DNA from: Meghimatium bilineatum
Taxonomy: Eukaryota > Mollusca > Gastropoda > Stylommatophora > Philomycidae
Length of the DNA: 64,000 bases
NCBI GenBank assembly: GCA_034231615.1
Contig: CM067318.1
Coordinates: 32,009,723 to 32,073,722, forward strand
Direction of reading: 5' to 3'
Both the position numbers and the translations under genes were made by a program. Every line of letters begins with the position of its first letter. Position 1 is the stretch's first letter. Shown here in pieces: positions 1 to 64,000 of this stretch. The notes beneath the pieces were generated by a model. That model did not search any database, had not been told where the DNA came from, and saw nothing but the letters and a program-made list of their open reading frames with translations.

Positions 1-224
1 ACCTGACATCAGCCTTAGGCCACTGATTGGATAGTTGAGCACGTGGAAACGACTGCGTAATCACATGTCTCTCTGCCGCACAAAACACAGCCCACTCTTG
101 CTGGATAATCGGGCCCACTAATTTAATTAAACCTTTCGGTCTTATCCGCCTCTTTCAGCACAACTACCCGCCTTGTTCCTAATTTACTCGAACAATTTTT
201 GGATTCTATATTACCGACATCACC

Positions 225-380
225 ATGGCTACCCTGACCGTTAGCACTGCAGTTACTGCCACTGAATGGGTGTCTGGAATGTCTTTATTCCTGGTAGTGT
301 TTCAGTTTTTAAAAAAAATGTTAGACAAGGTAGCTGGAACATTTTCTCAGCGAGAAAACTTGTCAGAAAAATTCTGCTGA
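225..380 (+). CDS. Short reading frame with a strong Kozak context, unknown
   Basis: The start context is ACATCACCATGGCT, a good eukaryotic initiation match. The 51-codon frame begins MATLTVSTAVTATEWVSGMS, has a hydrophobic stretch (LFLVVFQFL) around residues 21-29, and ends at TGA. It could be a first coding exon that should be spliced earlier, or chance. No family recognised. Confidence 0.2.
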   Translation: MATLTVSTAVTATEWVSGMSLFLVVFQFLKKMLDKVAGTFSQRENLSEKFC

Positions 381-639
381 TTTATATTTTCAGGGACAAA
401 TCACACGAACAGGTGTACATTCGTGGCAAAGTTATAAAAAAGCAGGCCCGTAGGTTTAAAAAAAATGTTAGGGGGGGGGATTTGGGGTGTTAATCCCCAG
501 CACATCGGAACATATGACTGTTAACTTTATCAAAAGTCTGGCAGAGAAGTCAACCCACCAACCCCTTTCAGCGATTTTCACAAAAAGTTCGTCAAATTTA
601 AAAAAATAAAAAACACAATTTGACACATATCTATAGCCA
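381..639. other. No recognised feature
   Basis: AT-rich spacer with a short G run near 472-480. Nothing supportable is seen. Confidence 0.5.
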
Positions 640-1182
640 TCGAAAGGAAGTTTCTCATTGGTGAAGTCTCAAAAGTTGAGTTTCTTAATTGTGAAGTCTC
701 CAATTTTTGATCAATCGTGAAGCTTTTCAGTGGTGAAAACTGTCATTGATGAAGTCTCTAAGTGATGAAGTCGCCATTAGTGAAGTCTCTAATTAGTTGA
801 GTTTTGTATTAGTGAAGTTTCTCATTGTGTATTCTCTCATTTGCGAAGTACCGTAAGTCTTTTCTCATTATAAAGTATCTCAATTATGAAACCTCTCAAT
901 GGTGAAGTCTGTCATTGGTGAAGTATCTCAATTGTGAAGTCTCCAGATCGTGAAGTCTCTCACTGACGGAGTAACACATTGATGAAGTATCTTATATGTG
1001 AAGTATCTTATTAACGAAGTACGTCATCAGTAAAGTGTTTCATTAGTAAAGTTTTGATTGGTGAAGTTTATAATTGGTTAAGTTTATCTTTGATCAAGTT
1101 TATTATTAATGAAGTCTCTCATTAATGACGTTTCTCATTGTCCTAGTTTCTTATTTAGGAACTCACTCATTGGGGCACTCGT
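640..1182. repeat. Degenerate ~16-20-bp array (GTGAAGTCTCTCATT type)
   Basis: Dozens of diverged units around TGAAGTCTCTCATTG. The same unit resumes at 1388-1475 after the SINE and again at 2815-3150, indicating one old array split by later insertions. Confidence 0.85.
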
Positions 1183-1388
1183 GAAGCGCATGGCCGTGTG
1201 GTTAGAACGCCGTTCTCAGACCCTTGAGGTCCCGGGTTAAATCCACGGTTGGTACAGGAAATTTTACTTTCCGAAGTACAATCAAAATCCTTCCTGTACA
1301 TGTCGCGGCGTCTGCTATGGCAAAACGGTCTTTATTTCTACAGCCCATAGAAAATCTCCCTGCAACTCCTTCACAGGAAAACATGCAG
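1183..1388 (+). mobile_element. tRNA-derived SINE
   Basis: The head has an A-box-like TGGCCGTGTGGTTAGAACG and a B-box-like GGGTTAAATCC about 40 bp apart, as in RNA polymerase III promoters. The body runs to about 1388. It is inserted in a degenerate array whose units resume on the other side. It is not a functional tRNA. Confidence 0.7.
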
Positions 1389-1675
1389 TAACGAATTGGT
1401 GAAGATTCTAGTTGGTGATGTTTCTTACTGTGATGTTTTCGTTACTGAAATCTCTCATTGGTGACTTTTCGTATTCGTCTCCGAGTTCCTGCAGATTAGT
1501 AGCAGTTCGGAAAATGGAATATGCTGTGTCTTGGATGATATATCTTCACCTTCCGATCTGAAATATCCAACTTCAGCATGTCATCGTGTTGCTTTGATTC
1601 TCTGTGGGATGGAACCCCATCCTCACATGCTTTTTTTGTGGTCTCTAACATCATACATGGAAAGTCACAATGTCG

Positions 1676-1951
1676 CTATTATTTGCTTTTCGGTCGGTGC
1701 CCGGACAGGCGGTGATGTTATTTGCTTTTCTGTCGGTGCCCGGACATGCGGTGATGTTATTTGCTTTTCTGTCGGTGCCCGGACATGCGGTGATGTTATT
1801 TGCTTTTCTGTCGGTGCCCGGACATGCGGTGATGTTATTTGCTTTTCTGTCGGTGCCCGGACATGCGGTGATGTTATTTGCTTTTCTGTCGGTGCCCGGA
1901 CATGCGGTGATGTTATTTGCTTTTCTGTCGATGCCCGGACATGCGGTGATG
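1676..1951. repeat. 39-bp minisatellite, about 7 copies
   Basis: The unit includes TTTTCTGTCGGTGCCCGGAC. Near-identical copies suggest recent expansion. Because 39 is a multiple of three, two overlapping frames of 107 and 150 codons stay open; I do not regard them as genes. Confidence 0.95.
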
Positions 1952-2131
1952 TTTCTTTATTTTATTCGTTCAAGTGTTCTTGATGTTCTTTGAAATATAA
2001 GGGAAACAGCGCGAAACCCCGATTCCTCCACGGATCAAAAGTGGTTCCGCTCCGAATACGTCAGACTAGGAATGTTTTCTGTTTGGATAGATCATAAATA
2101 GATAATATGACCATTGACAGCGACAGTATAG

Positions 2132-2300
2132 AAGACCTTTCAACAGAATTCATTTTCGTTCGTTCGTTTTGATTATTTTTGTGTTTAGATTGGTTAACAT
2201 TTATATACTTTAGAGTCGACGTAGCTATTTATGATATGCGATTCCAAGTATGTAAATAGGGACCAAACGAAAGCCCAAACAACAAATGGGTTCCTAATTA
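2132..2300. mobile_element. Palindromic MITE, family P1
   Basis: The left arm TTGGTTAACATTTATATACT pairs with a right arm whose reverse complement is TTGGTCCCTATTTACATACT, and pairing continues outward. The whole unit can fold into one long hairpin. It interrupts a degenerate minisatellite region. Confidence 0.7.
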
Positions 2301-2334
2301 GTTCTATTGGATATTCTTTATTGGAGACGGTCAT

Positions 2335-2800
2335 GGATGGCCTTACTGGATTAGAGTGTTTGATCTAAATTTGATATCCACAACCTGAACAGTTTCAAAA
2401 GTAGATGGTTGTGCTGTATTCGAGTGTATTAAAGTGTTTGATCTAAACTTTATCTCCAGCAATAGAGCAGTATCAAAAATAGATCCAGCCGTACTGGATT
2501 ATAGTGTTTGATCTAAACTTGATCTCCAGCAATAGAGCAGTATCAAAAATAGATAGCCATACTCGATTAGAGCGTTTGATCTAAACTTGATCTCCACAAC
2601 CTGAACATTATCAAAGATAGATGGCCTTACTGGACCATCTGTTTGATTTCCACAACCTGAAAAGTATAAAAGACAGATGACCTTACTGGATTAGAGTGTT
2701 CGATCTAAACTTGATTTTCACCACCTGAACAGTATCAAAGATAGATGACTTTATTGGACTAGAGTGTTTGATCTAAATTTGATCTCCACCATGTGCACAG
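2335..2800. repeat. ~68-bp minisatellite, about 7 diverged copies
   Basis: Units contain TTAGAGTGTTTGATCTAAAC and GATCTCCACAACCTGAACAG, with indels. Confidence 0.85.
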
Positions 2801-2814
2801 TCTGTTATTCGACT

Positions 2815-3150
2815 ATTTGTCTATATTATCGCTCATTTGGTGAAGTTTATGTGATAAAGTTACTCATTATTAGTCTTGCATTGGTGAAGTCTTATAACTG
2901 ATGATATCTATATTTGCTGAATTCTATATTTGGTGTAATATATAATTGATGAAGTCTATATATTGTGAAGTCTATACTTAGTGATCTATTATTGATGACG
3001 TCTATAAATGGTGAAATTTATGGTTGGTGAAGTCTATTATTTAAGTCTATTAAATATGTGTCTATTATTTGTGAATTAGTTCAGTACAGAAATCTTTCAA
3101 TGGTGAAATTTATTATTGAAAAAAATGGCGATTTAGAAGTCTTTAATTTG
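2815..3150. repeat. Degenerate array continuing the GTGAAGTCTATT-type unit
   Basis: Units such as GATGAAGTCTATATATTGTG and GGTGAAGTCTATTATTT. They are probably the continuation of 640-1182. Confidence 0.7.
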
Positions 3151-3159
3151 CAGTTTTTC

Positions 3160-3350
3160 ACTGGCTGGATGGACATTGCTTAGTTTCATTGCAGTATCTC
3201 ATTGGCTAGATGGACATTGCGTAGTTTCATTGCAGTATCTCATTGGCTAGATGGACATTGCTTTGTTTCATTGCAGTATCTCATTGGCTGGATGGACATT
3301 GCTTTGTTTCATTGCAGTATCTCATTGGCTAGATAGACATTGCTATGTTT
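3160..3350. repeat. 41-bp minisatellite, about 4.5 copies
   Basis: The unit carries CTCATTGGCTAGATGGACAT and TTGCAGTATCT, with single-base differences. Confidence 0.9.
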
Positions 3351-3595
3351 CATTTTCATTGGCCCTGCTGAAATAGTTTCATCAACAGTCAGCAAGGTCA
3401 CTCATCTTGTATCACATTTTATTCATATTGTAGTCATACTAAGTCACTCTGTAGATACGAAATTGAAGAAACTCAAATCGCCTTCCATTTAGGAAATTAA
3501 AACATAAAATCTAATACTAGAAAACTAGTGAAAAAGTGGATTATCAAACTCCACAAAGTATAACGCTTTTATAAAAATGAAACCCCCATTCCCTT

Positions 3596-3912
3596 CCGCA
3601 AAGTCATACCTACAGCTCCGCTTACTCTCACAAAGTCATACCCACAGCTCCGCTTACTCTCACAAAAGCATACCTACAGCTCCGCTTACTCTCACAAAGT
3701 CATACCTACAGCTCCGCTTACTCTCACAAAGTCATACCTACAGCTCCGCTTACTCTCACAAAGTCATACCTACAGGTGCGCTTACTCTCACACAGTCATA
3801 CCTACAGCTCCGCTTACTCTCACAAAGTCATACCTACACCTCCGTTTACTCTCACAAAGTCATACCTACAACTCCGCTTACTTTTACAAAAGCATACCAA
3901 CAGCTCTGCTTA
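3596..3912. repeat. 32-bp minisatellite, about 10 copies
   Basis: The unit carries AAAGTCATACCTACAGCTCC. A 138-codon frame through the array cycles through three peptides every three units, showing that it is a repeat by-product. Confidence 0.93.
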
Positions 3913-4470
3913 CTCTCTCCAGCAGAAAACAAATTAGCCTCCCTAAATATACCATATTTTACCACATTCACAATTATCTTCCAAAACGTTTAAAGTTTAA
4001 AAGAGTTTAAAAGAGAAAACGCCATTATCTTCACAAACGTAATCTTCACTGAAATACAATCACATAGCTTCCGCATATAACGACTACATCTACAACACTG
4101 CTTGGTTGTTACATCAGATGTAATAACCGAATATACTATCACATCCCCATCCACATAAAAATTTGCTAACAAATGAACGATTATAAATATTTAAAAAAAA
4201 AAGACTGTCATCCAAACAGACAAAGAGGAAGCACAAAGGTTGCAACTTTTCGATAAGTTGACTGCTAGATCTAGCCTGATACAGCCAGAATGATGATCAA
4301 AGACCCCGAAAGCTAGCTTCACTTAATAAGGTTAATTTAGCTCGTCAGCAGCTCGACCAAGAGTTAAGACTCGTGAGATTAATGACGTCAAGTAGGCCCA
4401 TCTTTAGATCCTCGGCATGCGAGGAGTGTGCCAGTCTCACAGGCAGGGATTTGAGTTCTTCGAGAAGTCG
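3913..4470. other. No recognised feature
   Basis: Unique-looking AT-rich sequence; no splice-bounded frame recognised. Confidence 0.5.
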
Positions 4471-4530
4471 ATCATGTCCTATGTGAACCACGAGAAGTCG
4501 ATCATGTCCTATGTGAACCACGAGAAATCT
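4470..4530. repeat. Two tandem 30-bp units
   Basis: CGAGAAGTCGATCATGTCCT is repeated twice in a row. Confidence 0.85.
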
Positions 4531-4597
4531 ACTAGTTTTAAAACTCCAGAAAAACATCAGAATTATGGTTATGCTGAAAGTCGGTTTATATGAGTTA

Positions 4598-4645
4598 AGG
4601 GGGGGGGGGATGGTGGGAGGGGGATGGTGGGGGTGGGGGGTCCAT
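4598..4645 (+). other. G-rich tract with quadruplex potential
   Basis: Six or more runs of three or more G within about 45 bp (GGGATGGTGGGAGGGGGATGG and onwards). A second long G run lies at 5605-5625. Confidence 0.6.
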
Positions 4646-4993
4646 AAATTAGGGGGTGAGCGCGTCATTTTCTTATGTGTTTGTTTTGAAACTTCTGCAT
4701 GATGTAGTCCGGGGAGGATCTGAAACAGTTGAACACGTGTCGATAGCGGGAGGGGAGTTAGTAAAAGATAATGTCAACAACACTGGGTTTTTTTTGTACA
4801 GTAACTAAATTGCATTTGCATAATTTCAAATAACAATCGGAATTTTTTTTTATAGTTTCAGTGCACTTTCTCTGTTAAAAAAATGCCTGGGAGGGGGTGG
4901 GGTGTCATGTGTTGATAATTGGAGGGTGGGGGAATAAAAATTGGCACAAAATTATTGATGTAACTTATCGACATCACCTAGTTATATACACGT

Positions 4994-4995
<2 letters not shown>

Positions 4996-5031
<36 letters not shown>

Positions 5032-5032
5032 G
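4996..5032. repeat. (TA)n(GT)n microsatellite
   Basis: TATATATATATATA is followed directly by GTGTGTGTGTGTGTGTGTG. Confidence 0.95.
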
Positions 5033-5189
5033 CTAAGTTTATCTGGTGAGAAGCAGCAGGATTGTGGCTACATTTCTCTATCAAGTGAGATGAAGTACAG
5101 TTGTGGCTAAGTTCCGATCAGGAGACCTGCAAAAATTCAATATTCGGCAGACGAGGAAAAACATTTGCGAGTGACCTAGTCTCCTAGAC

Positions 5190-5488
5190 CAGGGGTGGGC
5201 AAACTTTTTGTGCAGAGGGCCGCATTGAAAATTGTAAAGCTATTGGAGGGCCGCATATAATATTATGTATATTTGGCAATATATATATATATATAAATAT
5301 TTAAATGATGTCAAATTGTGAAAAAAACATTGTATATATAATATATAAGAAAGTCGAATTAAAATTCCAATGGATTTCTGTGTAATATTAATGGGGGAAA
5401 AATCATTTTTGACGATCGTCCGTTTATTTAAAAATGTGTTTGAGGGCCGCAAAATATCAAATGGCGGGCCGTAGTTTGCCCACCCCTG
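5190..5488. mobile_element. Non-autonomous hAT element with 8-bp TSD
   Basis: Both ends carry the inverted repeat CAGGGGTGGGCAAACT, perfect over 16 bp. Direct copies of TCCTAGAC lie immediately outside at 5182-5189 and 5489-5496. The 8-bp duplication and the CAGGGG terminus are diagnostic of the hAT superfamily. At 299 bp it has no coding capacity. The inner TIR region (GAGGGCCGCA) is also mirrored. Confidence 0.93.
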
Positions 5489-5964
5489 TCCTAGACGAAA
5501 AGAACGTTGAGGGATAGCGCACTCGTTATCCATAGATCACACATCAACAATTAGTAGTGAGGTCTGAACAAGTTTGAAAGCTGTTGACAAAAACGAGGAA
5601 TTTCGGGGGGGGGGGGGGGGGGTTGGGGTGGCAAACGTTGTCGTCAACACAAATTTGTTTGTAGATAATTAAATTGTTTGAATTCGATTTTATTTTTCGT
5701 TCAAAATACCTGAACATTTTGTAGTTTTTCAGTTCGTTTTTTCTGTTAATTTGGGGAGGTGGGAGGAGGTATAACATTTTATCATAATTAAGCAGGGGGT
5801 GCCCTTGAATTCTTGACAGTCTGTTGACAAAGGAGGAGGGTAAAGAAGTTGCGAAAGCTATTGACGTAGTGTATGCACAGCCATATAGAGTACGTGTTAA
5901 TCGAATAAAATATCAGTTTCTATTCAACCACGGAAATGGTAGACAATAACTTATGAGCTGTGGT

Positions 5965-6148
5965 CAACGATGACGCTAACCCATAACTTAACTACCTAAG
6001 TTATGAGTCGTCTTCAACGCTAACCCATAACTTAACTACCTAAGTTATGAGCCGTCTTCAACGCTAACCCATAACTTAACTACCTAAGTTATGAGTCGTC
6101 TTCAACGCTAACCCATAACTTAACTACCTAAGTTATGAACCACCCTTA
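5965..6148. repeat. 44-bp minisatellite with a palindromic core, about 4 copies
   Basis: The unit includes TAACTTAACTACCTAAGTTA, an inverted repeat within each copy, then TGAGTCGTCTTCAACGC. Confidence 0.9.
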
Positions 6149-6239
6149 GCGCGGATGCTCACCCATAACTCCGATACATAACATATGACCCACCTCCAGC
6201 GCTGACCCATAACTCATCTATCTTCATATTTAATTCTTC

Positions 6240-6640
6240 TTAATTTGGTTCATTCTCAAACTCCTGCAGATTCGCAGGATGTATTCCAGAGAACGAATTG
6301 TGTTGTTTTATGGTTTACAGCTTGACTGTGGTATTCACATCTTTCGTTCTACTTCAGTATGGCTTCTGAGTCATTTTGACACTATATGGGATGGGACTTC
6401 AAACTCTACCACAAAACCTCCTTAGTCGACTCGTAAAACATACATGGCAGGCAGGGCCGGCCCTAACAATTGAGGGGCCCAATGCGAAACGGATTTCGCG
6501 GGGCCCAGTCTGGGTAGGGAAGAGGATAATAAAATAAATTATAATATGAATTTATGGGCCTATGAAGTGCGGGACCCAATACGGTCGCATAGGTTGCAAT
6601 GGCCTAAGACCGGCCCTGATGGCAGATACAACTTTGCAAT
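6240..6640 (+). repeat. Dispersed repeat D1, interrupted by a hAT element
   Basis: D1 is recognised by TTCTCAAACTCCTGCAGATT near its start, GGGATGGGAC in the middle and CCTCCTTAGTCG..CATGCATGG near its end. This copy starts TCATTCTCAAACTCCTGCAG and is split at 6452-6618. Confidence 0.75.
6452..6618. mobile_element. Short non-autonomous hAT element nested in a D1 repeat
   Basis: The 167-bp element has termini CAGGGCCGGCCCTAA and, reversed, CAGGGCCGGTCTTAG. Flanks are ATGGCAGG (6444-6451) and ATGGCAGA (6619-6626), a 7-of-8 target duplication. The flanking CATGGCAG is part of a D1 copy, so insertion came after D1. Confidence 0.9.
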
Positions 6641-6859
6641 TATTTTCTCCCCTCTGATGAGACGACATCAATTAATTTAAGTCCTCTGTTCTTTTTTTAA
6701 TATAGTCTTAACAAACTAGCGAGTATTGAACTATTTACAACTGTAGTCTGCTAAAACCTTCAGTTAGACTTAAAGTCTAGTTTAGACTTAAAACCTTCAG
6801 TTAAAACCTTCAGTTAGACACACCCTCCATGCGACAAAATTCCTCTGTTCTGTCAAAAA

Positions 6860-7470
6860 CTGGTTGCTTATGCATATCCTATTCAGGATGTAGATCAACT
6901 CAGCAATTACAATCCAATAAACTTCCAGAGTTAAAAGAAGTATTGGCCATAGTACAAAATAGGTGTAGAGTTATACTGCAATAGATTCCATCACACTGTG
7001 GAATAGCAGGAAATGAGAGAGCTTATCAACTCGCCAAGGAAGGTGCTAACATGCAGAAACCAAATGTACCAATCAGCTATCACTAAAAGAAATCCATGAT
7101 AAAGGCACAACGAAAGCCTAACTTACCTCCACGGGATGACTACCACCTACTTAACAGACAAGAACAGGTCATCATATTTCGACTGAGAACTGGACACAAT
7201 AGACTAAACAGCCATATGTATACAAAATTTAAAATTGGCACAACAGCAAAGTGTAATTGTGGACAAGACAACCAGACTTCAGAACATATCCTTCAAGAAT
7301 GTGCAAACTATGACACATTAAGATACACATACTGGCCTTCTGATACACCAATGAATGTTAAACTTTATGGTACAAAACAAGAAATGGAAAACACTGTCCG
7401 ATTTATACAAGAAACAACACTGCAGATATAGACATTATTAGCGAACGAAAGACGAAGAAGAAAGAACTCA
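6860..7470 (+). mobile_element. Non-LTR retrotransposon 3' end (RNase H plus C-terminal zinc-knuckle region), decayed
   Basis: Upstream, a broken frame encodes an RNase H-like segment, IPSHCGIAGNERAYQLAKEG, matching the W-[IV]-P-x-H-x-G-I-x-GNE-x-AD signature of Jockey/LOA/I-type elements. One stop codon separates it from an intact 111-codon frame (7096-7431) with RTGHNRLNSHMYTKF, then CNCGQDNQTSEHILQEC. That is the C-C-H-C knuckle found after RNase H in these elements. The start of the fragment is approximate. The reverse transcriptase itself is absent, so this is a 5'-truncated dead copy. Confidence 0.8.
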
Positions 7471-7679
7471 GCAATTTTTGACTAGCGATTTTCTATGCAA
7501 TATAAATATGTTCAATAGTTTGCCACGGATTTTTCTGAACTTTCCGGATGCATAATTGCCTTTGGCCGTCATGGACGCGTCCTTTACCACGCCGCCACAG
7601 TCTTAAGTGATTTCTAAATATATGACGTCAGAACTAGAACGCACTTTCAAGGGTTAAGGGTTCACGCACGACTTTCTAC

Positions 7680-7930
7680 AACATATCGCTGTATAGAATC
7701 TGTTCTACATAACATCTAGTACATCTCAATGTATAAGATCTGTTCTACATAATATCTTCTAGTACATCTAGCTGTTTAAGATCTATTCTACATAACATAT
7801 TCTAGTACATCTCGCTGTATATTTCTGTTCTACATAACAACTTCTAGTACATCTCGCTGTTTAAGATCTATTCTACATAACATCTTCTAGTACATCTCGC
7901 TGTATAATATAAGATCTATTCTACATACCA
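7680..7930. repeat. ~45-bp minisatellite, 5-6 copies
   Basis: Units carry TCTACATAACATCTTCTAGT and ACATCTCGCTGTATAAGATC with indels. Confidence 0.88.
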
Positions 7931-8144
7931 TAACAACATGAAACTTCGAAACTTGTTTTCACCTTGATGTTGTCTATTTGTAAGTTTAATTAAATATACA
8001 GTCCCATCCGATTATAACATTTTGGTTCGGACAGACGAAATAATAATATATATGCAATAAAATAAATTAGCTATATATGATACAAATAAGAAGGAATAAA
8101 TATAATTGGGGATTTCGAAATGTGTTGTTGAATAGAGAGATTTG

Positions 8145-10664
8145 TTAGAAAAAGATGCCAGAAGAGAGAGATTCCACTGTTTAATCTTGTTGTGAAATGA
8201 GATGTCTAGGAAGAGAGAGATTCCACTATTTAATCTTGTTGTGAAATGAGATGTCTAGGAAGAGAGAGAGATTCCACTGTTTAATCTTGTTGTGAAATGA
8301 GATGTCTAGGAAGAGAGAGATTCCACTGTTTAATCTTGTTGTGACATGAGATGTCTAGGAAGAGAGAGATTCCACTGTTTAATCTTGTTGTGAAATGAGA
8401 TGTCTAGGAAGAGAGAGAGATTCCACTGTTTAATCTTGTTGTGAAATGAGATGTCTAGGAAGAGAGAGATTCCACTGTTTAATCTTGTTGTGAAATGAGA
8501 TGTCTAGGAAGAGAGAGATTCCACTGTTTAATCTTGTTGTGAAATGAGATGTCTAGGAAGAGAGAGAGATTCCACTGTTTAATCTTGTTGTGAAATGAGA
8601 TGTCTAGGAAGAGAGAGATTCCACTGTTTAATCTTGTTGTGAAATGAGATGTCTAGGAAGAGAGAGATTCCACTGTTTAATCTTGTTGTGAAATGAGATG
8701 TCTAGGAAGAGAGAGAGATTCCACTGTTTAATCTTGTTGTGAAATGAGATGTCTAGGAAGAGAGAGAGATTCCACTGTTTAATCTTGTTGTGAAATGAGA
8801 TGTCTAGGAAGAGAGAGATTCCACTGTTTAATCTTGTTGTGAAATGAGATGTCTAGGAAGAGAGAGAGATTCCACTGTTTAATCTTGTTGTGAAATGAGA
8901 TGTCTAGGAAGAGAGAGAGATTCCACTGTTTAATCTTGTTGTGAAATGAGATGTCTAGGAAGAGAGAGATTCCACTGTTTAATCTTGTTGTGAAATGAGA
9001 TGTCTAGGAAGAGAGAGAGATTCCACTGTTTAATCTTGTTGTGAAATGAGATGTCTAGGAAGAGAGAGATTCCACTGTTTAATCTTGTTGTGAAATGAGA
9101 TGTCTAGGAAGAGAGAGATTCCACTGTTTAATCTTGTTGTGAAATGAGATGTCTAGGAAGAGAGAGAGATTCCACTGTTTAATCTTGTTGTGAAATGAGA
9201 TGTCTAGGAAGAGAGAGATTCCACTGTTTAATCTTGTTGTGAAATGAGATGTCTAGGAAGAGAGAGAGATTCCACTGTTTAATCTTGTTGTGAAATGAGA
9301 TGTCTAGGAAGAGAGAGATTCCACTGTTTAATCTTGTTGTGAAATTAGATGTCTAGGAAGAGAGAGAGATTCCACTGTTTAATCTTGTTGTGAAATGAGA
9401 TGTCTAGGAAGAGAGAGAGATTCCACTGTTTAATCTTGTTGTGAAATGAGATGTCTAGGAAGAGAGAGATTCCACTGTTTAATCTTGTTGTGAAATGAGA
9501 TGTCTAGGAAGAGAGAGAGATTCCACTGTTTAATCTTGTTGTGAAATGAGATGTCTAGGAAGAGAGAGAGATTCCACTGTTTAATCTTGTTGTGAAATGA
9601 GATGTCTAGGAAGAGAGAGATTCCACTGTTTAATCTTGTTGTGAAATGAGATGTCTAGGAAGAGAGAGAGATTCCACTGTTTAATCTTGTTGTGAAATGA
9701 GATGTCTAGGAAGAGAGAGATTCCACTGTTTAATCTTGTTGTGAAATGAGATGTCTAGGAAGAGAGAGATTCCACTGTTTAATCTTGTTGTGAAATGAGA
9801 TGTCTAGGAAGAGAGAGAGATTCCACTGTTTAATCTTGTTGTGAAATTAGATGTCTAGGAAGAGAGAGATTCCACTGTTTAATCTTGTTGTGAAATGAGA
9901 TGTCTAGGAAGAGAGAGATTCCACTGTTTAATCTTGTTGTGAAATGAGATGTCTAGGAAGAGAGAGATTCCACTGTTTAATCTTGTTGTGAAATGAGATG
10001 TCTAGGAAGAGAGAGATTCCACTGTTTAATCTTGTTGTGAAATGAGATGTCTAGGAAGAGAGAGATTCCACTGTTTAATCTTGTTGTGAAATGAGATGTC
10101 TAGGAAGAGAGAGAGATTCCACTGTTTAATCTTGTTGTGAAATTAGATGTCTAGGAAGAGAGAGATTCCACTGTTTAATCTTGTTGTGAAATGAGATGTC
10201 TAGGAAGAGAGAGAGAGAGATTCCACTGTTTAATCTTGTTGTGAAATGAGATGTCTAGGAAGAGAGAGATTCCACTGTTTAATCTTGTTGTGAAATGAGA
10301 TGTCTAGGAAGAGAGAGATTCCACTGTTTAATCTTGTTGTGAAATGAGATGTCTAGGAAGAGAGAGAGATTCCACTGTTTAATCTTGTTGTGAAATGAGA
10401 TGTCTAGGAAGAGAGAGATTCCACTGTTTAATCTTGTTGTGAAATGAGATGTCTAGGAAGAGAGAGAGATTCCACTGTTTAATCTTGTTGTGAAATGAGA
10501 TGTCTAGGAAGAGAGAGAGATTCCACTGTTTAATCTTGTTGTGAAATGAGATGTCTAGGAAGAGAGAGATTCCACTGTTTAATCTTGTTGTGAAATGAGA
10601 TGTCTAGGAAGAGAGAGAGATTCCACTGTTTAATCTTGTTGTGAAATGAGATGTCTAGGAAGAG
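8145..10664. repeat. Large 49/51-bp minisatellite, about 50 copies, containing retrotransposon-derived sequence
   Basis: Units are almost identical and differ mainly in the number of GA dinucleotides. Each has ATTCCACTGTTTAATCTTGT and GTGAAATGAGATGTCTAGGA. The latter string is the coding DNA for CEMRCL in the retroelement remnant at 52440 and merges into another remnant at 10670. Rare marker variants (GAAATTAG near 9342, 9844 and 10139) are spread through the 3' half. The 147-codon minus-strand frame at its 3' edge is not a gene. Confidence 0.97.
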
Positions 10665-10669
10665 CAACA

Positions 10670-10990
10670 AACAAAATAAGAAGAGACTGAGGAATGAAGA
10701 GATTACACGAACTTTTGGAACAACGTCTGTAGTCAAGTATATTGAAACATAGACTGAAATGGTTCGACCACTTAATGAGAATGAACTAAGGAGGACGGCA
10801 GAAAGAGTATACAACAGAATGGAAATACCGAGAGGCAAAGGAAGACCAAGAAGAAGGTGGCATGAAGGAGTTACAACATCCTGAGATGTCACAATATTAC
10901 TGCATATCAAATGATCAAACGTGTAATAGACCGCAAACCGATTGTGATTCCATCCCGCAAGGCCCAGCAACAAAAACAGAGAAAAGACAT
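10670..10990 (+). mobile_element. Non-LTR retrotransposon ORF2 C-terminal remnant, continuous with the 50-bp array
   Basis: The frame EITRTFGTTSVVKYIE followed by GKGRPRRRWHEG resembles the post-RT segment of non-LTR elements (EDI..RTG...I..YI...L.W.GH...GRPR.RW). It is homologous to 52440-52800 in this window (EITRTLGTTSAVKYIE). Its 5' edge runs directly out of the minisatellite at 8145-10664. Confidence 0.7.
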
Positions 10991-11914
10991 AAGATCATCT
11001 TAGGATTGAATTTTTCTATAAACAATAACAGTGGAATCCCTGTATTATTCATTTTTTAATAACAAATTTATAAATTCACAAAACTTTTCAAAATCCCTAA
11101 TTATATTTATTCTTTATTGTTTGTACTGTTTATAGCGTATATCTGTTATTACATACATATTCGTTACTCCGGACGAAGTTGTTGTAATGGGATTGACGTG
11201 TGCTATTGTTAAGGACCATTAATGATGATGATGATTCCTTTACCATTTCCAGAATAAAAAAAACTGGGCCCGAGAAGTGGCGTTGCTAGAAGTAAGCGCT
11301 ACTGTGGACTTTGAAAAATGTTGGTCAGCCAACAGAGAGCTGGAACTGTTACTTGTCGTATAATACATTCAAGTGGAGATCAGATCATTTATGGACGTAT
11401 GCAGAGTGCAATGAAGATGATCCGACGACTAATTAACATTCTGGAGAACGTCTTTACTTGCCCAGATTTGATCTGGTACCAATTTTCTGAAACTGGCTCG
11501 ATTGAGGAGCCGTTTGTGTTTGTCAAGAAATCCCTCAACTGGTAATAAAATCTTGGATCACTATGCCAGGAAGGCTGAACACTTAAACTGAACAACTACG
11601 GCTCCCGCTAATATCTCGTACAGTGTATACTTTTAACATAACATCTCGTTTTCTCATGTGTGTAAGTGAGAGGGAGAAAGAGATTCCATGTTTTAACATC
11701 AGTACATTCCTGATGTACTTACATATGTATAAGTTTGTCATCATCTCTCACAAGCACATGCCCACTCATCATATATCACAGTGCTTCTCCTTTTCCCACC
11801 TAGCTACTTTCAGAACTTTTTCCCCTACCAACTTTCAGGATAACTTTTTTCCGTGACCTTTCGGGGTAAACATATTTCTGTACCCACTTTTGTGATGAAT
11901 TTTGCCTGACCAAC
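10991..11914. other. No recognised gene; weak unassigned frame only
   Basis: Holds the 75-codon frame listed separately and a partial hAT-like terminus near 11780 (CAGTGCTTCTC). Nothing else is supportable. Confidence 0.4.
11318..11545 (+). CDS. Unassigned 75-codon open frame
   Basis: The frame lies just upstream of a retroelement fragment, outside tandem repeats, and contains IIHSSGDQIIYGRMQSAMKM. It may be part of a decayed element. No domain recognised. Confidence 0.12.
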   Translation: MLVSQQRAGTVTCRIIHSSGDQIIYGRMQSAMKMIRRLINILENVFTCPDLIWYQFSETGSIEEPFVFVKKSLNW

Positions 11915-12515
11915 ATTCGAGATACTTGAAAAAGTACACAAATTCTTCTATCTAGGAAGCAAATTAACACTCGACGGTGATGTCATGACAGAAATTACAA
12001 CTCGCATTGCCCTAGTATCAAGTACATTTAACAAACTGTCTAATATCTGGAAGTCAAAGTCAAACAGCACACGCACGAAAATGCGCTTATTTAATTCCGG
12101 TGCTATCATATGTATGTGAGAGCTGGAGAAGCTCTTTGTCTTCAGAAAAGATATTACTGAGTTTCGAGAGCAAATGTCTTCGTAGGATAACTAACACCCA
12201 TTGGAGTGAATTCAAATCGAATGATTAAATCAGAGACGAGACACATCAAAATTTCATCACAGATGTTATCAGAAAACGCTGTTGGTCCTAATCGGGCATG
12301 TCCTACGCGCAGACATCAACAGAATACACCACCAATCTCTTGAATGGATACCTACAGGCAAAAGAGCAAGGGGTAGACCAAAAGAAACACTCAGAAGAAC
12401 AATACTTAGAGAAAGTAAAACAACCAATTTTCATACTATTCAAGAACTGCATAGAATAGCTTTGAATAGACAGAATTGGAGAGATCTGACCTCTGCGCTA
12501 ACTTCAGCGTAAAAG
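11915..12515 (+). mobile_element. Non-LTR retrotransposon ORF2 C-terminal remnant
   Basis: With frameshifts, the fragment reads FYLGSKLTLDGDVMTEITTR (the typical F-x-YLG-[SA] start of the thumb region), then RIALVSSTFNKL. The 3' part is a 76-codon frame, VLIGHVLRADINRIHHQSLE, followed by GKRARGRPKETLRRTI and ending near RQNWRDLTSALTSA. This matches the GHV.RMP..R....L.W.P.GKR.RGRPK.TWRR signature. Multiple stops; not functional. Confidence 0.82.
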
Positions 12516-13089
12516 GAAAATGAATGAATGAATGAACATTCGAAATAAATTTTCTTCGGTCGCCATCCAGGATTTAAATCAAATTTTTAAATCAACTTTC
12601 TTCAAGGCTTTATTTATCATTATAAATCTGTTAAAATATCAGTTTTAATGTTATCTTTTTCTAGCACGCCTAGTAAATTACTGTGGACCCATATTCTCAA
12701 CAGAATTGTTCTGAAGAATTTTTCCTGGACTACTGGGAGTGAGACAAATTTATCTGCCTGGAGAAATGGATGTAAACGCATTCATCTGCCTGTCCCAAGT
12801 TGAGAACCACTGCTTTAGTCCACACACACACACACACGCACTTCTTCCTGCACATCCAACGTGTACGCAGCCAACAGAAAACATAAACACTGAACAAACT
12901 AAAATTCTGCAAATTTTATTTTTCTTTCCATTCTATACTTTCTTATGCTTCTTTCCCGTCTGAGCACTTTCGCGCTCGGCTGTCAGTCGCTTTGAATTGT
13001 TCTTATGCTTGCTATCTTCCTGGTATGTGGGTTTCCAGAGAGAAGGCATTAGGTCCAGGGAGATTGGGGGTACTGAAACGTAGAGGCAA
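12516..13089. other. Mostly unassigned; an isolated hAT-like end
   Basis: GTTGAGAACCACTG near 12800 resembles a hAT terminus. A short (CA)n follows at 12822-12840. Confidence 0.4.
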
Positions 13090-13530
13090 TTTGAGAAATT
13101 GTACTAGTTTACTAATACAGGTGAGAAGTGAGATAGGTAAAAAAGTGAAACAGGGGAGGTAGTGAGACAGGCAGAACAAGTGGGAGAGAAGTATATGAAT
13201 GAACAAGACAGGTGAGCGGATTTGCATGGGTGGGGGAGAGGGAGATGAGACATGTAGGAACAGGACAGGTGAGATGAGTAGCACATGTAAGCGACAGATA
13301 AGTAACAAGACAGGTGAGACAGGAAGCATAGATTAGACGTGAGGCAGGTAGAAAAAGAGACATGTAGGAAAAACGACACAAATGAGAAACGAGACAGATG
13401 AGAGAAGAGAAGAAAAATACAATTCAGGTGGGAAGTGATGTATGCAGGAAACGAGACAGGTAAGATTCAGATGAGAAGTGAGATTCAAGCGAGAAGTAAG
13501 ATATGCAGAAAAGCAGACAGGTGAGCATAT
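13090..13530. repeat. Degenerate GAGACAGGTGAGA-type array
   Basis: Loose repeats of GACAGGTGAGAAGTGAGA with heavy divergence. Overlapping minus-strand frames rich in S, C, L and P are by-products. Confidence 0.75.
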
Positions 13531-13547
13531 TTGTACCAGGATGTCCA

Positions 13548-13760
13548 ACGGAGAACTTGCCTAGTAAGTCGAGGACTTGCCTATAAGTCGATGACTTGCC
13601 TAGTAAGTCGAGGACTTGCCTATAAGTCGATGACTTGCCTAGTAAGTCGAGGACCTGCCTAGTAAGTCGAGGACCTGCCTAATAAGTCGAGGACTTGCCT
13701 AGTAAGTCGAGGACTTGCCTAGTAAGTCGATGACTTGCCTAGTAAGTCGATGACTTGGCT
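13548..13760. repeat. 20-bp minisatellite, about 11 copies
   Basis: Unit CTAGTAAGTCGAGGACTTGC, with GAGGACTT and GATGACTT variants interspersed and occasional 1-bp deletions. Confidence 0.93.
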
Positions 13761-13934
13761 AATAGGTTTAAAATCCAGAAACAAACTGGACTTACTTGCA
13801 TCACATTAATTGTTTTATAACCAATAATTCACTTAATGATTGTCTTCCGTGTTATATTTCCGTCGTCTATTATTTTTGTTTTATCTTCTCAGTTTATCTT
13901 CAATTTTTCTTCTTCATCGTTCTTCAGTCAGATA

Positions 13935-14005
13935 TCAGGTTACAGCACCAATAGCTTCAATGAATTGTGTGATTCGCTTCAGATCATCCATGGAACTCCT
14001 CAGGT
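13935..14005 (-). CDS. Possible last exon of WDR4 (or of an unknown gene)
   Basis: After the acceptor CAACTTCCAG there are two bases and 22 codons, LRSSMDDLKRITQFIEAIGA and then VT, closed by TGA. The two bases would complete a GAC codon with the single base left by exon g, so the phase fits. I see no clear match to the lysine-rich WDR4 C-terminus (family motif FDNVTSYLKKKEERL), so this could be chance or another gene. Confidence 0.28.
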
Positions 14006-14125
14006 CTGGAAGTTGTGCCGTCTCAGTTGGTCATATTTTCACCCTCTCTTCTTGGTAGAGTTGACATGCATGAAGATCTGTTTATCTGAACTGTATTATT
14101 GTTATCCAAACGATACTTTTATATT

Positions 14126-14392
14126 TGTATACATTGCTTGCCCCATGTGAGATCAAGAATTCGATTCCTGAACTTAAGTTTGTTTCTTGTATACAGTGCT
14201 TACTCCATGTGAGATCCAGGGTTCGACTCCTGGTAAGAACTTAGTTTGTTTCTTGTATACAGTGCTTACTCCATGTGAGATCCAGGGTTCGACTCCTGGT
14301 AAGAACTTAGTTTGTTTCTTGTATACAGTGCTTACTCCATGTGAGATCCAGGGTTCGACTCCTGGTAAGAACTTAGTTTGTTTCTTGATGGA
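14126..14392 (+). repeat. Four tandem 66-bp units carrying a tRNA T-arm-like element
   Basis: One diverged and three nearly identical units. Each contains CCAGGGTTCGACTCCTGG, a perfect-looking B box and T-arm hairpin, and TGCTTACTCCATGTGAGATC upstream. It looks like a tandemly amplified SINE head fragment. Open frames run through on both strands because 66 is a multiple of three. Confidence 0.85.
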
Positions 14393-14639
14393 GAGTAAAT
14401 TAGAAAACTCACTCTGCACATGATGTGGCAAAAGCAAAGAAATGAAACATTTATTACATGCCACATGAAGCCTCTTTGACAGACTACTTACTATATGCTT
14501 GGGAGATTTCTGTTGCACAGTATTTAAGCTGTTTGACTTGTGCTTAAAGGTCGCTATTTCGAATATGACAGTGACCTCCTGTTTATAAAGATTATTTTTT
14601 TCTGAGATCGCTTAATGAAGCTATGGAATTATGTGCTGT

Positions 14640-14740
14640 GAGGGAACTATCAGCAGGTGACACACCGCTTCGTTGAGAGGTATGGATTAGATATGGGGAA
14701 TCATGAGTACCAGGAAGTCAATCCTCTATATCATATTCTC
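14640..14740 (+). mobile_element. SINE tail fragment
   Basis: CACACCGCTTCGTTGAGAG and AGGAAGTCAATCCTCTA are shared with the copies at 40.6, 52.8 and 61.3 kb. Confidence 0.45.
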
Positions 14741-14834
14741 TGCACTGACTGCACTCTGGGCAGACTCATAGGTGTTTAGTCTCCCCAGAAAATATCAAAG
14801 GGTATTCAAGTTAATACCACAGGCCAAACCAGCA

Positions 14835-15312
14835 TTTCAAAAAGCTTAGAAACATTTTATGCAATGGAGTAATATCAATGCATACACAGGTTCGCGTCCT
14901 AGGATGTTATATTGAGCCAATCCTTCTTTATGGAAACAAAGCATGGACAGTAAACAAAAGTCCTCAAGATAAGCTGAAGGCAACTGAGGTGTGATTTTTA
15001 AGAAGAATGATGAAAACTTCATGGACAGACAAGAAAACAAATGTAGAAGTTCTCAGAGATGCTGGAGTAAAAAGACAAATTTAAGCGAAAATTAGAAACA
15101 ACAATCACAAATTTTAGGGCAAGTGATGAGAAAAGTAAAACTTGAACATTTAGTAATCACAGGAAAGATCAAGGGGATAAGAGACAGAGGAAGACAAAGA
15201 GAGAAATGTCGGGATGTGTTGTTACTACGGCACAAAAAGGAGTTACCAACTGAACTTCTAACAATACAAGAGACAGAGAGTTGTGAAGCAGCATGATTGC
15301 CTACACCAATCT
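14835..15312 (+). mobile_element. Non-LTR retrotransposon ORF2 C-terminal remnant
   Basis: Frames interrupted by stops contain EPILLYGNKAWTVNKSPQDK (the LLYG-x-E-x-W motif after the RT domain), FLRRMMKTSWTDKKTNVEVL and a terminal HKKELP-like segment. Its 3' end (TACGGCACAAAAAGGAGTTA, then ...CAAGAGACAGAG) is shared with 40880-41025. Confidence 0.75.
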
Positions 15313-15394
15313 GCATGAAACTTGATTGATTTATTTATGTTAATGACTCCTGGATTTCTCTTTCAGCCCTACATCTGGTCAAATCTAATACATA

Positions 15395-16330
15395 GGTCTC
15401 TATCATACTTGTACAACTTTGGGATATATCCTACTTGTACAACTTTGGGATATATCCTACTTGTACAACTTTGGATCTCTATCATACTTGTAGAACTTTG
15501 GGTATATATCATACTTGTACAACCTTGGCTATCTGTCAACATGTGCAACCTGGGCTATCTATCAAACCTACGCAACCATTGCTATCTATCATACTTGTAC
15601 AACCTTGACTATTATACTTGTACAACTTTGGCTATGTATCATACCTGTACAACCATGGCTATCTATCATACTTGTACAGCATTGGCTATATATCATAATT
15701 GTACAATATTGGCTATCATACTTGTATACAATTTTGGCTATCTATTATACTTGTACAACTTTGGCTATTTATAATATGTGTACAATTTTGGCTATTTATA
15801 ATATGTGTACAACTTTGGCTATTTATAATATGTGTACAACTGTGGCTATTTATAATATGTGTACAACTTTGGCTATTTATAATATTTGTACAACTTTGGC
15901 TATTTATAATATGTGTACAACTTTGGCTATTTATAATATGTGTACAACTTTGGCTATTTATAATATGTTTACAACTTTGGCTATTTATAATATGTGTACA
16001 ACTTTGGCTATTTATAATATGTGTACAACTTTGGCTATTTATAATATGTGTACAACTTTGGCTATTTATAATATGTGTACAGTTTTGGCTATTTATAATA
16101 TGTGTACAACTTTGGCTATTTATAATATGTGTACAATTTTGGCTATTTATAATATGTGTACAACTTTGGCTATTTATAATATGTGTACAACTTTGGCTAT
16201 TTATAATATGTGTACAACTTTGGCTATTTATAATATGTGTACAACTTTGGCTATTTATAATATGTGTACAACTTTGGCTATTTATAATATGTGTACAACT
16301 TTGGCTATTTATAATATGTGTACAACTTTA
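15395..16330. repeat. 27-bp minisatellite with a decay gradient
   Basis: Unit core TGTACAACTTTGGCTATTTA. The first ~380 bp is diverged; from about 15770 the copies are nearly identical. Frames of 280 and 210 codons (AIYNMCTTL repeats) are artefacts of the 27-bp period. Confidence 0.95.
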
Positions 16331-16439
16331 GGGGTCTACCATAATTATAATTACTAATGGTCATCAGGTGACCTAATGACCGCTCAAGAAACAAGAAAAC
16401 AGAATCTTGGAAAATAATGACGATGTGTTTAATGTTGGC

Positions 16440-16690
16440 TACATCACCCCTAGGTTTAGACCAAAAGATCACCTACTAGGAAAAGAGGACCCTAGTCAAA
16501 GTTATTAGAAAAGTCTACCCCCGAAAAGACAAACTCATCTCGACAGAGCGGAGCAAGTTATATCTTCTACACCTGAATATTGGACACACCAGACTAAACA
16601 GCCACCTAAATAGACTGAGACTAGTTCCATCACCTGTGTCCACGTGAGCAAGTAGCACAACCTGCTGAACGTATTCTTCAAGACTGAATT
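16440..16690 (+). mobile_element. Decayed retroelement 3' fragment (post-RNase H region)
   Basis: In broken frames, a segment similar to LISTERSKLYLLHLNIGHTR followed by LNSHLNRLRL resembles the RTGHNRLNSH motif of the copy at 7096-7431, but is more decayed. It sits between the 27-bp array and WDR4 exon g. Confidence 0.5.
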
Positions 16691-16711
16691 ACACTAAAAA
16701 CTTTATCTCAC

Positions 16712-16790
16712 CTTGTAGTAGTTGGTCGTGGTTGGTGAAAGTCCGAACTGCTAAAAACTCATTGCTTGTATCATCAGAGACAGGCTTGAT
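16712..16790 (-). CDS. WDR4: WDR4 exon g ([18 protein letters not shown])
   Basis: The exon is 79 nt with acceptor TATGTGTGTACCAG after a T-rich tract and donor CTACAAG/GTGAGA. It begins in phase 0, which fits exon f, and reads [18 protein letters not shown] and then TNHDQLLQ, ending one base into a codon. This would be the last propeller segment. The assignment rests on phase, position and splice signals more than on residue similarity. Confidence 0.6.
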
Positions 16791-19700
16791 CTGGTACACA
16801 CATAAACAAAACATAATCAGAGGTTTGCAATGATAACTTATCAAATGAAATATTTGTCCTGTGATTTTATCACAAGCAGTGCCATCCTTTACTCGTCATG
16901 CACTATTTTTATTCTTGATAAAGGGTTTTTTGGGTGAAACGTCAATCTGTGACTTTCCAGTGTGACTTCACATGAGCTAAATAATTTATCATTTTTCTCA
17001 AGTTTTGACAGCTAAATCATAGTTTTTCTGCAGTTTTATTTGCTGTGAAATAAAACTTAGCCTTCATCATCATCATCTACCGGACACATGCAAGGACCAC
17101 TTTATACGTGTGATGGCTAGCTGGTACATAAATGGGCTACCTAACACATGCTAAAATGGCAATTCTTACAGCTATCTGGCACATGTTAAAATGGCAATTC
17201 TTACAGCTACCTGGCACATGTTAAAATGGCAATTCTTACAGCTACCTGGCACATGTTAAAATGGCAATTCTTACAGCTACTTGACATGTTAAAATGACAA
17301 TTCTAACAGCTTTTATCTTATAAATATCTACATACCTGAACAATGCCTTCCACTGACTGTACCCGGTATGCTGAAACACTCAGCCTTGACATTCCTTGCC
17401 TGACAACCCAGACAACACTGTCGCTAACACACAAGCTGACAACAATATCCTGACCACTCATAACAGAGATAAGTTGTGTGGTTAAATGACCGTTGTCACC
17501 TGCATCCAATAGCTTGTATGCCAAAATGTGAGGGCATCTATGGGCAGAAATAATAGAGAATATTAAGAGATTTCATATTCATTATTTCTTAAGAGTAATT
17601 TTTGGGAAGTTGAACCTTTCCATGCGCACTTTGTACATTTGTTGAACTAGCCTATTAAAATATAGACAATTTTTAGTTGCAGCTGAGCTAACTTCTTGAA
17701 TTGTTGGATTATTGAATTGTTGGATTATTAAATTGTTGGATTATTTAATTGTTGGATTATTGAATTGTTGGATGATTGAATTGTTGACAGAAGATAAAAG
17801 TAAAAAAACGAGACAAGACATGCGGTGATAATGACGTTTACACAGAAGACATGTTGTCAGACAATCCTTAGTCACATTCTACGACATGTCTGGAAAGAAG
17901 AGAGTGGATCTATTCTTTGCAACCTGAACTAGAAGCTCAGACCACGTTTGCCACACAGGAAGAAAGGAGGGGGGGGGGGTTTAACACAGCTTTCTTTCAT
18001 GCTCAGAAGACTACAATCTTCAGCCAGAAAGAAATGCTATGAGAAAACGCCTCCTACTCAAGTGGGGGATGTGTGTATGTACAAGCTTTGCTCTACTCAA
18101 GTGGGGGATGTGTGTATGTACAAGCTATGCTCTACTCAAGTGGGGGATGTGTGTATGTACAAGCTATGCTCTACTCAAGTGGGACCGTGTGTGTGTGTGT
18201 ATGTAGACGATATGTTCTACTCAAGCGGGGACATGTGTGTATGTAGAAGCTATGACTACTAAAGTGGAGTCATGTGTGTATGTAGAAGCTATGACTACTA
18301 AAGTGGAGTCATGTGTGCGTGTGTAGACGCTATATTCTACTAAAATGAAACGTGTATGTAGAATCTATGTTCCACCTTTGTATGCAAGCAAACATTCAGT
18401 CACATGAAACCACTGGATGTGTCAAAATTAATTTCTAAAATGCCAGAAAAGATCCAACAATCAGGTATGGACCGTAGTAACACAAATACTAAAGTAATTA
18501 CAGTAAGTAATGTGTGTTACGCAACAACTACAGCTAGTAACAGAAAGATGATAAATATAAATATAATAAATTGAATATGGACGAAACGGTTGACGTATGG
18601 ATCGATGTTCAGATGAAGATCATAGATCAAAACGTCAACCGTTTTGTTATTATTCATTTTATTATAATTGTGTTTTTATCATATTTCTATTAGAAGTAGT
18701 TGTATATGTTTGCAGCAATTATTTACTTATTTACTGTAATTGCTTGATGTCATATCAGCGTTAGTCAATTTTGACTACACAGACTGCATGGCTTCACATA
18801 TGTCTGCATGGTTTCAATACAGACAAACCTATAATTTATAAATAATGAAGAATCCATTAAGAAATACCACATTTAAAAACAACAGTAATCTGTTGGGAGA
18901 CAGATAACTGCGATGAAGTTGATGGGGTTGGAGACATACATATGATAACTGCGATGAAGTTGATGGGGTTGGAGACATACATATGATAACTGCGATGAAG
19001 TTGATGAGAATGATAACTGCGATGAAGTTGATGGGGTTGGAGACATACATATGATAACTGCGATGAAGTTGATGGGGTTGGAGACATACATATGATAACT
19101 GCAATGAAGTTGATGGTATTGACGTTGATGGCTAAAGAATGAACACTTTTTTCCTTAAGTCTTGCATGATACCAGGATCCTTCCCCCAACTGTCTACCTT
19201 AGTTCTGTTGTTGACTTTCCTAGGAGCCATGATAGAATTCTATCCAGTATACTCTGCCGTTGTCACCCTGTTTTTTTCTCTCATTTCATTTAACATTGTA
19301 TCCATGATATGTATATTAATCGTTCCTGCAATTCAGTGGTTAGCACACTAGGAGATGACCACAGACTCAATTTAATGATCTGAACAGATAGACTCTTTTA
19401 TAAATGACCACAAACAGATCTAATGGTCTGAGCAGACAGACAAACATACAAACCTATAGAAGACCACACGCAGGATCTAATGAGCAGACAGACAGAAGAA
19501 CGTAAGACTGCCACAAACAGCATCTGATGAGCAGACATACATACTTACTTATAGATGACCACAAACAGGATCTGATGATCTGGGCAGAAAGAAATCTGTT
19601 TAATCGTAGTCTGAGATTGATGACTATCAGACTTGACATCCCTTGGTTCTTTATTATCCACTTGTACTGCATTTACGTCTGTTGAGGTTACACTATCATC

Positions 19701-22700
19701 TAGAGTAGATATATTATAGAGTAGAAAACGAATATATTTATGAAAACAAAGTTAACTTTCTTATGCAATGTGATAACTTACGCTCCGGTTGAACAGTTGC
19801 CTTTGGTGGGATTTAAACCTGATTCGTTGACATACGCTCTGTAGCACTCCGCCACAGAGTCGTACTTATAACAATAAGTGTAGAAGAACAAACGCAGAAC
19901 CCGAACCATAAGACGTCAAACCCTAAAGATCTTACCGAAGCGAAGATCTTAGCACCTATGGGCGTGTGCTATATGGTGTCTGAAGATAATCAATATATCC
20001 AATATATAAATATAAATTAGACAATACCAAGATAGAATGTGTGGATAAATTTGAATACTTAGGAGCAAACATCAACGGTGCAGGAGATTGCATGACAGTA
20101 ATAAGGAAAAGATTGCCAATGACATATTGTAAAATAACACAGTTGAAAAACATACTGAAAAAACAACAACAAAAAAGAAACGAAACTGCTAATGTTACGT
20201 TAACTTTTATTTTTCTGGTTGCATTATACGGCTGTGAAACATGGACCCTAAATAAAATAGCGGCAAAGAAGATCAACGCTTTTCAGATGAAATGCTACAG
20301 AAAGATATTTAGAATATCATGGAAGGAAAAAAAGAGAAACTCAGATATTATAAACACATTATAGATTCCAGAGTGTTGGTTACTAAACACAATAGCAAAA
20401 AGTAAACTACGCCTGTTTGGTTATATAAAGAGACACAACTGTTTAGAAAGATACATAATGGAGGGAAGGGTACCTGGGACGAGGAGAAAGGGCAAACCAA
20501 GAAGACGATGGACAGATGATATTAAAGATAACATGAATACATCGTTGGAAAATGCAAACCGCATCGATCAAGACAGAAGGGGGTTCAGAGAGTTCATTGG
20601 AAGGACAACGTTCTGGAAAGAATACGTCATATGACGAATATAAATTAATTACAAGAATACTTCCATGTGATGACTACACGTGCTCTGAGATATAACATTA
20701 CCAGTAACATTAACAAATAGTTTGTATACAAAAATGATAATAGGCGTCCATCGCAAGCAATGATGATAACAGTTTCAAACACGTTTTGTTGCATCTCTAT
20801 GGTGTGTACGTCTGTCCATGGCAGGGGCTGACGTTTCAAACACGTTTTGTTGCATCTCTATGGTGTGTACGTCTGTCCATGGCAGGGGCTGACGTTTCAA
20901 ACACGTTTTGTTGCATCTCTATGGTGTGTACGTCTGTCCATGGCAGGGGCTGACGTTTCAAACACGTTTTGTTGCATCTCTATGGTGTGTACGTCTGTCC
21001 ATGGCAGGGGCTGACGTTTCAAACACGTTTTGTTGCATCTCTATAGTGTGTGCGGAGATGAGTGAAGAGTCTAATCCTGGCATAGAATTCCCTGTATGCA
21101 AGAATACACTCAACAACGATCACAGCAGCAAGATACGATCCTTTACAGGGTGAGGAACTTCTGGGTTATTTTGGTTTGACCCGCGGAAGGCAAACCGACC
21201 CTGGCCTAAAAATTCTATAAATCTAGTGCATTGTTTCATAGCATTATAAATTTGTATCAAGTGAATCACAAAAATAATAATGTACATACACGCCTCACCA
21301 CAGAGAAGCATCTCCAGCAATCAAATTATGGGTAAGTTACTTAAATGTTTCAGCAAACATTTCTGGCTTATTAAGTTAATAATTGTATATGGCTCGCAAA
21401 TGATGTTATAAATGTACAAATGGTCTTTGGCACACACACACACAAAAGATTACCCCGCCAATGCTTCACAGAGATGGCTCGTGCATAAGCGGTAAAGAAA
21501 CGTGCTACTGAGTTCTACTGCCTACCAACATGGCAGGAAAAGTATTGGGAGAATCTACTGCCTATCATACAATTATATCATGAGAATGGAGATAATGGTG
21601 GTGGCAGCAGAGCTCAAGTGGCTGGTATATCAACTACCAGCACAATCTGTGATTCCAGCACACTTTCAGAGCATGTGGCACTAGATATAATAACAAACAA
21701 GACGTATAATAAGAATCCCGTAGTCCTAACCTTCGATAACAGTTACCATGTTGTTCCGACAGGTCGACGTTGTGCTTGAACTAGATATAGGCACGACGTG
21801 GGTGGGCGGAACAACAAATAAACCTGTCGCAAGGGCAAGAGTTGTGCCCTGATGTCGACGTCTGTTTCGGCTGCATTGGACTAGAAACACCATCGAGTCG
21901 AATGGCTGATTGAACAGAGGGCGGAGCACTTATGGGAATGCCCCACGTGCTGTGAGGCCAGTTTTCTCATCAAGAATCAAGAAGATCACATTTGTCAGCA
22001 TGACAAAACATGACACGAATCTAGTTTCCAGGTCATGAGGGAATCAGAGACAAGTAAAAAAAACAACAACAATGCATAGGCAGGAAACGTAAAAGTAGAT
22101 CAAATGACACAATGGCGAGAAGAGATATCAGTAACTTCATTATGACAGTTATGTCTATTGAAAGTTGTCTTTTTCCAGGTGAATGTTGGTTGGTCATATC
22201 CACACTTTCCGTTGAGAGTATGAGTGGAAGTCTCAGTCGTTTCTCCAAGTCCAGATGTGTCGTTTTGGTTGTGTTGTATCCATGTTTGTTCAAGATTATC
22301 TTGACGTTTTTTATCTAGTTTTTTTGGTCTGTCATTGAGTAATATCCGGATTTATTGCTATATGCTCTTATTGGTATAGTCCATTCTTATCAGGTGACCG
22401 AATAATTGTTCTTCCTTCTGTGTCCAGCCATGTGCACTATAAAGTAATGAAGAGCAGGCTGAAATAGAGAACGTTCATGTTCAGAGAATGGAAGTTACCA
22501 AATGCAAGGGAAGAAAGTGCCACCTCTCTGTGAAGATCTGAAGAATCCAAAGACATGAGGACACTGAACTCATAAACGTTATAATATCTGATGTTCTGGT
22601 GAGCACAGGGAACATATGGGAATGTCCCCAGTGTCATGATGCTGGTTCCTCTTAGTCAAAATTGTATAAACAGTATTTAACCAACGCGTGATATGAATAT

Positions 22701-25700
22701 TTACTGACTGAATGTTTAACATATATTCCTTGCTATATTGACAAAACTTCTTAAGACGGTTGGAAGATCATTCATTCAGCAATGAACACACGCAATGCTA
22801 TCGTAACCACACGTGCGTTTACTGATATTCCCAGCCAAATATTCTTCGTGGTCTATCTATCTATACGCTGTGTCCAATGTTTTCCTTGTGGCGTCAGGGG
22901 TAGAAGAGTCCTCTGGAGATGGCCTTCTTGTGCGCTGTTTGTAAGCTTCTTCCTGTGGCTGCTTTGATTTCTGTGATCTATCTTTTACATGGTCTGCCTC
23001 TAGCTTTATAACCGTTATGTCTATGTGTCATGGCCATTTGTGGCATGCTATATGTCTACCGTCTGGAAGCGTATGAAAACCACTTGATCTGTTGTCTTTT
23101 GATGTGTTCCAATACTGGTATTGTTTTGGTTATCTGTCTGATGTTATCGTTTCTAATTCTATCTCTTAATGACACTCCGAGTATTCTTCGTGGTGTTCAG
23201 CCAAAATATATTATAGACAAATTCAACACAATATTTGTTTATCCTACCATTCCCATAATTGTCTCCACCAATTGTTTTCTAGAGTTAATCTTCTAGTGAT
23301 CTAGTTATTATTACGACATGATAAATCCGGCTTTATATCTTCATTATGTTCAGTTGAACATTTGGACTATCTAGTCAGCATCACGTATTCGGCTTGTTTG
23401 TGGTAAATTTAGAAGCCTGCAAACATTAGCGGAAGTTCAGCTTTGATGTTCATATTCCCACATGGTTGTCTGTTTGTATTTATATAAATGTGTGATCTAG
23501 ATTTACTAATGAGCAAAGTACTTGTCAGTGTTTCTGTATTTCTATCTTTATATATGTCTATCTTTCTCTTGTAACCGTTAAAGTTCAAAATTTCTTCCAG
23601 CCTTCTCGAAACCATAAGACACCGTCTGTTTTTTCCCCGGACAACAGGTTCAGAACTACTTGATTACGTATCGCCTGTGTGTTGTCGGATTCCAATAGGG
23701 GAGCAGAGAATAGCAACACTGTTTACCTTCCATGCATGTCGTACGAGGCAACTAAGGAGGTTATGGGATGGGACAGCCAACTCCATTGGTCAGTAACCCA
23801 AAGCCATGCGGAAGTCGAATGTGTCAGGCCGAAATGCGCAGATATCGCAGCAATGCTGTAAACCATGACACAACGCATTCCGTTCTCCGGACTACGTCCT
23901 GCTTATCTGCAGGAGTTTGAGAACGAACGCAGAAGAAAAAGATTACGTATTAAATACTATCCGCTAAACCCTGTATTGCTTTCAGCGTCAGGGGTAGAAG
24001 AGTTATCTGGAGATGACCCTCCCGTGTGCATAGTATATTGTGGAATTTGTCGCCTCTTTTATTTCGGTGGTCCATCGGATTCAAGGTCGGCCTCTAGGTC
24101 TACCTTCACTGTATCTGTGTAGCATAGCTTGCTGTGGTATACTGTCTGGTGGTAGTCTTCTGATGTGTAAAAACCATTTGATCTGTTGGCTCTTAATATA
24201 TTCCAAGATTGGGGCGGTGCCGGTTCTTTGTCTAATGTCCTCATTTCTCACTCTGTCTCTTAGCGATATTCCTATGACTTAGCGATATTCCTATGACTTA
24301 GCGATATTCCTATGACTTAGCGATATTCCTAGGATTCTGCGTAAGCAGAATACGAATATTAAATAGGAACGTGGATATTTATCACTGAAGTAATTGATAT
24401 TGTACGTATTATGTCCCTTTGATTATAAAAAAAAATATTCATATCATTGAGTTGGTTTATGTATGATGTTATTTCAACTCATCTCAACATATCATTGAGT
24501 TGTTTTATGTATGATGTATTTCAACTCATCTCAACATATCATTGAGTTGCTTTATGTATGATGTTATTTCAACTCATCTCAACATATCATTGAGTTGGTT
24601 TATGTATGATGTATTTCAACTCATCTCAACATATCATTGAGTTGGTTTATGTATGATGTATTTCAACTCATCTCAACATATCATTGACTTGTTTTATGTA
24701 TGATGTTATTTCAACTCATCTCAACATATCATTGAGTTGTTTAAGTAAAATGTACATTTCAACTGCGGAAGTTAGTCCAATTTTGTATATCAGAGCTTTA
24801 AAGCCATGTAAAAATAGTTGAGGTCGCGGTTATGGTAATAAAATCGCCACAACCTCTGGAATAAAAATTATATAACTCCGCGGGCCTGTTTAAGAAATTA
24901 AGAGGTTGAGCTAGGTACACATCCTCATTCTCCCCCTCCCCTCCAGTTAAATACGAGAGCTGCTTGGGAATCTTAAATAAATTAAACAAATCAAATATGA
25001 ACTTAAACAAACAAAAACATCACAACACAAATCGGATAACACGATCTTAATGGTAGGTCATCAATGTGTACTTGCATTCACGTCATAATTACACGGCAGG
25101 CAGAAATTTTACTCTGCAATTAAGGTTAAAATTATTCAAAGGATTATCAAAGCAGCCCTAAGGCATCAGAACGTATCGACAGCTAAGATCAATTGACGGA
25201 AACTGCAGTGCCCAACAGAAGATCGAACCACGCTTAAAGGGTATCAAAGACTACCATCAATAGGCAACTGAAATTAAAATCGGTGGGTTATGAGCAGCGC
25301 TGAAAACTTCGAATAAAGGGGCTTGAGGGGGCAAAATGTGACCAGCAAAAGAGACCTGATATATTTAGAGTGCAACAGAATCAAACTGATTCTAGAGATC
25401 TCGTTCGCTTGCTGACACCCTAAGGCTGTGAAACCACGTTGAAGAAACAATCACCATTCTCCCCTGCACCGTTCCATTAAGATGCTAAAACTGAACAAAC
25501 AAAAGAAACCTCAATAAAAACATTAAAAGTGTTTAAATTCATTCAAACCGTGTTTACTCTTTGACAAAAAATTGACACTATCGTCTATTGAGACTCGGCA
25601 CTTATAAATACTCGCCATTTTAAGTCTTGCCTCTATAAACATGAGCCGTCGTAAAGTAAACAAGATCACACACAATAAGACACGTCAATGAATGGAAAGT

Positions 25701-28700
25701 ATAGATCACCATTCACAATAGATGATTCAGCAGAGAAACAATAGCAGATTCCCATGATCACCGGGTATACCAAAATAATCAATACATGAAAGAGAAGAAA
25801 TGATTGGATCAATAATCAGGTCTTGAAGGAAATGTATGATATACACAATGCTACACTAGGTATGTGTTATACTCCCCGTTTGATAAATGGGAGGTAGGTG
25901 TAAAAATGAAGGTGGAAAACGAGTATGAACTATATAATAATGAGGATGAAATACTGGGTAGCTGTAATAATGAAGGTGGAAACTCTAGGTGTAATCATAA
26001 AGGTGGAAAAATGGGCAGGTGTAATAATGAATGTGAAATATGGGTGTGTGTTATAATTATGGTGGAAATCTGGGCAGGTATAATAATGATGGTGGAAAAT
26101 TGGGTAGATGTAATAATGAAGGTGAGGATAATAGGTGACAATAATAAAGGTGAGAAAACTGGTTAGGTGTAATAACGATGGTGGGAAACGTGCATAGTTA
26201 TAATAATAATAATAAAGATGGAAAACGGCGTATGTGCAATACTGAAGGTGGAAAACTGAGGGTAGAGGTAACAATAAACGTGAACAAACAGGTGATAGGG
26301 ATAATAATGAAGGTGGGAACGCAGAGTATGTGGAATAATGTGGAAAAATGGAGTGTATATGTAATACTTAAAAAAGAATAACGGAGTGTAGATGTAATAA
26401 CGAAAAAGGAAAACGGAGTGTAGGTGTAATAATTAACAAGAAAACGGAGTGTAGGTGTAATAATTAACAAGAAAACGGAGAGTAGGTGTTATAGTGAAAA
26501 ATAAAATGGAGAGTAGGTGTAATAATGAAAAATAAAATGGAGAGTAGGTGTAATAATGAAGGTGGAAAACAGAATAGAGGTAATAATGAAGGTAGGAAAT
26601 GGAGTGTAGGTGTAATAATGAAGGTGGAAAACTGAGAATAGAGGTAATAATGAAGGTAGGAAATGGAGTGTAGGTGTAATAATGAAGGTAGGAAATGGAG
26701 TGTAGGTGTAATAATGAAGGTAGGAAATGGAGTGTAGGTGTAATAATGAAGGTAGGAAATGGAGTGTAGGTGTAATAATGAAGGTAGGAAATGGAGTGTA
26801 GGTGTAATAATGAAAGTAGGAAATGGAGTGTAGGTGTAATAATAAGGTAGGAAATGGAGTGTAGGTGTAATAATGCACGGGGAAAAAAAATTGCCAGAAT
26901 ATATAAAGAATGCATAATAAATATAAAAGGGGAAAGGGGAGGGGGCAATGTTTTCTAACATTTAAAAAAGGGCAGGAGGAAGAGTGCTTATTAAGTTAAA
27001 GATAGAGGGAGTTAGACTAATACAGAGATGGAGCGAGCTAGTCTTAATTAGAAAAGGAGAGAGCTATAATAATAAAGAGATGGAGGGAACTATACAAATA
27101 TAGAGATGGAGGGAACTATACAAATATAGAGATGGAGGGAACTATACAAATATAGAGATGGAGGGAACTATACAAATATAGAGATGGAGGGAACTATACA
27201 AATATAGAGATGGAGGGAACTATACAAATATAGAGATGGAGGGAACTATACTAATATAGAGATGGAGGGAACTATACTAATATAGAGATAGTGGGTGCTA
27301 GAATATTATAGAGATGAGAGAGCTGGAATAGCATAGAGATGGAGTGAGTTAAACTAATATAGAGATGGTGGGATGGTTTAGATGGTTTATATACTGCCCA
27401 GGTCATGTCGGGGTCAGAGGAAATAGAGAGCCGACTTATTGATAGAAAATGCGGTAATAGACTTGACAATGCTGAGAAAAGAAAGCAGACTTGATCAAGA
27501 CAGTAATAAATTTATTCCAATATGAAGTTGATGTCAGTGAGGCTGAGAACGTACAGATACAGAGAATGTCAGAAATGGGAGTGTCTAGGGTGAGGGGAGG
27601 AAAAGTATTTTTTGGGGGGGGGGGGGAGACCCGAAGATCACACAATCAACACATGACCGGGACTATGAGTCTACATACACTGGAATGGCTGCTGGAACGG
27701 AGAGCGGATCACTTATGGGAATTTCCCACGTGCTGTGATAAAACTGTAAATTCGTTTCTAATCAAGAAGAGATGGTGAGAGCATACCTACGGTAGAGGCA
27801 GATGGTAGATACACAAGTACGGCAAATATGGAGGACATATCACCAAACTAATATTTCCGCTACTTGACTAAATTGGAGATAGAGGGAACAAAATGTGGTG
27901 AAGAGCAGGAGCAGAATAGAAGATCTCTAAAATTCGCTCTCTGACAACCAACACGAAATTTCATGTGACTCCGCCGGGGAGCGTGAAGTACGTTGTGCTG
28001 CTAGTTCCACAGAAGAGCTGTGGTATTTGTATCTTGGTTGACACAGCATATCTGAGGTCCGAAATCCGAGTCCAACATATCAGTTTTCGCCATACCTTTA
28101 ACTTGGGTAGTAGGCTTTACTAGTCTGTGACAGCATTCTTATATATCGACAGGCGGTTAATCTGCATCGACTGTACTCAGTGACAGTTTATCACCCACTG
28201 TTCCGCTGGCCTTTTCAGGCCAAAACATGCATGCCTTGATGGCAGTTTCCGTGGAGACTGTAGTCAGGGATTTAGGCTTGGGTCGACTACTCCTATCTCG
28301 CATGACGTATTCCGCTGCCACTGAACTCGTCTCGCGCAATTAGACGTATCGTACCTGTGCCCATCGGCTACAGAACCTTTTCTCTCCGCGAGAATGATTC
28401 CGGTATAGGACATCTACGGTAGAGTTGGGTCAGGGTGCTGTGATATCTGCGTCATTTGTACCGACATTCGACGTCAGCACATCAGCACAGCTGTTGTATC
28501 ACCAAATCTGAGTACAGTAAAACCCACTATGGAACCTACTTAGTCAGTCACTTCTTATGACATGCATATCAAGCAAGCCTGTAGATAAGGGGAGAAAGGT
28601 TTTCCCTACCACCAATCAGGAAGTCAGAGCATACATTTAAAAAATGTAACCAAAATACTACCAAAAACAATTAAATAGCGTTTAGCGCCCCCCCCCCCTA

Positions 28701-31700
28701 TTCCCCCTTACGGGAGACGTATCTATGATCCTGATGGCAGGTAACTGTGTCAAGCTTCACTTCAATGGTTCACCTCTAGAACAAGTAGGCGGTGCTTGGG
28801 TCTGTCGTTTATAATGAACGTATTGAGTCAGCTGTCCATGTACAGTTCTTCTTTTTCCTCTTCTGTGTTCGGTCTCAAACTCCTGGAGACTAATAGAATG
28901 TAGTCCGGAGAACGGATTGAGTTGTGTCATGACTTACAATATTGCTGTGGTATCTGCGCCTTTCATCCTGACACAGCCGATGAAAGACCCTATATGGGAT
29001 AGGGCAGCCAACTCCACCCCATAACCTCCTTAATCGCCTCTTACAACATGCACGGTAGGTAAATAGCGTTGCTATTCTTTGCTTCCCTCTCGGGCTCCCG
29101 GAAAAACCCGAGCGACGCACAGATGTGTTGATTTACACACGGCGGACACACTCGGCCATGATCACATAGATCTTCCCTATCACTCTACGGGATATGTGGA
29201 CGAAATATCCCGGCGGGCTAAGTCTGGCACGTCAAATCATTTTAACTGACCCTCTAATCCGATTACAAATTACTAATATACTGACCCTCTAATCCGATTA
29301 CAAATTACTAATATACTGACCCTCTAATCCGATTACAAATTACTAATATACTGACCCTCTAATCCGATTACAAATTACTAATATACTGACCCTCTAATCC
29401 GATTACAAATTACTAATATACTGAGTATTGCCGTGACCGGAAAGGAAAACAAATAATAGTGATTATTATCTGCTATACATTTCATAGGAGGCTACTAAGG
29501 AGGTTTTGGGTTTGAGTTGGTTGTTCCATCCCTTATATTGTCAGTGTCCAAAAAAAATGCTGAAGACGGATTTGACCGAACTAAAGGCGCCGATATCGAT
29601 GAATATATGACAAATCAAAAAATAAAAGACGGGTTTTGAACCAAGTCCAAACAGTTGACACAGGAAAAAAACATTTCGAGGCATTTTTTAAGGTTCCATG
29701 GAATGGAATAATATGGAGGAAGGGGGTATGGAAGAAAATTAGTCCCGAAACATGGTCACGGGGGGAAAATAATGCGAGAACCCCTATTTTAAACAGATAA
29801 ATGTGAAAACTTACCCATAGGTATATCTGGCAAAACATTCCTTCGGTGAAGTTCCTTGCCATCAGTGTTCCAGAATCGAACAGTAGCATCCTGGGCGACG
29901 TTCAGGACAGAAAAGGGAAAAAAGGGGGGGGGGTAATATTGGATATTATATTGTGGTAACACAATGAAAATGATTTGAGACGAGACACAATAATTAAAAA
30001 AAGTAATGATAGATAATGTAAGACATGTGAGACATTGGCAGAAAGAAATTAGCAAGGCAGATACAGATACCAGAAGTAAGACGTGAAAACATTGAGACAG
30101 ACACTGAGGCGGACACTACAATGAATGAAAACATTGAGACGAGACACAATAATTAAAAAACGTAATGATAGATAATGTAAGACATGTGAGACATGTAAGA
30201 CATGTGAGACATGTGAGACATGTGAGACATGTGAGACATGTGAGACATGTGAGACATGTGAGACATTGGCAGAAAGAAAATAGCAAGACAGATACAGATA
30301 CCAGAAGTAAGACGTGAAAACATTGAGACGAGACACAATAATTAAAAAACGTAATGATAGATAATGTAAGACATGTGAGACATTGGCAGAAAGAAATTAG
30401 CAAGACAGATACAGATACCAGAAGTAAGACGTGAAAACATTGAGACGAGACACAATAATTAAAAAACGTAATGATAGATAATGTAAGACATGTGAGACAT
30501 TGGCAGAAAGAAATTAGCAAGACAGATACAGATACCAGAAGTAAGACGTGAAAACATTGAGACGAGACACAATAATTAAAAAACGTAATGATAGATAATG
30601 TAAGACATGTGAGACATTGGCAGAAAGAAAATAGCAAGACAGATACAGATACCAGAAGTAAGACGTGAAAACATTGAGACGAGACACAATAATTAAAAAA
30701 CGTAATGATAGATAATGTAAGACATGTGAGACATTGGCAGAAAGAAAATAGCAAGACAGATACAGATACCAGAAGTAAGACGTGAAAACATTGAGACGAG
30801 ACACAATAATTAAAAAACGTAATGATAGATAATGTAAGACATGTGAGACATTGGCAGAAAGAAAATAGCAAGACAGATACAGATACCAGAAGTAAGACGT
30901 GAAAACATTGAGACGAGACACAATAATTAAAAAACGTAATGATAGATAATGTAAGACATGTGAGACATTGGCAGAAAGAAATTAGCAAGACAGATACAGA
31001 TACCAGAAGTAAGACGTGAAAACATTGAGACGAGACACAATAATTAAAAAACGTAATGATAGATAATGTAAGACATGTGAGACATTGGCAGAAAGAAATT
31101 AGCAAGACAGATACAGATACCAGAAGTAAGACGTGAAAACATTGAGACGAGACACAATAATTAAAAAACGTAATGATAGATAATGTAAGACATGTGAGAC
31201 ATTGGCAGAAAGAAATTAGCAAGACAGATACAGATACCAGAAGTAAGACGTGAAAACATTGAGACAGACACTGAGGCGGACACTACAATGAATGAAAACA
31301 TTGAGACAGACACTGAGGCGGACACTACAATGAATGAAAACATTGAGACGAGACACAATAATTAAAAAACGTAATGATAGATAATGTAAGACATGTGAGA
31401 CATTGGCAGAAAGAAAATAACAAGACAGATACAGATACCAGAAGTAAGACGTGAAAACATTGAGACAGACACTGAGGCGGACACTACAATGAATGAAAAC
31501 ATTGAGACGAGACACAATAATTAAAAAACGTAATGATAGATAATGTAAGACATGTGAGACATTGGCAGAAAGAAATTAGCAAGACAGATACAGATACCAG
31601 AAGTAAGACGTGAAAACATTGAGACAGACACTGAGGCGGACACTACAATGAATGAAAACATTGAGACGAGACACAATAATTAAAAAACGTAATGATAGAT

Positions 31701-34700
31701 AATGTAAGACATGTGAGACATTGGCAGAAAGAAATTAGCAAGACAGATACAGATACCAGAAGTAAGACGTGAAAACATTGAGACAGACACTGAGGCGGAC
31801 ACTACAATGAATGAAAACATTGAGACAGACAGTGGAAGACATGGAAACAGACAATAATACAAACTTACAAACATTGAGAGAAAAAACACTGGAAGACACC
31901 GAGACATATATGAATACAAACTTGCAAACATTGAGACAAACACTTGAAGACACCGAGACAGACAGAAATACAAACTTGAAAACATTGAGACAAACACTCG
32001 AAGACACCGAGACATATATGAATACAAACTTGAAAACATTGAGACAAACACTCGAAGACACCGAGACATATATGAATACAAACTTGAAAACATTGAGACA
32101 AACACTGGAAGACAATGAGACATACACTGAAAGAAAGAGAAATACAAGACATAGATAGTGATACTAGAAGACAGACACCGAGAAAGACATGAGAATACTG
32201 CGAACCATACACCACATTGCGCAAAATGGCGAGCACTACAGTAATATATACATCAACAATAACAATAACAAATACAACACCAACACAAACATAAAAACTA
32301 GACTACATAACATGTACTTCTACTGTCAGTTGTACCGTGGCTATCGACAGAATACTACATGCCTTCTAACATAATTAATGAGGCCTTCATTTGTTACTTC
32401 TCTTGATTATTCCCGTGTTTTCTGTTGGCCGATATTTATATACTTGGAATCGAATGCCATAAAATAGCCGAGGCTACTCCAAGTATATACATAGTAACCA
32501 ATAGAAAATGTGACAATAATACAAAAGAACACACTAAATGAAGGCCTGTTTATGTTTAGCAGTCCTCTATATCTGTCGACGGTCACGGCTGTACTGTCCA
32601 AATTAACTTACCCCAGATCCTGACATTAGAATCTTCCTCGTTTCGTCATAAGCAAGAGACACAACAAACCTGTATTCAAACCAAGCAAAAACATGTATTT
32701 GTCACATGAAAGATAACGTCATTTCATAATTTCAAAATGTTAGTACAATATAACAGAGAAAACTTGATTTACAGCCATTAGATCTATTTCCACAATGACT
32801 ATTTTCTTAGATCTATTTCCACAATGACTATTTTCTTAGATCTATTTCCACAATGACTATTTTCTAATACAGTGTGCACCATTCTTCTTCTTGTTGTAGT
32901 CCAGGACGTGTGGCGTTAGTTATCATGGCTCTCAACGGCCTTCTATTTCATATGTGCTGTCAGTCATTTCCAATACAAATATCCTCCCATGCCACAACGC
33001 CAGGTTGTCACACATCTCTCGTAATCTTCCTTTATCACTCTTGCTCCTCGGCATGCTTATTGTTACGATGCGCCCTATTTTTCCTCCTACCTTGATTTTG
33101 ACGTTCTTCCCGTTAACAGGATTATTGCGTGTGGGCATGGTTATTTTCTGTGCACTAATACTCACAGTAGATTGTAGTTTCTGTGAGGGCAGTTATCAAG
33201 TGGACGTGTTATCCTAGCTCATAGGTTCCCAAACTGTTTCGAGCCACCGCCCACTTTGCAAGACATACATGTCGTAACCCCCCCCCCCCCCAATTATAAC
33301 AGTTTTACGCGGTCAGAATTGTTATTTTTTTAATGTTACATTACTACTTTTCCCGTGAAATTATTGAAAAGTAGTGACGAATATGTGACTTGAACACAAA
33401 TTTTCTTCTGATTTTTGTTAAAACATAGCCCAGATATAAAAATTGTAAAGTGTGTGCTCAAATAACATTATGCAGTTTCATACAAAGGTTTACCGCCGAA
33501 AACGGATGTGCCGGGTCAATAGCGCAAATAAAACGGCGACACAACGTATTTTCATTCTCTGGAAAAAAAACCTGCTGAAAATCTTGTAGGATCATTGTCC
33601 TGCTACAAGAGAGATTCAGCGGGATTTTGAGAATGAACTTTGAAGATTATAAAGAAGACACACTGACCTAAATATGAACACTCGGTGTACATATTCAGAG
33701 ATTGCGCTACATTAGTAAGAATCTTATTGTAATAATTAAAACACCATCAAATAATATGAAAAAAGAATTAATGTGAAGAAGGGTCCTGGTGTATTTTTAA
33801 AAGTGCGCTAATGTCGGGTTCAACCTTCGTTAAAAACAGTCGTAAATCGCCACGCTCAGTTAATTAGTTATATGCAATCGGGGTTTTTTTCTTAGAAAGT
33901 AAAATCGCTATAGCAATAAATCCAGTCTCAGCCAAATAGGACGATGGAAACGCAATCAATAATTTGAAATAATCAATTAATCAATTTTGAAATGATTAAA
34001 TAATCACAATAGAAAATTTATGAAAAATTGGATCGAGTAAGATGACATAAGATGAATTAAAATGAAGAATTAAAATTTTAAATGATTATCCAATCGCAAA
34101 ATCACGAAAATAATTGAACTATCTTTAATTAATTTCTTCTATATAGATTCACCAACCTCTAGACCGTTCGAACGACCCCCAATTGTTTCTGGAAACCCCC
34201 CCCCCCCCCAACCCAGAAGACTTCAACACCCACTGGAGCGGTAACGCCCACTTTGGGAACCTATGTCCTAGCCATTATGCCTATAATTTCATGCACTACC
34301 TAACACAACTGAAGTGGTGACCAGTACTGAAAATCAAGTAGGAAGCATGAGGATAAATTACAATTTTTTAGACCTACAGGAATTGAACCAGATTTGTTCC
34401 AGCTGCACCGAACCGCCCCGCAATTCGAACAAGCCCCTACGCACCTGACCAACCACCCCCCCCCCGGAATAAATACAAACCCGTCAAGACATTAAAACTA
34501 TGCACTCAAGTCAATGAGAACGGACCAATCGAGACAATTACTACCACAAGAACAACGAACATCCCATCCCGCACAATCACTTAAGCACCCCCAGGACGTT
34601 ACCGTTAGTTTCAGGAACCAGTACTGAAACAATTTCTCAGCTGATCGCCACTTCTACCTATCATTACCTTGCCGCGACTTCACGTTTTTATCCGTCTCAG

Positions 34701-37700
34701 TGCCCATGTGACTTAAGCCAGTGGTTCTCAACGTGAAATATATGCTACCCTCCTGAGACAGACATTATGCTAGGTGACCATGGTGAAAGAACTTGAAATT
34801 GTGGTGCCACATCTATGGAGGGCATCAGAAAGGTAAGAATGTGACATTCAGCTCTGCCATGTGAACGTCAATCGTTCTTGCTCGTCGTTTTGTTTTATGT
34901 ATGTAGTCTTGATAAAAGCCTTTTGGACGAAACATCGATTTGTGTGTGATATTATGTGTTTCCGATGATTAGCAAAACTACATTACCAGAAAGGTAAATT
35001 GGCAAATATCTTATAAGATATATTATAACACTGGAAGAAAACTTAACTGTCTTTTATGTCACAGGAAGGACACAGGCGACAGTTTTTCCTAAATATGGGT
35101 CACGGCGCCCCACACCCCCAAAAGCAACAACAAAAAAACTACACACACGCACACACGCAGAGGAGAAGAGAATATGCGTTTGTGTGATGATTGACAGATT
35201 TACTGCTATGTTTGTGCCATCCGGCATGGCTTCTGTGTCATTCTAAGGTATGGGACAGAAAACTGCAAGTCCAGATTTCTGTACTCGTCTCTTTAGGCAT
35301 ACATACGCAGATCAAACTATTATTATAATTTGCTCCTTTTACGGGCCCCGACAACTTAAGGGCGCATACATGACAAATGTAGAACAGTATGGGTAGTAAT
35401 TGATTCAGATGAAGAATCTAGAACATTACGGGTAGTAATTGTTCGCAGAAGAAGAAACGTGTACAACAGTACGGGTAGTAATTGTTCGCAGAAGAAGAAA
35501 CGTGTACAACAGTACGGGTAGTAATTGTTCGCAGAAGAAGAAGAATCATCTCTAGTTTCTTGACTTAAGAAGTACACAGAAACTTAAAAAAAGGACCTCG
35601 TCTAATGTTTGTATAAACAATAAACAAAACCTCTGGATATTAAGAAAAGCACTCCAACAATATGGTTGTCGACATTAAATCCAACATCTGTTACCATTTG
35701 AAAATGATACCAGTCTCAGTAAAATATAACTATGCAACTAACTATCTTGACAGGGATTAAGTTCTCGTGCAGAAGCGAAGATAACCATTGCAACAGTTGT
35801 GTGTATGTGAGGAGGGTATTTAAGGATTAATCTAGGATTTAATCTGTCTCTCAGTTCGTTCTGATATAACTGGAAATACAATGGAGGCCTAGGTATAGGG
35901 CACTTTATCGAAGTAATAACTTATTTAAACGGTTTTTCTTCTTCTTATTTAATAAACTAAGAACACATGTTGCAAGGTATAACAAACAAGGATGGAGGTG
36001 TGGCGATGATAAGAATAGGTATTATTCAATACGGTGTGCCATGAGATGTGTACCATAGTATACTTTTTTTATGGATGCGATTTGGAAAATAGTAAATACA
36101 ATACAGATATAAATGAAGCGACTTAGGAAAATAGTAAATACAATCCTGATATAAATAAAGCGATTTAGGAAAATAGTAAATACAATCCTGATATAAATAA
36201 AGCGACTTGGGAAAATAGTAAATACAATCCTGATATAAATAAAGCGACTTGGGAAAATAGTAAATACAATCCTGATATAAATGAAGCGATTTAGGAAAAT
36301 AGTAAATACAATCCTGATATAAATAAAGCGACTTGGGAAAATAGTAAATACAATCCTGATATAAATAAAGCGACTTGGGAAAATAGTAAATACAATCCTG
36401 ATATAAATAAAGCGATGTAGCGTTTATGATCAAAAGAGGCTTTAGTCTCGCGAGGATTTAAATACATTCTTTCATTTTACTGCCAAGAGCATTATTACAT
36501 TCCGGAAGCTGTGGTAACCTGGTTACCAGAACTGTGACCTCCACTATGTTGTGACAGCTGCAAAACTGATATAACAAACGTGGAGTAAAGTTTGTGGTTG
36601 AAAGTAACGTACCACACTGTAAGAGGTATATTTTACTTCACCAAAAATCTGCCAAGAGTAGATACCAAACACAGCTTTCTCTAGGTAGCGGTCATGTGGA
36701 CTCGTGATACACAACGTCACTCATTTTGGCTGATCGGACTTTTCATTGGTCACTGCGTGTATTTAGTATAACCAGCCAATAGTAAACGCGGATTAATTGC
36801 ATCAAGAAAGATGAGACATGCTGTGTGTCACCAGTCTGCAAGACTGTCTTCCTCTGTTTTCGTTCTCACGCTTCTGAAGATTATCAGGATGTAGTGTACA
36901 GAGTGGAATACGCCATACCATGATTGATAGCTTAATTTCGACATATGCGCCTTTCGTCCTGACCAATTCGTCTTTAGCACGGCTCATGGTAAGTAACTTT
37001 GTCCTTTTATGGGATGGGACATTAGACTCCACCCCAAAACCTCTATATGTGATGGGCCAGGAAAATCAATCCACCTTAGTCGCCTTGTACGACATATATG
37101 GCATCTGAAGTATTATACTGTGCCCTCTTTCGGGTACCAGCACAACACGAGCGAAAAACTGGGCACTGATGGTGATCAGCAGATGTTCAACATTTTCCAC
37201 TGTTCACGAATACTAATCACAAGGCTAACGCTACTACAATTATTATTGTATAAGTCACGTCTTGATGACCGAAAACCATTGTATCTGTGTTTTTGTACTG
37301 CTGTATCCGTGTGTGTACAGTTGTATGTGTGTGCACTGTTGTATTTGTGATTGTACTGTTATATTTGTCCGTGTGTGCTGTTGTATATGTGCATGTACAG
37401 TTGTATCTACGTGTACTAGTGTATATATATGTATGTACCGCTGTACACGTGTGTGCTACTGTATCTGTGCAGGTATTGTTGTATATGTGTGCGTATGGAC
37501 TCCTGTGCATTTTTTGGAATGTTGCATTTGTGAGTGCGCTGTTTTATCTGTGAATATACTGTTGTGTCTACGAGTGCAGTAATATATCTGTGCATGCACT
37601 TCTCTATCTACGAGTGTACTGTTATATCTGTACATGTACTGTTGTATCTGTTTTTGTACTGCTGTATGTCTTTTAAGTCCTTTTGTTTCTGATTTTCTAC

Positions 37701-38423
37701 AATTGTAGCTGTGCATGTACTATCAACATATATATTGCATATGTGCTTGTACTGATGTATGTTTTTATATAATTGTATGTTTTTGTGATGAATCTGTACA
37801 TGTACTGCTGGATCTGTGTAAGGAATGTTATATTTGCGTTTTAAATTTTCTAAATCTGAAAGTGTACTGTTGTATCTTTTTTGTTTTTGTGTGTGTTTGT
37901 GTGCGTGCGTGTATGATATATATATATATGATTGTGTGTACTGCTATACCTGTATGTCAACTGTATTGTAACTGTGTATGTCCTTTCTAATCTGTGTATG
38001 TACAGTTATATCTCTGTATGTAGTGTTATATATATGTGAGTACTGGTTTGTGTACTGTTGAATATGTGGGGTATACTGTTATATCCGTGTGTATTGTTCT
38101 ATCTTTGCATACTGTTGTATCTGTGTGTGTATCTGCGCGTAGTCTGCTATATATGGGTGTGTACTGTTGTGTATATTCCGTGCACTGTTGTACTTGTGTG
38201 TATCTATTGTTGTTTATGTGCGTGTACTTATGTATACGTGTGTATTACGTTATGTGCGTGTGTAGAGCTGCATGTTTTGGCTTTTGCTGTATGTATTTGT
38301 GTGCGTAGATGAATATATTAGATACACAAATTAGATAGATAGATATATATATATATAGATAGATAGATAGATAGATAGATAGATGGATAGATAGATAGAT
38401 GATAGATAGATAGATGATAGATG

Positions 38424-38458
<35 letters not shown>

Positions 38459-38491
38459 GGATGGATGAATGGATGGATGGATGGATAGATG

Positions 38492-38542
<51 letters not shown>

Positions 38543-38609
38543 GGATGGATGGATGGATGGATGGATGGATAGATAGATATAAGATAGATAGATAGATAGA
38601 TGATAGATG

Positions 38610-38648
<39 letters not shown>

Positions 38649-38673
38649 GGATGGATGAATGGATGGATGGATG

Positions 38674-38736
<63 letters not shown>

Positions 38737-41700
38737 GGATGGATGGATGGATGGATAGATAGATAAATGTATTGGATATATTAAATATATATATAGATGT
38801 GCTAATTCCCATCTAAGGAAACTGACATCAAAACTCTGAAGCCCCACACGCACGCTAAAGTAGCTCCTAACAAACAATTAGACTGAAAGGTTTCTGCGGG
38901 GAACAAACATTTAGTAGAACATATACAACTTTATTTTTAAAATGTAGATAATTAAGCTGGATTTAAAACGCAATCTTGAGCTCCAATCACCCATACGATT
39001 AATCGCAAGAGTGGATAACAAACCACCTGGGGAAAGACAATAGACATTAGATAGATAATTAAGACACTATCGCACACAATAACGTATTATGGCAACTTCC
39101 ACCGGCAAAGCAGTGGTCGTGTTCTGCCACCGATATCTTCCCTAGTTAAATAAAAAGAGCAGAGGATACACTGTCATGCTACTGGCCGAAAGTTTAATTA
39201 TATTGGCACTAACAGAGACCTTCGACAATATGCGACCTATTGTCTTATGATAAAACAACCTTCTAAATTGACTCATTTGGCTTGTCTTGTAATTATATTG
39301 GCTGTCTACACAAAGAATAATCATAGTGACCAGTAAAAATTACGGGTAAAGTCAAATGAATCATTTTAGAAGGCTCTTTTGCCATTAGGCAACAGGTTTT
39401 ATATTGGTGACGCTCTCGCACTAACATACAAAAGCACGAGGAGCTGTCAAGACCAAACTCTTGTAAGCAAATCGTCCAACTGTCTTGGTCTCTGGCGACA
39501 AATGACAATGTGGCAATCAGCTCCGGCTGTGTACGCGATCAATACTATTTTACTCTCGGTTTACCGTGGCTTATTGTTGCTGCTATTAGGTAATTACGAT
39601 TCGGTGATTTCCTGCAACAAGGGCTTGATTGTTTGAATTGCTGAATTATGACCTTTGATGTCTGTAGAATGTGTGCTCAATGTGCTCTTTTACTTCAGCA
39701 TTTTATTTTACTTACTGCTAGATAATCCAGCTTATGCATATGTGTATGTGGAGTGGGGTGGCGTCCTAGGGCTCTTTTTTTCTTATACATACGAGAATTC
39801 AGCACTTGGCTAAATGTCATGCCTACTGAAGTCCTCTACTCGGAGGGAATCACGTCTCAGCGTTAAGAGTGGGCAGTCTCACAAAACCAACTTCAGTAGA
39901 ATTAGTTCGCGGATCGAATGCTTATCGTCCATATTGTACTAGCGATACTATAATAATATTTTAGTGTTGCTTAAACATTCAGGGTAACTACTTGGCGTGG
40001 TGGTTAAACCGTTCGCTGTGTGCAAAACAGGTCGTGGGTTCAAATATTGTAAGCAACACTGTTTATAAAGTGGATTTTCTCGGAGTAACTTGGGGTTGTC
40101 GCTTGAGCATGACCGTCTCCAATAAAGACATTTCATCAGAACTAATTAGGTCCCCCATTGGTTACGTTTTTGATTACCGTTGGAATTTCGATTGGTCACT
40201 ATTTACATACTTGGATCCGCATGCCAAAAATAGCATAGGCGACTCCAAATATATATAAATAGTTTCCAACCGAAATCCAAACAAGGACCCCGGTTCGGTC
40301 ACGTGACAATTCTAGATAACATGTCCTACTATACTCTGTTCACTCTAAGAATGAAGAAGGTCAAAACATACCCTCATATTGCTGTCCTCGACAAAGGGTG
40401 AGTTTAAAGAGTTGATGACGTAAAAGCAATATTATTTACATTTAAAAACAATATTTCAACAACATTAAAAAACACATTTAGAAACGAAACTTAAAAACAA
40501 TATTATTGGGCACTTAATAATCGATTAACGCGTTCTGCGTTCAACAACCAATCAGAAACTCTGACAAAATTCATTCTTAAAGTGAACAGAGTACAGAGAC
40601 TGTGTTGCTTGAAGTTACAGAGTCATGTGCTATCAGTGGTACACTGAAGTCAATCCTCTACGCCAGTTGGACTCGTTCTAAAAATAAATAAATTCAACAA
40701 TGGTTGAAAAGCAATGTCCTATACACGGTAACCGGACAAAATATATCCAAAACAAATTACACAGATAATATATGAAACATTTTATATAAACTGTAATGAA
40801 CAATATAACAAGTAAATATTTATAATAAAGTCTTCAAATGACATGAATTGTCTCATACGTCATAGACATGAAATTAAGTTACTGGCTGGGTGTAAGACAG
40901 AGAGAGATTTCTGGATTGGTTGTCAAGCGGCACAAAAAGAAGTCACCAACTAAACTTATTAACAACACAAGAGACAGAGTTGTGGAGAAGCATGATCGCC
41001 TACGCCACTCGGTACGTAGTGTGCTGACTACGCCACTTGATTTATTGGGTTTACTATATAGCATTAATGTTCAAAACACGTGCTATGTTTTTCAAGAAGA
41101 TGACAGGTTCTGCTGGATCGTACCGTTCAATCATTGCTTTAATAGCATCATCGAGACATTGGTAAACTTTTCGTTTCTTTGTTGTTGGTTGACCAGTGGC
41201 AATCTTACTTCCCAGTAGTGCAGATGTATGTTGTTGCTGCATCTTCCTGGCAAGTCTTGCTGCTGTTGGATGAGATACGTTCATCATTGAATTAAATGAA
41301 TTGTGCCAAACTTCTACAGCATTGTTGCTTTTTGGCAGTTTATTCATGACACAATTGTGTTGACTCCAAGGGTTCCCTGGAAATCCAGGCTGCGAACGAC
41401 GACCACGACAAACTCGTCCAATGTATTAATCTTCAAAGTAATCGATGAGGAAATCCAGTCTAAGAAACTGTCAATATTGGTGAGTTGTTAATGACAACGG
41501 TTTGCGGCACACATATCAAAGCCATCAGTTGTTTTACTCTGATTGTATAATTGTCATTAGAAATGTACAACGCTCACTTTTGCCGTCAGATTGCAGTTTT
41601 CACCAAAATTTCTGTCAAAAGTGAAAATAACATCCTGATATTTGAGCTCGTGGAAATGCATTCTCAGAATCACGGATTGTATGCAGTTGATCGAATGAGG

Positions 41701-43662
41701 GAATGTTTCATCGACAAACCAATGTCGCTCTGACAAATAAATCAACATGTTACTGTGCTGCAAACAGAACGAAATTTGGTTCTATTACGCTCAGAATGAG
41801 ACAGCCACCAACTATATTTCTATATTCGTCAATGACTTGATCATTGATTACATTTCCTTGACGACATCTCCAAATATCCCTAGTTAGAGATTATTGTTCA
41901 GTTCGAAGGTGTGCATGCTGGATTTATACGTGTCTTAAAGCCTACTGCACAATGAATCTTGTGTGTTACTCTATACTTTCAGCACGTTGCCTCATTTTTT
42001 TGTTGCCTCACGTTGCCATGCAAAAATTTCCAGTATACCAGTCCCTTATTCTTACTCACTCATAGGGACACACCTGGTGGATGTACATATAGAATAGTCC
42101 TTTTTATTACGTTTCACAGGACTTTTAATAAATGCCTCTAATCGATCATTTTGTTTGAATCTATCTTTTTTTTCAACTACACGTGGCAGACAGGCACTAG
42201 CTTCAATGAAAAAAGTCAGCCAATAAACAATTCTAAATCTGAACAAAGTTACACCTTACTCATGTACGAATGGCTTGGAGGTACTTCGAATCACTCAACT
42301 AAAACGTTGACATAGCCTACTACTAGAAATATTTCCATTGAAATACTATTGTCTATTCCCAGGTGAATGATTGTTGATCGCATTCACACTTGTCGTTAAG
42401 CGTAGGGGTGATATCTTAAGCTGTCGTTTCAAAGGCCAGATGTGTCGCCGAGGTTGCATTTAGTCCATGTTTGTTCAAGGTTATCTTAATGTTTTCTATA
42501 TTAGACAATAATTAACTTGTTGAATGTGGTCTAGAGACACTAATCAACTTACTGTGTGTGATCTAGAGACACTAATCAACTTACTGTGTGTGGTCTAGAG
42601 ACACGAATTAACTTACTGTGTGTGGTCTAGAGACACGAATTAACTTACTGTGTGTGGTCTAGAGACACTAATTAACTTATTGTATGTGGTCTAGAGACAC
42701 TAATTAACTTACTGTGTGTGGTCTAGAGACACTAATCAACATACTGTGTGTGGTCTAGAGACACTAATTAACTTACTGTGTGTGACCCAGACAGAATGCC
42801 TGGATGTTGTGTGCATCTGGATAATGGCTGATTCTAATCTTTTCATCCCTGTCACATGTCGCAACGAACTTGTCACAGTCAACCATCAGCTGTGAACAAC
42901 AGAAGTTAGCAACTAATAGCTGTCACAGTAACATAGAGACACAGTCCAGCCAGAACAGTTATCTCATGAACACATTGCGGCAAAATTTCTGGTCATTTTT
43001 TTAAAATGTACATGAGATGAGGAGTTGGCTAAAGTACATGAGATGAGGAGTTGGCTAAAGTACATGAGATGAGGAGTTGGCTAAAGTACATGAGATGAGG
43101 AGTTGGCTAAAGTACATGAGATGAGGAGTTGGCTAAAGTACATGAGATGAGGAGTTGGCTAAAGTACATGAGATGAGGAGTTGGCTAAAGTACATGAGAT
43201 GAGGAGTTGGCTAAAGTACATGAGATGAGGAGTTGGCTAATGTACATGAGATGAGAAGTTGGCTAATGTACATAAGATGAGGAGTTGGCTAACGTACATG
43301 AGTAGGTGGCTAATGTACATACGATGAGGAGTTGGCTAACATACATAAGATGAGGAGTTGGCTAACGTACATGAGATGAGAAGTTGGCTAATGTACATGA
43401 GACAATGACCAATGTATAAGACAACAAACTTACCACATCTATAAGCATTGAATGATGGCCTAACAGAAGTGAGCCTCCTCTACTGTCGTTCTTGTCCTGA
43501 CTATCTACAACTCCATCTTCAACTTCCTGTAACGATCCCTCAAAGTTGCTCTTTGACACCTGACCCGTAACTTGATCAATGACATTGAAGGCATATGCGT
43601 CCCCTGATTTGTCAGCAACAATGACGCACTCGTTGTCTCTAGTTATGGTTGCAGAAGTGCAT
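16712..43662 (-). CDS. WDR4: WDR4 gene (partial, at least seven exons): WD40 subunit of the tRNA m7G46 methyltransferase
   Basis: This is the only host gene I can support. WDR4 (yeast Trm82, fly Wuho) is a nuclear WD40 beta-propeller protein that stabilises METTL1/Trm8, the enzyme making m7G at position 46 of tRNAs. Seven minus-strand exons, listed separately, give about 278 residues in the correct family order: [15 protein letters not shown], then GHHSMLIDV, then [48 protein letters not shown] and [11 protein letters not shown]. All listed borders are GT-AG. Phases agree at 43434/42889, 42777/32669, 32612/29890, 29815/27471 and 17336/16790. They disagree at 27395/17537, so a small exon of length 3n+2 is probably missing. 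About 90 N-terminal residues (expected above 43.7 kb) and the usual lysine-rich C-terminus were not located. Introns carry minisatellites, MITEs and retroelement fragments. Family identity is secure by eye; whether the locus is intact is not. Confidence 0.9.
16915..16975 (+). other. CTTGATAAAGG...GAAACGTC motif
   Basis: CTTGATAAAGG, TTTTTTGGG and TGAAACGTC occur in order. A related block is at 34900-34945 (CTTGATAAAAGCCTTTTGGA, then CGAAACATCG). Similar blocks are common near ends of Penelope-like and other retroelements in invertebrates. It may be a degenerate terminus. Confidence 0.35.
17115..17312. repeat. 35-bp minisatellite next to the WDR4 exon f donor
   Basis: About five units with CATGTTAAAATGGCAATTCT. 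On the minus strand each unit has CAGGTAGCTGTAAG, which resembles the exon's own CAG/GTATGT. The array begins about 24 bp past the donor. Confidence 0.9.
17336..17537 (-). CDS. WDR4: WDR4 exon f ([11 protein letters not shown]...VQSVEGIVQ)
   Basis: The exon is 202 nt with acceptor TTATTTCTGCCCATAG and donor GTTCAG/GTATGT. After one completing base it reads [18 protein letters not shown], then a stretch with [14 protein letters not shown], ending [11 protein letters not shown] in phase 0. Position and pattern match the penultimate WD blade of WDR4 (PVVYIFQLD ... VWDVAFEETQGLWVL). Similarity is weaker than in the upstream exons, but the reading frame is open over the whole exon and the splice signals are good. 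A 35-bp array starts about 24 bp beyond the donor. Confidence 0.75.
17694..17786. repeat. 16-bp minisatellite, about 6 copies
   Basis: Unit GAATTGTTGGATTATT. Confidence 0.92.
18050..18350. repeat. ~39-bp minisatellite, about 7 copies
   Basis: Unit with CTACTCAAGTGGGGGATGTG and TGTATGTACAAGCTATG. The last copies are diverged. Confidence 0.9.
18570..18650 (+). repeat. Inverted repeat with a TGAAGATC...AAACGTC core
   Basis: CGAAACGGTTGACGT and ACGTCAACCGTTTTG can pair over about 15 bp around a loop containing GATGAAGATCATAGATC. See the findings for possible links to 16915-16950 and 34900-34945. Confidence 0.6.
18900..19112. repeat. 41-bp minisatellite, about 5 copies
   Basis: Unit with GATAACTGCGATGAAGTTGA and GGGGTTGGAGACATACATAT; one copy is shortened. 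Confidence 0.93.
19375..19605. repeat. ~60-bp degenerate repeat, about 4 copies
   Basis: Units carry GACCACAAACAGATCTAATG and GAGCAGACAGACA. Confidence 0.75.
19790..19866 (-). mobile_element. tRNA-derived SINE fragment
   Basis: The minus strand has GTGGCGGAGTGCTACAGAGC and GGTTTAAATCCC, A- and B-box-like. The same head occurs at 45195-45305. Confidence 0.5.
20010..20640 (+). mobile_element. Non-LTR retrotransposon ORF2 C-terminal remnant (family with TTFWKE end)
   Basis: A 107-codon frame (20041-20364) contains [40 protein letters not shown] and [11 protein letters not shown]. After a break it continues [19 protein letters not shown] and [18 protein letters not shown], ending [10 protein letters not shown]. 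This is the complete post-RT C-terminal region of an RTE/Jockey-like element. The copy at 56330-56750 shares RRW-TD-IKD and TTFWKE, so both belong to one family. Confidence 0.85.
20772..21050. repeat. 61-bp minisatellite, about 4.5 copies
   Basis: Unit with TTTCAAACACGTTTTGTTGC and CTGTCCATGGCAGGGGCTGA; copies nearly identical. Confidence 0.95.
21051..22164. other. Unassigned intron sequence
   Basis: A segment with GCGGAGCACTTATGGGAATG near 21920 recurs at about 27700 and about 22610, indicating a weak dispersed repeat. No gene seen. Confidence 0.45.
22165..22325 (+). repeat. Dispersed repeat D3 copy 1
   Basis: CCAGGTGAATGTTGGTTGGT, CCAGATGTGTCG and TCCATGTTTGTTCAAG are shared in order with 42355-42505. 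Confidence 0.6.
22790..23215 (-). mobile_element. Non-LTR retrotransposon ORF2 C-terminal remnant, minus strand
   Basis: Reading the minus strand gives [39 protein letters not shown] and a terminal AISRGLFYP before a stop. This is the RDR-[IV]-RNE-DI ... YI...IKWF ... GRPR signature. It is homologous to the copy at 23985-24285. On the plus strand the two copies share GTCAGGGGTAGAAGAGT. Confidence 0.75.
23640..23935 (-). repeat. Dispersed repeat D1, well preserved
   Basis: On the plus strand it reads CAACTAAGGAGGTTATGGGA, GCAATGCTGTAAACCATGAC and CTGCAGGAGTTTGAGAACGA, the reverse of D1. It abuts the minus-strand ORF2 remnant at 23985-24285. Confidence 0.8.
23985..24285 (-). mobile_element. 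Non-LTR retrotransposon ORF2 C-terminal remnant, minus strand, followed by a D1 repeat
   Basis: The minus strand reads [20 protein letters not shown], then [19 protein letters not shown], then [12 protein letters not shown] with a stop, then IRWTTEIK and ISR-LFYP. The continuation downstream on the minus strand (23990 to 23640) is a D1 repeat in the same order. D1 may therefore be the 3' untranslated tail of this family or a repeat that exploits it. Confidence 0.78.
24262..24332. repeat. 19-bp repeat, about 4 copies
   Basis: Unit CGATATTCCTATGACTTAG. The unit seems to arise at the edge of the ORF2 remnant (CTCTTAGCGATATTCC). Confidence 0.9.
24435..24755. repeat. 47/48-bp minisatellite, about 6.5 copies
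   Basis: Unit with ATATCATTGAGTTGGTTTAT and TTTCAACTCATCTCAAC, alternating by one T. Confidence 0.93.
24756..25949. other. Unassigned intron sequence
   Basis: No tandem repeat or recognised element. This is the largest unannotated block between WDR4 exons e and f and a place to look for the missing exon. Confidence 0.45.
25950..26880. repeat. 32-bp minisatellite, more than 25 copies, diverged at its left side
   Basis: Core GGTGTAATAATGAAGGTAGG, then AAATGGAGTGTA. Left-hand copies are degenerate, right-hand copies homogeneous. Minus-strand frames of 171, 165 and 129 codons are by-products. Confidence 0.93.
27072..27375. repeat. 26-bp minisatellite next to the WDR4 exon e donor
   Basis: About nine clean units with ATAGAGATGGAGGGAACTAT, then degenerate ones up to ~27375, about 20 bp from the proposed donor of exon e. 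Confidence 0.92.
27395..27471 (-). CDS. WDR4: WDR4 exon e ([14 protein letters not shown])
   Basis: The exon is 77 nt with a strong acceptor, TGCTTTCTTTTCTCAG. Two bases complete the Ala codon opened by exon d, then the frame reads [20 protein letters not shown] and continues DMTWA. The family has [21 protein letters not shown] here, and the core agreement is SR-[IL]-x-[IF]-S. The chosen donor, GGGCA/GTATAT, leaves phase 0, but the next exon found needs two incoming bases. Either a small exon lies between them, or this donor is wrong. An array of 26-bp units starts about 20 bp beyond the donor. Confidence 0.72.
28195..28445 (-). repeat. Dispersed repeat D2 copy 1, with protein-like conservation
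   Basis: On the minus strand this reads [19 protein letters not shown] in one frame and, after a shift, [20 protein letters not shown] then ET...MFWPEK. The copy at 59805-60065 has the equivalent peptide, so the repeat may descend from a coding element. I cannot name the family. Confidence 0.6.
28855..29125 (+). repeat. Dispersed repeat D1, well preserved
   Basis: GGTCTCAAACTCCTGGAGAC, GTAGTCCGGAGAACGGATTG and CATAACCTCCTTAATCGCC follow the D1 order. The 3' end has CTCTCGGGCTCCCGG with a CTCGGG/CCCGAG stem. Confidence 0.8.
29252..29422. repeat. 35-bp minisatellite, about 5 copies
   Basis: Identical units with CTGACCCTCTAATCCGATTA and CAAATTACTAATATA. Confidence 0.95.
29815..29890 (-). CDS. 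WDR4: WDR4 exon d ([17 protein letters not shown])
   Basis: The exon is 76 nt, with acceptor GTCGCCCAG and donor CTATGG/GTAAGT. It starts in phase 0, so the junction with exon c reads [21 protein letters not shown], equivalent to SSGDGTLRLWEYRSGRQLH. This is a classic WD40 D-x-x-[VL]-[RK]-[FL]-W strand. It ends one base into a codon. The 117-bp array ends about 95 bp upstream of its acceptor. Confidence 0.9.
29985..31800. repeat. 117-bp satellite-like array in a WDR4 intron, about 14 copies
   Basis: Units contain GACGTGAAAACATTGAGACG, GTAATGATAGATAATGTAAG and ACATTGGCAGAAAGAAATTA. Some units carry an extra ~42-bp module (ACAGACACTGAGGCGGACAC), and one a run of GACATGTGA repeats. A 368-codon minus-strand frame stays open because 117 is divisible by three. 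Confidence 0.97.
31800..32155. repeat. ~54-bp array continuous with the 117-bp array
   Basis: Units carry AACATTGAGACAAACACTCG and AAGACACCGAGACATATATG. They share AACATTGAGACA with the 117-bp unit, so the two arrays probably have a common origin. Confidence 0.9.
32378..32556. mobile_element. Palindromic MITE, family P1 (clearest copy)
   Basis: Both ends read AGGCCTTCATTTRTK inward, followed by a shared TTTTCTRTTGG and TATATACTTGG. The arms are about 85 bp. It lies in the WDR4 intron between exon c and the 117-bp array. Confidence 0.8.
32612..32669 (-). CDS. WDR4: WDR4 exon c ([19 protein letters not shown])
   Basis: The exon is 58 nt, with acceptor GAATACAG and donor TCTGGG/GTAAGT. Its first base completes CAG (Gln) from exon b, and it then reads [19 protein letters not shown], corresponding to [20 protein letters not shown] in vertebrate WDR4. 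It ends in phase 0. The intron before it is about 10.1 kb; the one after it is about 2.7 kb and holds a palindromic MITE and the 117-bp array. Confidence 0.88.
32785..32865. repeat. 28-bp repeat, about 3 copies
   Basis: Unit with TTAGATCTATTTCCACAATG. Confidence 0.9.
33220..34265. mobile_element. Longer non-autonomous hAT-like element with 8-bp TSD
   Basis: Ends are CATAGGTTCCCAAA and the same reversed. Flanks are TCCTAGCT (33212-33219) and TCCTAGCC (34266-34273). The 1.05-kb interior is AT-rich with poly-C runs near both ends and holds no transposase frame. It contains a D1-like fragment (33530-33650). It sits in the WDR4 intron between exons b and c. Confidence 0.85.
34274..35384. other. 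Unassigned intron sequence with a lone hAT-like end
   Basis: CAGTGGTTCTCAAC at about 34717 has no visible partner. A D1-like fragment lies near 35200-35300. Otherwise nothing. Confidence 0.4.
34900..34960 (+). other. Second CTTGATAAAAGCC...CGAAACATCG motif
   Basis: Same order as at 16915, with an 8-bp possible stem (AAGCC/GGA mismatched) around TTTT. Confidence 0.35.
35385..35545. repeat. 43-bp repeat, about 4 copies
   Basis: Unit with GGGTAGTAATTGTTCGCAGA and AGAAGAAACGTGTACAACAG. Confidence 0.9.
36080..36417. repeat. 42-bp minisatellite, about 8 copies
   Basis: Unit with GGAAAATAGTAAATACAATC and CTGATATAAATAAAGCGA. The 135-codon minus-strand frame is a by-product of the 42-bp period. Confidence 0.94.
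36705..36803. mobile_element. Short palindromic copy, family P1
   Basis: CATTGGTCACTG...CAGCCAATAG is an eroded form of the P1 centre with the same GGTCACT arm. Confidence 0.4.
36840..37165 (+). repeat. Dispersed repeat D1
   Basis: CGTTCTCACGCTTCTGAAGA, TTTTATGGGATGGGACATTA and CACCTTAGTCGCCTTGTACG match D1. The copy is in a WDR4 intron. Confidence 0.75.
37280..38320. repeat. Degenerate ~20-bp array (TGTACTGTTGTATCTGTG type), about 1 kb
   Basis: Loose repeats of TGTACTGTTGTATCTGTGTG. Cysteine- and valine-rich frames on both strands arise from it. Confidence 0.85.
38325..38768. repeat. (GATA)n/(GATG)n tetranucleotide array
   Basis: Alternating blocks of GATA and GATG repeats. The block pattern itself is repeated (about 38400-38580 and 38600-38760), pointing to a larger duplication. 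Frames with YLSI/HPSI repeats are by-products. Confidence 0.97.
39255..39386. mobile_element. Palindromic MITE, family P2, second copy
   Basis: CCTTCTAAATTGACTCATTT at the left mirrors CCTTCTAAAATGATTCATTT at the right. The centre (reversed) has GGTCACTATGATTATTCTTT, matching the P2 centre at 55.7 kb. Confidence 0.65.
39985..40135 (+). mobile_element. tRNA-derived SINE, head plus body start
   Basis: GGCGTGGTGGTTAAACCGTT and GTGGGTTCAAAT form the Pol III promoter-like head. TAAAGTGGATTTTCTCGGAG and TGTCGCTTGAG begin the shared body of this SINE family. Confidence 0.75.
40155..40300. mobile_element. Palindromic MITE, family P1
   Basis: The left arm GATTGGTCACTATTTACATA matches the reverse complement of the right arm (GGTTGGAAACTATTTATATA). 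Outside these, TTTCG and GGTCC-type sequence are also mirrored. It lies next to a tRNA-derived SINE. Confidence 0.75.
40595..40680 (+). mobile_element. SINE body fragment
   Basis: GCTTGAAGTTACAGAGTCATG then TATCAGTGGTAC and CTGAAGTCAA match the body and tail of the copy at 61235-61465, without a head. Confidence 0.55.
40880..41025 (+). mobile_element. Short retroelement 3' fragment
   Basis: It shares GGCACAAAAAG, ACAAGAGACAGAG and TGATCGCCTACGCC with the 3' parts of the copies at 14835-15312 and 46795-47172. In one frame it reads [20 protein letters not shown]. Confidence 0.55.
41054..41765 (-). mobile_element. MULE/FLYWCH-type transposase remnant
   Basis: The minus strand encodes [16 protein letters not shown] near 41.7 kb, equivalent to the HWFVDGTF motif that holds the first catalytic Asp of MULE transposases. 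Near 41.3 kb it encodes [15 protein letters not shown] followed by SVSHP-like [15 protein letters not shown] and [15 protein letters not shown]. The LPR-[ST]-NN-xVEGWH block is the usual C-terminal part. The region between has frameshifts and the second catalytic residues are not visible, so the copy is dead. It is the only transposase-like protein sequence I see here. Confidence 0.75.
42355..42508 (+). repeat. Dispersed repeat D3 copy 2
   Basis: CCAGGTGAATGATTGTTGAT, CCAGATGTGTCGC and TCCATGTTTGTTCAAG match copy 1. It ends where the 32-bp array of exon b's intron begins. Confidence 0.6.
42513..42785. repeat. 32-bp array duplicating the WDR4 exon b splice donor
   Basis: About 8.5 units. On the minus strand each intact unit starts CACACACAGTAAGTT, identical to the exon b donor with its last exonic bases, then continues AATTAGTGTCTCTAGAC. 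At least six downstream copies keep a GT donor; one copy (CAATAAGTT) has lost it. Confidence 0.92.
42777..42889 (-). CDS. WDR4: WDR4 exon b (DRDEKIRIS blade)
   Basis: The exon is 113 nt. The acceptor is TTCTGTTGTTCACAG and the donor CACACACA/GTAAGTT. It starts in phase 0 and ends two bases into a codon. The peptide contains [16 protein letters not shown] and ends FCLGHT, matching the family's LTADRDEKIRVS...FCLGHTEFVS. The donor is the first unit of a 32-bp tandem array that repeats both the end of the exon and the splice site into the intron (see the array at 42513-42785). Confidence 0.9.
43008..43412. repeat. 26-bp minisatellite next to the WDR4 exon a donor, about 15 copies
   Basis: Unit with GTACATGAGATGAGGAGTTG and GCTAAA. 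It starts about 23 bp past the donor. Confidence 0.95.
43434..43662 (-). CDS. WDR4: WDR4 exon a (first one found; WD repeats with VIVADKSGD)
   Basis: The exon is 229 nt. The acceptor is ..CCACAG and the donor GATGTG/GTAAGT. It begins with one base completing a split codon, reads [20 protein letters not shown] and ends in phase 0 with GHHSMLIDV. The vertebrate counterpart, as I know the family, is RRCTALTF..VLVADKSGDVYSFSV..LGHLSMLLDV. Between the two conserved blocks there is an acidic, serine-rich linker of about 35 residues, longer than in vertebrates, probably a surface loop between propeller blades. An array of 26-bp units begins about 23 bp downstream of the donor. Confidence 0.9.
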
Positions 43663-43767
43663 CTGTGGACTAAAGGGCTGTAAAAACGTGGGGTGGGAGA
43701 CGAATCGTGTATTAGAAATACGATTTTTAAAGAAAAAAGCACAATATGTAATTTACATGTGCGCTAT

Positions 43768-44030
43768 TTCTGAAAACTCTCGGAGATTACCAGGCCAAAG
43801 AATACATAGAAAACGTTCTGCCACGGTTTACAGTTTAGCTTCGATATCTGAAGTTTTCGCACCTAAACGTTCGAATTCAGCATAGCTTATGGTCACCGTG
43901 ACCGTTTTTAAGTTGGAACAAAAGTCGAGATCCCACATCTCCTTAGTCGCATTTTGCGGCATGCATGGCATATCACAAAATCTCTATTCTTGCTTTCCTA
44001 TCAGACCCTGGTAACACTGGAGCATGTAAA
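43768..44030 (+). repeat. Dispersed repeat D1, diverged
   Basis: GAAAACTCTCGGAGATTACC, GCCACGGTTTACAG and CATCTCCTTAGTCGCATTTT keep the D1 order. Confidence 0.65.
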
Positions 44031-44229
44031 AAGCTGTAAACAAGCTGTTTATTTACAAGCTGCCAAACATGTCTCACCATTTTGATAGATGGAAATTGTA
44101 AATAATGCTTGTGAATCTACAACATTGAGCATCCTACAAGACATGTCATGAGGGAGAACTCAAACAAGAGTTACGCATATAACCAGAAGAAAACCCACAC
44201 AGATGGTCCATGACCGGACTCCAGTATAA

Positions 44230-44400
44230 CAGACCTGTGTACAGATGACCGGAAAGGTCGATTTTTATTATTTCCACGATTTTCGATGGTCGAACTTGGC
44301 TATTTTGGCAGACGACTCTAGGCATATAAATGTCCAACGAAAATCACGACAATAATAAAAAACGTAACGAATGAGGTCCTGTTTATTTTCTGTACAGAGG
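44230..44400. mobile_element. Palindromic MITE, family P1
   Basis: Outer CTGTGTACAGA / CTCTGTACAGA and inner TTTTTATTATT..CG.GATTTTCG.TGG are mirrored. The centre is more diverged (GACTCTAGGCATATAAATG). Confidence 0.65.
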
Positions 44401-44774
44401 TCTTCTACTGACGAATGTCACAGGTGGTCAGTCGCTCTACACAGAGGTGTATCTTGAGGGGAAAGATTGGAAAACAGGCATAGTTCGAGGTTTAATAAAA
44501 AGGATGATATGTCGACTAGTATGCAAACATTTGGTGGTATAAATGTCGTCCACTATTGACCACATAGTCCGTTGCATGCATTACATACGACCAAAGTGGC
44601 TCCTTAACACTTTAACTGTTACACTGTTCCCATTAACTGATCACAGCTGTGCTAAACTCTTTCCCCAATGATGTTTCCCTATGCTTTATCATTTACTTGT
44701 CCTACAAAAATAAAGGAGCTTCCACGATACTGGTTTATTGATACCAGAAAATATATACAGCAGGGATGGTATGG

Positions 44775-44982
44775 TTGACTAACACTAGCACTGAGCAATT
44801 TAAGAATGAAATTGTTGGAAGCAATGAGGGGATATATATCACACACTAGCGCTGAGCAATTTAAGAATGAAATTGTTGGAAGCAATGAGGGGATATATAT
44901 CACACACTAGCGCTGAGAAATTTAAGAATGAAATTATTGGAAGCAATGAGGGGATATATATATCACACACTAGCGCACAAAA
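44775..44982. repeat. 62-bp repeat, about 3 copies
   Basis: Unit with CACTAGCGCTGAGCAATTTA and GAAGCAATGAGGGGATATAT. Confidence 0.93.
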
Positions 44983-45194
44983 AAATAACAAAAACTGATT
45001 AACTCGTCCAAAAAAAATAATAATTAAGATGGACGAGTAAACTTGTGTTTAGCAGATACAGGGTTAAAACTGAATAATAGTTAAATACGAAGTACGTAGT
45101 TTAAATACGCAGCAAACAAACCTTTGATTTACCTGTATTGATTTGTTAAGTGACATAAATACGTTCAGTAGTTTGCATTTATATGTACCGCTGG

Positions 45195-45305
45195 ATCTGC
45201 ACCCATCTATTGTTTTATGAACGTCCGGAAGCACATCTGCTTGAGATGGGGTTTGAGCCGGGTAACCGTTCAAGACGTGCTCTGTATCACTCCGCCAATG
45301 AGGAC
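45195..45305 (-). mobile_element. tRNA-derived SINE fragment
   Basis: Minus strand: TTGGCGGAGTGATACAGAGC and CCGGCTCAAACCCC, similar to the head at 19790-19866. Confidence 0.5.
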
Positions 45306-45484
45306 TTGTCACTTTATATCTTATTTAATATTGTCTAAATATTTCTTTTATGATAATAATCAATGTTCTTCTTTGTGATAGGATGTGAACCACTGGTATC
45401 AGGGGCGTATCAGACTTGAACATAGAAGAAGAGTGGCTTCTCAACCCCCCCCCCCAAAAAAAAAATATTAAAAAAAAATTATAA

Positions 45485-45700
45485 ATTACATATTATGGCC
45501 ATATTAAAAGATAATGGTTTAGACAGATTAATCACGGAGGGTAAAGTTCCAGGCAAGAGAACAATATGCAAACCAAGATTACGATGGCCACATGTTATCG
45601 AAGATCTTCTGAACATTATACAGGAAGAGACTGGCAGCTTGCAAATAACTGAGAGGTTTACAGCGCGGCATTGAGAAATACGTTCTGTAAAGGGTAATTT
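45485..45700 (+). mobile_element. Retroelement ORF2 C-terminal fragment
   Basis: Broken frames contain DNGLDRLITEGKVPGKRTI and RLRWPHVIEDL, equivalent to the (E)GR.PG.R...RPR.RW..DI block of the copy at 20010-20640, which is only about half conserved. It ends with AACGTACGTTC-like 3' sequence that decays. Confidence 0.6.
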
Positions 45701-45849
45701 ACATAGATGATTAAAGGCAGGGTGTGTGTATCTGGAAGGGGGGAGGAGGCGTTTACTAGCTTTTTTCAACGTTACAGGGGTGGGGGTTTGAATCATCCTA
45801 TCTTCAATGACATGAGGAAAACAGTAACATCTAAACAAATTACAAAAAA

Positions 45850-46300
45850 ATTTACAAATGAGAATTATAAAATGCTACATCTATTATTATATTAATGTAT
45901 GGCTCAAAAACATGGACACTAAATAAACAATTAGAAGACAGAGTTGATGCCTTTGAGATGTGGATATATATAGAAGAATATGGAGAACACCACGGACAGA
46001 AATGAAAACAAAGGGGTTCAAAAAACATTTAATATGAAGAAATAATTACTAAGAGAAATAAAGAACAGGCAAATAAAATATTTTGGACACATTAAAAGAC
46101 ATGACATCTTTTTGAAGACCTTACTTGAGAGTAAAGTCGAAATGAAGCAAGAAAGAAGTAGGCAGAGATACACGTTGGAGAGTAACGTCACATGATGGAC
46201 AGGTTACAGTCTAGCAGAGTGCACCACCAAAACAAGGGACAGGGGATGTTGGAGATCTGTTGCAGCCAACCTTCGTTGCGGAGACGGCACTTGTTGATGA
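45850..46300 (+). mobile_element. Retroelement ORF2 C-terminal fragment ending ...LRCGDGT
   Basis: Pieces in different frames resemble LLLYGSETWTLNK (at about 45885), then IYRRIWRTP, QIKYFGHIKRHD, and a final ECTTKTRDRGCWRSVAANLR with CGDGT. The last piece matches the conserved RDR..WR..VA..R.GDGT terminus of many non-LTR ORF2 proteins. Several stops and frameshifts. Confidence 0.7.
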
Positions 46301-46389
46301 TGATGGTTTGACTAGAATGCATGATATGTTTCAATTTGCACCTACTTAATAAGACAGGTTAAAAACATGCAACGGATTGACTATATTGT

Positions 46390-46560
46390 ACTCGGATTAT
46401 TGCATATATATTCCATTTTTCTCAACGATGCGAAACTCTTCGATAGTACTACTCACATCACATAACTCCGTAGTTTCAAGTAATAATACTCAGGAAAACC
46501 GGGAAAAAATCCACTTTATGAACTGCATTCGAACCACAACCTCTTTAATACAAATGGAGG
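46390..46560 (-). mobile_element. tRNA-derived SINE, diverged
   Basis: Plus-strand sequence CATAACTCCGTAGTTTCAAG, AAAAAATCCACTTTATGAA and CATTCGAACCAC is the reverse of the SINE family's body and B box. Confidence 0.65.
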
Positions 46561-46794
46561 ACCTCTTCAGCGTTCATTCTCAAATTCCAACTGGATATCT
46601 CATGTATCAGGATAATTGCTTTATATTTCCAGCAGAATATATTCCAGGGAATAGAAGAAATACGTTGTGTCTTCGTTTTATTTGAGTCAATGGTCTGACA
46701 CATCCGTCTTTGGAGGTAAAATGGTGGAACTTAATGACTACGACAGGGATATCCCCAATTTACAAAGTATCATAGGACAATTGACAATATTGCA

Positions 46795-47175
46795 AGAAAA
46801 CATCTGGAGGCCACAGAGATGTGGTTTTATAGAAGAATGTTGAAAATATCATGGACAGCTAAATGGAATAAAAGGAGTAATGCTATAATTCTACAACTGG
46901 GCAACTCAAATAGAGAACTTATTAACTGTATTAGAAGATGGCAATCACAGTTCCTGGGTCATGTCATGAGAAGAGGTGGGTTGGAGAACATCGTAACAAC
47001 TGGAAAGATCGAGGGTAAGAGAGACAGAGGAAAACACCATGAGAAAATGTTGGATGGCTTGAAAGCCTGGAATGATACAGAATCATCAGAAACTATATTT
47101 AAATGTATAACAAATAGAGGACTGTGGAGAGACATGATCGCCTACGCCGGAAGGCATGGTACCAATGAATGAAAG
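46795..47175 (+). mobile_element. Retroelement ORF2 C-terminal fragment, 117-codon frame
   Basis: The frame reads MWFYRRMLKISWTAKWNKRS, QFLGHVMRRGGLENIVTTGK, EGKRDRGKHHEKMLDGLKAW and WRDMIAYAGRHGT. It matches E.W..RRML.ISWT, FLGH..R...LE....TGKIEG.R.RGR. It lacks the RT core upstream, so it is a truncated copy whose C-terminus is still open. Confidence 0.85.
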
Positions 47176-47924
47176 AATCCTAGGAAATTTTAAAAAAAAC
47201 AACGAAAAAAAGTATAGAAAAAATAAAGAAAGAAACGTCGGTGATGGAGGAGATATACAGATAGAAATGTTGAAAAGGTTGAAACCAGCAATACAGGCAC
47301 ACATTGATAAATGTAACCGGTTAATGGGAAACATTTCTCAGACCAGCTGTAAGGCCATAGATGACAGTATGACTGGAAACGGACATTGAAAAGGACTATC
47401 CTCGTGAACGTGTGAACGACCTTCAATGACTGCGGCGCGTGCAAGTGTGGCATAATGCGTATTAGAGCGTGGCACCGACATAATAGAGCCGGCGAGGACC
47501 TCGCGACGATTACAAGATACGCGTTCGGATATCGTACAGTATTTTTATTCCGCGTGGATAACAACGCACGTTCAACTGGATACTAAATGCCCAGGTGAGA
47601 GCTCATCCCTCTGAAATAGTCAGCATCCAGCATGGAACAAAGGTGAGGTCGTTGGTCCACTTCCACGAAATGATCGATCGTGGAAACAATAAAGTCCATT
47701 ATGTGGCTTGGGCATTGGTGGTTCTGCGCGGACTGATTTCATGACATCCTGGCAACCGCCGTCCCTTTTAGAGTTTACCGTCAGCTACTAGTTGAATGTC
47801 TTCTTTGTTCTGTTTTCGTTTCTTAATCACAATACATTTCTCATATGCTATCCTTCTCTCTCTTTCTCTCTCCAATCTCTCTTTTTTTTTAAATAATTAA
47901 CTTGATTATCAATTACCATATTTT

Positions 47925-48178
47925 TCTATTTCTTGATGTAACATTATAAATAGCATCTATATTTCTTGATGTAACATTATAAATGTATCTATATTTCTTA
48001 ATGTAGCATTATAAATACGATCTATATTTCTTAATGTAACATTATAAATAGTATCTATATTTCTTGATGTAACATTATAAATGTATCTATATTTCTTGAT
48101 GTAACATTATAAATGTATCTATATTTCTTGATGTAACATTATAAATATGATATATATTTCTTAATGTAAACATAAACA
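47925..48178. repeat. 32-bp minisatellite, about 8 copies
   Basis: Unit with ATTTCTTGATGTAACATTAT, then AAATGTATCTAT. Confidence 0.92.
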
Positions 48179-48289
48179 ATATTTTTATTTCTTAATGTGA
48201 ACAGTATAATACAATATTTGTACCAATAGTATACAACCACTGTCAGACATGGACACTGCTATTTCATAAGCATTCTACTACATTCGTTC

Positions 48290-48530
48290 TGAAACTCATG
48301 CTGTTTAGTAATGAAATGCGTTTGTCATTCTCAACTTTATAGCTTGGCCACGACATCTGCGTCTCTCAGCCTGACACCTCCGATATCCGCGTGACTTATA
48401 AGCAATATTCCTTCTAATTAGTGAGGGTGCAGGTCGAGCACATCAGCAAATGGTACCGCTTACTATTATGTATCACCCCCGCGCATAAAGTACGAGCGAA
48501 AGCTCTTTTTATTTAGGCAGTAGAAACCTT
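48290..48530 (+). repeat. Dispersed repeat D1, diverged
   Basis: CATTCGTTCTGAAACTCATG, GCGTCTCTCAGCCTGACACC and TACGAGCGAAAGC match D1 5', middle and 3' parts. AACCTCTTACGTCGCTTC at about 48650 may be a separate tail. Confidence 0.5.
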
Positions 48531-48784
48531 GACATGGAAATATTCACAGCTCAGACATCTTCACATTTGCTCACGTGAGAATAAAATTAGAGACAATATT
48601 GCTTATTAGTCACCGTGACCTAAGATATGAAAAACCAATCTTCCCTAAACAAAACCTCTTACGTCGCTTCTTTAAACACGCATGACAGCAAGACAGGCCA
48701 TTGGTAAGGGTGTGGGGGCGTTCAAACACCTACCCCCTTTAACCGAGACCAATCTACGGCACTGAGGAGAGGTTACAGTGTTGT

Positions 48785-49015
48785 TTTATCTGTTCCTGTC
48801 AAGACCGTCGGTAATTTAGAAGACCTCCTGTACATAATTAATTAGGATTTCAACGAGACTTATATCCAGTCTTTGATTATTGTCGTGGTATTCGTTGGTC
48901 ACTATTTTATATATTTGGAGCCACATGCCCAGAAAAATACAAGGCCAACGAAGACAACAAAAGAGAATAATCAAAATCGGCCTTTTAGGTCATGTTTATA
49001 TTATCTGTAGACAGA
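48785..49015. mobile_element. Palindromic MITE, family P1, diverged
   Basis: The copy contains CGTTGGTCACTATTTTATAT then TTGGAGCCACATGCC, the P1 centre, with a right arm ending AGGTCATGTTTATATTATCT. Arms are uneven, suggesting indels. Confidence 0.55.
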
Positions 49016-49324
49016 TTTTTATACTGGAATTCGGTCATGGTTTACATTTAGAGTCCAGGAAACACAGAGGCGGTGCATAAATGTTGTGTCTTTCTCCTTG
49101 ATATTGTCAACATTAACAACAGTAATGGCTCATTGGCCAGTATGCTCGCTGTTTGGTAATGGGTGGGTAGGGGGGTCCAAATTTTGATTCATTGCAGGTA
49201 TGTTTTGTTTACATATATTGGAAAAAAACACATTACTTGTTTCAGTTTACCGTAATATGTTCTCCGTGTTACCCAAGCTTTATTTCCAGTATCGAATTGT
49301 AAGCCGTCACTAATGTACGTGTTA

Positions 49325-49560
49325 TCTTTTGAATTCGATTTCCGGGATTTCTGCGTCGGTGTTCCCTGTGACCACCGAAAGGGCAGCAAAGGATAACAAC
49401 ATTGTTACCTTCCATACATTTCCTAAGAGATGAACAGGACGATTTTGAGATCGACACAGAAGCCACGCTAAAGTAGCCTGAGTCAGGCCGAACGGTGCAT
49501 GTTTCGCAGCTACGTTGTAAAAAACCTCGGTACACTGCATTCAGTACTGCGGACTAGGTG
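49325..49560 (-). repeat. Dispersed repeat D1, reverse orientation
   Basis: AACATTGTTACCTTCCATAC and AGTCAGGCCGAACGGTGCAT are the reverse of D1. Two open frames here are by-products. Confidence 0.65.
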
Positions 49561-50047
49561 CAATGGTGATCATATCATTCCTAGGTATGTCGTTGGTTAA
49601 AGAAAAACAAGCGTATTACCTCACATATTTTGCTTATTCTAAATATGACTCTGTGTATCTCATAATTCCATGGTTCGACTCCCTGTATTTTTGTTTCTGT
49701 TGGAGGGAAAATTTTTAAAAAGAAAGACTCACCCTATACATGCCGTGGCTATAGCACGGACATGTAGTTTTTAATAACACAAGTCACAAGTACCACCTCC
49801 CTGCAACCACGTAACGGGTAACATATGCAGTATTGATAGATCTTTTTTTTTATAACATCTTGTCGCTTATTACAGAACTGTCCGGTAATGTGACAGAGAG
49901 CGTGTCTTGGACAAAGTACCAAGTTCAATTTCCGAAACAGACAATTGTGCATTCAGACGACTAAAAAATTTAAGGTAATCTTACAGAACATAAGTATTGC
50001 CTAGAAAATCATACAGCTAAAAAATATACTCGGTTGATGGCAACGTC

Positions 50048-50272
50048 CTGGATAAGATATGCTACCAACTCTAAGAACTGGCCATCTAGCAATCTTGAAC
50101 AACTTCATGAATAAGATACTACCAACTCTAAGAACTGGCCATCTAGCAAGCTTGAACAACTTTATGAATAAGATGCTACCAACTCTAAGAACTGGCCATC
50201 TAGCAAGCTTGAACAACTTTATAAGATATGCTACCAACTCTAAGAACTGGCCATCTAGCAAGCCTTGAACTA
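50048..50272. repeat. ~57-bp minisatellite, about 4 copies
   Basis: Unit with CTACCAACTCTAAGAACTGG and CCATCTAGCAAGCTTGAACA, with small indels. Confidence 0.92.
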
Positions 50273-52139
50273 CATTCTATTTTCCCCTCCTTTCTCTCAA
50301 CTGGTGACGCCAATTGTTGTGCTCATTCCTTGGAGACATCTATTCTAGTCCCCCCCCCCTCGATGTCTGTTATCAGACGTGTTCTATCACCTAATGAAAA
50401 TTACACAAAGCTCTCAGACTATGTAAACTTGTTAATTGCGAATTACGTGAACATTGCAAGCAATTATGTGCATTAACATAGACAAAAACAGCAACGGTAA
50501 CTATCCTGATATTATATCTCAGAATCCCTTTCTTGCAGTTCTCTGTTTTCTTCTGTTCGCTTACGCCCATATTATTGTTGCTGTTAATTATTTATCAGTA
50601 ATTTCTATTTAAATGTACGAAATGTGTGCTATAGTAATGATGGAGGAGATACGAGACGTGTATGGGTAAGTAGACAAGGTAGAGAACATTTTCCCGATGG
50701 TTGCGTTAATAAGTAACAAGGTGATGGTTAACAGGTAAATGACAACATCGCGACTGATTGATAATGGTATCTGTAATTTGTGAAGAGAATATAATGAGTA
50801 TATGTTGTATAAAAGATAGTTAATTAAACTGAGATAGAAGTATGTTTTAGGATTATTTTTTCTCTTCATAAATGGTATTCAGTACATGTTATGTCATCAT
50901 TGACAATACTTGTTGAATGCAGACACTGCTATAGACAATACATCTTGAATACGATTGGGAGGATTTGTTATTCATTGTTGCACTAATAAGAATGGCCATC
51001 TGAGGGGCAGAGTAAGAAATTTTTTTATTTTTCATTCGTTCGCTTGGATGTTCGTATATCTGAAGTTTTTTTTCTTCTATAAACTTGACTGGCCGCATGC
51101 TGTTGCGTAGTGGGTCTCACCAATGGCCCACTAGATAAACCACCCATGCAACAGAAAACCTTAAATGACATGCAATTATATTGAAGCTCTCTTATGGAAG
51201 CTCTGTAGCATGTCATCTATACAATTATAGACCCCCTCTGAGTAGAAGGCTCCTTAAATAGAAATTACACTAAGCCGAAAGCTGAAGTCTCCTGTGTATG
51301 AAAAAAGCTCAGAAAAACTACCCCACTGCACATAGGAAGTAAGAGCTAATCGCTCGCAATTCTTGGGGTTCTCAAACAAACAACAAATAAACTTGACTGC
51401 GTTGTAAGTAGTACTGAGATCCATATAGTTTTCCTACCACTGTTGTTTCTCTGGGCCAGTGTATTTGACTCAGCATTTAATATTCCAGGTATTATTGAAG
51501 AATATGCTCTGCTGTCTGTGATGCCTGTACACATTATGTTGCCAATCTGAAACTTTGTTTACATGCGTCTTTGTAAACATGTTCACAACGAAGTCAGATA
51601 CTTGCCGCGGAAATGGGGCTTAGTTAAACCAATAGATGCTGAAAATGAAGACTGACTAGGCCCTTTCATAACCGATTAACCACAATCTGCCCTTGCAAGT
51701 ACAGGTGATGAAGACGGAGGCATACATTATAGGAGGCGCCCCACAGCAATCAGGATGACATGCACCATCCCACGCAATGGTAATATGTTTAGGAATGATT
51801 CAACAAGCGAGCCATAGGAACTATCAGTATGCATACACTTCGACATTTGCTTGGGGAGACTCAACATATAAGAGTTTGCCCGGAGTGCAGTGACGCCAGT
51901 GCCTAATTAATAATCAATCAATAATCAATAATAATCAATCAATAATCAATAATAATCAATCAATAATCAATTGCTTAACTCTTTGTTTCCTCAAGGGTAT
52001 CCTGCCGTGTGATAAACCTTTTAAGAATAAAGGTTTATAAGATTTACTGGCACTACGAGTACATGAGGCAGGTTTAGAGGCCCAATGAGAAACATAAAAA
52101 AAAAAAAACAACCCACGTCTCATTTGTCAGTTGGTGAAA
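50273..52139. other. Unassigned, no recognised element
   Basis: Apart from the simple repeat at 51903-51975, only short frames without family resemblance are visible. Confidence 0.45.
51903..51975. repeat. AATAATCAATC simple repeat
   Basis: AATAATCAATCAATAATCAA is repeated with frame slippage. Confidence 0.9.
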
Positions 52140-52310
52140 AGGATCTCCCTGACGTAGCGTTTAAGATGTTCGCTTTGAGCCGAATATATAGTGAGATCTA
52201 ATCCTGTTTGCGACGTCCTGTATATAAAGTGAGTTTTTTCATTTCACCTAGAATTGTCGCTTGAAACTACGGAGTTTTGTGCTATAAGTAATGCTCACAA
52301 AAAGCTAACT
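52140..52310 (+). mobile_element. tRNA-derived SINE, diverged
   Basis: A decayed head (GTAGCGTTTAAGATGTTCGC) is followed by TATAAAGTGAGTTTTTTC and TGTCGCTTGAAACTACGGAG, the shared body. Confidence 0.65.
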
Positions 52311-52429
52311 ACGTAAATTGTGAACTTACACTAATTTTGAAAACACATATCTACCCTGATGCAAATCAAAAGGCAAATCATAAATTTAATATTCATCCGA
52401 ACATTGTCATATCAATGTCCGACATGGAC

Positions 52430-52805
52430 ACTAAAGAGCAAGAGAGAAAGCATACTACGTGTGAAATGAGATGTCTAAGAAAAGCGGCAAACAGAACGAG
52501 AAGAGATCATGTGAGACATGAGGAGATTACAAGAACTCTTGGAACAACATCAGCGGTCAAATATATTGAAAAAAAGAGATTGAAATGGTTCGGCTACATA
52601 ACAAGAATGAACCCTTATTGGCAAGCGGCAAGAACATACAACATGAAAATGGAAACAGCAAGGTATAGAGGAAGATTATAAAAGGTGGATTGAAGGAGTG
52701 ACCAACTGACACGGCATAGTATTACTGCATATCAAGCGACCAAACGTGCAATAGATCGAAAACCGATCGTCATTCAACCCTGCGACGTCTCACAGTATAA
52801 GCCGA
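52430..52805 (+). mobile_element. Retroelement ORF2 C-terminal fragment, same family as 10670-10990
   Basis: The frame has CEMRCLRKAANRTRRDHVRH, EITRTLGTTSAVKYIE, KRLKWFGYITRMNPYWQAAR and YRGRL, then breaks where RW-EGV would follow. The DNA encoding CEMRCL (GTGAAATGAGATGTCTA) is the same string found in every monomer of the 50-bp array at 8145-10664. Confidence 0.8.
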
Positions 52806-52880
52806 GAAAATACATTAGATAGAGTAGTAATCAAAGCAGGCGGTGTGTCGCTTCGTTGAGAGGGAAGCAGAACTTACGGG
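52800..52880 (+). mobile_element. SINE tail fragment
   Basis: GCAGGCGGTGTGTCGCTTCG then TTGAGAG matches the 3' part of the SINE at 61.3 kb and the fragment at 14640-14740. Confidence 0.5.
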
Positions 52881-53049
52881 GTAACCCGAGTGGGTACAAT
52901 GTAGACAATCGCCTCTTGAGCCGTATGAGGAGGAGACGAAAGAATTGCATGTCAGTACACGCTAGGTTATCATTAAACTTTCAGATACTAGAATTGCACG
53001 ATTCAATCTTTTTCTTGCACAGCAATACCTCAGCAGCAAAGACAGGGCA

Positions 53050-54099
53050 CCATAACCTAGTGCTGGAGTTATTTATTTTTCATTGAGCTACTGGTTCTGC
53101 AAATGTTTACGTATACAGCAGCTTTCAAACCAATATTTATCGATTTTTAAACTATCAATGTGTTTCTGTGTATAAACATGAGAAATCTGATTACGAGACC
53201 TCTAATGTCATTGCTTGTTTCAAAAAGGACTATGAACCTGACACTGGAATCACTTGAAATTAATTCTATTTTATAGCTATTTATTTTCTTTTCCTCTTAG
53301 GATGATCTCCGAATTATTATTATATATATATATATCCACATCTCAAAGGAACAAAGGATACAGGAGTTTTATTGCCCTTAATCTTTGAGGATCGATAGAC
53401 ACAATGAAACAACGTCATAGTATGATGTACAGTTTACGCATGTTTCATTTAAGAACATATTTCTATCAGTCAGATTTCAGCTATTAAATTTTTTTTTCTA
53501 ATCGCACCCTCCAACCTTTCTAGCAAACACCGCATCTTAGGATTCTTCGGGAGAACTGAAACAAAGCAACCGATCATTAGCCAGAATCGTGTAAACCAAA
53601 TGTTTCCAATATTTACTTTCTAATTAAATTTCACGATTTTCAGACCATCAATTTCCAATCTGGCATTACATAGTCGTACCAACCACACATCCCCGAGCAT
53701 ATTGTTACCTGGTCTGTGATTTTTGTCATTATCGGATCGATAAATGGGAGATCTAACTAGGGCCTGTCATACTCACGGGGTGCAGCAAATAAGTGTGAGG
53801 GAGTGTAGTGTGGTGACAGATGCACAGAAAGTGGGGACCCTTATCAATGCACCCCCCCCCCCCACCGTCTTCAGATTTGAACGTCAGAAATGTTTTAAGA
53901 AGCAATTTAACAATTACCATGTGTTGAAGGTTTATCGAGCGGGTAGAGTGGTGGGAGATTGCCAGTAAGTATTTATTGTGAGGGTTAGGGTGATGTCGGT
54001 GAGGTGAGACTGGTAAATGTGTGTTCACTGGGATGTTGTTTTTCTTTAAATTTTAGACGTGAGACGTGAATATATATATATATGGGCTTCATTGGATGA
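53050..54099. other. Unassigned
   Basis: A short (TA)n at about 53320 and a poly-C run at about 53852-53866. No gene seen. Confidence 0.45.
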
Positions 54100-54632
54100 T
54101 CATTGAGAAGTGAAATTCATTGCAAATATTGGTCCTGATGTTTGTGAAGTGAGTTTGTGTTAATATTGGTCCTGATGTTTGTGAAGTGAGGTTGTATAAA
54201 TATTGGCCCTGTTGTTTGTGAAGTGAGTTTGTATAAATATTAGCCTGGATGTCTGTGAAGTGAGTTTGTGTTTATATTGACCCTGGTTGTGTGGTAAATG
54301 AATTTGTGTACATATTGACCCTGATGTTTGTGAAGTGAGTTTGTCTAATTATTGAGACTGTTTGTGAAGTTAGTTTGTGTAAATATTGGCCCTGATGTTT
54401 ATAACGTGAAAGTGTGTAAATATGGATTCTAGTGTTTGTGAAGTGAACCTTAATATGCATATGACTGTGAAGTGAGAGTTAATTTAAGTAGGAGCAGTGA
54501 TGTTTCTGAAGTGAAGGTGGATGCAAATGTGAGTCATACTATTTGTGAAGTCAAAGTTGAAGTAAATATGGTTCATGCTATTTGTGATGTAAAAGTTGAA
54601 GTAAATATGGGTAATTTTATACTAGGGTTTTC

Positions 54633-54671
<39 letters not shown>

Positions 54672-54720
54672 GATGTTTGTGAAGCAAGACTTGACGTTTG
54701 TGAAGTAATATTTAATGCAC
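54100..54720. repeat. Degenerate ~36-bp array (GATGTTTGTGAAGTGAG type)
   Basis: About 15 units with TTTGTGAAGTGAGTTTGTGT, plus an (AG)n run at about 54640-54667. Confidence 0.85.
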
Positions 54721-54799
54721 ATTGTGGTCTTTAGTCATGTTTGTGACTCGTCACTCGTACGAAGTGGCATTTCGTGCAATTATGGGTTCAGATTCTAGC

Positions 54800-54995
54800 A
54801 AAAGGAGCTCTTATTCGGATAAAGGCTCAGACCCTTGCAAAAAAGAGTTTTTCCTGCCAAATAGGCTCAGATCCTTGCAAAGAGAGTTTTCACTGTAAAA
54901 TAGACTCAGATCCTTGCAAATAGAGCTCTCCCTGCCAAAAAGGCTCAGATCCTTTCAAAGACAGTTTTCACTGCCAAATAGGCTCAGAGCATTGA
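54800..54995. repeat. 38-bp repeat, about 5 diverged copies
   Basis: Unit with AGGCTCAGATCCTTGCAAA and TTTTCACTGCCAAAT. Confidence 0.88.
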
Positions 54996-55079
54996 GAATC
55001 TCCTATTTCAGAAGTATCGAACTATGTCACCCTATTGACACAAATAAAGTGGCGGCAAGAGGCATTTCGATCCATGTAC

Positions 55080-55165
55080 TACATCCTACAAAAAAATATA
55101 TAATTGGGCCATTGTTCTGCTACAATAGTGATTCACTGGGAGTTTGAGAACGAACGAAAACAAAT
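55080..55165 (-). repeat. Dispersed repeat D1, terminal fragment
   Basis: TTCACTGGGAGTTTGAGAAC followed by GAACG is the reversed D1 start. A similar fragment at 33530-33650 lies inside a hAT element. Confidence 0.5.
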
Positions 55166-55349
55166 GAGTGCGAAGAGAGCATTTATTGGTAAAGCTCTGA
55201 CCTGGAGAAGACTGGGAGCTTCAACCTTGCCACTGGGTCTGAAGATCTAGCAAGACCAAAAGAAACATGAATGTAATGAAGAAGAAAGGAATACATACGA
55301 GTAAAGAGTGATATTAAAAGCACACGGTCTCAGATCATTGATAAACACG

Positions 55350-55445
55350 ACTGACTATAATATGCGGTAGTACAGTGGTTAGCGCACTGTTATACCAGTC
55401 GGTGGTTCAGTGTACAAGTCGAACTTGAGATGTCATTTATTTTAA
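55350..55445 (+). mobile_element. tRNA-like SINE head
   Basis: TAGTACAGTGGTTAGCGCAC and GGTGGTTCAGTGTACAAGTC look like A- and B-box regions; the T-arm is disrupted. Confidence 0.4.
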
Positions 55446-55611
55446 CCCAGTGCGACATGTTTCTGGAAACACACAGCAACACTATCTGGCTATCGAAACA
55501 CACAAGGAACGCATTCTGGCAGTAAGAATTCTGATCACATGCCTTTAGCGAGTCGTTAGAACAGAAGATATACGGACTGTACACCCATGGCCGTCTACAA
55601 TATACGACTTA

Positions 55612-55765
55612 CTGATTAATTAGAAATCCAGCCGCCTTCTAAATGACTAATCAGATTATTCATGTGATTTTTCATTTGTCACTATAACTATACTTTTTGT
55701 GGTGAATTAAAATCAAGGCAATAGTCAAATAATTCATTAAGAAGGCTGGATTTCTAATTAGTCAG
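55612..55765. mobile_element. Palindromic MITE, family P2, with TA flanks
   Basis: The 154-bp unit begins CTGATTAATTAGAAATCCAG and its end, reversed, reads CTGACTAATTAGAAATCCAG. Directly outside each end is TA (55610-55611 and 55766-55767), as expected for Tc1/mariner-type insertion. The centre contains TGTCACTATAACTATAC. Confidence 0.8.
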
Positions 55766-55785
55766 TATGTCTTAAACTGTATACT

Positions 55786-55927
55786 AGGGTTCTCAACTTT
55801 TTCAGGCGGAGAGCACCGTCCACATGTAATCATTAGTTCTCGCGTGCACTTTTTAAATCGTAAGACAAGAGCACGTTCCTTACGAGAGAAGCAAGGTTAA
55901 CGTGAACACCAGGTTGAGAACACGTGC
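55786..55927. mobile_element. Possible small hAT-like element
   Basis: CTAGGGTTCTCAAC at the left and GTTGAGAACACGTG at the right form imperfect inverted termini of the GGTTCTCAAC type known from hAT elements. I could not see a convincing 8-bp duplication. Confidence 0.35.
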
Positions 55928-55962
55928 TACAGATGGTCATTGTATATTTTACTCTTTTCTAC

Positions 55963-56048
55963 AAACACACACAACTAAAACATAAGGCCAATCACCGTTA
56001 TATTTCCCGACACAACTAAAACATAAGGACAATCACCGTTATATTTCC
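55963..56048. repeat. 40-bp tandem duplication
   Basis: ACACAACTAAAACATAAGG then CAATCACCGTTATATTTCCC appears twice. Confidence 0.9.
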
Positions 56049-56204
56049 CTCTGGGGCCTGGAGGGGAGAGGGAAGCACAAAATAACGACACTTATCTATT
56101 TTGCATGTTGTAAGAAGCAGCTAATGATGCTTTTGGGGGTGGGAGTTGACTGTCCCATTCAATAGAGGGTCAAAGTTGCACAGATACAATTTTGAAGTCG
56201 GATA

Positions 56205-56325
56205 TGTTGACCACAATGCTAAGACATCACAGCCAATCTGCAAACAATGACACGGTATTTTCCATTCTCCGAACTACACCCTGCTAACCTGCATGAATTT
56301 AATAATGAAAACTGAAGATAGCAAT
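56205..56325 (-). repeat. Dispersed repeat D1, partial
   Basis: ACATCACAGCCAATCTGCAA and CCATTCTCCGAACTACACCC match the D1 5' half, reversed. Confidence 0.6.
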
Positions 56326-56329
56326 ATAT

Positions 56330-56750
56330 GTTACTAGAGATAAGTTCGATCGGCATTCGAACTGAAGTGTTATATGGAAATATTCAGAATTTTCTGGACA
56401 GAAACGATAAGGAATAGTGAGGTTTTGAGTATACTAAATATAGAAGAAGGATGGATGGTGATTACAATTTTAAATAGAAAACTGAAATATTTCGGACATA
56501 AAAAGATACAATGGCATGGAATAAGACGTATAAGAAGGCAAAATTATGAAAAGTAGAAGAAGAGGTAGACATAGAAGGTGATGGACTGATAACATCAAAG
56601 ACTGTATGAAGATATCATTGGAGGAGGCAGACAGATTGGCACTGGATAAAGTCGAGTTGAGGACATCAATTGTAAAGACAACGTTCTGGAAAGAATGTCA
56701 CGTGATGATAAGAGATAAGTTACGACCAAATCCCAGACCAGAGACATTTG
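56330..56750 (+). mobile_element. Retroelement ORF2 C-terminal fragment, same family as 20010-20640
   Basis: The first frame is MEIFRIFWTETIRNSEVLSI with LKYFGH. The second frame, from about 56535, is RRRGRHRRWWTDNIKDCM, ISLEEADRLALDKVELR and TTFWKECHVMI. It parallels [18 protein letters not shown] and TTFWKE at 20.5 kb. Confidence 0.8.
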
Positions 56751-57734
56751 TGGAAATAGAACAACAAAATGTATAGTAGCGAAAAGGCTAGTACTCATTT
56801 GGATCAAACTTCTATCAGTTAGCTAAACAAGGCTGCTCTTATCTTGACAAAATCAAGGTCAAATACTATCGAAGACAGATCCATCTATATTGTAACAAGT
56901 TGTTGTTTTCCTTCTTATACAACATTGTTGATTATTATTTCCCACAAGAGACCCCAAGATTCACTGTGCTAATAGAGTAAGCCAGGAACCGTAGCATTCT
57001 CAGACACAAGAGAGCTGTTGAATTAGCACACTGCTATCCAGTTTCCCGAGACGTGTGACGAGGTTGAGCGACTTATCGATCAGGCGAGCTGCCATGTGAT
57101 TGGGCTGGAACATTAAACCACATGGGGCAACTGTTGAGTTCCGGAACACACCTTATGATAGAAAGCAAAAGATATCACGATGTTTGCCTAAGATGACTCA
57201 AAGATAACTTTGTATTTGGACACTGTAAACAGAGCAGAGATGCGAAGCGATGATTCGGTGCAGCAGAGACGGATTTTCCATACAAGGCAATTTTTCTTAC
57301 ACATGACCAATTAGGGTAATAACTTATGTCTCACAAAAAGGCAAAGGTTATGGCTGCAGCACCTCACATACATGAATTCTTAAACTGGGTACTAGCAATT
57401 CAGCTTTAAGGCCATGATGCAACAAAAGACGATTAACACAACCAGTCATCATTATTAAGTGTCGACTCCACAACGAAGTTTTGCTGCAATGGACATTTCA
57501 GATCCTCTGCAAATTACCTTGGTGATGCACTCTGATAAACTGCATCTTGTCCATCTTTATGTTTCCCTCCCACTTTAATATCTGCTTACTTAAGCTTGCT
57601 GTCACGTACAGGAAAAACCCATGTCCCGTATTGTTGCTTCAAGAAAGGTCATCAACACAATATCATGTCTAGTTATGTTTATGTGTAAATAGTTATGTTT
57701 TAAATAGTTGTTTTCAGCAGTAATAACCCATCAC
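56751..57734. other. Unassigned
   Basis: Unique-looking sequence with no open frame of note and no repeat family recognised. Confidence 0.45.
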
Positions 57735-58110
57735 ATGAAGAAGACAATGAAGGTCCATTATCTAAAGTAGTCGTCAGTGAAATCCTATCATTTGAAGTAG
57801 TCAGAAATGAAAACCCATCATTTGGAGTAGTTAGCAGTGAGAACCCATTATTTGAAGCACTTGGCAGTGAAAACCCATCATTTGGAGTAGTTAGCAGTGA
57901 AACCCCATTATTTTAAGCAACCGGTAGTGAAAATCCATCGTCTAAAATAACCGGCAGTGAATACACAACATTTCAAGTTGACGACAGTGAAAACCCATGA
58001 CAAGAAGTTGACAGCAGTGAATACCCATAATCTTAAATAGATGGCTATGAAAAACCATCATCTGAAGTATTCGGCTATGAGAACACATCTAAAAGCTGTC
58101 TGCAATATGA
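57735..58110. repeat. ~30-bp degenerate array, about 12 copies
   Basis: Unit with GCAGTGAAAACCCATCATTT and GAAGTAGTC. Confidence 0.88.
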
Positions 58111-58234
58111 AACTCGACATTGGAAACATTCAGCTGATAAACAGTCAACATTCTGAGATAAAATGCAATAATCAGTAACTTTTGTTACTGCTTGTTTTAA
58201 TGTTAATGAGTGCAGGGAGATTATTTATAAGTAG

Positions 58235-58345
58235 TGGAAATAAAGACTGGTTTTCCACAGCAGCGTGGTTTGAACCCGGTATCTCATGGTTATTAGACTG
58301 GCGTTTTAGCTACTCACTACGTGCACCACTATCACCATTAAGACC
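58235..58345 (-). mobile_element. tRNA-derived SINE head
   Basis: Minus strand GTAGTGAGTAGCTAAAACGC and ACCGGGTTCAAACCACGC have Pol III box spacing. The 87-codon frame crossing it on the plus strand is incidental. Confidence 0.55.
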
Positions 58346-59804
58346 TCATTATTCAAAGCAGTATTATGAACCAAGCATCCACAACACTCTATTTGAGCGT
58401 CTTTCCGACCACTTTCTTAAGATCACTCACAAACGCACTGACTAACAGCAACTCAGGGTCACTATTTTTATTTTATTTCTACCTGACACCCTCCAGTAAA
58501 CCTGGGTCCATTTAAAAGATAAAAGGTTGCACACAGAAGAAAGAAAAAAAAGCGTGGAAAAAAAGTATGGAAGCAATCACTCATTCGTGACTGAATCAAA
58601 AGACTGCCAAATAGCCTGTCATGCTCACCCCACGGGTCACCAAACACTCGCACACAAATGCACGTCACTCACACACTGACACGTTACTCACATTATGTAG
58701 CATTTTCTCTAGGGCGAAACCTTTTAAACATGACCACACAAATCGTCCACCAAAATCAAAAGACATCGGAAGGGCTGAAATGAATAGTTTTTGTATTGTA
58801 CAATTTAATCGAACGCTAAACTTGTGAACTCAGTCGTCCGAATTTTGTCTCAAAATACGCTCTAGTCGTATATTTTTTGTCGTTTTTTTTTCTTTCCTAC
58901 TGTTAAAAAAGATTCAAGGTTCGCAATCGGTTATTATTGGTGCTTCTGCTAGTTTCAACATTTTAACAATAGACGCGTGTAACAGCTATACAGTTATGTT
59001 GGCATTTTGTTGCTTTCTATTTAGTATAGAAAGGTGGATGGCAACCTTTTATGGGAAGGCGGATCGGTTGAGATTTTTTCGTGTGGTATGAGGACCAAAA
59101 CGTTATTTAAAATAAAATCCTTTGGGGCTCCAAATAATATTTTCTGAGCAATTGAGGAAGCGCATATAGAAATTTTAGATCAGCTTGGCGGGCCACACAT
59201 AAATGGCTTTGTTGACATGATTACATTGCTCAACCATGTGATAATGTCAGCCGTGCTCTCGGCGGACCCAGGATTAGCAGATATCTAAGATCCCAAAATT
59301 ACCTCCTTGGCGGTGCACCCTGGAAACAGAAGTACAACGGCCCCTGATTCTGGACACGTTTGGAGATGTGTCCATTAATTTGGAGGCTTGCAGATGGAAT
59401 GAGAATTGACTGATAAGAGACAAGAAATATTACGACACCTCTGTGCCAATACATACAGCGCCACTATCGACACACAGCAAAGCAAGGTAGTCCGGCTCGA
59501 GTCATGGAGGGGTGGTCAATGAAATTGTCACAAAACTTGTAGATATCAAGACGCATAATGAGAGTCGCAAGGAGTATATTAAGTGTATACTGAGTACAAT
59601 GAGAGGGCATCACAGCGCCAGGGGGAACGCTACGTGTAAACTGAAGGGGGAAAACGTTTAAAGGAAACCGGAACTAAAGCTCTGTTCAGCTCGAGAACAA
59701 TCTTCAGTTCCGGCGCATCTAAAAAAATGTGTAGGGACTCATACTTGGACGAGGGGTTCACGATGTCGGTGAATGACACCTAGGCTAAGGGGGACGTACA
59801 AAAT
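58346..59804. other. Unassigned, locally GC-richer than its surroundings
   Basis: From about 59450 the composition resembles D2, which follows. It may be the diverged 5' part of a longer D2 element. Confidence 0.35.
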
Positions 59805-60065
59805 CGGGTCCAACTCTACCGTCGATTATTTCCTATATCCGAATCAAGCCGCGAAGAGAAAAGGTTCAGTACCCGATGGGCATAGGAACAATACTTCTAA
59901 TCACGCAAGATGAGTTCACTGGTAGCAGAACACCTCGTCCGAGATTGACGTAATCGACCCAAGCCTAAATTCATGACTACCGTCTTCACGGAGACGCCAC
60001 CCAGGGACATGTTTTGGACTGTAAAGTCCAAGGGTACAGGTGTGTCTTCACTGTGTAGAGTCAAT
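59805..60065 (+). repeat. Dispersed repeat D2 copy 2
   Basis: The plus strand reads PMGIGTILLITQDEFTGS, then, shifted, a stretch with NRPKPKFMTTVFTETPP and MFWTVKSKG. DNA identity to the reverse of 28195-28445 is visible throughout (for example TTTAGGCTTGGGTCGA on the minus strand). Confidence 0.6.
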
Positions 60066-60689
60066 ACAAATCCATCGCATGGCGACAGATTGGAACAGAG
60101 TGGCTGTCATAGACTATGGAAGCTCACTACTTGAGGTAAAGGAATGACGAAAACGAATGTGCTGGGCCTTCTGATGTGCAAATAACGCAGTTATGCTGAA
60201 AATTAGCAGTACAGAGTACTTCTTCACGATCCCCGGCGTAAATCACACAAACTTTCGTGTTGGTTATCAGAGAGCTAGGGCAAACATAGAAGAGTAATGA
60301 TTGCTTGAGAACACCAGGGAAGTAGGAGTTCAATAGTTCTTCTCCCAGATGTTTGACAATAAAGCTATTCTCTGAGCTCAAGATTGATGTTTATCTTTGT
60401 ATTCTGGTTAATGTGGAAATTTACCCTTTTCAATTCTCAAGTGACAGTTTGTTTCACGTGGATGCAAGGTGCAATGCGATGAACTGGGCCGTCTTGGGGC
60501 GAACACGCTAGTGACCCTCTTGCAATCTTGATATATACACCTTAAATACTTGATCCCCTCTCATAATTCCAAAAATTAGACTTTAGTAAACTATATCACA
60601 TCAGAGATCAGGAGGAGGGGTAACCAACTCCTCGACATAACTTCCTTAGACGACTCTTAGGTCATGCATGACAGATGCATGTATAAAAT

Positions 60690-61015
60690 AGGTAGAACTG
60701 ACAATAGTTGCTACTCTTTAATCGATTCGGTACCATTGGCATAAGTAGCTTGCCATTAATATATTAGGTAGCACGGGGTAGATTCAAATGATTAGATTAG
60801 GTAGCACTGACAGCAGTAGCTTCCCCTTTATAGATTAGGTATCAAAGAGAAACTTCCAATCAATATATTAGGCAGCACAGAGTGGCTTATCATTCATAGA
60901 TTAGGTAGCATTGACAAAACTAGCTATCCATTAATAGATTAGATAGCACGGCGTAGCTTCCCATTAATAAAGTACGTATGACTGACAACAGTATCCTAAA
61001 ATTAATAAATTAGCT
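60690..61015. repeat. ~38-bp degenerate array, about 8 copies
   Basis: Unit with TTAATAGATTAGGTAGCACT and GACAACAGTAGCTTCC. Confidence 0.85.
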
Positions 61016-61234
61016 AGCTTTTGCAGTCTACATTTCTTCTATAAATATTTCTGCACGAGACAGTTATTTGTGTAGTCACAAAATTGCATGCAAAAATCAA
61101 TCTTGAACCAATACTTAAAGTTTTTTTTGGTTACCGGTAGTTTAAAAATATTTCCAGTTGGCTTGGAAATCGAATGCTGGACAACCCAATAAGGCAATAT
61201 TTAAAGAAAATGGTTTAAAAGCCGTAGAAGATTG

Positions 61235-61465
61235 ACTTCACTGTACTCGGTTTCCCATATGTACTCTGTCACTCTCAACGAAGCGACACGCCGCCTGCCG
61301 AGAGTACCACTCATAGCACGTAACTCCGTAACTTCAAGTGATAATCAAAGGGATCTCCGAAAAAAATCCACCTTATAAACTTAACGACACGAGCAGGTTT
61401 CGAACCCGTGACCACTTGAAAAGAGGCGAACAGCTTAACAACTACGCTTCGGCGGCTGAAAACTA
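61235..61465 (-). mobile_element. tRNA-derived SINE, most complete copy
   Basis: On the minus strand the order is a head (CGTAGTTGTTAAGCTGTTCG, then CACGGGTTCGAAACC), a body (TAAGGTGGATTTTTTTCGGA, ATCACTTGAAGTTACGGAG), and a tail (CGGCGTGTCGCTTCGTTGAG). It ends near AGTGAAGTCAA. It serves as the reference for the fragments listed above. Confidence 0.8.
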
Positions 61466-61544
61466 GTAGTTACCAGTTACATCTTAGTCACACGAATCAA
61501 CTACTACTCCAGATATGTCGCGCAGTCTACGACATTTATTTTGA

Positions 61545-61645
61545 CTGATCCGAATGATTTAATTGTTCTCGATTGGTCACTATGTATACTATGTGTAGCA
61601 AGCCAATGAAAACCACGAATCAATCAAAGGCCAGTCATATTGTGT
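61545..61645. mobile_element. Short palindromic copy, family P1
   Basis: CGATTGGTCACTATGTATAC...AAGCCAATGAAAACC matches the P1 arms, with a shortened centre. Confidence 0.45.
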
Positions 61646-61664
61646 ACAGCCCACATGACTATTT

Positions 61665-62051
61665 TTAGAGAATGTCTTGCATGAATAGAACCGACCGTAA
61701 GTAGTCCAGATATAAAAGAAAAAAAGTAGGCCTACACATATGGAAAAGTACATGCACATGGCCGGAATCTCCGGGTACTGACTGGAGGGAAACTGCGTTC
61801 ATTGTTGATTTGGTTCTTTCGTGTGCCATACAAGTAGCTGAGAGCATGATCGCTAGATGAGAGGTTTCAATGGTTGGGCGTCCATAGAAAAACTTGCGTT
61901 GAGCCACAAGAACGGGATTTTCAATAGTGGTTAAATTGAAAACACGTGTATATATTCCATGGGTGAGTGAGTACGAGTTGCTAAAGAGGTGAGCTGGAAA
62001 ACGGATGAATAGGTTGGGGAAAACAAGATTGATAAAGACGGATAAGTTCAA
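61665..62051 (-). CDS. Unassigned 128-codon open frame
   Basis: This frame is not in a tandem array and has mixed composition, with hydrophobic ends and a segment reading IENPVLVAQRKFFYGRPTIE. I do not recognise it. It could be a decayed transposon piece or chance. No splice signals support it. Confidence 0.12.
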   Translation of the reverse strand: MNLSVFINLVFPNLFIRFPAHLFSNSYSLTHGIYTRVFNLTTIENPVLVAQRKFFYGRPTIETSHLAIMLSATCMAHERTKSTMNAVSLQSVPGDSGHVHVLFHMCRPTFFLLYLDYLRSVLFMQDIL

Positions 62052-62099
62052 AGGTGTAAAAATATTATAGAAAATAATATAAACAGGTATTTGTAAGCA

Positions 62100-62575
62100 A
62101 GCAGAGTTTTGAAAAAAAAATGAATATAGATCAGAAATAAGAACCGAGGGGGATGGGGGGATGTTAAAAATAACAATGGAGGTCAGAAAAAGGAATGACT
62201 ATCACAAATATAAATGTAAATCAGAAATATAAATATTGATTGATCAGAAATACAAATATTGATCAGAAGTATGAACATTTTAAGAAGTGGCAATGGAGGT
62301 CAGAAAAGGAAATGTATATCTCCAATATAAAAGTAAATCAGAAATATAAATAATAGATCAGAAATACAAATATAGATCAGAAATAAGGGTGTCGATGAGG
62401 AACGAGAATGGACACCAAAAATCGAATGGCAATTATAATAAGAATGGAGATTTTAAATAAGAATGGATAAATTATATAAGAATGCAGATCTGAAATAAGA
62501 ACGGAGATAACAAAAAGTAACAATGAAGATAAGAAATAAGAATGGAAATCTGAAATAAGAATGGAACAGAAATAG
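62100..62575. repeat. Degenerate AATCAGAAATAAGAATGGA array
   Basis: Short diverged units of AGATCAGAAATAAGAATGGA. Confidence 0.8.
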
Positions 62576-62935
62576 ATTCCATCTCCATCACTGTATCTAT
62601 CCCTCAATCCCCCTCCCAAGTCAATGTATCTATCTCCCTCTCCACACTGTATTTATCTCCCATTCCAACATTAAGATAGCAGGAGATCTAACTTAGGGCC
62701 GTCCCGAAACTGTATCTACACCCCCACGACATTGTATATATCTCCCTCTCCATAATTGTTTCTATTTCCGTCCCTGTCACTCTAACTACCACATCAACAT
62801 CAGTGTATCAATCTCTCTCCCTCCATCACACTACCTGCCGCCTTTCCGTCAGTTTATCTATTCCCCTCTCCGCCTCACAGTACTTATATATCTCGCTCAC
62901 TCTATCACTGTAAACATATATATATATATATATAC
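62575..62935. repeat. Degenerate CTCCCTCTCCATCACTGTAT array
   Basis: Pyrimidine-rich units around ATCTATCTCCCTCTCCA. It ends in a (TA)n run. Confidence 0.75.
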
Positions 62936-63004
62936 CACCCCCATCTCTCGTCACAATTTCTCCACACATGTACACGAAGGTATGCGCTAGCTTGCCCGGA
63001 AACA

Positions 63005-63343
63005 CACACACACACACACACACACGTACATATTACTGGCTAGAACTGACAGTAGGTTGGACACACACGCACGCACACACACACACACATACACGTACAT
63101 ATCACTGGCTAGAACTGACAGTAGGTTGGACACACACACACGTACATATCACTGGCTAGAACTGACAGTAGGTTGGACATATACACACACACACACACAT
63201 ACACGTACATATCACTGGCTAGAACTGACAGTAGGTTGGACACACATACATATCACTGGCTAGAACTGACAGTAGGTTGGACACACACACACACACACAC
63301 ACATACACGTACATATCACTGGCTAGAACTGACAGTAGGTTGG

Positions 63344-63377
<34 letters not shown>

Positions 63378-63670
63378 ACATATCACTGGCTAGAACTGAC
63401 AGTAGGTTGGACACACACACATACATATCGCTGGCTAGAACTGACAGTAGGTTGGACACACACACACACACACATACACGTACATATCACTGGCTAGAAC
63501 TGACAGTAGGTTGGCCACACACACACACATACACGTACATATCACTGGCTAGAACTGACAGTAGGTTGGACACACACACACACACATACACGTACATATC
63601 ACTGGCTAGAACTGACAGTAGGTTGGACACACACACACACATACATATCACTGGCTAGAACTGACAAGAG
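63005..63670. repeat. Compound minisatellite: (AC)n plus a conserved 38-40-bp module, about 12 copies
   Basis: The module includes CTGGCTAGAACTGACAGTAG, then GTTGGACACAC. The (AC)n tract between modules varies in length while the module stays almost constant. The 161-codon frame is a by-product. Confidence 0.95.
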
Positions 63671-64000
63671 GTTGAACACACCCCTACAATTTCATCCTAC
63701 ATGTCTTTCATCTGTTCTCATATCTGAACAACCATGCCTAAAATTATTCAACCATATCTCCATAGCTGCTTCCATTAGGCTAACTCTGTCCTGCCAAGTC
63801 TCCTCTCCTCCTACATCCAAGCAGTTGATGGTTGTTAAGTGAAGTGAAGAACACTCGGGTAATGCAGGAATCGCCGTTAATTAATTAGCGAATGTTTATT
63901 GAAATACACGACCACAGAAGGAAAGATGGAACAAGGAGAGATTTCGTCAAGAAAGTTGATAGCAGAGAGTGAAGTAGTCGACCAATACATCAGCAGAAGT

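Follow-up and report, generated by a model that had tools for sequence, protein, structure and literature searches.

Duplicated 5' splice sites compete with one another in model transcripts. Among the closest described systems are human segmental duplications, in which, according to the accessible part of the report, internal tandem repeats with a unit of 30 bp on average alter gene structure at the exon-intron boundary (PMC2812944). Birth of introns by tandem duplication is also known, and the available part of the source that describes it also sets out an AGGT model. Minisatellites have been described within intron 1 of earthworm metallothionein (PMC12783039), and G-quadruplex motifs are enriched ~3-fold near splice junctions (PMC9065059), as given in the available portions of these two papers. 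A literature search, for which subscription papers were mostly outside reach, found no publication measuring minisatellites around splice sites.

Here we compare with these systems a 64,000-bp stretch of DNA (G000:C21:32009723-32073722, in an assembly of 1.61 Gb and 32 contigs), which as a whole is called the window below and which carries a WDR4 gene with minisatellites beside several of its donors. Like earthworm metallothionein, this gene has minisatellite arrays in an invertebrate intron, whereas the available part of the earthworm report states no link of its arrays with a donor or an exon end (PMC12783039). Like the G-quadruplex motifs, as far as the available text on these goes, the repeats are a class of sequence enriched by splice junctions, but here the class consists of tandem arrays (PMC9065059).

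Materials and Methods

The profile used to search for WDR4 was built including exons a and b, so its matches to these two exons are not independent evidence. Exons c to g were placed by their order, open frame, splice signals, and phase.

For comparison, 108 exons of the same genome were picked without regard to arrays. They comprise 100 kinesin exons (100 of the 123 PF00225 matches) and 8 WD40 exons (8 of 150 scored matches), taken best scoring first rather than at random. All of them had at least 300 bp of fetched DNA on both sides. Because the flanks of the pieces fetched later are only 300 bp long, the far baseline comes from the first loci. Splice sites were predicted close to the ends of each protein match, with a weight matrix resembling the human one. 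The score cut was passed by 79 of 108 donors and 91 of 108 acceptors, and the profiles exclude the 29 donors and 17 acceptors below it. Two exons belonging to a near-identical duplicate were then removed, which left 106 exons in 46 gene clusters, with 78 donors and 89 acceptors. The count of border copies, the interspersed-repeat mask, and the per-batch replication counts used all 108 exons, including the near-identical duplicate. Near-identical kinesin exons were seen at L037 and L038 (C21:50178478 and C21:50304900) and at L034 and L033 (C21:50194495 and C21:50317598), ~123 to 126 kb apart. With their matching flanking arrays, they represent either a segmental duplication of recent origin or a haplotypic duplicate within the assembly.

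Cut-offs were fixed when the distances were first measured; the 150-bp limit was chosen afterwards, and the bins are post hoc. Interspersed repeats were masked by all-against-all comparison, which marked 29% of the fetched DNA plus the window, a value that is a lower bound. The scope of the sample is one main gene family, with predicted splice sites and a partial repeat mask.

Results

The window contains a real WDR4 gene, with seven exons on the minus strand (Table 1) whose phases agree at 6 of 6 junctions (a-b 0, b-c 2, c-d 0, d-e 1, e-f 2, and f-g 0). Exons a and b together match PDB WDR4 chains at 3.9e-19 and yeast Trm82 at 7.2e-9, a sequence match to the WDR4 beta-propeller, and in tblastn with human WDR4 they are found at 1.2e-5 (exon a) and 1.7e-8 (exon b). 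Taken singly, exons c to g have no significant match in tblastn with human WDR4 or in the profile search, where exon d (E = 3.1) ranks among chance matches. By our own reading of the translations, joined exons c-d and e-f seem to resemble blades of human WDR4. N- and C-terminal WDR4 exons were not recognized within the 64,000-bp window by tblastn or profile search, and a Pfam scan of two of the three minus frames of ~44,001-58,994 found no family. A candidate for exon e near ~27,400, beside another 26-bp array, was rejected since it has no WDR4 likeness and the wrong phase; the end at 19,549 fits instead.

Table 1. WDR4 exons and donor-side arrays (window positions) and sampled exons with exon sequence in an adjoining array (contig positions)
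Feature	Position	Strand	Description
WDR4 exon a	43434..43677 (alternative start 43662)	-	Ends GATGTG/GTAAGT, phase 0; PDB WDR4 match, tblastn, donor
WDR4 exon b	42777..42889	-	Ends CACACA/GTAAGT, phase 2; PDB match, tblastn
WDR4 exon c	32612..32669	-	Order, frame, splice signals, phase
WDR4 exon d	29815..29890	-	Order, frame, splice signals, phase; large array starts 85 bp upstream of acceptor
WDR4 exon e	19549..19699 (alternative start 19678)	-	Ends CTATAA/GTAAGT, phase 2
WDR4 exon f	17336..17537	-	Ends GTTCAG/GTATGT, phase 0
WDR4 exon g	16712..16790	-	Ends TACAAG/GTGAGA
Array at exon a	43008..43402	-	26-bp minisatellite x 15.4; starts 31 bp inside intron
Array at exon b	42503..42784	-	32-bp minisatellite x 8.8; unit holds exon b end (CACACACA, ~8 nt) and donor
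Array at exon e	19437..19578	-	Diverged, 48-bp unit x 3.0 at 76%; holds donor and last ~30 nt of exon e
Array at exon f	17136..17311	-	35-bp minisatellite x 5.1; starts 24 bp inside intron
L044	C21:5036174		47-bp unit, codons of HIPYRDSKLTRLLQ plus GTAAG (42 coding bases); eight near-identical copies
L080	C10:9003327		52-bp unit, ~42 coding nt plus GTAAGTAGTC; ~7 copies; reaches end of fetched piece
L081	C10:8998374		56-bp unit x 3.8, 12 exon nt; donor below score cut
L074	C24:59965962		42-bp unit, four diverged copies, ~17 exon nt; donor below score cut
L087	C25:56743189		Array includes 7 exon nt

The window is rich in arrays: TRF gave 112 rows, which merge into 55 arrays with a period of at least 7 and cover 16,435 of the 64,000 bp. 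Four of the seven WDR4 donors (a, b, e, and f) have an array no more than 31 bp away. The arrays at b and e overlap the donor, and the next downstream arrays at c, d, and g are 465, 390, and 382 bp away, so that these three donors have no array within 380 bp. By unit size and copy number, the arrays at a, b, e, and f are all minisatellites (Table 1). The sequence-only reading of the window that preceded this work had described arrays beginning 0 to 25 bp inside the intron after these four exons, with units of 26, 32, 26, and 35 bp. The four donors stand, as do the units at a, b, and f, but array a begins farther in than 25 bp and the TRF unit at e is 48 bp.

In two of the four arrays, the unit includes the exon border. 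As had been claimed for exon b, the donor is repeated together with ~8 nt of the exon: array b consists of nine units of CACACACAGTAAGTTAATTAGTGTCTCTAG with few changes, the first CACACACA coming from the exon. Array e contains three to four diverged copies of CATCAGATCCTGTTTGTGGTCATCTATAAGTAAGTATG, which is the exon end plus the donor. A 30-mer taken across the exon border matches the repeat unit at 27/30 positions for exon b and 25/30 for exon e, and at just 15 and 16 of 30 for exons a and f. Fuzzy homology of arrays a and f with their own exon ends also gave no significant result, either against shuffles (P = 0.34 and 0.21) or against random window regions (P = 0.44 and 0.08). The motif CAGGTAG, which had been attributed to every unit at exon f, is present in 2 units only.

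It had also been argued that random placement would not favor the donor side four times. For at least 4 of 7 donors to have an array edge no more than 35 bp away, the probability is 3.5e-4 when compared with random positions in 16,000-44,500, 0.0018 at the rate of the genome sample (7/78), and 0.012 when that rate is scaled to the array density of the window; every one of these values is post hoc. Taken as a whole, the original observation holds with corrections and is partly confirmed.

On the acceptor side, the gaps to the nearest array are 1104, 116, 107, 85, 1070, 156, and 345 bp for exons a to g, respectively, so arrays lie fairly near several acceptors too. A complex array of 117-bp units (window 29975-32146) stops 85 bp before the exon d acceptor, which is thus crowded as well. 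Elsewhere in the window, positions 8161-10664 hold a 2.5-kb array of a 49-bp unit, with ~50 copies at 96 to 98% matches and higher-order periods of 100 and 149 bp. At 14125-14387, a 66-bp unit includes a tRNA B-box-like stretch (GGTTCGACTCC) and is perhaps a tandem SINE fragment. Open stretches at 19990-20634 and 46738-47169 appear, by our own reading, to resemble the C-terminal part of a non-LTR retrotransposon reverse transcriptase.

The first kinesin loci of the genome sample, 251,524 bp in all, have 0.52 arrays per kb, and 11% of their length is in arrays. A comparison of the distances from arrays to donors and to acceptors had been proposed as a check, with enrichment at donors only as the supporting outcome. 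In the sample, 18 donor-facing array edges lie at 0 to 150 bp, 7 of them in the first 50 bp, versus 4.5 expected from the density at 300 to 1450 bp, which is a ratio of 4.0 (bootstrap by gene cluster, 2.4 to 7.0; 78 donors). There are also 14 acceptor-facing edges at 0 to 150 bp versus 6.3 expected, which is a ratio of 2.2 (bootstrap, 1.1 to 4.1; 89 acceptors). The predicted donor excess is present, but enrichment at donors only is not supported. Edge density after donors is 1.79, 1.28, and 1.54 per kb at 0 to 50, 50 to 100, and 100 to 150 bp, compared with 0.39 per kb at 300 to 1450 bp. The donor ratio is 4.9 and 5.3 with stricter arrays and 4.3 with strong splice sites only; under stricter settings the acceptor ratio is 2.0 to 2.8, and two of its three bootstrap intervals include 1. 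An edge between -60 and 150 bp is found at 22 of 78 donors and 16 of 89 acceptors, and an edge between -60 and 35 bp at 7 of 78 and 5 of 89, respectively. Array coverage at 100 to 280 bp is 0.230 on the donor side and 0.121 on the acceptor side (P for a difference of ≤0, 0.012; over 0 to 280 bp, 0.016), and the difference is not significant at 0 to 50 bp (P = 0.08) or at 50 to 150 bp (P = 0.06).

The closeness of arrays to exons replicates in the 30 later kinesin exons; the lean toward donors does not. Arrays between -60 and 150 bp are present at 14 of 49 donors and 8 of 57 acceptors in the first 70 kinesin exons, and it is from these exons that the donor lean comes. The 30 later kinesin exons, which were fetched after the idea had been formed, have near arrays at 8 of 24 donors and 9 of 28 acceptors, and with the two sides alike the expectation of donor-only enrichment is not supported. 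In the 8 WD40 exons, the counts are 1 of 6 donors and 0 of 6 acceptors. WDR4 is a dense example of an exon-proximal array trend in the sampled genes, and the observation made there generalizes among these genes as an exon-proximal excess. At one kinesin acceptor (L046, C21:41855833), a 38-bp unit x 20 stops 2 nt before the acceptor, and the unit resembles part of a pyrimidine tract.

One possible explanation for the excess is passive. If interspersed repeats are kept out of exon flanks and arrays are diluted in deep introns, both sides of the exon will look enriched and donors need not be special. Detected interspersed repeats do drop toward donors, from ~0.40 of non-array bases at 600 to 1450 bp to 0.04 at 10 to 50 bp and 0.15 at 50 to 150 bp after donors. 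Outside interspersed repeats, array coverage is 0.22 to 0.29 at 50 to 300 bp after donors versus 0.126 at 600 to 1450 bp, and the near/far coverage ratio at donors is ~2 after mask correction, compared with ~2.7 before it. At acceptors, near and far coverage are 0.11 to 0.13 versus 0.10 uncorrected and 0.16 versus 0.169 corrected, so that no excess is left, and the likeness of the two sides in the later exons also fits. These lower corrected ratios indicate that the distribution of interspersed repeats explains part of the near-exon excess. However, approximately twofold donor coverage is left after correction, and array edges per non-interspersed base are still denser near exons, with near/far ratios of 2.9 at donors and 1.6 at acceptors. 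The remaining excess could vanish under a fuller repeat mask, and we regard passive dilution as a possible explanation of the whole pattern, although a somewhat doubtful one.

A second explanation, offered by the sequence-only reading, is that new arrays arise by mutation preferentially in donor-proximal DNA, for instance by way of R-loops or of replication slippage in a gene that is being transcribed. The donor-side excess of array edges (18 versus 4.5) is what a birthplace would give, and the sense-strand skew of G over C is 0.31 in donor-proximal units, compared with 0.16 in far units and 0.10 near acceptors. However, WDR4 arrays a and b have units that are not rich in G, and non-array intron near donors is also slightly G-skewed (0.06 to 0.10); the skew may hint at R-loops but does not demonstrate them.

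The copying of exon borders argues further against a birthplace at donors. A border 30-mer is copied nearby at ≥22/30 positions for 3 of 79 donors and 1 of 91 acceptors, compared with 41 of 295 random intron points. The border 30-mer matches within the array at 30/30 for both L044 and L080, and one of the three copied donor borders (C9:47541107, 24/30) lies outside any TRF array. Copying is thus less frequent at the donor border than at random points of the intron, so the donor as such is not favored by arrays, and duplication of borders below the level of bulk intron fits what selection would predict. Donor words in arrays are not in excess genome-wide either: tandem AGGTAAGT is no more frequent than the reversed word (3,223 versus 3,728 and 4,779 versus 5,647), a control that consists of one word and is uncorrected for single-word frequency. 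Donor-like words (score, ≥3.5) occur in the sense orientation in 4 of 21 donor-proximal units and in the antisense orientation in 0 of 21, which is suggestive only; the corresponding sense and antisense counts are 1 and 1 of 16 in acceptor-proximal units and 5 and 3 of 80 in far units. Because retention in DNA poor in interspersed repeats accounts for part of the excess, a preferred birthplace at donors is not shown, and we consider it unlikely. The original interpretation is, overall, partly supported.

In 5 of the 108 sampled exons, the repeat unit contains coding sequence plus the donor, and in two of these there are 7 to 8 near-identical copies (Table 1). The array at L076 begins 1 nt before the donor. 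On the acceptor side, arrays reach into two called exons, by 8 nt at L011 and by 41 nt (1.9 copies) at L044 C21:5042028; the arrays at L045 and at L044 C21:5035024 overlap the match start and are ambiguous. The exons on either side of the introns that hold these copies follow one another in order, which speaks for introns that existed beforehand.

Such donor ladders might have a function, offering decoys or alternative 5' splice sites by which splicing is tuned. Donors farther down the array that score at least as well as the real one number 5 in WDR4 b (equal score), 7 in L044, 5 in L080, and 3 in L076, as a function of this kind would allow. However, the arrays of WDR4 a, e, and f, L087, and L006 contain no downstream donor as good as the real one, and those of WDR4 e and L087 have no downstream site with a score of ≥2, as neutral decay predicts. 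Moreover, read-through past the first donor soon reaches a stop: immediately in WDR4 b and e, after 30 nt in L044 and 57 nt in L080, and within 5 to 90 nt in WDR4 a and f and in five sampled cases tested. None of the unit lengths 32, 47, and 52 bp is divisible by 3. Judged by these reading frames, a working protein would need the exon-side donor, and the first of the near-identical donors appears to be the one that must be used. We regard a role of the ladders in tuning splicing as very unlikely.

That the WDR4 pattern is a mere coincidence, noticed post hoc in a repeat-rich window, would accord with the array density of the window and with a scaled P of only 0.012 after donor, distance, and gene had been chosen by eye, but other genes of the same genome also have arrays close to exons, and we find coincidence scarcely credible.

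Discussion

We tentatively favor the explanation that exon-proximal arrays are shaped by tolerance at donors plus exclusion of other insertions. We place it only slightly ahead of passive dilution, and it falls a little short of being probable. Under tolerance plus exclusion, short tandem duplications would form widely across the non-coding DNA of the genome and would then pass two filters. The first 100 to 200 bp of the intron, which are measurably poorer in interspersed repeats (by a mask that is a lower bound), would be left to arrays. In addition, a duplication starting at or spanning the donor would keep the exon-side copy joined to an intact donor, at low cost if the cell cuts at the first donor. 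Repeated rounds could then build arrays whose units carry copies of the donor or the exon end, such as those of WDR4 exons b and e and of the five sampled exons in Table 1. Duplication at an acceptor would copy the branch point, pyrimidine tract, and AG or move them apart; this may be tolerated less well, a difference between donors and acceptors that the data leave unsettled. WDR4 lies in an array-dense region and would supply four such cases, two of them spanning the donor. Several results count against tolerance plus exclusion: the donor lean is unreplicated, donor borders are under-copied, tandem donor words are not in excess, and arrays a and f are unlike their exon ends.

It is conceivable, but on the whole improbable, that exon ends have been repeatedly duplicated into the adjacent intron genome-wide, giving several per cent of introns a donor ladder at their start. 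In some ladders the surroundings of the donors would be near-identical, and the splicing machinery would have to select the copy on the exon side. If this were true, donor choice would be set by position rather than by sequence, and donor flanks would be a tolerated minisatellite nursery. The exon-proximal excess, if confirmed genome-wide, would mean that exon flanks gather tandem arrays while other insertions stay out. The ladders, for example the 8 near-identical kinesin copies with 42 coding bases plus GTAAG, would serve as natural experiments on the choice among equal-strength splice sites.

Like the model transcripts with duplicated 5' splice sites, the ladders present several identical donors to one acceptor. 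They differ in that they are natural, have up to 8 copies, and require the exon-side copy for the frame. Like the repeats in human segmental duplications (PMC2812944), the arrays have minisatellite-sized units at an exon-intron boundary. In the available part of that report, however, the repeats are variable, belong to primate-specific paralogues, and are said to create novel introns, whereas the genes here are old and conserved, their exons are retained, and the repeat copies are found on the intron side. As in the birth of introns by tandem duplication, to the extent that the available part of its source describes it, the exon-intron boundary is crossed and splice signals are copied. There, a single duplication at an acceptor gives rise to a new intron; in contrast, here the intron probably existed beforehand and its donor end has been duplicated many times.
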